Virus record (IMG/VR): IMGVR_UViG_3300034283_001030
Coordinates: 1 to 38,102 of that record
DNA from: a virus
DNA length: 38,102 nt
Direction: 5' to 3' (one strand)
Each line of letters begins with the position of its first letter. The stretch's first letter is position 1. Below are positions 1-38,102 of this stretch, one piece after another. The translations under genes were made by a program, and so were the position numbers. The notes below the pieces were generated by a model that saw only the letters and a list, made by a program, of their open reading frames with translations, made no database searches and had not been told where the DNA came from.

Positions 1-1600
1 CCATCTTCTTAGCATATCTAGTCAAAAGACCTTTTCTTGGTACGAAGGTATCAGGATCGTACACCAAAGGAGTCATGATCAATGGAATGTAAGGAGCGAA
101 TACCGCACCAGTTTCCAAGAACTGAGAACCTTTGAAGCCCATCAAGATGGTGTTTTCCTTCATGTAAGGGTTCTTGTAGATGGTGTATCTGTTGTTGATT
201 TGACCCATCTTCTGTACACCGAAAGCATAGCTAGCTACAGTAACGTCACCGTTAGAAGTAGAAGCGAAGCCTGGGATACTTTCCAAGATAGTAGCAACTG
301 TTGGAGATACAACGCAGAAGTTAGCACCGCCACGCAAAGTTCTCTGGTGGATGATGTTAGACAATTTCTGCATCTTAGTTCCTAAAGTTTGGAACCATTG
401 ACCTTGAGTGTTGTAGAAGCCAGTCTGTGAAGTAGTTGAAGGGAAATCAAATCCGTTAGCATTAGCAGCGTTGTAAACACCGTTGTTTAATGCAGTCCAG
501 TACTCGGTACCAGCAGCAGCTGATTCGATCAACATATCTAAGATTTCTAAGTCGATTTCCAAAGAAATGTACTCAGACATAACAGCAGTCAATTCAGCTT
601 CAGCATCCAAAGAATGGTAAGCGTTCAAATCTTGAGCGAATTCAGGAGTCCATTGTGCTTTCAATTTCTTGGTTTTAGCAACGATGGCTTCAGATCTCAT
701 CTGAACGTTGATCTGAGGGATAACGATTTCAGAAGCAGACTCAGCGTTAGGAACAGCGTAAGAAGCACCAGCTTCGAAGTCGCCTCTTGCATTGTCTTTA
801 GTCAACTTGTTGTATTCTACCAACCAAGTAGCAGCAGCAATGTAGCTAGCACCTGAACCAGTGAAGAAGAAGTTGATTACGTTACCGCTCAATGTAGTGA
901 ACTCTTGTAACAAAGTAGAAACAGTGTAGGAGCCAGAGCTAGCTACGAAACCTCTAACTGCTAAAGGATCTAAATCAGAAGAGATAGAAGCAGTAGGGAT
1001 AGTTACTTTCTGGATTCTACCGCCGGCTACAGAAGCAGAGTATTCTGAGCTAAAGTTAACGTCTGCAAAAGAAGCAGATGCGATAGCGTAGTTAGCAGCA
1101 GAAGAACTTACAGAAGAAGAGAATTGGTTAGTAGAGTAGGTGAAACGACCAGCTCCGTATAGACCACCGTTTGAGGTGTTACCGAAGTTAGCAGAAGAAG
1201 CACCATACATAGAGTCACCTGAAGTGAAAGGATTCTTAGTGGTACCGTATTGGAAATCCAAGAAGAATACTAGACCTGAAGGAAGGTTCATAGGCTGAAC
1301 TGAAACGAATTCTTTAGCAGCGATCTGACCAAATACCTTTCTTACCAAAGGAAGAGCGATACCAGCCCACTGTTCACCTGTACCAGTTGTAAAGCTAGCA
1401 CCAGTTCCAGTTTGAGATTGCTCAATAACCAATTGCTTGGCTTGGTTCTCAAGGATCATTGACATGTTGTTCTTTTCAGTTTCGCCGCCCATACCTTCTA
1501 AAAGGCCGGTAGCGCCCCATTTCTTTGACAATCTGGCAGCGTCAGATTGCAAACTCTGCCAGGGGTTAGCAGATTCGAGTAATTGTTGTACGTTAGACAT
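1..1600 (-). CDS. gp23: Major capsid protein, gp23-like (3' end cut by window)
   Basis: This gene encodes the main shell subunit of the T4-type head. About 533 codons are visible from ATG at 1600 and the frame stays open to base 1, so only the last residues are missing (T4 gp23 has 521 residues). The segment around residues 290-330 (EFAQDLNAYHSLDAEAELT) and the C-terminal part (GLLTRYAKKM at the edge) are typical of gp23. A Ser/Ala-rich stretch around residues 130-200 probably lies in an outer insertion domain. In T4, gp21 removes about 65 N-terminal residues after an aliphatic-x-E site; here LVIE ending at residue 60 is the best candidate, and LLE at residue 35 is another. It lies 27 bases after the scaffold gene and is probably co-transcribed with it. 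No TATTTATAA motif or Shine-Dalgarno precedes the ATG. The family call is strong; the cleavage site is inferred. Confidence 0.95.
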   Translation of the reverse strand, partial: MSNVQQLLESANPWQSLQSDAARLSKKWGATGLLEGMGGETEKNNMSMILENQAKQLVIEQSQTGTGASFTTGTGEQWAGIALPLVRKVFGQIAAKEFVSVQPMNLPSGLVFFLDFQYGTTKNPFTSGDSMYGASSANFGNTSNGGLYGAGRFTYSTNQFSSSVSSSAANYAIASASFADVNFSSEYSASVAGGRIQKVTIPTASISSDLDPLAVRGFVASSGSYTVSTLLQEFTTLSGNVINFFFTGSGASYIAAATWLVEYNKLTKDNARGDFEAGASYAVPNAESASEIVIPQINVQMRSEAIVAKTKKLKAQWTPEFAQDLNAYHSLDAEAELTAVMSEYISLEIDLEILDMLIESAAAGTEYWTALNNGVYNAANANGFDFPSTTSQTGFYNTQGQWFQTLGTKMQKLSNIIHQRTLRGGANFCVVSPTVATILESIPGFASTSNGDVTVASYAFGVQKMGQINNRYTIYKNPYMKENTILMGFKGSQFLETGAVFAPYIPLIMTPLVYDPDTFVPRKGLLTRYAKKM

Positions 1601-1627
1601 TGTATTAATGTGTAGTATTTTTATTTT

Positions 1628-2563
1628 TTATAAGCCTGCAAGTTTTTTCATTCTTTCGAATATCGGATTTACTTCTACCACAGGCTGTTTTGGTGAAGAT
1701 CCGATTGTTTTTGAAGCAAAACCTTTGCTTTCTCTTACCAACTCTTTCTTAGCGACTTTTTCCAAGCCTTCATTTAGAGTTTCGAATACTAACTTAACTT
1801 CTTTTACTGACTCAGCTTTGTCAAAAGCAGTTAATACTTTAACTTTTTGAGTTTCGGTAAGGTTTTTAGCCTTGAAAATTTTGTTAGTGTAAAGAAGTTT
1901 AGAATTTAATAAGTTGATCTCATTCAATTCTGACTTCAGTGTGTTGATAGTGTCAATAGCTTCAGCTAATTCTTCTTCCATGTGTCTCATCTTTTCAGTT
2001 TCTTTTTCTTCATGGTCTCCCTTAGCTTCTTCCATAGTTGGCATTTCGTCTCCTGCAGGCATTTCTTCAGGGCCTTCTTCAGGCTCTTCCATAGCACCAG
2101 CTTCGTCTTCCATACCTTCGTGGCCGGCTTCTAATTCACCAGCTTCGATCATTTCGTCTACCACTTCTTCAATGAATTTCTTCAAGTCCTCTTCAGTCAT
2201 GTCTTCAAGATCGATTTCAACTTCATCCTTTTCTTCTTTTTTGCCTTCTTCGTCCTTTTCTTCGCCTTCTTCTTCTTCAGATTCTCCCTCTTCGGTTTCT
2301 TCTTCAGCTTCCATTACAGGCTCTTCGATCTCTTCAAGCTCTTTTAAAAGCTCTTCAAGTTCGTTTTCGGTCAATTCAGCGTCTTCAGCTTCGTTTTTCA
2401 TTTCGTCTTCGTCTTCTTCCATGTTCATCATTTTTCTTTCGAACATTTCTTTTAGATGTGGTGTGAAAGCCTCCTCTAATGCAGCTTTTGCATTAGTGAT
2501 AGCGACTTCCTTTACAGCTTTTGCATCAGCAATAGCCTCTTTTAACAAGTCTCTGTTTGTCAT
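1628..2563 (-). CDS. gp22: Prohead scaffold/core protein, gp22-like
   Basis: The 311-residue product is extremely acidic and helical. Residues about 50-190 are dominated by Glu runs, followed by a coiled-coil segment (about 190-260) and a basic, Pro-containing C-terminus ending near MKKLAGL. Order protease, scaffold, major capsid protein matches T4 genes 21-22-23, and size and composition fit an assembly core that gp21 digests. The N-terminus (MTNRDLLKEAIADAK) has the leucine-x-Glu pattern expected for core entry and cleavage. Sequence conservation in gp22 proteins is low, so the call rests mainly on position and composition. It starts a transcription unit: a terminator and a promoter-like region lie 90-160 bases upstream. 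The Glu-rich codons create a long Ser-rich open frame on the opposite strand that is not a gene. Confidence 0.85.
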   Translation of the reverse strand: MTNRDLLKEAIADAKAVKEVAITNAKAALEEAFTPHLKEMFERKMMNMEEDEDEMKNEAEDAELTENELEELLKELEEIEEPVMEAEEETEEGESEEEEGEEKDEEGKKEEKDEVEIDLEDMTEEDLKKFIEEVVDEMIEAGELEAGHEGMEDEAGAMEEPEEGPEEMPAGDEMPTMEEAKGDHEEKETEKMRHMEEELAEAIDTINTLKSELNEINLLNSKLLYTNKIFKAKNLTETQKVKVLTAFDKAESVKEVKLVFETLNEGLEKVAKKELVRESKGFASKTIGSSPKQPVVEVNPIFERMKKLAGL

Positions 2564-2661
2564 TTTCCTAATAATAGTTTTTTTTTGGAAATACGCTTAT
2601 TAATGAGAGCGTAATAATTATTTTGTAGAGCGTTTTGGTACCACATTAATCGTAGCACATA

Positions 2662-2690
2662 CAAATATAAATATACTTACTTTTACCAAA
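2662..2690 (-). promoter_or_regulatory. Candidate promoter for scaffold and capsid genes
   Basis: On the coding strand TATATTTG (2669-2662) matches the Bacteroidota housekeeping -7 consensus TAnnTTTG. A TTTG at 2690-2687 lies 17 bases upstream, slightly closer than the usual 19-21. The same segment contains TATTTATA (2673-2666), the motif found at other gene junctions of this phage, about 100 bases before the ATG. Host sigma or gp55-type recognition are both possible. The start site is not determined. Confidence 0.5.
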
Positions 2691-2722
2691 AAATAAGAAA
2701 CCCTCCTTTTTTAAGGGAGGGT
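2688..2722 (-). terminator. Rho-independent terminator after protease gene
   Basis: On the coding strand ACCCTCC (2722-2716) pairs with GGAGGGT (2706-2700) around a 9-base loop. A T-rich tail, TTTCTTATTTTTT, follows. It lies about 30 bases past the protease stop and is the clearest terminator in the window. Confidence 0.85.
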
Positions 2723-2729
2723 CAATCAA

Positions 2730-2742
2730 GGGATACTATCCC
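2730..2742. repeat. Perfect short inverted repeat GGGATACTATCCC
   Basis: Six-base arms flank a single central base. It sits between the protease stop and the terminator. It may form a small 3' hairpin on the mRNA; CCC at 2740-2742 can alternatively pair with the GGGG at 2747-2750. Confidence 0.5.
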
Positions 2743-2750
2743 GAGAGGGG

Positions 2751-3353
2751 TTAAAATATTGGACAGCTACCATGAGCACATAAGATCTCTCTTATGATTT
2801 CATTAGCTTTATTGTAATCTTTTAATGTTTTATCTAAACTTTCATACAAAGGCATCATCCAAGATCCTGGATTAGATGGAGTGGATACAAAATCCCAGCA
2901 AAGTAGATCAAAATCATCTTGAACTTCTAATGTTTCTCCCATTTGTTTAACTGAGCCCATTCCTCTAGATGATACACCAACGGTGATACCGGAGTTAATA
3001 AGGGCTTGTAAGATATTTCCAGAGGGTGTAGGTAAGATTTCAATCTTGCCCATAATGTTATCGCCATCCCACCAAATATCTTTAATGTTATGACATACAT
3101 TTTTTAAGTTAATAACTGTAGATTCGGGGTGATCTAACTCACCAACCGCTCTATTTTGTTTAACAGAATCCATGTACTTGTTGATTTCTCTATCCCAAAG
3201 TTTTTTACTGTAGTATCTTCCGTTACCGTTTTTTACTTGAGCGGTAGCTAAAATACCTTCTACCAGTGGTAAGCCAGTACTACCTTTAGCTTCTGAAAGT
3301 TTCATAGGTGTTGGCTGAAAGGATATAGTTTCAATAAGTAAGCTCTTATCCAT
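2751..3353 (-). CDS. gp21: Prohead core protease, gp21-like
   Basis: This 200-residue serine protease (MEROPS U9 type, herpesvirus-assemblin-like fold) matures the prohead by cutting scaffold, capsid and internal proteins. The expected catalytic elements are visible: GELDHP with His75, VGVSSRGMG with the nucleophile Ser at 128/129, and a following WDFVSTPSN segment around Asp154. Length matches T4 gp21 (about 210). An N-terminal MKLSEAKG around residues 17-24 could be a self-cleavage site. The start overlaps the stop of the 706-residue gene by one base, implying translational coupling. A terminator lies downstream. Confidence 0.92.
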   Translation of the reverse strand: MDKSLLIETISFQPTPMKLSEAKGSTGLPLVEGILATAQVKNGNGRYYSKKLWDREINKYMDSVKQNRAVGELDHPESTVINLKNVCHNIKDIWWDGDNIMGKIEILPTPSGNILQALINSGITVGVSSRGMGSVKQMGETLEVQDDFDLLCWDFVSTPSNPGSWMMPLYESLDKTLKDYNKANEIIREILCAHGSCPIF

Positions 3354-5473
3354 TATCTTAGTCTTAAATTCTTTCTAGTAATCAACTCTCTAACCATTCC
3401 ACTCCAAGATTCTGTCTTAGTTTTTGAATGTGCTTCTATCTTCTTGGTAAGCTCTTCTTTTTCAGTAGGGCTTAGCTTTTTCATAAACTGAGTTTTAAAA
3501 GCAGGATCGGCATCCATTTGCTTAACGTATTCTTTGAACTTCTCTGGATTGCTATCGGCCATCCGCAACATCATTGCAGTGGTTGGCATACTAGTAGCAT
3601 CTACTTCTAATACAGGACTATCTTCAAGAACGGTATCTTCCATCATAGATTTATCCTTCATTCTCTTAGCTGCTCTAGCTTTTTGCTTTTCATATAGAGC
3701 TTTCTTCTTCTCTAATAAGGCAATATCTTTCTTAAGTCCTTTTACTGCTTCCTTATCAACGTACTTAGCCACTTGGTCACTCTCAGTCATAGTCATTTCA
3801 TTCATAAGTTCGTCAATTTTTTCTTGAGCTTTGGTAATTCTATGATCCCAAGCAGCTACTTCACCCATCTTTTCAATTTCTTTGATGTGCTTTTCAATAT
3901 CTCTTTTTTTAGCTTCTGAAAGTGTTTCATGCTTTGGGGTGTTGATTCCTTTCATTCCCTGTCTTACTTCTTCTTCATCTTCGGAACCTGCAATACCTGT
4001 CATATCTAATTCATCTAATTCATACTCATCAGTTTTATCATTAATTAAAACTCCATTTTCATAAGATGCAATTGTTTTATCACTATCGTACCAGTCAGCA
4101 ATACTAAAAGTACCGTCTCCACTATCTTCTATGTGTTGAACGTATCCGTTACGGCTCTCTTCTTTAGCTTGCTTCATAGCATCTCTTAAAGACATTCCAG
4201 ACCCTTCAGAAATCATTCCTTCCTTAACTCCTAATTTTTCAAAGTTTAATAGAGAGTTTGCTAGGTATTGATCTAATCTACCTTTAGTATTAATTGTCGA
4301 TAAGTTGAATAACATTTGCTTTTTAGTCGCAGGGTTCATTCTACTTCCTTCAATAAAAGTAAGAAATTTTTGTTTAGCTTTTTCAAAACTAGGCTCTCCC
4401 CAAACTTCTGGTGCTAGTCTTTCTAGAGTTGATTTGATATCAATAGTATCTGCTATACCTTTAACTTTGTTAGGAAGCATTTTTCTTCTGTACTCTTCTT
4501 CTCCTTCTTCTAAAGATGAACCGGTTGCTTTTTCGTAAGGAGGTAAATCTTGTTCTGTATAACCTAAATAACTTCCGTATTTCAAAGCAGTTTTATAATA
4601 CTCATCTGCTTTTAAAAAGTCTCCTTCCCTATAAGCTTTAAGGCCTTTGTCGTAGTTGTGATAAGCTATCTGCTCATTTTTTTGATCAGCTTCATAATCT
4701 CCATCAGAACTTCCGTAGAATACTTCTGTTACTTTCTTTTCTAAATCAGCAATTTTCTTTTCTAATTCTGCTTTTCTTTTTAATTGCTTTTCACCTGTTG
4801 GTTTAGTTTTATTAAGCATATTTAATTCTGATTTGTAGATTTTTAAATCAGCCTCATCACTATGCTTTGATTCGTTTAATTTAACAGGTTCCATTCCAGA
4901 TGATTTGTATTTACCTGTTAATTTTACTTTAGGTTCAATACCGAGTGCGTAGTTACCATAAATATCTTTAGGTAGACCGGGGTGTTCTGATTTGTATCCT
5001 AAGCCTTTAACTCCGAATTCACCGTCTTTAACGTAGAATAAAGGATCTTTCTCAAGGTTTTTAACTACGATTGCTTTGATCTGGTCTTCAGTCTTTTCAG
5101 CATGCTTAGGATCTCTCATTTCAACATAATAACCTTTAAGCATTTCTGCTGTAGAGATGTTATTGTTGTTCTTCTCCTTGTAATCATAGCCTTTAGTTTC
5201 CATCTCTTCCACTGTTTCATCAGTTTCTTTAAGTTCAGCTTTAACATTTTCGTTAAAGATCTTAAACCAATTTTGAGTTTGTGGCTTACTATCAGCAATT
5301 AATACGATATGTTCGTTGATAATACCCTTCTCGGTAAGAGAGTGAATAACTTGATCAAACGTTTGAACGTTAGTAATATACTGAGGGAATTGAGCTTTTG
5401 CTTCTTTTAAGAAGAGTTCTTTATTGCCTTTACCTTCTTTGATAAGATTGTATTGATTTTGTAGGCTTTTCAT
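3353..5473 (-). CDS. Large putative prohead core/internal head protein
   Basis: The 706-residue, highly charged and mostly helical protein has no enzyme motif I recognise. It begins MKSLQNQYNLIKEGKG, with an aliphatic-x-Glu pattern near residue 12 like a capsid-targeting/cleavage site. Residues about 270-305 (AYREGDFLKADEYYKTALKY) look like one TPR-type helix pair. Several coiled-coil stretches follow, and the C-terminus is basic. It occupies the place of the small T4 core genes 67/68, between portal and protease, so an internal or core role is likely but inferred. The start is fixed by the conserved-looking N-terminus and by CTATTTATAACATATG directly in front. It is far larger than T4 core proteins. 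Confidence 0.8.
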   Translation of the reverse strand: MKSLQNQYNLIKEGKGNKELFLKEAKAQFPQYITNVQTFDQVIHSLTEKGIINEHIVLIADSKPQTQNWFKIFNENVKAELKETDETVEEMETKGYDYKEKNNNNISTAEMLKGYYVEMRDPKHAEKTEDQIKAIVVKNLEKDPLFYVKDGEFGVKGLGYKSEHPGLPKDIYGNYALGIEPKVKLTGKYKSSGMEPVKLNESKHSDEADLKIYKSELNMLNKTKPTGEKQLKRKAELEKKIADLEKKVTEVFYGSSDGDYEADQKNEQIAYHNYDKGLKAYREGDFLKADEYYKTALKYGSYLGYTEQDLPPYEKATGSSLEEGEEEYRRKMLPNKVKGIADTIDIKSTLERLAPEVWGEPSFEKAKQKFLTFIEGSRMNPATKKQMLFNLSTINTKGRLDQYLANSLLNFEKLGVKEGMISEGSGMSLRDAMKQAKEESRNGYVQHIEDSGDGTFSIADWYDSDKTIASYENGVLINDKTDEYELDELDMTGIAGSEDEEEVRQGMKGINTPKHETLSEAKKRDIEKHIKEIEKMGEVAAWDHRITKAQEKIDELMNEMTMTESDQVAKYVDKEAVKGLKKDIALLEKKKALYEKQKARAAKRMKDKSMMEDTVLEDSPVLEVDATSMPTTAMMLRMADSNPEKFKEYVKQMDADPAFKTQFMKKLSPTEKEELTKKIEAHSKTKTESWSGMVRELITRKNLRLR

Positions 5474-5476
5474 ATG

Positions 5477-5485
5477 TTATAAATA
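5477..5485 (-). promoter_or_regulatory. TATTTATAA junction motif
   Basis: Exact TATTTATAA on the coding strand, 3 bases before the ATG at 5473, in a 20-base gap after the previous stop. The 16 bases CTATTTATAACATATG are identical to the site before the gene at 13313. Confidence 0.6.
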
Positions 5486-5493
5486 GGTATTGT

Positions 5494-5718
5494 TTATTTC
5501 CAAAGATCTTTATACTCCATACCTTTAGCTGCTTTCCTGGTTTTAGCTTTATTAACTAATTTCCAGCCCATTTTCAAGTAGTAATTACGTGAAGTACCTT
5601 GGGCATTCTTGTTTGGATTAAAAGCAGGGAGGGTATTGTAGCCGCCAGCTGCTGCAGAGGTTGATACCTCTTTGAGTTGCTTCCTAAGCTCGTCTTTTAG
5701 CTGCTGTCTGGTGGCCAT
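5494..5718 (-). CDS. Small basic protein, possible head-core component
   Basis: The 74-residue product has an N-terminal amphipathic helix (MATRQQLKDELRKQLKEVST), a Gly/Asn-rich linker and a Lys-rich C-terminal half. I do not recognise the family. It lies between the portal-side 277-residue gene and the 706-residue gene, in the position of T4 genes 67/68, and its LKE near residue 17 could be a gp21 site. It starts at an ATG sharing one base with the previous stop. Confidence 0.7.
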   Translation of the reverse strand: MATRQQLKDELRKQLKEVSTSAAAGGYNTLPAFNPNKNAQGTSRNYYLKMGWKLVNKAKTRKAAKGMEYKDLWK

Positions 5719-6551
5719 TATAATTCATTAACAAGTTCGTAGTACTGTAACAAGTTAATGATTGCATCGTTGGTAACTTTTTCTGTTTTCTCTAGAGGCG
5801 TTACATACTTAAGAACTTCTGTGATTTTAATCTTAAGTACTTCGTCACTAATCTCACTGGTTTTTTCCTGGAGTAGTTGTTGTACTTCGACGATTCTTGT
5901 ATTATAATACTCTTTTAACTTGTCTGTATTGTCTACTGAGGTAATTACCTCTCTTAAAACCTCTTTCTGTTTCACTGTCAAGTGATCATACTTCTCATTA
6001 AATTTTTCAAGAAGCATTTTGTATGTTAAGATTCTAATATCTTTTCCATACCCTTTATATTCCTCCATTAATTCATCAGCAGGAGCTGCTACAGGAGTTT
6101 TCGTTAAGTGTTCAAGGATTGTAAGTTTATTATTAATTACCGTCTCAGGAGCTACTTTTTCTGAAGATTGATTTTCGATTAGGTTGTTTAGAGCTGCAAA
6201 TACTTTGTAATTAGTAACTTTAGCTTTAAAGAATTTTTCTACACTGTAGTTATCTTTAATTTCTTTAACTAAGTTATATTTTTGCTTTCTGATCTCAGAT
6301 CTTTTTAACTTGGTAGATGCTTCTACTAGAGTGTTAACAACCATTTCAGCTTTACCTTCGCTTAGGTTTTTATAAGCTGTAACTTGCTCGTAAAGTTTAT
6401 ATTCCTTCCCTAATTCAGTGTTAACGAAATACTTTTTAAGAATATTGATAGCGGCAGAATTCTTACCTTCTAACGTATCAGAGGTGATCTGTCTTACCAG
6501 AAGTTCAAAAAGAAGTCCTGTATTTCTAAATTTTGAATGTTTTATTGACAT
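5718..6551 (-). CDS. Conserved helical head-region protein of unknown function
   Basis: The 277-residue product is helical and charged. Its N-terminus (MSIKHSKFRNTGLLFELLVRQ) resembles proteins encoded next to the portal gene in marine T4-like phages. I see no catalytic motif or membrane segment. The location between portal and protease suggests a prohead role, which is inference. The ATG is preceded, 15 bases away, by a variant junction motif. Confidence 0.8.
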   Translation of the reverse strand: MSIKHSKFRNTGLLFELLVRQITSDTLEGKNSAAINILKKYFVNTELGKEYKLYEQVTAYKNLSEGKAEMVVNTLVEASTKLKRSEIRKQKYNLVKEIKDNYSVEKFFKAKVTNYKVFAALNNLIENQSSEKVAPETVINNKLTILEHLTKTPVAAPADELMEEYKGYGKDIRILTYKMLLEKFNEKYDHLTVKQKEVLREVITSVDNTDKLKEYYNTRIVEVQQLLQEKTSEISDEVLKIKITEVLKYVTPLEKTEKVTNDAIINLLQYYELVNEL

Positions 6552-6566
6552 CTATCGATGGTTTTT

Positions 6567-6575
6567 TAATAAATA
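6567..6575 (-). promoter_or_regulatory. Variant junction motif TATTTATTA
   Basis: One mismatch to TATTTATAA on the coding strand, 15 bases before the ATG at 6551 and in the 36-base gap after the portal stop. Confidence 0.45.
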
Positions 6576-6587
6576 TATGTTAAAAGT

Positions 6588-8474
6588 TTATTCCCTAATT
6601 TGACTCTCGTCTAATAAACCATTTGCTTTTCTTTCTGATTCAAAAATCATTCTTTTCGGTGTCAAGCTATCAAGAATTTTTTTGTGTTTCGTAAATTCTT
6701 TTTTAGTTGATTCTAATGCAAACGGTGATGTATTGTCTCTTCCGTAACCCTGTTGGTCATCGGTCTTCATTGCTTTTCTACCTAGTCTATCTAACCCTAA
6801 AGGATCGTTAGTGGTGTTGATATTTGAAGCTTTTTCTTCTGGGCGTCCTATAACAGGCTGGTCTCTGTCGTATCCAGCAGGTACTGCACCTGGTCTATCG
6901 TAAACTCTACCTTTACCGTACGATGTAGCGATGTCGTGAGGAGTACCGTAAGTCTCTCCGGTTTCTAAAGGATCGTTTCCTTCGTTTTCAATCTGAGATA
7001 ACCTAAATTTACGTTTAGCATCTTCTTTAACCAACTCTCTCATCTCTTCATATTCATCAGAGCTCAAGTGGAAGATGTTATCGTAGATCCAATCAGAAGA
7101 AATTAATTGAGAATCCATCATTGTTTGAGCTAGCTCCATCTTTTCTTTTAATAACATTACTCTTTCCTGATCGTAAATGATAGAAGGAGTTGTTAATGAC
7201 AATTCGAAGTTAGTTAGTGATTCGTCTCTGTAGCCCTGAATGTATAAGTGAACAAAAGCAATCTTATACAGTTCAGAAACCATAATCCTCTGGATTTTTT
7301 CAACCGTTCTACCAAAGCGAATATCTTCGGCAGCAAGAGTTGCTTTACCTTGTAGCTTTTCATCATAGCCAAGGAATGCTTTAGGGATTCTTAATGCAGC
7401 AAATAACTTATCTCTTAGGTAATTTACGTCTGTGATACCGTCATACTGTAATCCTCCTAAAGTCTCAATCTTAGTTGATGTGTCATTACCTCTCATGGGG
7501 ATATAGAAATCCTCCATTAAGTTTTGCATGTTATACTTTAAGTTATACTCACCAGTAGTTTGGTCAATATAAGGAGTACGCTTCATTTTAGAGATAGCCT
7601 TCTGCATAAAGTTCTCTACTTCTGCAGGAGGAATACCGCCTACGTTCATATAGAAAATACGCTTCTCAGGAGCTCTTACAATTCTATGAACCAACATCGC
7701 ATCTTCCATCAAGGTATATTGCTTGAATAGTTTACGGGCAGGTTCAATGTATGAACGGCCATATGGAAGGAAGTTAACATCTGTTAGTAGACGGAAGTGA
7801 GCTACTTCGTAGTTATCAAAGTAGATTGACTTAGCATCATTCTGATTTGGAGTCTTAAAATATCCATAAGTATCAGCAGCTAGTCCATCAGGATCGTATC
7901 TAAATCTAACAGCAGTTGGATTTTCTGGATCATAATGCTCTTGTCTTTCAATGTTAAATGCAGCGAAAGGAATTACATTATAAACACCGTATTTTTCTGA
8001 AGCTTCTAATTTTAAAAAGAAGTCTCCATACTTACACATGTTTCTAATCCACCAACTCAAGTTAAACTCAACGTTCAATACATCGTAGAATAAGTTGTAG
8101 AGAATTTTTTGAATATTCTCATCGTTTGATCTGATGTGGAGAACTTCTCCCATATCGTTCTTGAGAGTAGATTCTTCTGAAAGGATATCAAGGGCAGAAG
8201 CAATAATTGCATCTGTATCCATTGCATCATATTCAGAATATAACTGGGTTCTTAGTGTTTGGTAGTTAAAAGAAGATTGGTATCCGTAAAGAGAGGTAGG
8301 TGATGTTGTGTAGATTCTATTGTATCTAGCCATCAAAGAGTTATTTTCTAACTCTCCCGACATCTGAATTTGGTTAGTATCAGCTACTTTTAACTGATCT
8401 CCACCGACGTTCCGGATAATAACATCTGTAGAAAATAATCTACGTAATCTCGAAAATATACTGGTATCAGCCAT
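6588..8474 (-). CDS. gp20: Portal vertex protein, gp20-like
   Basis: This 628-residue protein forms the dodecameric portal through which DNA enters and to which the neck attaches. Length is somewhat above T4 gp20 (524). Diagnostic stretches are the N-terminal RYNRIYTTSP and YDAMDTDAIIASALDI, the central MEDAMLVHRIVRAPEKRIFY and the GKATLAAEDIRFGRTVEKIQ segment near residue 380. The C-terminal 130 residues are charged and probably disordered. It follows terminase with a 28-base gap carrying a junction motif. No tail sheath or tube gene separates it from terminase, unlike T4. Confidence 0.95.
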   Translation of the reverse strand: MADTSIFSRLRRLFSTDVIIRNVGGDQLKVADTNQIQMSGELENNSLMARYNRIYTTSPTSLYGYQSSFNYQTLRTQLYSEYDAMDTDAIIASALDILSEESTLKNDMGEVLHIRSNDENIQKILYNLFYDVLNVEFNLSWWIRNMCKYGDFFLKLEASEKYGVYNVIPFAAFNIERQEHYDPENPTAVRFRYDPDGLAADTYGYFKTPNQNDAKSIYFDNYEVAHFRLLTDVNFLPYGRSYIEPARKLFKQYTLMEDAMLVHRIVRAPEKRIFYMNVGGIPPAEVENFMQKAISKMKRTPYIDQTTGEYNLKYNMQNLMEDFYIPMRGNDTSTKIETLGGLQYDGITDVNYLRDKLFAALRIPKAFLGYDEKLQGKATLAAEDIRFGRTVEKIQRIMVSELYKIAFVHLYIQGYRDESLTNFELSLTTPSIIYDQERVMLLKEKMELAQTMMDSQLISSDWIYDNIFHLSSDEYEEMRELVKEDAKRKFRLSQIENEGNDPLETGETYGTPHDIATSYGKGRVYDRPGAVPAGYDRDQPVIGRPEEKASNINTTNDPLGLDRLGRKAMKTDDQQGYGRDNTSPFALESTKKEFTKHKKILDSLTPKRMIFESERKANGLLDESQIRE

Positions 8475-8493
8475 TGTGTAGTGTTAATATAAG

Positions 8494-8501
8494 TATAAAT
8501 A
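8494..8501 (-). promoter_or_regulatory. Junction motif TATTTATA before portal gene
   Basis: Coding-strand CTATTTATAC lies 19 bases before the portal ATG. The upstream stop is adjacent (TAACTATTTATA), an arrangement also seen at 13327 and 19365. Confidence 0.55.
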
Positions 8502-8502
8502 G

Positions 8503-10080
8503 TTAATAAATCCAGCTTATATCTTCTTTTCCTCCTTTACCATTGTCGATCTCATAGGGATTAGCTACGTGAGAAGGTAGGTATACCCCTTGGTAGGATG
8601 GTTTAGTTACTGTGATATTATTTAAGGCGTTTCGTGTTAAGTCTAATCCTTGCTGTCTAAATTTCAAAGCAGTATCCCTAATATACATAGCGATACCAAA
8701 AGCCATTACTAAGTCATCGTTATACCCACCCTGTGCTTCTGCTTTCCCATTCTTCCAAATAAAGACTTTCATCTCCTCTATTAAACGTTTTGATTGAATA
8801 GTAACTGCTTTCTCATTAACATATTCTTGGAACTTACCTACTACTAAAGGCCTAGTTCTTGAATTCATAGAGAATCCTGCAACCATATTCGAATTGTGAT
8901 CGTATTGGTCGAAGTATGAATCGGCAGTTACGTTACCTCCCTTGGGTGAATAGTATAGGTTATCATAACCTCTCTCGATTACGGTCTGAATAGTTGACCA
9001 CCCTATCGATGCATTCTCAATTACTAGTAGTGCTTGATTGTATTCTGTTGCTATACCTACTAGCAAATGACCAAATTCCTTAGTTCCTAACTGTCCTTTA
9101 TACTCTCCAATCTGAGTGTTGTTTTCAATATCTAAGATATGAAAGGTTGAATAGTCTTTTCCATCACCTCTTGCTACGTCCGCTACTACCATGTAGCTTC
9201 TTGAGTAGTCAACAGGCTCCCATATCCATAAATTCATATCAGCACCCCGTCTTTCCATGGGATCTTTCATGTAAGTCTGTTGATAGAACTCTAAATACTC
9301 TCCGTAGAAAACAGTATCTCCAGAAGTAGCAAAGTCACAATCACACTCCTGTGCTGCAAGTCGTGGATCTCCTAGTAGATTATCTTGAGCATCTCTCCAG
9401 GCTTGGTTTCTTTCCGGGTGAACATACCAAGGTAATTTAATTGGTAGGAATTCATTCTCTTTTGCTTCAGCTCTAACCCAGGTTTGGTGAAACCAGTTAC
9501 CAGTTCCGTAGGGAGTTGATAGTACAATCGCACCACCACCCGTTGCTAACGTCTGTTGAGCTGATGCCCATGTTTCGGCAATGTTATCAATGAACGCCGC
9601 CTCGTCGATCAACAGTAGTGATACAGCTTCTGAACGAGCAGCATCTGAATTTGATGATTTAGCTGTGATTTTTGACCCGTTTGACAGCCGTAAACTTAGT
9701 TTATTCTTCTCTTGTGCATCGATTCTTAACCAAGAAGGTAAGTTATCGTACATAAATTGTACTTTTGATACCAAGTTACGTGCAGTTGCCTGTGTTGTTG
9801 CAAGGGTTAGAACGTTTTTATCCTTATGAAAAAGCATTAACCATAGTGCATATCCTGCTCCTAAAGTCGAAATACCTAACTGTCTTGACTTTAAAATGAT
9901 AGAATACGGGTTATCTTGGAAGTGGGTTAGTACTTTTTCCTGAAAAGGGTATAAATGAAATAAGATTCTACCCCTTAGTGGATGTTGAATGTAGCAGTAT
10001 TTCTTCATAAAGTGTACGGGATCTACCACGCACTTTACATACTCCTGCCTTATAACTGCTTTTAAATCTGGTTGACTCAT
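8503..10080 (-). CDS. gp17: Terminase large subunit, gp17-like
   Basis: This 525-residue packaging motor has an N-terminal ATPase and C-terminal nuclease. The ATPase shows a T4-type deviant Walker A, SRQLGIST (65-72), Walker B LLLIDE (155-160) and coupling motif STP (188-190). The nuclease shows Asp301 (VVADVARGDGKDYST), Glu355 (LLVIENASIG) and Asp455/456 (GYNDDLVMAFG), paralleling the T4 catalytic triad. It is a little shorter than T4 gp17 (610), mainly at the N-terminus. The ATG overlaps the upstream signal-peptide gene by 4 bases. No small terminase subunit is evident nearby. Confidence 0.97.
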   Translation of the reverse strand: MSQPDLKAVIRQEYVKCVVDPVHFMKKYCYIQHPLRGRILFHLYPFQEKVLTHFQDNPYSIILKSRQLGISTLGAGYALWLMLFHKDKNVLTLATTQATARNLVSKVQFMYDNLPSWLRIDAQEKNKLSLRLSNGSKITAKSSNSDAARSEAVSLLLIDEAAFIDNIAETWASAQQTLATGGGAIVLSTPYGTGNWFHQTWVRAEAKENEFLPIKLPWYVHPERNQAWRDAQDNLLGDPRLAAQECDCDFATSGDTVFYGEYLEFYQQTYMKDPMERRGADMNLWIWEPVDYSRSYMVVADVARGDGKDYSTFHILDIENNTQIGEYKGQLGTKEFGHLLVGIATEYNQALLVIENASIGWSTIQTVIERGYDNLYYSPKGGNVTADSYFDQYDHNSNMVAGFSMNSRTRPLVVGKFQEYVNEKAVTIQSKRLIEEMKVFIWKNGKAEAQGGYNDDLVMAFGIAMYIRDTALKFRQQGLDLTRNALNNITVTKPSYQGVYLPSHVANPYEIDNGKGGKEDISWIY

Positions 10081-10481
10081 AGGCCGAAGAAGATAGTTAG
10101 TAAGATAGTTAATCCTGTAACTATATAAGCTCCAGTCTTTGCTGCTTTCAGCTTACCGATTTCTTTACCGTAAGTTGTTATGATTGAGTCTTTATTGTCA
10201 ATAACCTCTTTATATTTCTTTTCGTTATCTTTAAAAAGAACGATTGCACTATCTCTATGCAAGATAATGGTATCTTTAGATAAGATAATTTCCTGTAGGT
10301 TATGAATAGAATCACGGGCAAACCCTAATTGAGTTCCGCAGTAAATTCTCTCTTGTTTAACCACTAAGGCTTTCTTCAGAGTAGCACAAGGTACACAGCA
10401 GGTATCACTTGAAGCTTTCTGAGAATAGAGCGGCGACATCGCTATTAGACATAGCACTAATACGCTTAAGATCTTCTTCAT
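10077..10481 (-). CDS. Signal-peptide protein with C-terminal membrane segment; possible outer spanin or unimolecular spanin
   Basis: The 134-residue product has a signal peptide (MKKILSVLVLCLIAMSPLYSQ, cleavage likely after the SQ region), a periplasmic part with Cys cluster CCVPC (residues 28-32) and helical segments, and a C-terminal hydrophobic segment (about 115-134). It overlaps the upstream membrane-anchored gene out of frame by 77 bases, an architecture typical of Rz/Rz1 spanin pairs that fuse inner and outer membranes at lysis. No good lipobox is seen; Cys11 follows VLVL but is early for one. With export signal and C-terminal anchor it could also act alone like a u-spanin. Location directly before terminase is not diagnostic. 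Confidence 0.75.
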   Translation of the reverse strand: MKKILSVLVLCLIAMSPLYSQKASSDTCCVPCATLKKALVVKQERIYCGTQLGFARDSIHNLQEIILSKDTIILHRDSAIVLFKDNEKKYKEVIDNKDSIITTYGKEIGKLKAAKTGAYIVTGLTILLTIFFGL

Positions 10482-10743
10482 GTTCTTTTTGTTCTCTAGC
10501 AGCTTCTGCTGCGGTTTTACTTAACTTATTTTCTAGCTTATTAATTTTACTCTTCTGGATATCGACCATAGAGTCTAATTGCTGTACTTTAATGTTGTTT
10601 GCTTTGATTTCGTTGTTTAGCGAATCGATTCTCCTTTCGTAAATGGAAACATCGGGTAGTTTCTCCGTCGGTTTAAAAAAGCGACTGTATACAATCCCTC
10701 CACCAAAAACCAGGACAATAATCCAAATTATAGCTTGTTTCAT
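10405..10743 (-). CDS. Membrane-anchored coiled-coil protein; possible inner spanin (Rz-like)
   Basis: The 112-residue product has one N-terminal transmembrane segment (about residues 4-22) and then a long coiled coil (about 35-92). This is the layout of an inner-membrane spanin reaching into the periplasm. Its 3' end overlaps the exported 134-residue gene in another frame. I assign the spanin role only from architecture; no endolysin or holin was found beside it. A generic membrane-anchored scaffold is the alternative. Confidence 0.72.
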   Translation of the reverse strand: MKQAIIWIIVLVFGGGIVYSRFFKPTEKLPDVSIYERRIDSLNNEIKANNIKVQQLDSMVDIQKSKINKLENKLSKTAAEAAREQKEHEEDLKRISAMSNSDVAALFSESFK

Positions 10744-11003
10744 GACTTATGTATTTTTAACTTAAGAGTTCCGGTTCCTTTTATAACTCGGTGCCACTCA
10801 TGTCTTTTTATAAATATAGACTCATTTAAGGAAGATGGCAACTTATTATCTAACTGTATTTGCCAATCTGTTTCTCCAAGTATCTCCACGGTTCTATCTT
10901 CATCATCTCGATGCCATAGTAATTCTATGGGGTCAATGTTTTCGTCGAACTCACGAATGGTATACTCATCAGTAACTTCTATGTCTCTGTAAGGTTTCTC
11001 CAT
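10740..11003 (-). CDS. Small cupin-like conserved phage protein
   Basis: The 87-residue protein contains LLWHRDDEDRTVEILG, a WQIQLDN segment and a C-terminal IFIKRHEWHRVIKGTGTLKL. The alternating strands with His-x-Arg and a closing GTG turn resemble a minimal cupin barrel, and I recall similar small proteins in T4-like phages of aquatic bacteria. Substrate and role are unknown. It overlaps both neighbours by 4 and 25 bases. Confidence 0.75.
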   Translation of the reverse strand: MEKPYRDIEVTDEYTIREFDENIDPIELLWHRDDEDRTVEILGETDWQIQLDNKLPSSLNESIFIKRHEWHRVIKGTGTLKLKIHKS

Positions 11004-11461
11004 GTTACAACTTCGTCTAATTGCTCTTTTGTCCAGTAACTATAATAATCAGTAAATTTAAGACCATTTGACTTAGAAGTCAAGTCAGCTAGGTCTTGAA
11101 CTATCCAAATATAACAATCCGGGAAGGTGGTTGTTACTCCGTTAATTGCAAAAGGGTTTCTAGGATCGCTATCTAAAACTACTTTATTGTTATGTCTGAA
11201 ATTACGGTTAAGCATTTTAGTTTTTGCTTCTAATGCTTCTACTTCGTAAATTTCATAATTAGGTAGGTAAAAGATACAAACTTTATAAACTTGAACGTTA
11301 GCATTACTTATCTGGAATGCTATGTCGTCTAGGTTTGTTTCTTCTACGGTATATTCTTGATTAGTAACAGCTGCCTTAGCAAAAGGGCAGATAGGCATGT
11401 TACTTAGTTCCTGTCTAGGGATAGTTAAATGGTTAAACCATTCTTTAAGCTTGTTTATCAT
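10979..11461 (-). CDS. Conserved protein of unknown function
   Basis: The 160-residue product starts MINKLKEWFNHLTIPRQELS and contains a MPICPFAKAA segment (Cys25) near residues 22-31, then a mixed alpha/beta region with many aromatic residues. I recognise the N-terminal pattern from aquatic T4-like phages but no function is established to my knowledge. It overlaps the Cys-rich gene upstream by 17 bases and the cupin-like gene downstream by 25, so the three are probably translated together. Confidence 0.78.
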   Translation of the reverse strand: MINKLKEWFNHLTIPRQELSNMPICPFAKAAVTNQEYTVEETNLDDIAFQISNANVQVYKVCIFYLPNYEIYEVEALEAKTKMLNRNFRHNNKVVLDSDPRNPFAINGVTTTFPDCYIWIVQDLADLTSKSNGLKFTDYYSYWTKEQLDEVVTWRNLTET

Positions 11462-11879
11462 TTTTTTCGTCTGTTATTGGACCTCCAACAACCCAGGCAT
11501 CACAAGTTCTAGCAGCTGCACATTTGAACTTTAAGAATCTGCAATAACCTAACTGGCCGGCTTCAATAACATCGAAAGGATCTTCAGAACCCTCATCATC
11601 ACCTATACCCTTAGCAATACAGTCTAGAGTCTTTTTTGTGATATCAAATGCAGCACAATTACCACATAGAGACTTCTTAGCTTCTTCTGCAGAATCTAAT
11701 TTCCACATATCAACTTTAGCCTGCCAAAACTTTTCGTTAGGTTCATTAGGATTTAATGGACCGTATCCATACTCATTAATTGCCTTCTGTCTATTCTGAA
11801 GGTTTAGTTCAATATTTTGAGTTGGTGCAGGGCATTTAGCTACCTCTGCTTCGCTTAAGATGTCTAGTAGATTAATCAT
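11445..11879 (-). CDS. Cys-rich protein, possible metal or Fe-S binding
   Basis: The 144-residue product has seven cysteines: 16, 72, 75, 87, 113, 120 and 126. The C72-x2-C75-x11-C87-x25-C113 array, with GYC at the last position, resembles the order of cysteines in high-potential iron-sulfur proteins; zinc binding is the alternative. The body (NEYGYGPLNPNEPNEKFW and CGNCAAFD) is characteristic of a family in aquatic T4-like phages. The N-terminus MINLLDILSEAEVAK has the hydrophobic helix plus LSE pattern of a possible prohead-targeting peptide. It overlaps the basic-protein gene by 4 bases. Confidence 0.82.
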   Translation of the reverse strand: MINLLDILSEAEVAKCPAPTQNIELNLQNRQKAINEYGYGPLNPNEPNEKFWQAKVDMWKLDSAEEAKKSLCGNCAAFDITKKTLDCIAKGIGDDEGSEDPFDVIEAGQLGYCRFLKFKCAAARTCDAWVVGGPITDEKNDKQA

Positions 11880-12316
11880 TTCTTTTTCTTTTTTCTCCAG
11901 CTTCCGCCTTTTTTCTTATACCACTTAGAAGCCCATAAATTAGCATAAGCGGATGGATATTTATCAAACTTTGCTCTAGCAGCTGATTTAGCTCTAGACC
12001 ATAATTTTTTATTGGTTGGACTGTAATCTGATTCTAGTATCTGTAGAATTTCGGTTACTCTTGCTTTTTTAGTATTTGAAACGGATTGCCCAGATGCTTT
12101 TTTCTTTTTCTGTGCAGTAGCTGCCCTCTCAGACTTAGATAGTGATTGTGCTTTAGATTGAGGTAAGCATCTATCCGGTCTTTGTTTATTCTTTGAAGTT
12201 CCGCAAGCACCGGCAATATCGCCATCGGAATCAATACGTACCCACTTCTCCTTAACCCAGTCTCTAAGACTGCGCTCTTCTAAGACTTTTCTTATAAGGA
12301 GCTGAAGGTTTTCCAT
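11876..12316 (-). CDS. Lys-rich basic protein with two conserved phage modules
   Basis: The 146-residue product combines three parts: an N-terminal helix with VLEE (residues 1-18), a module of the WVRIDSDGDIAGACGTSKNK type with a downstream RCLPQSKAQS (about 19-75), and a C-terminal module with KYPSAYANLWASKWYKKKGG (about 117-138) ending in a Lys run. The modules resemble small DUFs I recall from aquatic phages (DUF6321- and DUF5872-like; recalled, not searched). Strong positive charge suggests binding to DNA or to the acidic scaffold. The next gene overlaps its 3' end by 4 bases. Confidence 0.82.
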   Translation of the reverse strand: MENLQLLIRKVLEERSLRDWVKEKWVRIDSDGDIAGACGTSKNKQRPDRCLPQSKAQSLSKSERAATAQKKKKASGQSVSNTKKARVTEILQILESDYSPTNKKLWSRAKSAARAKFDKYPSAYANLWASKWYKKKGGSWRKKKKK

Positions 12317-12317
12317 A

Positions 12318-13313
12318 TTACCAGAATCCTGAGTATGAACCTTTTAATCCAAGTAAGGAAGCATATCTTGGTAATCTACAAGACCAGTAACCTGCCTTAG
12401 TTTTATCTTTTTTATTCTTACAGTCATGACGATCTGCAAAAGCTTTTCTTGCTTTAGGGTTGTTAATCTTGGCAGATAATCCTGAAGTATCACCGAAAGA
12501 AACTTTCTTTACTTTCTTAGTTTTAGGATTCATTACATAAACGTAGAACTTTTTAGCTCCACCTCTTTTAGGTTTTCCTAAAGCTACCTCTTCACCTTGG
12601 TATTTAGCTTCTGTTAAAGTACTCTCGTAGTTATTAACGTCTCCTACTAACTCGTACCACTCATCTAAAGATGCATTCTTAATAAATCTCAAAGCATTTC
12701 TAAAATCTTTGAACTGTAGAAATTCAATAAGTTTAGGGTCGTTGTATAATCTCCTAACCATATCCTTAACATTGCTCGACTTAATATTAATTTCTTTTAG
12801 CTGTCCGGCAATATTGTAGTTGAAGTTATACTTCATTAACTTCTGCTGCAAATCTTCTAGGCTATCAGCAAAAAAATCATAGTCATCAGCATCAACATAG
12901 TATCCACTTTCTCTTTTATAAATTTTTGCCATGTTGCCTATCTCATCTCCGTAAATAGCAATATTATCATCGGAATCAAAAGTTCCTTCTTCAAGCAGTG
13001 GTAGGTCCAAAGGAACTCTTTCTCCTTCAAACATTCCATATTCCCCCAAGTGAGTCTCTAGTAAAATATGCTCATCATCATCACCAACACTTAAAATATC
13101 TCTAGAGTACAGTGTTCTTGCTTCTTTCCATAAATTAATGAAAGCAGTTGAACCGTATCTAAAAGTGTTTTCTGTTAAGGGTTTTTTATTATTAATGTGG
13201 TAAAGTAAATTTTCTGAGATAGGCTGCTGGAAGGTTATCCCTTCTGTCAGCAGAGGTGCTTTGTTTCCGCAAGAATTGCATCCGCAAGAGCAAGATTTAG
13301 TCTCGGTACTCAT
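12318..13313 (-). CDS. Putative structural/accessory protein with N-terminal Cys cluster
   Basis: The 331-residue product starts with CSCGCNSCG (Cys 8, 10, 12, 15), which looks metal-binding, followed by LLTEGITF and ISENLL, both with aliphatic-x-E patterns. The middle is acidic and helical. The C-terminal 85 residues are basic and contain KVSFGDTSGLSAKI and AGYWSCRLPRYA, a domain I recognise in structural-region proteins of aquatic T4-like phages but whose function is unknown. The start is supported by the 16-base CTATTTATAACATATG element at the ATG. Confidence 0.82.
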   Translation of the reverse strand: MSTETKSCSCGCNSCGNKAPLLTEGITFQQPISENLLYHINNKKPLTENTFRYGSTAFINLWKEARTLYSRDILSVGDDDEHILLETHLGEYGMFEGERVPLDLPLLEEGTFDSDDNIAIYGDEIGNMAKIYKRESGYYVDADDYDFFADSLEDLQQKLMKYNFNYNIAGQLKEINIKSSNVKDMVRRLYNDPKLIEFLQFKDFRNALRFIKNASLDEWYELVGDVNNYESTLTEAKYQGEEVALGKPKRGGAKKFYVYVMNPKTKKVKKVSFGDTSGLSAKINNPKARKAFADRHDCKNKKDKTKAGYWSCRLPRYASLLGLKGSYSGFW

Positions 13314-13316
13314 ATG

Positions 13317-13325
13317 TTATAAATA
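13317..13325 (-). promoter_or_regulatory. TATTTATAA junction motif
   Basis: Exact motif on the coding strand, 3 bases before the ATG at 13313 and one base after the preceding TAA. It is identical over 16 bases to the element at 5471-5486. Confidence 0.6.
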
Positions 13326-13326
13326 G

Positions 13327-13953
13327 TTATCTCTTCCGGTTAAACCAGTTTATTAAAACCATCTGCTGTTTTGGTGTTGCTGTATAGCCTCGTCCTTTAA
13401 TGGTTTCTAGTACTTTATAGACGTAATCATCTCTTCTATTAATATCTGCCCATCTTTTCCACTTGTTCCAAGCAGCTTCTCCAGTTAAGTGAATACCTCC
13501 GTTTTGAAAAACTAAAGGTTTTTTTCCAAGATTTTCTTGTATTTTATAGATTTCTCCACCGCCTTTTAGGGTCGTTACTGTATTAACATTAACTGTTCTA
13601 TAGGCTTTTTTATTTAAGTCCCATAAAATAACATATCCATATTCATCTGGATTGTATGTTAGTCCTTTACCTGTAATGTCTTTTTTAACTCCTGTTCTGG
13701 TATTAATAGTTCTTAAGCTACCATCTTTCTTACGATAAGCAATGGTCATTATTTTACCTTTACTATTCTTAAGAATGTATTTTAACTGCTCTCTATTTAG
13801 AGTTTTAATACCTGGAAGTACTTCAGGTTCTGGCTTCTCAGGCTGTGTCTCTTCAGGTTGATCCGGCAGTTGATCAGCAGGTTGCTGTTCATCCGCCTCT
13901 TGGACCATTCTGTATAAGTTGTTGATATAGTCTTCTAAAAGTACACCTTCCAT
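13327..13953 (-). CDS. SH3-like beta-barrel (WYL_2/DUF2693-like) protein
   Basis: I choose the ATG at 13953 (208 residues) rather than a TTG one codon earlier. After an N-terminal helix (EGVLLEDYINNLYRMVQEAD) and a Pro/Glu linker, residues about 50-130 form a strand-rich domain with GKIMTIAYRKKDGSLRTINT and YVILWDLNKKAYRTVNV, which resembles the small barrel of DUF2693/WYL_2 proteins. The C-terminus is basic. Role unknown; the VQE near residue 18 could be a prohead protease site. The start codon lies at the edge of a perfect inverted repeat. Confidence 0.78.
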   Translation of the reverse strand: MEGVLLEDYINNLYRMVQEADEQQPADQLPDQPEETQPEKPEPEVLPGIKTLNREQLKYILKNSKGKIMTIAYRKKDGSLRTINTRTGVKKDITGKGLTYNPDEYGYVILWDLNKKAYRTVNVNTVTTLKGGGEIYKIQENLGKKPLVFQNGGIHLTGEAAWNKWKRWADINRRDDYVYKVLETIKGRGYTATPKQQMVLINWFNRKR

Positions 13954-13969
13954 CAATATTAAATATTGA
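13953..13969. repeat. Perfect 17-base inverted repeat at a gene junction
   Basis: TCAATATT-A-AATATTGA has 8-base arms around one base. It spans the metallophosphoesterase stop and reaches the next start codon. On the coding strand it includes TATTTAATA, similar to the junction motif. Confidence 0.5.
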
Positions 13970-15053
13970 AGTAGGTCTGGTTTTGCAAACCTTTTTCGCT
14001 ATCCCACAAAAAAGCTTCAGCAGACTTTCTAGCTCCGATGTATCCTTTCTTATGATGCCAACTATCAGTTCCTGATAAAGAGTTCATAAATCTTACGATT
14101 ACTCCCTGGTATTCGTTAGTTGATTTAAGCTGTGTTTCTTTCTTATGGTGCAAATGCCCTAAGTGAAATTCACGGTAGAAAGTCTTAGCCCATTGTACAG
14201 GGTTCTCTTGAGCCATAATCATCGGTAGGTCTGCTACCTTTTCATTATTACCATGAGTGTATCCAATCAAACATTTACCGAACATAAAGTACTTACGTGG
14301 GTTCGGACTGTTATCAACAATAACGTTTTCATTGTTTGAGAACCATCCCTCTAACGAATCTCCTAAGTAAAACGTTCTTTCGTAATCGTGGTTACCTGGA
14401 ATGATTTTAATTTCGACGGGTGCTAGTTGTGTAAGCTTCTGTACGTTGTTAATAATTAGTTCTCTCCCTTTTCTGAAAGTGTTTTGCCAACGAGCGTCTT
14501 CTTCTTGAGGAGTGCCACTAGTTGTTGAATTGAATGGGTGAGACCTATCAGAATTAAAGAAATCGTTTCCGATTGGTAATAGTATCTTTTCAATGTTATG
14601 ATTTCTGTATGTATCAATAAAGTATTCGATACAGGTGTTAAAACGTTGAGTAGCAATATCTATGCTGTAGTTTTCGCCAACCTCCTGATCCCACGCTACT
14701 TTGCCGAAGTGTAGATCGAAAATATTAATCTCTAACAATTTAGGAGATTCCAAAGAAGGAACTCTTTTGTATTCTTTAACTAACGGAGATAATTTTTTAA
14801 GATCTTCTAGAAACTGTGTCCTTAATACATTTAAGTCGTAAGCGACTTGTTTCTTCTTTAACCAAAGTTTAACTTGGAATAATGGAGTAGTTACAATTGT
14901 TCCGCTAGGGTCTTTCGCTCCTACCTCCCAAGTATTGACTACCTTTTTTTCAATTTCCCAAACCTCTAAGTCAATATTGTAGATTTCTAATAACTTCTCA
15001 ATAGTAACAACACGGTCGGTTACTTCAGAGGTTATAACTTTTTCAGTATCCAT
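13959..15053 (-). CDS. Metallophosphoesterase (calcineurin-like)
   Basis: The 364-residue protein has all core metal ligands of the family: DLH (Asp113, His115), GND (162-164), GNHD (220-223), THG (His267) and GHLH (299-302). It probably hydrolyses phosphodiester or phosphomonoester bonds with two metal ions. An N-terminal region of about 100 residues looks like a separate helical/HTH-type domain (VTIEKLLEIYNIDLEVWEIE). SbcD/gp47-type nucleases share the fold, but no gp46 partner is adjacent, so the substrate is open. A variant junction motif sits 3 bases before the ATG. Confidence 0.9.
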   Translation of the reverse strand: MDTEKVITSEVTDRVVTIEKLLEIYNIDLEVWEIEKKVVNTWEVGAKDPSGTIVTTPLFQVKLWLKKKQVAYDLNVLRTQFLEDLKKLSPLVKEYKRVPSLESPKLLEINIFDLHFGKVAWDQEVGENYSIDIATQRFNTCIEYFIDTYRNHNIEKILLPIGNDFFNSDRSHPFNSTTSGTPQEEDARWQNTFRKGRELIINNVQKLTQLAPVEIKIIPGNHDYERTFYLGDSLEGWFSNNENVIVDNSPNPRKYFMFGKCLIGYTHGNNEKVADLPMIMAQENPVQWAKTFYREFHLGHLHHKKETQLKSTNEYQGVIVRFMNSLSGTDSWHHKKGYIGARKSAEAFLWDSEKGLQNQTYFNI

Positions 15054-15056
15054 GTA

Positions 15057-15065
15057 TAGTAAATA
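15057..15065 (-). promoter_or_regulatory. Variant junction motif TATTTACTA
   Basis: One mismatch to TATTTATAA on the coding strand, with the same 3-base distance to the ATG at 15053 as several exact copies. It lies in a 41-base gap. Confidence 0.45.
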
Positions 15066-15094
15066 TAAAAACTTTTTTTTAAAATAGCAACTTA

Positions 15095-15595
15095 TTATAG
15101 TAATTCGTCAGGAACTCCCTCCGGTCTATTTTCTGCCGGAGCTTCTTCTTGACCTGGTCCTGGCTCATCTAACTTAGATTCCATATCAGAACCTGTTATA
15201 GATTCAAACCCTGTCGCCTCTCCGATATCTGCTTGTTGTCTTTTACCGTAACGTAAAATGTTAGCAATTCTTGACATTGCCATTTCTTCTTCGCCAAGAT
15301 TCAAGAGGTAATATTTTTTGCCCTCAACCTCTGCTACCCAAGATCTTCCTAGATCGTACAAATAGTAATACTGGTCATTCTCAAGAACAACTCTAAAGGT
15401 AGGTGGTTTTGGTGCTACCCATTCAATATCTCTTACAAAAAGGTGAAAGTTAGCAGACATTAGATCTGTTAAGATAGATATCAAATCAGGTACGTGATTT
15501 AAAACCTTATACTCTTTGTACTTATTAATACCTTGCCGTTGTAGTTTTCCTACAATAGTTTTTTTTATTAAAGACCTAAGTTGATGTTTATTCAT
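15095..15595 (-). CDS. Conserved hypothetical protein
   Basis: The 166-residue product starts with a basic amphipathic helix (MNKHQLRSLIKKTIVGKLQ), has a strand-rich centre (FRVVLENDQYYYLYDLG, then GKKYYLLNLGEEEMAMSRI) and an acidic Pro-rich tail. I recognise no enzyme motif. The N-terminal helix resembles those of neighbouring accessory proteins. It begins 4 bases after the previous stop. Confidence 0.75.
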   Translation of the reverse strand: MNKHQLRSLIKKTIVGKLQRQGINKYKEYKVLNHVPDLISILTDLMSANFHLFVRDIEWVAPKPPTFRVVLENDQYYYLYDLGRSWVAEVEGKKYYLLNLGEEEMAMSRIANILRYGKRQQADIGEATGFESITGSDMESKLDEPGPGQEEAPAENRPEGVPDELL

Positions 15596-15599
15596 TATC

Positions 15600-16790
15600 T
15601 TATCTCATAAAGCCACCCTTGGTAGCACTTGCATCCATTACTTTTGAGGTCTTTATAGCAAGCGGCATGTCTTCTCGAATACCTCCTGCAACATTATCAA
15701 AATAGTGTCTTTCTCTTAGGTTCATAGGCTTTCTTCTTTTTAAATCAAAAGGAGTTAAGAAAGGCTTGCCTTCTGAATAAGAGAATACTACTTGGTATAT
15801 TTTACCGTCAGCGGCTTTTACTACATCACCAATGTTTAAAGCAGCACCTTGATCATCCTTGACTGCCTCTCCATTATGAACTAAAGGGGTGGTTGTTGAT
15901 AATGATTCGCTGTCTAGGTAGGTTCTTACTGAACTAATATAGTCTTCTGCTTTACTTAGTTTAGATTGGATCCATGCTTTTAGCTGGGTGTTGTCGTCCA
16001 TAGACATATAAAGATCACGGGCATTCTTAGCAATGGAAAGTAGTTGAGCTTTAGCCATTTTACCTTCATAGTCGGCATGCATACCCTCGGAAAGAGCTTG
16101 TCCTTTTTTGACAAATTCAAAATCCTTATCCCCGCTAGATAGTTTTTTTGCTGTGATAAGATCTGCACTGTCCGGCTTTTGAGGATTCGTTGTTGGTATT
16201 TTTGTAACTTCCTTCAACTTACCCATTACATTAGCAATAATCTCATGTTTTAATTTGGAGTCTTTAGCTGCTTTCTTCATAGGTTCGGCAGTGTTTTTGT
16301 CATTATCTAGATCCAAGAAGTCAGGTTTAGCTCCTTCTTTGAAAGGTCTAGGGCAAGCAGTATTTTCAACGTGAGTATGTCCGCATCTGCCGCAGTAAGT
16401 AGCTTCCTTTTCAGTAAGGGTATTAGATGGATGTATAATCTTATATAGGGTTTCTTTATGCTTATCAAGTAAAGCGTGATTTTTTATTAAATAATCATAT
16501 ACTTCTTCTCTATCCCTCCATGTGAATCTAATCATTAAGTCATTACCGTCAGCAACTGGGTATTTTTCTAGAAACTTTGAGTTGCTATTACGTAGATCAC
16601 TATACAGGTTGTTAAAAAAAGGTTCGTACTTATTCATATTTTCTTCCATTTTTCCACCCTCAGCTTGAAGCTTAGCTGCAATAGCCATCTCTCTTTTTTT
16701 ATCCTTTGATTTACCTTTAAATTGAGGAGCATCAGACTTTTCAAAGTCTTTAATGTATTTCTCCATAGAAGCGTTCTTTCTGATGGGCAT
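15600..16790 (-). CDS. Putative internal/structural protein with Cys-His knuckle
   Basis: The 396-residue product begins with a basic segment containing SDAPQFKGKSKDKKREMAIA (about residues 19-38), a motif I associate with aquatic phage structural-region proteins. Cys133, Cys136, His138/His140 and Cys146 (YCGRCGHTH...C) form a possible zinc knuckle. It is followed by an Asp-rich PDFLDLDNDKN stretch and a helical region; the C-terminal part has strand-rich KIYQVVFSYSEGKPFLTPF and ends in GGFMR. Function unknown. Confidence 0.78.
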   Translation of the reverse strand: MPIRKNASMEKYIKDFEKSDAPQFKGKSKDKKREMAIAAKLQAEGGKMEENMNKYEPFFNNLYSDLRNSNSKFLEKYPVADGNDLMIRFTWRDREEVYDYLIKNHALLDKHKETLYKIIHPSNTLTEKEATYCGRCGHTHVENTACPRPFKEGAKPDFLDLDNDKNTAEPMKKAAKDSKLKHEIIANVMGKLKEVTKIPTTNPQKPDSADLITAKKLSSGDKDFEFVKKGQALSEGMHADYEGKMAKAQLLSIAKNARDLYMSMDDNTQLKAWIQSKLSKAEDYISSVRTYLDSESLSTTTPLVHNGEAVKDDQGAALNIGDVVKAADGKIYQVVFSYSEGKPFLTPFDLKRRKPMNLRERHYFDNVAGGIREDMPLAIKTSKVMDASATKGGFMR

Positions 16791-16794
16791 TGTA

Positions 16795-17439
16795 TTAAGC
16801 GTTAAAGTATTTTTCGTATAAGCTCATTGCATCTGATACAGGAGCTTCTTTAGATACTAATTCACCGTAATGCATCATAGTTAATGGCTCACCTTCGCTG
16901 CTCATCTTAATTGCTTTTTGAGCTAAATCATGAAGGTCCATATCTGTAGAAGCATCTTCTCTTGCAAATTCAAGCATTCTGATAAACAAAGGTACGTCCA
17001 TGCTAACGATATCAACAGGATTTTCTTTTTTGCTTTCCATGCTATCTTCTGCTTCAAACATTTGAGCTCTCAAAGATTTTTTACCTTCGTCGCTTAGATG
17101 TTTAGAGTAGTACTGTTCAAAGTATTTTTTAGCTGCCATATCAGCATCTTCATCTCTTTCTAGATCTAAACCTTCTTCGTTTGCCCATTGTGCAAACTTT
17201 TCAAAAGATACTTTTAATTCTTTTGCATTTTCTAAATCTTTTTCGGTAGCTACTGCAAATACAACTTCTGTTGGAGTTTCTGCTGGAGCTTCTACTGGTT
17301 CAAAAGTTGCTTTTTCAAAACTAGTAATTTTGCCGTGAATTTCTGGGCTATATGCAGTTTCAGCTTTAGGATCGTTTCCATTCTCTGCTACAAGAACGTA
17401 CTTACGTCTCCAGTTTGACATGTTGAAAGAGTTCGTCAT
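16795..17439 (-). CDS. Acidic helical protein, unknown function
   Basis: The 214-residue product has a basic N-terminus (MSNWRRKYVLVAENGNDPKA) followed by an acidic, helical body. VAE near residue 19 could be a prohead protease site, leaving a mature acidic protein. No recognised domain. Together with the adjoining small genes it forms an accessory head-type block. The ATG follows a variant junction motif by two bases. Confidence 0.75.
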   Translation of the reverse strand: MTNSFNMSNWRRKYVLVAENGNDPKAETAYSPEIHGKITSFEKATFEPVEAPAETPTEVVFAVATEKDLENAKELKVSFEKFAQWANEEGLDLERDEDADMAAKKYFEQYYSKHLSDEGKKSLRAQMFEAEDSMESKKENPVDIVSMDVPLFIRMLEFAREDASTDMDLHDLAQKAIKMSSEGEPLTMMHYGELVSKEAPVSDAMSLYEKYFNA

Positions 17440-17441
17440 AT

Positions 17442-17450
17442 TGATAAATA
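17442..17450 (-). promoter_or_regulatory. Variant junction motif TATTTATCA
   Basis: One mismatch to TATTTATAA on the coding strand, two bases before the ATG at 17439, in a 14-base gap. Confidence 0.45.
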
Positions 17451-17453
17451 GCT

Positions 17454-18023
17454 TTATTTCTTTAACTTTTTCAAGTACTCTATAGCTTCTTCCTTCTGTT
17501 TCAGGATTTTATCCCTATTAACTTTAGACCAGCTCTCTACTTCTCCGATTTCTGTTACAAATCCGTCGTTACTTTCATTTAATAAATCATCAACCCAAAT
17601 TTCGTAGTTGTTAATCATTCCGTCGATTTCTGAGTTTTCAACTTGTTTCTGGTATTCATCCCACTTACCTGTTCTCTTTAATTCTGTTTCAAACTTAACG
17701 TGACAATCAAAGCAGTGACGGTGTATCTTATAAAACTGATTGTCGTATCGATGTTTCATTAAGGTCTTACAATCCGGGCAGAATAGTGGGGTCAAAGCAA
17801 CATCTCTTACTGCTTGCAGTTTTGAGATAGTTTGTTTAACTCCATTCTTGATGGTCCACTGACGTCCATCTTCTTCCCAAATATCTCCTTCTTTACGATC
17901 GATATGATCCTTGACGTATCCGGAAGAAACAGAAGTTTTTTCTCCCATTTTTCCTTGAACTAAGTTACGTAACCTTTGAAGATCTGCTCCTCTAAATTCT
18001 TTCTTTAAAACCGATTCTGACAT
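17454..18023 (-). CDS. Zinc-ribbon protein, conserved in aquatic T4-like phages
   Basis: The 189-residue product contains a four-Cys zinc site: CPDC (82-85) and CFDC (104-107). Before it is a conserved-looking region with DLQRLRNLVQGKMGEKT and a GDIWEEDGRQWTIKNGVKQT segment; the C-terminus is a charged coiled coil. Such ribbons usually bind nucleic acid or protein, but the partner is unknown. The start is 1 base from the preceding stop. Confidence 0.82.
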   Translation of the reverse strand: MSESVLKKEFRGADLQRLRNLVQGKMGEKTSVSSGYVKDHIDRKEGDIWEEDGRQWTIKNGVKQTISKLQAVRDVALTPLFCPDCKTLMKHRYDNQFYKIHRHCFDCHVKFETELKRTGKWDEYQKQVENSEIDGMINNYEIWVDDLLNESNDGFVTEIGEVESWSKVNRDKILKQKEEAIEYLKKLKK

Positions 18024-18024
18024 A

Positions 18025-18630
18025 TTAAGATCTTAGTGTTCTTCTGATTTCTTCTCTGATCATTGCTTTTATCTTCGCTTCGGATACGTCTGTTTTAAAA
18101 GTAAAAGTTTTTTCACCGAATCCAGCATTTGTTAAAACTGTAGTAACGATTGATTTGATTTCGTTTCTTCCCGGGTTAAACTCTTTAGGAAAAACTAAAG
18201 TATTACCTTTAATACCCCAACTAAGTAGGTTCGGTTTAGTTATTGATGGATTTATAAAAGCATCGTAGTTATCTTTTGTTCTAGCTGGATAAGGTCCCAT
18301 ATCAGTCCCTACAGGCCCTTTTATTAGCCATTCATCATAGTCCATTTGCGATTCTGGATTTGCTTCTTTGAATTTCTCAAAACGTTTTTCCTGATTTTTA
18401 TTTTTAACGTTCAGGCTTCTAGGTCCAAAATAATTCTCTACGTCTTTATCTGATACTTTAGAGCTTCTCATAGTGCTAGTATATCTTCCGTAATTATCTT
18501 TGGTATTCAAAGCTTTGTCTGCTTCTTCAGCAGTGTGTGGTTGTTTAATCGTTACAATTAGGTCTCTATCCTGCAGTAGGTAAAAATCTTGACTGTCTTC
18601 TTCTTCGTAAAGGCTCTTATATGTTATCAT
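18025..18630 (-). CDS. Hypothetical accessory protein
   Basis: The 201-residue product starts MITYKSLYEEEDSQ and ends with a basic helix, AKIKAMIREEIRRTLRS. The middle is mixed, with a strand-helix segment FNPGRNEIKSIVTTVL. I do not recognise the family. The terminal helices resemble the [LIV]-x-E helices of other proteins here and may be targeting or docking elements, which is speculative. Confidence 0.72.
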   Translation of the reverse strand: MITYKSLYEEEDSQDFYLLQDRDLIVTIKQPHTAEEADKALNTKDNYGRYTSTMRSSKVSDKDVENYFGPRSLNVKNKNQEKRFEKFKEANPESQMDYDEWLIKGPVGTDMGPYPARTKDNYDAFINPSITKPNLLSWGIKGNTLVFPKEFNPGRNEIKSIVTTVLTNAGFGEKTFTFKTDVSEAKIKAMIREEIRRTLRS

Positions 18631-18654
18631 GCTTGCTAAAGATATGAATTTATT

Positions 18655-19344
18655 TTAATTTTTCTTACTGTTTTCCCAACTTCTAAAATACATATTTCCT
18701 TCTGTATACGCTTCCTTTTCTATTTCCTGCAATGCTTCATCTTCATTAACGTTGGTTGTTGTAATGTTCCCTAACCTACCCTCTAGGTTTTGGTTGTGGT
18801 GGATCATTTCATGAGCAAAAGATCTCAGAATGTCTTTAGGATGTCTATCTGCTGTGTATAATACAATAATCTTATCGTTGGGATTATAGTATGCTGTATG
18901 CCCTAAAGGCTGTATAGCGTTCTCAGGATCATATTTAAACTCTACAGAAGGTAGTGGTTCTATATTTAATCCGTTTTGTCCCATATATTCGGTCAACTCC
19001 TGAATGTAAGGCATTACTGCTTCTTCTACTAGGCTATATTCAGACCCGTACGGTGCTGCTTTTCCAGTATTCTCAAGATCAGATGGATCTAGATTTTCGT
19101 TCTTAGAGTGAAAATTTATAAACCAATTTGCTTGACGTTTGTCATGTGGAGTAGCGTTTTCTCTTTCTTTAAACTTCTTAGCTTTTTCAATAGTAACATC
19201 ACCTCCGTAAGCTTTAGTAATTTTAGCTTTAAAAGTACCTGGTGCTCCGTCGTTTGTTCTCTTCCCTTTATACGCTTCATGTATTGGGGAATTGTCTGGA
19301 AGAAGGTCTTTTATAAGTCCGTATGTAAAGTTATCGAGTTCCAT
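18655..19344 (-). CDS. Zincin-type metallopeptidase fused to a small conserved domain
   Basis: The 229-residue protein carries HEMIHH (His178, Glu179, His182), the HExxH zinc motif, with a likely acidic third ligand in EIEKEAYTEGN (Glu211 region). Residues about 24-80 form a separate module containing PGTFKAKITKAYGGDVT and DKRQANWFINFHS. I recall both modules from aquatic T4-like phages. Possible roles are processing of a virion protein or cell-wall/host protein degradation; the substrate is unknown. No signal peptide. A junction motif lies 10 bases before the ATG. Confidence 0.85.
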   Translation of the reverse strand: MELDNFTYGLIKDLLPDNSPIHEAYKGKRTNDGAPGTFKAKITKAYGGDVTIEKAKKFKERENATPHDKRQANWFINFHSKNENLDPSDLENTGKAAPYGSEYSLVEEAVMPYIQELTEYMGQNGLNIEPLPSVEFKYDPENAIQPLGHTAYYNPNDKIIVLYTADRHPKDILRSFAHEMIHHNQNLEGRLGNITTTNVNEDEALQEIEKEAYTEGNMYFRSWENSKKN

Positions 19345-19354
19345 TTATAATATT

Positions 19355-19363
19355 TTATAAATA
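19355..19363 (-). promoter_or_regulatory. TATTTATAA junction motif
   Basis: Exact motif on the coding strand, 10 bases before the ATG at 19344, directly after the upstream stop (TAACTATTTATAA). Confidence 0.6.
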
Positions 19364-19364
19364 G

Positions 19365-20159
19365 TTACCCCTGTAACTTAATAGATGTAGGTAGTAGCTC
19401 TGAGTATGGTTTGAGGTCCGGGTTCTTAAATTTAAAAATCTCGTAGAGGTGCTTGAATGTCTGTAAGTTCTCTTCGTAATCTGAATCTGTTTCTTTTAAC
19501 TGCCATCCTTTGCCTTGTATTTTCTTTCCTGTTTTATCTGCACTTCTAGTTGCTGCTTTCAACCATAAAATACCAGTTCGCTGTACCGGGGTATCAAACA
19601 ATTCAGACCAAGCTTTCCTATAGCAGGCAAGCTGCAGGTCATAAGTGTCATGAAGTGAATTAGAGGTTTTAATATCTAGTAACCATAATTCATCTGCAAT
19701 TTTAACGATCAAGTCTCCTGTCCCTGCAATTTTTAATTCATCTGAGAATAAATGTACTTCTGATTCGATTAGTTCTGGTTTGTGAGTTTCCCAGAAGTCT
19801 GCAAATTTAAGAATCATTTTCCAAACCTCTAAGTTGTATTTTGTATTTCCATTATCATCGATCCATACAATCTCTTCACCTTTCAAATAATCTTCGATAG
19901 CGTTGTGAACCTGGGTGCCTTCGTCTCCAGCTCTACGCATAATAATATCAGAGTTGTGTCCTACATCTTTAATCCAGCTTTCAAAGAATCTATCTTTAGG
20001 GAAGTAAGAAAGTACGTAAGTTACTGAGGGGTAGTATACATCTTCACTTCTCTGATAGTATCGGGAGTCTAAGATTGTAATCTGTCTTGATGTCGGGTCG
20101 GCTTGAACAATACGATTTATTCGTTTATCCTTCTTAATGTTGTTGTTTTTTTCTATCAT
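19365..20159 (-). CDS. PD-(D/E)XK nuclease (RecB/Cas4-like)
   Basis: The 264-residue protein shows the RecB-type nuclease signature: GTQVH (His85), Glu132/134, AGTGDLIV (Asp149), LLDIKTS (Asp162, Lys164) and YDLQLACY (Gln176). It probably cuts or resects DNA with divalent metal, in recombination, replication or host-DNA breakdown. It starts 4 bases inside the primase gene, suggesting a paired function at forks. No helicase domain is attached. Confidence 0.9.
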   Translation of the reverse strand: MIEKNNNIKKDKRINRIVQADPTSRQITILDSRYYQRSEDVYYPSVTYVLSYFPKDRFFESWIKDVGHNSDIIMRRAGDEGTQVHNAIEDYLKGEEIVWIDDNGNTKYNLEVWKMILKFADFWETHKPELIESEVHLFSDELKIAGTGDLIVKIADELWLLDIKTSNSLHDTYDLQLACYRKAWSELFDTPVQRTGILWLKAATRSADKTGKKIQGKGWQLKETDSDYEENLQTFKHLYEIFKFKNPDLKPYSELLPTSIKLQG

Positions 20160-21082
20160 AATTGAAATTTCTTCTCCATTAACGTTCTAAAGGTTAACGG
20201 GGTGCTTGTATGTAATAACTTGGTAAACTCTGTAAAGCCGAGTTCAGAAGGATCTTTTTGGTTAAGGTCCACTAAAAATACTTCTTTTCCATGGTTTAAC
20301 AAGGTCTGGCAGTACTCTAATGCTTGTTTTAATGCGTCATTATCTAGAGCAATAAAGACTTGTTTAACACTAGAAGATACGATCTTCTTCATAAGCTTCT
20401 CTGGTAGTGTCTTACCGAGTAGAGGAATAGCATTACGCTTGATTGCCATTGCATCAAAGGTACCTTCACATAACACGATTGGACTGTCCCAATTGATTAG
20501 AAGGTCAAATCCAATAATGTTTTTTGATGCTTGTGGATTCTTATATTTAATATCCCCGGGGCCAAAGTTACGACCTACAAAGTAGTTTAAGCTTCCGTTC
20601 TCGTCATAACTCGGAATGATAATCATATCCTTGTATCGACCCGATTCACAGTATCCTAGACTGTATCTCTTAATATCTGTTGAGTTGATCCCTCTCTCTT
20701 TCAAATAACGTAATGCCTGACGTACTGTAACTTCTGAAGTACTTGCTTCAAACAGGGGTTTGTATTCTTCAGGCAAAGCTAGAGCTTCAATTTTAACTCC
20801 ATGCTCTTCCTGATAGGAAATCTTGACGTAGTTTTTAAGTTCCTGAACTTTATGATCAGGAGCTGAAACAGCTTTGAAGAGGCTTACTAACTTCTTTCCT
20901 TTCTTATTGCAAACCCAACAATGCCAGTGGTGAATACCCTCTTCGTTTTCTTTTAGGTTAATTTCCAGTTTTGGCTTATAGTGATTACAGAAAGGACAAG
21001 TATAGGAGAAGTTATCTCCAGAGGTTGGCTTTCCAGTTCCGATTACACTATTTACCAGGTTAACTAATAGGTGATTGACCAT
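20156..21082 (-). CDS. gp61: DNA primase (zinc-ribbon plus TOPRIM), gp61-like
   Basis: This 308-residue primase makes RNA primers for lagging-strand synthesis. The N-terminal zinc ribbon uses Cys29/Cys32 (CPFC) and Cys55/Cys58 (CWVC). The TOPRIM domain shows IVLCEGTFDAMAI (catalytic Glu) and FIALDNDA (paired Asp) in the C-terminal third. Length is close to T4 gp61 (342). It overlaps the PD-(D/E)XK nuclease gene by 4 bases. Its placement among structural genes rather than in a replication cluster is unusual. Confidence 0.93.
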   Translation of the reverse strand: MVNHLLVNLVNSVIGTGKPTSGDNFSYTCPFCNHYKPKLEINLKENEEGIHHWHCWVCNKKGKKLVSLFKAVSAPDHKVQELKNYVKISYQEEHGVKIEALALPEEYKPLFEASTSEVTVRQALRYLKERGINSTDIKRYSLGYCESGRYKDMIIIPSYDENGSLNYFVGRNFGPGDIKYKNPQASKNIIGFDLLINWDSPIVLCEGTFDAMAIKRNAIPLLGKTLPEKLMKKIVSSSVKQVFIALDNDALKQALEYCQTLLNHGKEVFLVDLNQKDPSELGFTEFTKLLHTSTPLTFRTLMEKKFQL

Positions 21083-21099
21083 TAACCGAATATACGAAC

Positions 21100-21549
21100 T
21101 TAATCGGGTAGGTGCAAGTCTTTTCGGAAAATTCTGGACATAATGTTGTCGTTGTATGAATTTGTTTCAAGTACATCGTATTTACACTGGTAAGCGATTT
21201 CATAATAAGTTAGTTGTTTTTTTGTAAAACACAACTTTAAAATCTCCCTTTTAAATTTATCTTCACCAACCTCCTTAACTTCTGCAAGTAGTGGTTTACA
21301 TGAACCCCAATACTCTCTCCAGTTAGATTCCTTACTTACTTTCTTTTTAGTAGGCTTCCTTCCAGGGCCGGATTGTTCAGAAATTTCTTTCTTTGTGAGT
21401 TTTTTAGTTAAGGTGTTAGTAAACACTTTTCTACCAATGTAAAACTTACCAGTCTCAATGTTTGTTATCATATAAACAAATCCGACTGCTTTGTCTTCAA
21501 ATTGATATTCTTCTGTAACTTCTTTATTTTCGTAAAACCAATTAGGCAT
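21100..21549 (-). CDS. GIY-YIG endonuclease (SegE-like)
   Basis: The 149-residue protein has the GIY-YIG core as GFVYMI (residues 23-28) and FYIGRK (36-41), a basic insert (GPGRKPTKKK), then NWREYWGS, catalytic Glu near 117 (YYEIAYQ) and a conserved Asn around 132-134. It resembles the standalone SegE-like nucleases of aquatic T4-like phages. It may be a mobile homing nuclease or a fixed DNA-processing enzyme; lying beside primase and a second nuclease favours the latter slightly. Confidence 0.85.
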   Translation of the reverse strand: MPNWFYENKEVTEEYQFEDKAVGFVYMITNIETGKFYIGRKVFTNTLTKKLTKKEISEQSGPGRKPTKKKVSKESNWREYWGSCKPLLAEVKEVGEDKFKREILKLCFTKKQLTYYEIAYQCKYDVLETNSYNDNIMSRIFRKDLHLPD

Positions 21550-21554
21550 AAATT

Positions 21555-22529
21555 TTATCTGTCGATGTTAATTAATATTGTTGTGTCTGTTGTATTATTG
21601 CTCGGTAATGCTTTAGCTAATTTACCCACTGCAATCAAGTCTTGATTTTCATTATACAATCCTACAGTAGTAACATAAGGATTAAAGTAGGGTTCTGTTG
21701 CAAAATCATAAACCGTTCCGTCTGTTGATCCTGAGATTAACGAAGGGTTTAGTGAAAAGTTAAATTCTGAAGGAGTGAATGTACATTTATACTGTGTTTC
21801 AAATAATGTAAATGAACTGCTAAATGAACAGGTTACATTAGGAGATAGGATTATGTTCTGTATAAATGGGTTAGCACTTGCTCCATAAACATCTGTTCCG
21901 TAAACTGCACTTCCGTAGTAAGGTCCGCTAGATTCATTATCTTTAGTTAGTATCGCTAAACCGTGTTGGTAAACGATATTACCACAGTACTCTCCGTCTA
22001 AGGAAAAATATAAATTGCCGTTCCCGTCATCTGTAATACTTCCAGATTCAGCAGTTATAATAAAAGAACCTGGTTGTATTGTATCTCCGTATAGCTTAGA
22101 AGGAATTGAAATTACTCCAATAATAGCACTAGAGGATGTTGGGAAGTATCTTTCAAATGCTAAAGTAGTTTCTAAGTAATTTTCGTACCTGCCCGCAGAG
22201 CTTGTTGGCCCCACCAAAGTGTTGCCGCTTGGATCTGAACCGGGTATCGTAAATGGAACCGATACAGGGTCTCCGTAGCTTGAGCTTAGGTAGTTAGAGT
22301 AGTATAATTCTTTAGCAGAGTTATAGATTAACCTTTTATACTCGGTAGTGATTTGACCTGTAGTAGCTTCATTTAAGCTAAATAGACCTTGTATGTTTTG
22401 TCCTAAGAATCTATCAATGCCAACAGTAGATCCGGTAAGTTCAGCCGCTCCGGTAAACCGGAAGGCTTTGTTCACTTCAAATGGAGTGACTATTATGTCG
22501 GATGCTAGTAGTTGTTTGAACGCAGTCAT
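21555..22529 (-). CDS. Tail-associated structural protein, paralogue A
   Basis: The 324-residue protein is rich in Ser, Thr, Gly and Tyr, as expected for virion proteins with beta structure. Its C-terminal segment (FNFSLNPSLISGSTDGTVYD, then VTTVGLYNENQDLIAVGKLA) aligns by eye with that of the gene directly upstream, so the two are tandem paralogues. The family occurs in the tail regions of aquatic T4-like phages, but its exact location in the particle is unknown. Confidence 0.82.
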   Translation of the reverse strand: MTAFKQLLASDIIVTPFEVNKAFRFTGAAELTGSTVGIDRFLGQNIQGLFSLNEATTGQITTEYKRLIYNSAKELYYSNYLSSSYGDPVSVPFTIPGSDPSGNTLVGPTSSAGRYENYLETTLAFERYFPTSSSAIIGVISIPSKLYGDTIQPGSFIITAESGSITDDGNGNLYFSLDGEYCGNIVYQHGLAILTKDNESSGPYYGSAVYGTDVYGASANPFIQNIILSPNVTCSFSSSFTLFETQYKCTFTPSEFNFSLNPSLISGSTDGTVYDFATEPYFNPYVTTVGLYNENQDLIAVGKLAKALPSNNTTDTTILINIDR

Positions 22530-22534
22530 TCATT

Positions 22535-23536
22535 TTAGAAATCAAGCTTAACTCTAAGTAAGGCTTCTTTTGTAAAGTCTTTAGTTAGTGGTTTAGATAA
22601 TTTTGCTACAGCAAGTAGGTCGTTAGTATCGTTGTAGAATCCTACAGTAGTCATATAAGTCTGAGGAGAATTAATGAAGGTACTGAAGATTACATCTCCG
22701 GTTGAACCTGAAATAAATGATGGATTCTCTGAGTAGTTAAATTCGCTGTTTCTTGCTCTAACGAATACGTAATCAGAAGTTACTGTTTCTTCACTGTTAA
22801 CTTGGAATGAAGCAGCTCCAGAGATTGCTGTGAATAACCTACTGATATTTTCTCCATCTGAATCAGAAGATCTAGAAGGTTCTAAATTAATAGATTGTGA
22901 TAGAGCTAGAGGGTTAAGAATGATAGTTGCAATATCTGGTAGGAATAAACCGTAAGATCCTGAGGATAAAGAGTATCCATTAACGTTTACGCTTGTGTTA
23001 GCAACTCCGTTTGAACCAGATATAATTTGATATACTCTACCGCAGTCTAAATAAGTATCTGTAGATACCATTCCAGAGTTGTCAGTTAGTGTTAATTGAC
23101 TAATACCGGATCCTGATAATTTAATATTAAAAGTGCCTTTGAGTAGGTGCTCTTTATATCTTGCTCTATCAACAGAGATAGCCCAGAAATCAGAGGCTGT
23201 AACAGATCCGAAGATGAATTGAGCAGCTTCACTTCCGTATACTAGATTACGGTACTGCCCGTAAACTGTTCTTGTTGGAGATACTCCTGGTACAGAGTCG
23301 TTAAAGTTAGCACTTCCTGAACCGTTTTGGTTACCGTAAGCGATTGCGAATTGTACAGCAGCATTACTCAAAGTAGAAGCTGTCTGGTATACGTTCTTAT
23401 AATAACTATCATTTGTAGAACTTACAGATGAAGTAAAGAATGTAGTTAAGGTTGGGCTATTAGTAGACCAAGCTGTTGCTGTTACCGAGTCAACGCTTAC
23501 CAAAAAATCTTCTGGGTCTAATCTTTTAAATGACAT
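22535..23536 (-). CDS. Tail-associated structural protein, paralogue B
   Basis: The 333-residue product shares its C-terminal pattern with the downstream gene: FNYSENPSFISGSTGDVIFS and MTTVGFYNDTNDLLAVAKLS. The N-terminal two thirds also share a general layout (gene start, YYKNVYQTAS-like helix, SGS-rich strands) but have diverged. It starts 10 bases after the upstream tail gene. Probably a baseplate, tail or fibre-attachment protein. Confidence 0.83.
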   Translation of the reverse strand: MSFKRLDPEDFLVSVDSVTATAWSTNSPTLTTFFTSSVSSTNDSYYKNVYQTASTLSNAAVQFAIAYGNQNGSGSANFNDSVPGVSPTRTVYGQYRNLVYGSEAAQFIFGSVTASDFWAISVDRARYKEHLLKGTFNIKLSGSGISQLTLTDNSGMVSTDTYLDCGRVYQIISGSNGVANTSVNVNGYSLSSGSYGLFLPDIATIILNPLALSQSINLEPSRSSDSDGENISRLFTAISGAASFQVNSEETVTSDYVFVRARNSEFNYSENPSFISGSTGDVIFSTFINSPQTYMTTVGFYNDTNDLLAVAKLSKPLTKDFTKEALLRVKLDF

Positions 23537-23546
23537 TGTCTATAGT

Positions 23547-24203
23547 TTAGGTTGTTTTAGTAACGATTACTGGGATTTGAAGTCTTGCACCTGAATCTCT
23601 TCCTACTACCTGTAGTGTGGCAGATAATTGAGTGTTTCCTCCAAACAAAGTATTAATTGTTGTAGCACTCAAGTTCAATGTAGTTCCAATTACTGTCTTA
23701 GATACTGAAGTACCGATCGTAGTTGTCTGGTTAGCAGCCTGAACGTCGGGAGTATTAATTCCTACACCGTTGAAGTTGTTAAATAATCTTACATCAGAAA
23801 TTGTAAATGTATATCCAGAAGCTTCGTAAAGAGCTGTTTGAGATAAGTAATTTAAAGTCTGAGGAGTGATTGCTAATCCTGCACCTTGCTTGATGGTGAT
23901 TGAAGAGTATCCGATATCCAACACTGGCATTCTAGCTGTACCTCTAGGTAGAGTTACCAACTTATACTTCATAATTTGATTCTCATCAGGAAATGCTTCT
24001 AGGAGTGGCATATTTTCAATAGCTTCCCCGTAGAAAGCTGAACCTGATGGTTGGTTTGGATTGTACAGAGTGTAATCGATTTCGTCGTCTGACAATGCAA
24101 ATTGTGTAATTCTAAAAGAACCGTCACCGCGGGCAAGTAATTCTCTCCCTTTCGCGGTTAAGATTGCATCAACTGTGACTGCTGTGTTGTTTAAATATCC
24201 CAT
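23547..24203 (-). CDS. Conserved tail structural protein
   Basis: The 218-residue product begins MGYLNNTAVTVDAILTAKGR and continues with ELLARGDGSFRITQFALSDD, a strongly conserved-looking N-terminal half I recognise from tail gene clusters of aquatic T4-like phages. The C-terminal half is Thr-rich and strand-like. It may be a baseplate or tail-fibre connector; no T4 counterpart can be named. A junction motif lies 6 bases before the ATG, marking a new unit after the 1687-residue gene. Confidence 0.85.
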   Translation of the reverse strand: MGYLNNTAVTVDAILTAKGRELLARGDGSFRITQFALSDDEIDYTLYNPNQPSGSAFYGEAIENMPLLEAFPDENQIMKYKLVTLPRGTARMPVLDIGYSSITIKQGAGLAITPQTLNYLSQTALYEASGYTFTISDVRLFNNFNGVGINTPDVQAANQTTTIGTSVSKTVIGTTLNLSATTINTLFGGNTQLSATLQVVGRDSGARLQIPVIVTKTT

Positions 24204-24209
24204 GATTTA

Positions 24210-24218
24210 TTATAAATA
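24210..24218 (-). promoter_or_regulatory. TATTTATAA junction motif
   Basis: Exact motif on the coding strand, 6 bases before the ATG at 24203, in a 22-base gap. Confidence 0.6.
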
Positions 24219-24225
24219 TATTGAT

Positions 24226-27200
24226 TTAAAGTTCTATTCCTATCGACCGAGCTACTAAAATCGGGTTGTAGTTGGGGTTGAAGTCTTCCGGTATTAAGAA
24301 TCCTCCGATTGCTGGGTCAGTGTTTATAGATGGATTGGTTGCTGTTGTTACCCAGGTTTCATCAGGTACCCTTCTTATTATTCTAAAATTTTGAAGATTT
24401 TTTGAAGTTAGAGCTACCCGTTGTGAGAATGGATATTGTGTTAGTATAGGAGCGATGTTTATACTAGAGCTTACATTGTTATCGGATCCTGTAGTTATAT
24501 TTAGGATTTGGAATAAACCTCCTGCAGTAAAGGTACCGTCTAATGAGGATGTGTTACTTGAATTGTAGCTTCCTAATTTTCCAAACCGTATAAGGTCACC
24601 GTACTGTAGGGGGAGGTAAGTATCTGCGTAGTCGATTATTGCAGTAGGGGTTGCGTAGTTAATGTACCCCCCTGTACTCTTGTTATAGAAACTTACACCG
24701 GGGTGACTGCCCAGAGAGCTAGTAAAGTAGAAATAATCAACTATACCTTCAGAGGAAGAGGGGTTTGTAAAAGTATAAATCCAACTTCTATTGTAAGCTA
24801 AGTAGAAATCTCTATCTGTTAATGTACTTACACTTGAGGTACTAAAGTAGATTTCAAAAGCTTCTCCATTTCCAGAGGTTGTTTCAGAAATAACAATAGG
24901 TGACTGGCTTCCTGTTACAGTTACAACTGTACTATATAGTGCTCCGCCTTCAATAACACTTAGGTTTGTAACAGTTTTTACAACACTGATGTCTCGGCCG
25001 TACGCTGTTACTGTTTTGCCTGCTTTAAAAATCTGTGATACGAAATCTACGTATTGATTATCTCCTGTTAGAGGGATTCTGGTTCCATCGATATTAATTA
25101 ATTCTACTAATTTAAATAAACCTCCTCCGGGGTATTCTGGGTCTGATGAGGTATTAGAGGTAAACCTGGCAAAGTAGTTAGTAAACTTGTCGATTGGGTA
25201 ACCAGGGGCTTGGGAACTAGTTGAAAAGTTAATTGATGTATTATATAGACCTGTGTTCTTCACTCCGTCATATCTACTGTTTACCCACACAGTATCTTTA
25301 GTGTAATTCGAATCTTGTACTTGAGCATACAGTGCGGATTGGCTAATGATACTTGAGAAATTAACCGGGTTTAAAGCGTTTGTACTGTAATCAACATCAT
25401 AGTATAAGGTAGATACTCTATTTGAGTAAACGTTATTTAGTAGGGTGTTATAATCTGAAAAATCATTAATATCTCCGGGGAAGTTCTGTTGCGTGTAAAC
25501 TGTCGGGTCTAGATAGTAAGTTGATTGAGCTGCTAGGTTATCTACAGTAACTGTCCAGTAGCTTCCTGTATCGATTCGGGCGGTACTTGGACTTACGTTA
25601 TCATTTTCTCTATATAAGTAATCTACTCTGTAAGTAGCTCCTGATTTAATTGCGTAGTTTGGTATTAAGATTCTAAGAGTTAGGTTACCGTCGTTTGCGT
25701 TATCGTCGAATCCGGTTGCAATAATATTATCGTTTTCTTTAACATAGATGGTTAACTGTGAATCTTCTACACTTGTTGTATTTAAAAATGCACCGGTTAT
25801 AAATACTTCAATATCTGATTGTACTGGGTATAGTGGAGTATATAGGTAGGTTGTATTATTATAGGTGTCAATAGGTTTAACCTCTACGTCAAACGGTAAA
25901 GTTCCTGACATAGGTGAGTTGAAGCTAGCAGAGATACCGCTGTAGTTTGTTGATCGAACTACGTTTAAGTTTTGTTGATCAGGTATTGATATTCTATAAG
26001 CTGCTCCTAGTAGAGGATTGTCTTGAAGTTTATTATTTATTGTATTAATACTAGATCCAGAATACTCACCATTGAAGAATTCGTATTGTGAAGACTCTAT
26101 TCCAGTTACTAGTCCGGCCTTAGTCAAGATAGACGAAGTCCATGATTGTGATATGTTGGTTAAGACGTTAACAGATCCTCCAGCACCGCCTGTGAAAACC
26201 TCTATAGACCCTGTTTGATAGTCTCTTGCTAGAGACGTAACTGATCCTGTGTATTCCGGTTGAGTGTAGTCAATTTGAGCAGGTCTTTGTCTGTTTCTCT
26301 CTAGTAAATGCTGCTTAACAATCGCACCGGTTGCTACAGAAGCTCTAGCAGGTACGAAGTCTTTAATCATTTTAAATAGTGAATTATCAAAGTATTTTAT
26401 TAACCTAAAGTAATCTTGTAGGTCATAAGAACTTCCATATTTCTTAAAGTAATCAAAGCTTAATGTATTTAATTCAGGGTAAGTATAGGAAGATTGAGAA
26501 ATAAATCTAGGATCTCCAATATACTCTCCGATATTAATGTATCCAAACTGAGAGTTTATGTCTTCGTTAATTTCGTTAGCTGGTGAGAAACCAACCTCCA
26601 TATAGTTAACATCGCTGGTATAGCTTTGAGATGCAGGATAGTTTTGCTGTAGTGAAGCTAGTCCTGATAATACTTTTCCGTAAACAGTAGACTCTCCTAA
26701 TTTAACTTTGTTGGATACTATATTTTTAATACCCCCTAATACTTGGTCGTAAAAGACGACTTCATTGTTAGGAACAAATAGAGGTGTACCTTTATAGTAG
26801 AAGTTACTTGTTGATGCAAAAGAAGATGTTGCTGCTTGAACACCAGAAACTTTCGGATGTACTGATGATGATCCGGTATATAATTCTCCCCCTAAAGTTG
26901 CTCTAAATACTAGGTACTGGCTCTGCTCAATAGAGGCAGGGTTCATTACATAAGCATCAAAAGTATCTTGAGAGGATTGTGTTGCGTAATATCTCCACTC
27001 CTGTAGTGAGCCTGTGAATGCAGGTCCTGCAAGTGATGAAGTTGCTAAGTAGGATTGCTGAGTAGAATTCCAATCACCGTCATTACCTACTACTGAGGCA
27101 GAAGCTTGGAAGCCTAGTATATTACTATCGGCACCGGTATAGATGTTGTTTTTGGCAATTAATTGGAAGGTTGTTGAACTTCCTCCGTTATCTTTATTTA

Positions 27201-29289
27201 CCATTACAGACCACCAACCACCGTCAAAGAATGGTAGGTACACACTACAAGTAGTTGAACTATCTGCAATATTAGGATAGAAATCTAAGTATCCGTATTT
27301 TTGATAAGGATTAACTACAGACCCTGAATATGATCCGCTAGTGTATCCAGATCCGTTATAACGTAAAGCAACTCCGACTCCTGTTCCTACACCTGTGTCG
27401 GTAGTCCATAAACTTTGAGAAGTAATAGTAGCTGTATTTGTAGGAAGGCCGTCAGTCTTAAATCTAAACTCAACTGCTTGCGGTACATCATCTAAGGAGT
27501 TCCAAAGTGTGTTTAATGCCCAAGATGATGATACAAAAGTTGATCCTGTTGCATAGAAACTGTAGTCAAAAGAATTCTGCCACTGGTCCCATGTTCTTGG
27601 GTTCTTATCTTTTCCTCCAAATTCGTTAATTCTTAGGATTGTATCAGGTACTCCAAAGCAGTCAATAAGTAATTGTAATCCTGCAACCGTACCTTTTTTC
27701 TTTAATAAGTAAGGTAAGTTGTGATACAATCTTTTATAAACTAATTTTTGAGCGTCGTTAAATGGAGTTGTTTCTGCAGATGCAGTAACGTAGTTTGTTA
27801 TTAATTCACTACCGGTTGGAGGTAGGGTACCGCCCGCTGGATTAATTCCTAGATAGGTAGTGTAGAGGTCGTTATTACTTAAATTACTTTCGTATAAAGT
27901 TATACCGTAAGATCTAAGAGCATCAGCTGCTAAGTCAATTGAAATACCTTCTGAAAGTCTATTATCTCCGTCTTGTCTATTTTCAATTGCTTGAGTGTAC
28001 AACCAGATCTGATCAAACATCTGAGCTACCATTTCATTAAATAGCTTGAATTGATCGTTGTCAGTATCTTCAGTTATGTACTGTGGATAGATGTTGTAGA
28101 TGTAGTTTGGATTACGTTCGTCGTATAGAGAGCCACTATCTAGTAGTTCAGAGTACCAGGTTAATACTTCGGTTGATCCGGTAGAATACAGGGTATAAGG
28201 TGGGGTTGAGTTTGATTTTGGCCAGCTTTGAGATGATGAATCGAAATATAAATAATAATCATAACCGTCAAAGTTAGTGATTAGATCGTTAATTTTAGTT
28301 TGATATATTGCCTTACTTGAAGATGCTTCTGTAGTATTTGCAATAGTGTTTAAGCTTGCAATTTGATTGTTGTAATTCTCAATTAAAGATGCTTTATCGT
28401 AGAAGTTTATTAACCGCTGTTCTGCTGAACTGAAAAATATAAAGTTTATAAAATCGGAATAGTCTGTATTTAACTCTGCTCTTCTCTCTACTAATATACT
28501 GTTTAGTTGATTGGTAAGGTCTATATCCGAACTACTGTAAATTGAATCTAGTGTTTGAAACCCTGTCGAGGTATTGCTCTCTTGTTGTAGTTGAATGTTG
28601 AGATTAGGACCTTTTAGGAAGATCTGCTCAGGAGCTTCTAATTCTTCTTGTGGATACTCTAATATAAATGCAACGGGTTCTGATTTTTTTTCAACAAAAA
28701 AGAAAGAAGATCTTAGTCCTAGATTGGTTGGGAGTGGTTGATATAGCTTAATTAGGATTGCTGTTCCGTCAAAACCTACGTTAGTTACAAGTAGTATAAT
28801 GTCGTTACCAAAATCTAAATCAAAACCTTGGAAAGTTTCTGTACTATTTAAAAAGTTAGTTAGTGTGGTGGCGACCGCTTGTAACTCGCTAGAGCTTAAG
28901 CTTGAATTGGAAACTCGTAACTCAGTTCTATCTGAAGAGGTCTCGGTAATATTAAAAGAGGGAGCTCCTGAGATTAGACTACTAAGGAAGTTGTAATTAA
29001 CCTTATAGGTTCCTTGAGTGTAGTTGTTTGAGGCAAGATCTTGTGCTGGATCTAGATTTATCTGTGTGGAGGTACTTCCGGATATTTTACCGCTAGTAAT
29101 AGAGTAGTTGGTTGTTAGCCCGCCTATCAGGTTGTCGTTTATGTCATACAGATATGCTTTGATATAATCAGTCTCTACGTTGTATTTACTGGTTACGCTA
29201 ATACTAGATACACTGATTTCATCTACAGGGGTTAATTCCTGGCCTTGAGTATTTAATGGAATAATAGGAAGTACTGAAGGAGTAGACAT
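24226..29289 (-). CDS. Very large tail/baseplate protein with LamG-like domain
   Basis: The 1687-residue protein is the largest gene here. Residues about 515-550 contain LYHNLPYLLKKKGTVAGLQL followed by a FGVPDTILRINEFGG segment, which recalls phage P2 tail protein I-type assembly domains. Residues about 590-770 look like a concanavalin/LamG-type beta sandwich (VEFRFKTDG, then WWSVMVNKDNGGSSTTFQL). The rest is Ser/Thr/Tyr-rich and strand-like. Its place directly after gp6 corresponds to T4 genes 7-8, so a wedge protein with a host- or glycan-binding domain is plausible. It starts one base inside the coiled-coil gene's stop. Confidence 0.85.
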   Translation of the reverse strand: MSTPSVLPIIPLNTQGQELTPVDEISVSSISVTSKYNVETDYIKAYLYDINDNLIGGLTTNYSITSGKISGSTSTQINLDPAQDLASNNYTQGTYKVNYNFLSSLISGAPSFNITETSSDRTELRVSNSSLSSSELQAVATTLTNFLNSTETFQGFDLDFGNDIILLVTNVGFDGTAILIKLYQPLPTNLGLRSSFFFVEKKSEPVAFILEYPQEELEAPEQIFLKGPNLNIQLQQESNTSTGFQTLDSIYSSSDIDLTNQLNSILVERRAELNTDYSDFINFIFFSSAEQRLINFYDKASLIENYNNQIASLNTIANTTEASSSKAIYQTKINDLITNFDGYDYYLYFDSSSQSWPKSNSTPPYTLYSTGSTEVLTWYSELLDSGSLYDERNPNYIYNIYPQYITEDTDNDQFKLFNEMVAQMFDQIWLYTQAIENRQDGDNRLSEGISIDLAADALRSYGITLYESNLSNNDLYTTYLGINPAGGTLPPTGSELITNYVTASAETTPFNDAQKLVYKRLYHNLPYLLKKKGTVAGLQLLIDCFGVPDTILRINEFGGKDKNPRTWDQWQNSFDYSFYATGSTFVSSSWALNTLWNSLDDVPQAVEFRFKTDGLPTNTATITSQSLWTTDTGVGTGVGVALRYNGSGYTSGSYSGSVVNPYQKYGYLDFYPNIADSSTTCSVYLPFFDGGWWSVMVNKDNGGSSTTFQLIAKNNIYTGADSNILGFQASASVVGNDGDWNSTQQSYLATSSLAGPAFTGSLQEWRYYATQSSQDTFDAYVMNPASIEQSQYLVFRATLGGELYTGSSSVHPKVSGVQAATSSFASTSNFYYKGTPLFVPNNEVVFYDQVLGGIKNIVSNKVKLGESTVYGKVLSGLASLQQNYPASQSYTSDVNYMEVGFSPANEINEDINSQFGYINIGEYIGDPRFISQSSYTYPELNTLSFDYFKKYGSSYDLQDYFRLIKYFDNSLFKMIKDFVPARASVATGAIVKQHLLERNRQRPAQIDYTQPEYTGSVTSLARDYQTGSIEVFTGGAGGSVNVLTNISQSWTSSILTKAGLVTGIESSQYEFFNGEYSGSSINTINNKLQDNPLLGAAYRISIPDQQNLNVVRSTNYSGISASFNSPMSGTLPFDVEVKPIDTYNNTTYLYTPLYPVQSDIEVFITGAFLNTTSVEDSQLTIYVKENDNIIATGFDDNANDGNLTLRILIPNYAIKSGATYRVDYLYRENDNVSPSTARIDTGSYWTVTVDNLAAQSTYYLDPTVYTQQNFPGDINDFSDYNTLLNNVYSNRVSTLYYDVDYSTNALNPVNFSSIISQSALYAQVQDSNYTKDTVWVNSRYDGVKNTGLYNTSINFSTSSQAPGYPIDKFTNYFARFTSNTSSDPEYPGGGLFKLVELINIDGTRIPLTGDNQYVDFVSQIFKAGKTVTAYGRDISVVKTVTNLSVIEGGALYSTVVTVTGSQSPIVISETTSGNGEAFEIYFSTSSVSTLTDRDFYLAYNRSWIYTFTNPSSSEGIVDYFYFTSSLGSHPGVSFYNKSTGGYINYATPTAIIDYADTYLPLQYGDLIRFGKLGSYNSSNTSSLDGTFTAGGLFQILNITTGSDNNVSSSINIAPILTQYPFSQRVALTSKNLQNFRIIRRVPDETWVTTATNPSINTDPAIGGFLIPEDFNPNYNPILVARSIGIEL

Positions 29290-29639
29290 TATTGCGGTGT
29301 TTGTAAGTTAAGTAATGATTGTTGTAAATCCAAATTCTCTTGTCTTAATTGTGTAATTTCTTGCTGCAACGCCTGTACCTCTTCGTTAACCGCTTCACCT
29401 CCAATATAATCTCCACTAGTTTTCACTAGGTACTCGTGTGAGTTGGTTTCTCCGTATTTAGGGATGGTGTAGAATAAGTTTTGATAAGCTGAGAAGAATT
29501 CTGGAATAGTGATTGTGTCTGCTACTGGTGGTTGGTCGGCAGAGGCAGTAACTCCAAATTGTGTAAATTGAGTATTGACAGTTCTTGTTAGTTCTGCTTT
29601 ATTATACTTTAGGACCTCTATGTTAATTGTTTCGACCAT
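29289..29639 (-). CDS. Small protein with C-terminal coiled coil
   Basis: The 116-residue protein has a mixed N-terminal part and a clear heptad coiled coil at the end (VQALQQEITQLRQENLDLQ). It may oligomerise and link the two large neighbouring tail proteins. Both junctions overlap by one base, so it is translationally coupled to them. No family recognised. Confidence 0.8.
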   Translation of the reverse strand: MVETINIEVLKYNKAELTRTVNTQFTQFGVTASADQPPVADTITIPEFFSAYQNLFYTIPKYGETNSHEYLVKTSGDYIGGEAVNEEVQALQQEITQLRQENLDLQQSLLNLQTPQ

Positions 29640-30742
29640 TATCCATTTACAACTTTGAAGTAGTAGCTATTATCCAATACTTGAGTAGTTCCCCCAATAA
29701 GGGTTTTTATAAGGATCTTATAATATCTCTCAGGTTCTAACCCGTCCATATATACATCAAAGTAGTTGCTGTCTGAATCTGCGCTAATCTTTGTATACTC
29801 AGTATCAAAATCAATAACGATTTCGTCAGTATCTAAATCTTTTAAAGCCCAGTATGAAGCTGTGGGCAGGTAGCAGTTTGTTGTATAGAAAGAAGAGGTT
29901 GTAAATATTCTAGGTGGAAATTGAGGTCTAGCATTTACTCTAAATCTTTGAATTGCTTGGGGGAGATACTGTTGTGTGTTGTTAGGTAGTGTAACTACAA
30001 CGTCGGAAGATGTTACAAATGTCTGTGTTGATGATCCGGTATTAAAGGTGTAGTCGGCCCATCTAAATTCTAACTGTGGAGGGTAGATTGTATTTGTATC
30101 TACTGAGAAGTATTTTAGTTCAGCTGTTTTATCTACGTTAAATTCGTCAGAGTCAGCCTGTTTAATGATAAATCCATTATTGACGATTGAACCGCTGTAC
30201 CAAGCTAGAACTGTATTTGTTACGTTAAATGATAGGTCAAAATCACTTCTATACTGTAAAGAAGCAGTTTGAATATAAGTAGAGCTAGTATACCAGTTTC
30301 CTCCTCCTTCATACCCGGCGGTATACGATGCGGTAGCACCTGTTGCTCCGAAACTTGAAAGTGCCCAGGCTCCTGAACCAGAGCTTGTTTTGTATTTCCA
30401 ACTAACTCCATTTTGAGTCTGAGGTGAGTCTAAGTACTTACCTGTTCCGTTTTGCCAAGATCCAGATACTGCGTAATTATATAAAGTTACCTCTTCTGCT
30501 AACCCTGTCACCTTCGCCATTGAGGTTCTAAAGTATACGGCTAAAGAACCGCTAACTCTATTTTGAAGGACATCTTGAATTTGACTCTGATTGAACTGTA
30601 CTAAAAATCTACTTACAGCGGGAGAGCCATCTACAGCCACAGCGGTGGTTGCTTCTATAATTTCATCTATCCCGGTATTCATTGCCGGGTATTCGCTATA
30701 CAGGGTAGCGTCTTTCTCTGGGAAGAGTTTGTAAACAGCCAT
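29639..30742 (-). CDS. Tail/baseplate protein with DNRLRE-like beta sandwich
   Basis: The 367-residue product starts MAVYKLFPEKDATLYSEYPA and continues with a VSRFLVQFNQ segment. This is the typical opening of DNRLRE-type beta-sandwich domains, which are often carbohydrate-associated. The C-terminal 100 residues (FRVNARPQFPPR, then YYKILIKTL) look like another beta domain. It lies between gp6 and the giant tail protein and probably belongs to the baseplate wedge or a fibre connector. A junction motif sits 3 bases from the ATG. Confidence 0.82.
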   Translation of the reverse strand: MAVYKLFPEKDATLYSEYPAMNTGIDEIIEATTAVAVDGSPAVSRFLVQFNQSQIQDVLQNRVSGSLAVYFRTSMAKVTGLAEEVTLYNYAVSGSWQNGTGKYLDSPQTQNGVSWKYKTSSGSGAWALSSFGATGATASYTAGYEGGGNWYTSSTYIQTASLQYRSDFDLSFNVTNTVLAWYSGSIVNNGFIIKQADSDEFNVDKTAELKYFSVDTNTIYPPQLEFRWADYTFNTGSSTQTFVTSSDVVVTLPNNTQQYLPQAIQRFRVNARPQFPPRIFTTSSFYTTNCYLPTASYWALKDLDTDEIVIDFDTEYTKISADSDSNYFDVYMDGLEPERYYKILIKTLIGGTTQVLDNSYYFKVVNG

Positions 30743-30745
30743 TTG

Positions 30746-30754
30746 TTATAAATA
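30746..30754 (-). promoter_or_regulatory. TATTTATAA junction motif
   Basis: Exact motif on the coding strand, 3 bases before the ATG at 30742, in a 16-base gap after gp6. Confidence 0.6.
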
Positions 30755-30758
30755 TGAA

Positions 30759-32618
30759 TTATAGAGAAACTACTCTACCTTTAATATCTGTGTCTGGATA
30801 TTTAACTTCGAAGATCATAGGATCAATAGAAGGATAGATAACATTCCCCTGTGTGGCGATAGTAGTATCGTATGCAAACTCAGAATATCCTTGACTAATC
30901 CCTGTTTTATTTGAGATTGTAACAGATTTTACTGTCTGCACTCCGGAGACTTTATCGAGAAGAATAAAAAGATCTTTTAGTATGATTGGCTGGTTAAATT
31001 GCCAATTCTCAGTCTTAAAGAAGCTTTTTAACTCCGACAGGCAACTTAGTAACACTTCGCTACTAATAAAGTTCGGTCTAACTACGATTTCAAAATCACA
31101 TCCGATATTGATTACATATCCATCTTTGATAGTTACAGTGTCTCCTGCTATTCTATACTCTGAAAGATAAGTACTTAGGTTTTGCTTTACTGTATCGGAA
31201 ACCTGGGTTAGGTATCCGTTTGCGTTGTAGCCTAGCACATACAGGTTTAATGTTGTTGGGATCTGACCGGGTAGGGTAGTTTCAGAAGCTTTAACTGGTT
31301 GAACAAAGGCTTTCGCTACGGATCCGTAATTTGAAGGCATTGATAACGCTCTAATCAGATAGTCGTTGGGAGTTACGTTTCTCAATTGTGATTGATAAGC
31401 AACTAGAGTATTTTGTCTAATCTCTTCTAGAGTGTCTCCATCACCTCCGCCGGAAGCAGCTCTAGGGTTATTCACAGCGAGAGTACTAAAGATGTAATTT
31501 GCGGTAGTTGTATTTAAGTTGTTGTTAATAAAATTAATGTTCGTTGTATTAACAAAACTAGTCAGTGTGCTTGCTTCTACGTTTGCAGCAATACCGCCGC
31601 CTACTAAGTACCTAACTGTCAAAGTTGTATTTGCAGGGGCAATACCGTAAGTATCTGTATATAAGAAGTTAGTGGGGTCGAATGCAGTTGTTAACTTAGA
31701 TTGCTCGTAAGGTAATCCTAAACCTACGTTGTTCGGGTTTGGTGTTATAACTTCATCTACATCGTTGGTAGTGCCTGATCCGAATTGAATCTCTAAAGTG
31801 TTTTCTGATGTAAATCTAGTAGTAAATCTTCTTTGTATTTTTTCTAACTGCATTAAGTATGGAGCATCACTGTCACTGTAGTAGTTAGGATCATTAGTAT
31901 TTGTATTCCTAATCGGAACATAAACCATCTCTTGCCCTAAATAAGGTACCTCGTACCATACATTGCCGTCTGAGTCAGTTATATCTAGAATTTGAATAAT
32001 GTCTGTATTTTGAAGAGTAACTGTTGCAAATGCTTCAGGTGCTGCAAAATTATATGTAGTTGTTTGAATTTGCCCGGAAATACCCTTTCTTGATTTCTTA
32101 AGAAGGTAGTACTGTGGTGCTCCTGCAGAAATTTGATAAACTGTTGTTTCAGTAGGGTCGAAAGAGCTTGAAGAAGAAAAATCAATTGGATCTTGAACTA
32201 GGAAATAATTATCTCCTGTTGCTGATTTAAGTTGAGTGTTTTGAGCAAATAGTAGTGCGTAATCTAAATCTGGAATGTATACACTTCCGGATAGCTTAGA
32301 GGGTACTTGTTGGTAAAAATCAATATCAACAGTTGCAGCTTTGGTTACTTTAGGTCTATACCCTAACATGTAGGCTAGTGTATATAGACTTGTAGATTGC
32401 TTTGCATACTGTAGGTAGGTTTCTTGTATTTGGTTATCTAGGTAAAATGATAATACATCACCTACATACGCAGACATTTCCATAAACATCATCCCGGGAG
32501 ATGATGGAGAGAAGTCGTTATAGGTGTTAGGGAAGTAGGTTTTGGAAAAATCAACAAGGAGGTTCCTCAACCCTGCAAAATCCCTATTAAAATATTTTAT
32601 ATCTTTATTTTCAGCCAT
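30759..32618 (-). CDS. gp6: Baseplate wedge protein, gp6/J-like
   Basis: The 619-residue protein matches gp6 of contractile tails in size (T4 gp6 has 660) and pattern. The N-terminal part has YFNRDFAGLRNLLVDFSKTY and SPGMMFMEMSAYVGDVLSFY, classic for gp6 of T4-like phages. A baseplate-J type core follows (EEIRQNTLVAYQSQLRNVTP, then NDYLIRAL). gp6 dimers form the ring around the baseplate hub. The start overlaps the end of gp25 by 8 bases, the usual gp25-gp6 pairing. Confidence 0.93.
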   Translation of the reverse strand: MAENKDIKYFNRDFAGLRNLLVDFSKTYFPNTYNDFSPSSPGMMFMEMSAYVGDVLSFYLDNQIQETYLQYAKQSTSLYTLAYMLGYRPKVTKAATVDIDFYQQVPSKLSGSVYIPDLDYALLFAQNTQLKSATGDNYFLVQDPIDFSSSSSFDPTETTVYQISAGAPQYYLLKKSRKGISGQIQTTTYNFAAPEAFATVTLQNTDIIQILDITDSDGNVWYEVPYLGQEMVYVPIRNTNTNDPNYYSDSDAPYLMQLEKIQRRFTTRFTSENTLEIQFGSGTTNDVDEVITPNPNNVGLGLPYEQSKLTTAFDPTNFLYTDTYGIAPANTTLTVRYLVGGGIAANVEASTLTSFVNTTNINFINNNLNTTTANYIFSTLAVNNPRAASGGGDGDTLEEIRQNTLVAYQSQLRNVTPNDYLIRALSMPSNYGSVAKAFVQPVKASETTLPGQIPTTLNLYVLGYNANGYLTQVSDTVKQNLSTYLSEYRIAGDTVTIKDGYVINIGCDFEIVVRPNFISSEVLLSCLSELKSFFKTENWQFNQPIILKDLFILLDKVSGVQTVKSVTISNKTGISQGYSEFAYDTTIATQGNVIYPSIDPMIFEVKYPDTDIKGRVVSL

Positions 32619-33021
32619 TGCTTAGATTTATTTGTGCAGTATCGTTTATACCAGTATTTACTATACTATATGTAATTGTTATTAGAATTGTATTCCGGTC
32701 TGGTGTCGACTGTATTTGTACTACACCTTGAATGTTTGGAAAGTATTTTTCTATAACAGATAAAATATAATTTTCAATTTCTGATACTCCTTGGGTACTA
32801 ATTTGTTGAAATACGAATTTCCGTAAACCTGCTCCGAAGCCAGGGTTAAAAACTCTCTCACCTTGACCTGTTAATAGGAAATTAATGAGGTTTGTCTTTA
32901 TTGCTTCTTTAGTAGTATAGGTGGGCTTGAAGACGGCGTTACCGTTAAACGGCAGCGACACACCTACTGCTTTACTAGTAGCTAAATCAATAGGGTATAT
33001 TCTTCTAGCGCCGTATGCCAT
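32611..33021 (-). CDS. gp25: Baseplate wedge protein, gp25-like
   Basis: The 136-residue protein is of standard gp25 length and has the conserved GERVFNPGFGAGLRKFVFQQ (about 74-93). gp25 nucleates sheath assembly with gp6 and gp53. The start shares one base with the preceding stop. Its presence shows that the phage has a contractile tail, although sheath genes are outside the window. Confidence 0.93.
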   Translation of the reverse strand: MAYGARRIYPIDLATSKAVGVSLPFNGNAVFKPTYTTKEAIKTNLINFLLTGQGERVFNPGFGAGLRKFVFQQISTQGVSEIENYILSVIEKYFPNIQGVVQIQSTPDRNTILITITYSIVNTGINDTAQINLSNG

Positions 33022-33401
33022 TATTTCTTACTCATAAGACCCATAATTTGGTCTAAGTTAACCTCTCCGGGAGGTAATGAAGATCCTTCTCCAGTTGTGT
33101 TTGCACTTACAGGTGGTCTATATCCAGGTTGTTGACCGAAGCTTACAGCATCGTTTGAGGTCATTGAAATATTTCCATTTCTCGATTCCATCATTTCACC
33201 TAGTAGCTCTCTGTATTTACCTCTTGCATTAACAGTAGGTACGGTTGGTGTGCTTGTTAATGTTTGAACTGGTGGGGCATAACTTTCTTGAATAACTGTC
33301 TTAGGAGCACGTACTGCTTCTAACAGGATGTCTTTGATTTCTTCCTGGATAGCTTCCTTTACGGCTTCTTTAATAAGTTTTTTAAATAATTTGGTATCCA
33401 T
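33021..33401 (-). CDS. Small protein with amphipathic N-terminal helix
   Basis: The 126-residue product begins with a strong helix rich in Lys, Glu and Leu (MDTKLFKKLIKEAVKEAIQE, continuing to DILLEA near residue 29), then a Pro/Thr/Gly-rich disordered region. It looks like a docking or targeting helix with a flexible tail. Position between the helical tail gene and gp25 suggests a baseplate accessory factor, but the IKE and LLE sites would also fit prohead processing. No family recognised. Confidence 0.75.
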   Translation of the reverse strand: MDTKLFKKLIKEAVKEAIQEEIKDILLEAVRAPKTVIQESYAPPVQTLTSTPTVPTVNARGKYRELLGEMMESRNGNISMTSNDAVSFGQQPGYRPPVSANTTGEGSSLPPGEVNLDQIMGLMSKK

Positions 33402-33404
33402 CTT

Positions 33405-33413
33405 TTATAAATA
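33405..33413 (-). promoter_or_regulatory. TATTTATAA junction motif
   Basis: Exact motif on the coding strand, 3 bases before the ATG at 33401, in a 16-base gap. Confidence 0.6.
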
Positions 33414-33417
33414 TTTC

Positions 33418-34362
33418 TTAATCGGCTTTTAGATTGTCTCTATCAATAATCAGTTTCAACTCCTCAATTAGTACTTGGGGGTTTTGGGTGAATGAAGGTT
33501 CGGTCTGAAGTAAAACGATTCCTTGTTTATTTTTAGCTTGCCCTATCTTTTGGTTTAGAGTTGGGCTAAAGTATTTGTCTACGATCTCAAAGGTGAATCC
33601 TTTGTAGATAGTATCAGTATTACTATTCTCTGCTGTAACTACTACTGATGCTAGGTTCTTAATATCATCCCCAACTGGGTTTGGTCTTTTGCCACATTTT
33701 TCGAGAACCCTATCAATTACTAATAATAGTCCTAATAGTATGTTTATTACATTTGCAGCAGTCGATACGTAAGTAGTTCCGTTCTCTACAACTTGTTTTA
33801 ACCTAACTAATTTAGGGTTACCTTCTTTATCGAAAGTCAATAATGTTCTTATATCGTCTAGGTCTGCAAGAAGGGAGGTTACAAATCCAGGGACAGTTGG
33901 AGCTGCTTTAACGCCTATTGCAGATGCGGTTTTTATAAGGTTGATAGCGGTTACTGCGTTGATACTTCCTTTTAATAGACTGTTAACTACTAGTAAGGAT
34001 TGATTTATTATATTAACATACTTGGCTGTATTCTCTAGATCGGTAAGTAGAGCGTTACGGATAGTTGTTGCTTTTTCTAAAATAGGTTGGGAGGGGCATA
34101 GGTCGGGTAACTGAGGGTTTCCTGTTTCTAATCCTTCGATTCCTAAATCTGCTGCTAGGTTTGTTAATTGGGTGATTGCTTTATCTCGTACAATAGCTAC
34201 TTTTGAGTTTATACTTTCATTAAGTCTATCAAGGGCGGTAGTCTGTGTTGCTGCTGTTATGATTGCCGTTGTCGCTACTTTTTGCAGAGCGAGTCTCCTC
34301 TGTAACTTTTTCCTATCCTGTCTCTCCTGCTCTCTTTGGTTTTCTAGTTCTTGTGGTGTCAT
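33418..34362 (-). CDS. Conserved helical baseplate-region protein
   Basis: The 314-residue product has a highly charged N-terminal helix (QREQERQDRKKLQRRLALQK), a long hydrophobic helical middle (about 110-215) and a C-terminal mixed domain with YKGFTFEIVDKYFSPTLNQK and QVLIEELKLIIDRDNL. I recall this C-terminal pattern in baseplate clusters of aquatic T4-like phages. It may line or plug the hub; that is inference. It begins one base inside the stop of the gp5-like gene. Confidence 0.8.
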   Translation of the reverse strand: MTPQELENQREQERQDRKKLQRRLALQKVATTAIITAATQTTALDRLNESINSKVAIVRDKAITQLTNLAADLGIEGLETGNPQLPDLCPSQPILEKATTIRNALLTDLENTAKYVNIINQSLLVVNSLLKGSINAVTAINLIKTASAIGVKAAPTVPGFVTSLLADLDDIRTLLTFDKEGNPKLVRLKQVVENGTTYVSTAANVINILLGLLLVIDRVLEKCGKRPNPVGDDIKNLASVVVTAENSNTDTIYKGFTFEIVDKYFSPTLNQKIGQAKNKQGIVLLQTEPSFTQNPQVLIEELKLIIDRDNLKAD

Positions 34363-35501
34363 TATACAGTATAGTTAGAGTTAGAGAGCATTGCTTTTAA
34401 ATTTATTGAATTTAATCTTGTCGTTAAAGTATCAGCAACACCTTTTAATGATGCTACAGGTCCTCCACTGTTTGCAGCGAGTTTACAGGCATTAAGCAAT
34501 GTTTTAAGTATGTCTACTATTTCTTCTAGTTGAGCTACAGCAGTATTACCTAAAACTAACTGTTCGTTTGCGTTTTTAGATCCTAGGTATATTTTTCCAG
34601 TTTGCATTATAACTTCTGATGCGTCTAGATTTACACTTAATAAAGAGCTTAGACTAATACTTTTTACAGAGCTTAGTAGTAGGTGATCTTCTGTTGTGTT
34701 GAACACTAACCTACCTGAATTTACAAGTATTTGTTTTCCTGTGTATTGATTTGGGTTAGTTGGGGGATCTGTCTTGTAACTAAAGTAGGTGGTGCTTGAT
34801 GCTACTAAGGGTATATTCTGAGTTGATGTTAAATAAATTGAAGATGGGTCTAAATTAATATCTTCGACAGTTGGTAAGTAGCCAACAGATCCCCTATCTC
34901 CTTGCCCGTTTCTAATTAGTATAATAGGGTCTCCACTATTACTTCCAGTCGACCAAGGTGTTATAGGTTTATCGTTCAAGAGTATCGTAGAACCAAACCT
35001 AATAGAGTTACCTAATCTTCCTTCAAGTACAAAATCACCTTCAAATTTACGTAAGGGTTTAATGTTTGATTTCTCTTTGAAAGTTTTACCTAGAACGATA
35101 TCGCTACTACCATCTTCTACTCTACGTACAGCTCCTGCTTCAGTCTGTGTGTAATCTCTTTGTTGTGACTCGGGAACTTCTGTATTTCTAAAAATGTTAG
35201 GAATTCCGTTGTGGTGATTACTATTCCAAACGTTGATCGGAGTAATATAATAATAAACCTTCTTGTAGTTATTGTTTTGAATATCTGGTGAAGGTAGGGA
35301 GAATATATAGACTAATTCTTCAAGTAGTGGGAAGTTAGAGATGTTTGAAAAATAGGGTTTAGCAAATCCTTTTGATTTGTAATTACCCTTGACAACTTCA
35401 AAATAGATTGATCCAAGTCCGTTATACTCTCCCACATTGGTAAAGTACTTACTTGTATCATCTAATACAACATCCTTAACTACTGCAACTTGAAACTCCA
35501 T
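34362..35501 (-). CDS. Baseplate hub/spike protein, gp5-like without lysozyme domain
   Basis: The 379-residue protein has an N-terminal OB-fold-like region (FQVAVVKDVVLDDTSKYF, then GLGSIYFEVVKG), a central segment with KPLRKFEGDFVLEGRLGNSI typical of gp5-type hub proteins in aquatic phages, and a strand-rich region that may form a spike helix (ILVNSGRLVFNTTEDHLLLS). The C-terminus is a helical tail. The T4 gp5 lysozyme domain is absent, so peptidoglycan degradation must come from another protein. It sits at the start of the baseplate cluster. Confidence 0.82.
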   Translation of the reverse strand: MEFQVAVVKDVVLDDTSKYFTNVGEYNGLGSIYFEVVKGNYKSKGFAKPYFSNISNFPLLEELVYIFSLPSPDIQNNNYKKVYYYITPINVWNSNHHNGIPNIFRNTEVPESQQRDYTQTEAGAVRRVEDGSSDIVLGKTFKEKSNIKPLRKFEGDFVLEGRLGNSIRFGSTILLNDKPITPWSTGSNSGDPIILIRNGQGDRGSVGYLPTVEDINLDPSSIYLTSTQNIPLVASSTTYFSYKTDPPTNPNQYTGKQILVNSGRLVFNTTEDHLLLSSVKSISLSSLLSVNLDASEVIMQTGKIYLGSKNANEQLVLGNTAVAQLEEIVDILKTLLNACKLAANSGGPVASLKGVADTLTTRLNSINLKAMLSNSNYTV

Positions 35502-35836
35502 TACTTATCTTCTTTGATATTGTTAATCTCTTTCATTAACTGTTCTCTCTCCTCATCAGAGATTCCGAATGAGTCTGTAGCAGAGTCTTGATTCTGGAAG
35601 ATACGTTGGATGATAGTTGCAACTTTTACAAGCTGATCATCATTCTTAACCCCGATCTCTAAATATTCCTTAATCAAAGGAACGATCAAAGTAGCATCGC
35701 CGGTATCTTCAATTAGAGGACGTAATTCAGAAATAAGAGTTGAAATCTGCTTCTCTTTCTTCTTCTGATTGTCGTAAATCTCTTCTAGAAGGTCTGCGAA
35801 TTTCTTGTTCTTAAATATTAATTTATCTAAACTCAT
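35501..35836 (-). CDS. Small helical conserved protein
   Basis: The 111-residue protein is a helical bundle or coiled coil (NQKKKEKQISTLISELRPLI, then IVPLIKEYLEIGVKNDDQLV) ending with an acidic SDEEREQLMKEI segment. I recall similar proteins near the hub gene in aquatic T4-like phages; function unknown. A junction motif 14 bases upstream separates it from the sigma-factor gene, so it probably starts the baseplate unit. Confidence 0.8.
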   Translation of the reverse strand: MSLDKLIFKNKKFADLLEEIYDNQKKKEKQISTLISELRPLIEDTGDATLIVPLIKEYLEIGVKNDDQLVKVATIIQRIFQNQDSATDSFGISDEEREQLMKEINNIKEDK

Positions 35837-35850
35837 GAGTAGTCTATTTT

Positions 35851-35859
35851 TTATAAATA
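35851..35859 (-). promoter_or_regulatory. TATTTATAA junction motif
   Basis: Exact motif on the coding strand, 14 bases before the ATG at 35836, in the 37-base gap after the sigma-factor gene. Confidence 0.6.
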
Positions 35860-35873
35860 GAAAGTAGTAAGGT

Positions 35874-36608
35874 TTAGAAGTTTGCGTATCCGTTCTCTAA
35901 GTAGAATGCGTAATGCTTTTTATAGAGATCTCCTAATTCACTAGCTACTTTTGTGATTCTCGGTGTTTTAATATCTACTATCTCCCTGATGTATATGTAT
36001 AGTGCTTTCTTGTTGAAGATCGTAATAAATTCTCTTTTTCTAAAAAGCTCTAAGATAGCATCTGCAATTTGAGCATCTTCATCTTTAGGGAATAGTTCGT
36101 AGATGTTATCTGTACAGTACTTAACGTATATATCTAAAAACTCTGATATTTCATCTACGGGGTGGTAAGTTTGTATGTCTGGACGAGGTGCAGTAGGATC
36201 TACTATATCACCGTATACCACCTCACCGTCTTCTTGTTCTGTATTTAAAGTATCAAGGGACAGTAGTTCCATCCTCTTTTTGTAATTCTTCTGGTTTGAT
36301 GCAATCAAATACCTCTTAGCGACGGTTCCGAAATAAGAATAAGCTTTAGCTCCATTTTCTGGATTAAAGCGGTCGAGTTTGGTTAGTAAGAAGGTGATTA
36401 CTTCGTGTTGAAGATCTTCTAAGTTGGTTTCTTCGGTATAGTAGAACTTAAAAGTATGAATTAAGTTTTGAGTTAATTTAAAGAGAGCGTAATGTATCTC
36501 TTCCCTATATAGTTTATTCCTTTCTGCATAATCATCCGTGTTAACGTATTTAATTATAGCAAGCTCAGTATCGTGAGTGAAATAATTTTTATTCTTCTTC
36601 TCCTCCAT
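35874..36608 (-). CDS. gp55: Late-transcription sigma factor, gp55-like
   Basis: The 244-residue protein contains a sigma-70 region 2-like core around residues 35-110, with DLQHEVITFLLTKLDRFNPE and GAKAYSYFGTVAKRYLIASN, as in gp55 of T4-like phages. It would direct host RNA polymerase to late promoters, in T4 together with gp33 and the sliding clamp. It is longer than T4 gp55 (185); the extra C-terminal region includes an HTH-like RITKVASELGDLYKKHYA. No gp33 is recognised next to it. It overlaps the membrane-anchored small gene by 20 bases. Confidence 0.9.
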   Translation of the reverse strand: MEEKKNKNYFTHDTELAIIKYVNTDDYAERNKLYREEIHYALFKLTQNLIHTFKFYYTEETNLEDLQHEVITFLLTKLDRFNPENGAKAYSYFGTVAKRYLIASNQKNYKKRMELLSLDTLNTEQEDGEVVYGDIVDPTAPRPDIQTYHPVDEISEFLDIYVKYCTDNIYELFPKDEDAQIADAILELFRKREFITIFNKKALYIYIREIVDIKTPRITKVASELGDLYKKHYAFYLENGYANF

Positions 36609-36876
36609 TGGTTAGTTTAAAGTTATTTAATCGTTCTTGAATAACCTTAATTTGTTCGAAAAACCAACCAATCTCATCATCGCTTTCAAATGTACCTTTG
36701 TTGTCTATTTTTTTCAACCGTTCACTACTGTGTTCAATAATCTTAGATAGTTGATCCATGTAGATGAGGTAAGATGCTAAGATGTCTTCTTGCTTCTCAT
36801 TCTTCTTGAGCAAGTTGTAGGTTGTGTAACTTAATACACCCGCTACTAAAATGAGGAGGCTTATTATAATTTCCAT
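36589..36876 (-). CDS. Small membrane-anchored coiled-coil protein
   Basis: The 95-residue protein has an N-terminal transmembrane segment (about residues 2-20) followed by a helical cytoplasmic or periplasmic part with DDEIGWFFEQIKVIQERLN near the end. It overlaps gp55 by 20 bases and shares one base with the HD gene. Position beside gp55 makes one think of gp33, but the membrane anchor argues against it. Function unknown. Confidence 0.8.
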   Translation of the reverse strand: MEIIISLLILVAGVLSYTTYNLLKKNEKQEDILASYLIYMDQLSKIIEHSSERLKKIDNKGTFESDDEIGWFFEQIKVIQERLNNFKLTNGGEEE

Positions 36877-37664
36877 TAGTCAGTAAAGAAATTTGACATC
36901 GCACTTTTCAACCCATCACTTTGAATGTTTGATAGAGCTTTGTTTTTAGCTTGCTGTTGATGCGTTGTTGGATTTTTCTGGGTAGTCTCTTTTGAGATAC
37001 TGAATTGTTTTGATTTTGGCTGCTCTACTGGGTTGATCGTTAATTCAACAACAGAAGACATAAAGTCTGCCTGATGTAAAATATAAGCAATTACAGAACG
37101 TGGCTTGCTCTCTGGCATTCTGGAGATAAGATACGCCTTGTTTGCCTCATCATAGAGACCGTCGTGAGTCCTGATAGCGATCATCTCGTTAAGGGTATAC
37201 CTGATACCAGCTTCCTGAAGTAAGAATAATGAACGGTCTGGAATAGTCATAAAACCAACCTCAGTATTATAAGAATAAATTTCCCCTAAGTTCTTCTTTC
37301 TCCATTCATCCTTTCCAGGTAGGTATAAATCTTGAGTAGAATCTCCCACCTTACCTAAGTCGTGATTAATTGCAGAAAATACTAACTCTTCAATAGTGAA
37401 GGTAGTCATATCGCAACCAAACTTTTCCCAAAGCTTTGCAAAATGCAAGGAGGCTTTAATAACACGGTTAACATGCTCAATATAACCTCCGGGAAAACAG
37501 TTATGGTATTTAGTAGTATGAGCTGCCGGCATGAGGATAAATCTATCCACCCGGTCCTCGTAAAATTTACGAAGATCTTCTTTTCTTGGGGAAGAAATAT
37601 ACTTATCAATATACCCTAAAAACTCTTCCCAATTGGATTGGACTTGTTCTGCTGTCAAATTCAT
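36876..37664 (-). CDS. HD-domain phosphohydrolase
   Basis: I choose the ATG at 37664 (262 residues, MNLTAEQV...) because TTTATAATATG precedes it; a GTG at 37700 would add 12 residues and overlap the upstream gene. Metal ligands of the HD superfamily are visible: His54 and His64 (KYHNCFPGGYIEHVNRV) and His101-Asp102 (INHDLGKVGD). Such enzymes hydrolyse nucleotides or cyclic/alarmone phosphates; the substrate here is unknown. The C-terminal 45 residues are Gln/Lys-rich and probably disordered. Similar HD proteins are often found near gp55 in aquatic T4-like phages. Confidence 0.88.
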   Translation of the reverse strand: MNLTAEQVQSNWEEFLGYIDKYISSPRKEDLRKFYEDRVDRFILMPAAHTTKYHNCFPGGYIEHVNRVIKASLHFAKLWEKFGCDMTTFTIEELVFSAINHDLGKVGDSTQDLYLPGKDEWRKKNLGEIYSYNTEVGFMTIPDRSLFLLQEAGIRYTLNEMIAIRTHDGLYDEANKAYLISRMPESKPRSVIAYILHQADFMSSVVELTINPVEQPKSKQFSISKETTQKNPTTHQQQAKNKALSNIQSDGLKSAMSNFFTD

Positions 37665-37677
37665 ATTATAAAGATAA

Positions 37678-37887
37678 TTACCTATTGCCGGAAAAGCCAC
37701 CTACTTCATTAGAAGTTCTAGGCTCCATTTCAACATACTGTTTGATCTGTTCGAGCTGTTGTTCTGCTCTATCAATAGTATCTAAATAAGATTTAATTGG
37801 TTCCTGTCTTTGTACAACCTGTCTTAATACTTTCAAAGTACTCTCTAATACCTCTACTTTGTTAATTACTTGATCTCTATATCTCAT
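37678..37887 (-). CDS. Small coiled-coil protein
   Basis: The 69-residue product is a helical coiled coil (VINKVEVLESTLKVLRQVVQ, then IDRAEQQLEQIKQYVEME) with a short Gly/Asn tail. It fills the space before the HD gene with a 13-base gap and follows the G-rich leader. I recall similarly sized coiled-coil proteins at this place in related phages. Function unknown. Confidence 0.75.
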   Translation of the reverse strand: MRYRDQVINKVEVLESTLKVLRQVVQRQEPIKSYLDTIDRAEQQLEQIKQYVEMEPRTSNEVGGFSGNR

Positions 37888-37993
37888 ATTATTATATCCC
37901 TTTTATTATTAATCATTATAATCATACCCCTTATATCACCCCTCTTACCCCTTTTATTCCCAACCCCCATGTATAGATGATAAGAACAGAAAA
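37888..37993 (-). promoter_or_regulatory. G-rich leader with possible G-quadruplex
   Basis: This 106-base gap has no gene. On the coding strand it carries runs of 5, 3, 4, 4 and 4 guanines (plus-strand C tracts at 37964-37968, 37959-37961, 37948-37951, 37939-37942 and 37927-37930), with spacers of 2-8 bases. An AT-rich stretch follows up to the ATG at 37887. Such G runs are exceptional in this AT-rich sequence. No clear promoter boxes or terminator hairpin are seen. Confidence 0.55.
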
Positions 37994-38102
37994 TCACAAA
38001 GGCAACTTCTTTTGAGAAAACTCTATAAAATCTTTAAACTTTTTTATAAACAGACACTTTTCATACTCTTCCACCTCGGTAAAATACTCTATTGATAGAT
38101 CA
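37994..38102 (-). CDS. 3' end of an unidentified gene (cut by window)
   Basis: An open frame enters from the right edge and ends at a TGA (37996-37994). The visible 35 residues are charged and aromatic (EYFTEVEEYEKCLFIKKFKD...). The composition is protein-like, and the same strand and spacing as the neighbours support a real C-terminus. Too short for identification. Confidence 0.55.
   Translation of the reverse strand, partial: DLSIEYFTEVEEYEKCLFIKKFKDFIEFSQKKLPL

Follow-up and report, generated by a model that had tools for sequence, protein, structure and literature searches.

The box TATTTATA as a probable -10-type late promoter in a T4-like phage fragment and its relatives

The evidence compiled here strongly suggests that TATTTATA, a box that recurs ahead of genes in a viral DNA window of 38,102 nucleotides (the whole stretch that was analysed), is a promoter, whereas we infer its pairing with a phage sigma factor and the leaderless starts of some messages from sequence comparison. 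Taken as a whole, it is very probable that the box serves as the -10-type late promoter in a Far-T4/Immutovirus-like Bacteroidota phage with a gp55-like sigma factor, whereby some of the RNAs are leaderless. According to this model, TATTTATA(A/T) would act as a -10-type late promoter with no conserved -35 element and would be read by the phage's gp55-like sigma factor (35874-36608, minus strand) bound to the host RNA polymerase, and the RNA would start 4 nt (range 3-5) past the 9-mer, usually at an A. Where the box stands 3 nt before an ATG, the RNA would begin at the A of AUG and be leaderless; other spacings would yield a short leader. Early genes would use a different promoter of the host sigma-A type. 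The computed support comprises enrichment, strand bias, a late/early split, gene-wise conservation, adjacency to terminators, an A-run behind the box, and sigma homology. A search of the available literature found no paper describing this box (TATTTATA) in a phage.

Recurrence and conservation of the box

The 38-kb window is a fragment of a T4-like myovirus, the main genes of which all lie on the minus strand:

2-1600, minus strand, major capsid gene
2751-3353, minus strand, protease gene
6588-8474, minus strand, portal gene
8503-10080, minus strand, terminase gene
13959-15053, minus strand, gp47-like gene
20156-21082, minus strand, primase gene
30759-32618 and 32611-33021, minus strand, baseplate wedge genes

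The nearest isolate is Flavobacterium phage immuto (63% identity in the terminase), which infects Flavobacterium sp. LMO8, followed in closeness by Microcystis phage Mel-JY01 and by an uncultured phage of 484 kb; Rhodothermus phage RM378, which serves as the reference for Far-T4 phages (PMC4360716), is more distant. For comparison, we used 80 viral loci around the terminase and 80 around the sigma gene, together with the complete immuto genome and G006, a 166-kb relative; gene starts in G006 and in the viral loci were called with a simple longest-ORF caller. As the relatives are only partly independent, deduplicated counts are the safer ones.

In its strict form, the motif reported by the first-pass annotation proved to be real. 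TATTTATAA occurs exactly nine times on the coding strand of the window and not once on the opposite strand, and for TATTTATA the ratio is 12 to 0. Eight of the 41 window genes carry TATTTATA at most 30 nt upstream of their start, compared to an expectation of 0.27 (order-2 Markov model, 5000 runs, mean 0.27, maximum 4), and no other arrangement of its letters (56 in all) is as common as TATTTATA up to 30 nt from starts. When one mismatch was allowed anywhere, the window held 43 copies against 39 expected, which is no excess over shuffled controls, and the loosened form that had been included in the motif thus carries no weight by itself. The following elements were considered:

35851-35859, minus strand, late box TATTTATAA, 14 nt before the ATG of gene 35501-35836 (g38), kept in 71 of 79 orthologues
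33405-33413, minus strand, late box TATTTATAA, 3 nt before the ATG of gene 33021-33401 (leaderless spacing)
30746-30754, minus strand, late box TATTTATAA, 3 nt before the ATG of gene 29639-30742 (leaderless spacing)
24210-24218, minus strand, late box TATTTATAA, 6 nt before the ATG of gene 23547-24203
19355-19363, minus strand, late box TATTTATAA, 10 nt before the ATG of gene 18655-19344
17442-17450, minus strand, possible variant box TATTTATCA, weak, 2 nt before the ATG of gene 16795-17439
13317-13325, minus strand, late box TATTTATAA, 3 nt before the ATG of gene 12318-13313 (leaderless spacing), kept in 7 of 10 orthologues
10808-10816, minus strand, late box TATTTATAA, within gene 10740-11003 and 64 nt before the ATG of gene 10405-10743
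8493-8501, minus strand, late box TATTTATAC, 18 nt before the ATG of the portal gene (6588-8474)
6567-6575, minus strand, variant late box TATTTATTA, 15 nt before the ATG of gene 5718-6551
5477-5485, minus strand, late box TATTTATAA, 3 nt before the ATG of gene 3353-5473 (leaderless spacing)
2688-2721, minus strand, intrinsic terminator (CCCTCC...GGAGGG with a T-run), lying just ahead of the box at 2665-2673
2665-2673, minus strand, late box TATTTATAT, 101 nt before the ATG of gene 1628-2563 ("scaffold" in the first-pass annotation)

The distances of the eight near boxes are thus 3, 3, 3, 3, 6, 10, 14, and 18 nt for the starts at 5473, 13313, 30742, 33401, 24203, 19344, 35836, and 8474, respectively, so that the spacing of exactly 3 bases, previously given for five cases, applies to four; the distant copy placed about 100 nt before the scaffold gene was confirmed. 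The box had also been said to occupy almost every short gap between genes that do not overlap. Of the 15 junctions whose genes are at least 13 nt apart, 9 do hold it in exact form and two more (6551 and 17439) hold a one-mismatch version, but "almost every" is too strong: the junctions at 15053, 18630, and 21082 hold host-type -7-like sequences in place of the box, including 15053, for which a variant had been claimed, and neither kind of sequence is found near the start of the capsid gene (1600). Genes that overlap or lie internally within the same operons are without a box. The gene 35501-35836 is the first late gene after the sigma gene. Two further copies lie within a gene for 1687 aa; these and the copy inside 10740-11003 had been missed in the first pass. 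In G006, a copy matching this latter intragenic box is present at 129275, and the arrangement before 1628-2563 is repeated at 136435.

Junctions of related phages show that the same genes carry the box across dozens of relatives, at variable spacing. It is kept in 61 of 65 orthologues of gene 33021-33401 (g35), in 55 of them at spacing 3, and in 29 of 41 orthologues of gene 29639-30742, every one at spacing 3. Orthologues of gene 5718-6551 have an exact TATTTATA in 43 of 56 cases (spacing 12-19), which makes the variant in the window credible. The portal gene has the box in 74 of 78 orthologues, at 12-26 nt from the ATG, and the box is rare or absent at the terminase (1/79), gp25 (0/63), and gp6 (0/58). 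Counted by strand, G006 holds 39 copies of TATTTATA[A/T] on the coding strand and two on the opposite one. A de novo 8-mer search to which no motif was supplied returned TATTTATA as the top upstream word in G006 (30 genes against an expected 2.15) and likewise in the late half of immuto (16 against 0.75), while early regions gave a separate host-type word (TATCTTTAGGTA, TATTTAGGTATC). None of the 69 G006 genes at 60-100 kb, the early-gene block, has a late box within 40 nt, compared to 30 of 148 elsewhere (P 8e-6); in the early promoters of this genome, GTTG is conserved 24 bp ahead of TAT[CA]TTTAGGTA.

A terminator lies just upstream of 8 of 39 boxes in G006 and of 7 of 28 in immuto, compared to about 1% of random positions. 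The region from -40 to -2 upstream of the box contains no conserved -35-like element (KL at most 0.16). In leadered copies, the third, fourth, and fifth base behind the 9-mer is an A in 89, 75, and 74% of cases, respectively, whatever the distance to the ATG, and a second set of A preferences, at -3 and at about -11 to -14, is anchored to the ATG and separate from the box; A at -3 is a described positive signal in Flavobacterium translation (PMC6847099). On the other hand, no ORF start was found within about 100 nt of 52 of the 260 deduplicated coding-strand boxes. Strand bias, absence from the early block, gene-wise conservation, terminators, the A-run, and the separate translation signals argue for the box being a promoter, a role which had already been considered for the distant copy and which terminators, conservation, and the box-anchored A-run uphold.

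Spacing to the start codon

Deduplication left 176 coding-strand boxes that have an ORF start no more than 30 nt away, of which 27 stand at 3 nt, 9 at 0-2, 22 at 4-9, and 101 at 10-20, so that the distribution is bimodal, with a sharp peak at 3 (flanked by 6 at 2 nt and 4 at 4 nt) and a broad hump at 10-20. In G006, 11 of 30 boxes have spacing 3, and immuto has boxes of such genes at 10515, 74567, and 142462. In the genes starting at 33401, 30742, and 5473, third-position substitutions dominate from codon 2 and the first 20 codons offer no alternative in-frame start, which confirms the ATG behind the box as the true start; here, the -10 box precedes this start codon at a constant distance that suits a leaderless RNA. 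A fixed spacing of the Shine-Dalgarno type was not found for the box, which lies from 3 to more than 100 nt from the start codon. That the host does not use Shine-Dalgarno was borne out.

At spacing 3, TATTTATA occupies -12 to -5 relative to the A of the ATG. Counted from the RNA start, flavobacteria have their -7 element at -12 to -5 (PMC6847099, PMC9723704), and late boxes of T4 lie about one helical turn upstream of the start, with their first position numbered -13 (PMC2988020). Because the spacing-3 box sits where the flavobacterial RNA polymerase keeps its -7 element, we infer that these messages should be leaderless, with RNA starting at the A of AUG; about a third of the late promoters seem to be at this distance. 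The earlier objection that a spacing of 3 bases leaves too little room for a -10 box fails if the A of ATG is also the first base of the RNA, since both systems show this to be a normal promoter distance.

A candidate late sigma factor

A search of the window for sigma region 2 picked out a gene that directly precedes the first of the late genes with a box:

35874-36608, minus strand, putative gp55-like late sigma factor (244 aa) with sigma region 2 around residues 11-112 and a helical C-terminal domain at 150-244

Profile comparison and predicted fold suggest that its product is probably a remote homologue of T4 gp55. Both sigma region 2 homology and a match to the gp55 profile are present in the family: 28 of its 29 members matched Sigma70_r2 (best 2.7e-5) and 28 of 29 matched phrog_234, the T4 late sigma (best 1.6e-4), whereby the window protein itself gave a weak phrog_234 match (0.041) and, taken alone, a Pfam score under the cut-off. 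A search with the T4 late-sigma profile led independently to its immuto counterpart (immuto26A_153), which is annotated as hypothetical. The predicted structure (pLDDT 72, pTM 0.43) matched sigma factors almost exclusively, with T4 gp55 (7d7c_F) in second place (Z 10.3, 121/137 residues). A direct hhalign comparison of the family with the single T4 gp55 sequence was not significant (E 0.06), and a PDB sequence search with the sigma profile gave no relevant match. The C-terminal domain (150-244), modelled alone (pLDDT 89), found no convincing fold match, with weak TFIIB-like or other helical rows only.

Exactly one copy of the sigma homologue is present in each of four relatives with a match, including immuto and G006. 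The homologue of Mel-JY01 stands at 37%, and that of RM378 is Rm378p020 (hhalign E 7e-8); the other sigma-annotated RM378 gene, Rm378p144, is not the relative. As sigma and box family co-occur in four lineages (immuto, G006, Mel-JY01, and RM378), the gp55-like sigma would be the protein that reads the TATTTATA box. In the 100 kb of LR756508 examined, TATTTATA is not enriched, despite a sigma homologue of 39%. Neither phrog_223 (T4 clamp gp45) nor a beta clamp was found in G006, G007, and G008, whereby the latter two are possibly partial and a divergent clamp could escape. Since no clamp was found in these three relatives and the family has a C-terminal domain that resembles no known fold convincingly, activation may differ from that in T4.

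Known promoter systems and alternative readings

Like the late promoters of T4 (TATAAATA) read by gp55, the system combines an 8-bp, strand-specific box in excess upstream of late genes, in dozens of copies and with no conserved -35, with a small phage sigma factor. It differs in that the central AA of the T4 box is TT here, the resemblance of the sigma factor is remote and its C-terminal domain is longer, a T4-type clamp (phrog_223) was not found in the three relatives tested, and T4 boxes lie 14-28 nt from the ATG in the 50 kb of late region checked, with none at leaderless spacing. The T4 consensus TATAAATA itself occurs only six times on the G006 coding strand and is not concentrated at starts. 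Late promoters of cyanophages (NATAAATA, S-PM2; PMC2984593) likewise place a T4-type late box before structural genes, but have another box sequence and belong to another host group. RM378 has, besides Rm378p020, a related box TATTTAAA that differs by one base and most often stands 5 nt before the ATG, and its genes lie on both strands; an ORF start follows within 40 nt in 26 of 35 cases, with peak and floor at 5 nt, corresponding to -13 to -6, as in the T4 late box with its numbering from -13. In Mel-JY01, the portal gene, the tail tube gene, and two more late genes have TATTTATAT at 32-35 nt from the ATG, and their leaders contain an SD-like GGAG or GAGG. For the SD-like sites of G006, ribosomal protein S21 had been a candidate explanation and was rejected, since no S21 gene was found in that genome.

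The first-pass annotation had favoured a translation-start or RNA-processing element beside the ATG, and the copies that end exactly 3 nt before an ATG (four in the window, 27 of 176 after deduplication), in hosts of a group without SD, would suit such a role. Yet the distance to the ATG ranges from 3 to more than 100 nt and differs between orthologues of one gene, Mel-JY01 has the same box 32-35 nt away with an SD in between, boxes come after terminators and are lacking at overlapping or internal genes of the same operons, and the A-run follows the box and not the ATG, to which the translation signals are separately anchored. Such a role is not needed and is very improbable. It is likewise quite improbable that the host RNA polymerase with a host sigma factor reads the box and the gp55-like protein has another role. 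TATTTATA does resemble the flavobacterial primary promoter element (TTTG / TAHHTTTG; PMC6847099) in length and in its position at -12 to -5, but it is a different box, late boxes have no -33 or other upstream element, early genes already have their own host-type promoter (the GTTG-containing one), flavobacterial-type promoters in the phage being the early ones, and a sigma homologue was found in all four phages in which the box family was seen.

As TATTTATA is the exact reverse complement of TATAAATA, which T4 gp55 reads (PMC2988020, PMC2984593), the real element might be the T4 box on the opposite strand, driving antisense late transcription. Nearly all genes run in one direction, however, with no ORF following in the antisense reading; the box lies 3-30 nt before sense starts and downstream of sense terminators, and in RM378, TATTTAAA reads in the sense direction ahead of genes on both strands, all of which makes antisense transcription extremely improbable. 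More weight, though still unlikely, is due to the possibility that the promoter is real and its spacing-3 copies are not leaderless, with RNA starting elsewhere and the gene being read from upstream transcripts. Leaderless messages are few in host flavobacteria (5.5% in F. psychrophilum, PMC9723704), but a spike at exactly 3 with hardly any copies at 0-1, an A that leadered copies, too, have where the RNA is predicted to start, and the conservation of spacing 3 across orthologues speak for leaderless starts. Leaderless genes of mycobacteria and other bacteria also have a -10-like signal at a fixed distance before the ATG (PMC4633059, PMC3160421), whereas here late genes of a phage would be concerned, in a host group that is rarely leaderless.

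Returning to the late promoter with its gp55-like sigma factor, the 2015 description of the Far-T4 group detected no T4 core genes for transcription regulation (PMC4360716). These phages are common in lakes and seas and would now have a candidate late sigma factor and a precise promoter, from which late gene maps could be read in the sequence. A T4-type promoter box would be seen changing along with its sigma factor across TATAAATA, TATTTATA, and TATTTAAA, and a use of leaderless messages is suggested for phages where Shine-Dalgarno is absent. It is possible, though we put it slightly short of an even chance, that this is a clamp-independent gp55-type system in which late promoters are systematically set at leaderless distance by the phage, roughly a third of the late messages start at AUG in hosts whose own messages seldom do, and leader length is tuned to translation start in the host; if so, leaders would be absent or short in Bacteroidota and about 30 nt long, with an SD, in the cyanobacterial relative.

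Late sigma candidate and a proposed RM378 promoter set

The feature considered here is the following:
35874-36608, minus strand, gp55-like late sigma candidate, 244 aa
Its residues 150-244 form a helical, highly conserved C-terminal domain, for which no convincing structural match was obtained, TFIIB-like entries being only very weak. In the whole genome of the more distantly related Rhodothermus phage RM378, which carries a sigma homologue, TTATTTAAA ranks first among upstream words; it precedes genes of both strands, mostly 5-9 nt from the ATG. No description of this promoter set was found.

Boxes inside the 1687-aa gene

Two sense-strand copies of the box, the proposed late-promoter motif, lie within the 1687-aa gene without a nearby start:
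25797-25805, box
28246-28254, box
They are possibly internal promoters, or else chance occurrences.

Host-type promoters and leaders

A second, host-type and very uniform promoter was observed on early genes of the 166-kb relative G006 (about 83-98 kb), where GTTG is followed by TTC[GT]TAT[CA]TTTAGGTAT, and of Flavobacterium phage immuto (60-77 kb), where the counterpart is ATATTTAGGTATC. GGTTATG at the start codon often comes next.

Some small G006 genes (25957, 26280, 26524, 26948, 27283, 43633 and 44164) have strong Shine-Dalgarno-like leaders, ACGGAGGTAACAAATG or GGAGGTGAGCAATG, an oddity, given that the phage's host group makes no use of Shine-Dalgarno sequences; no S21 gene was found in this phage.

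Three window junctions without the box carry sequences like the flavobacterial -7 element, 4-6 nt upstream of the ATG:
18630, 21082 and 15053, host-like TATCTTTA, TATATTCG and TATATTTA
These are possibly early or middle promoters.
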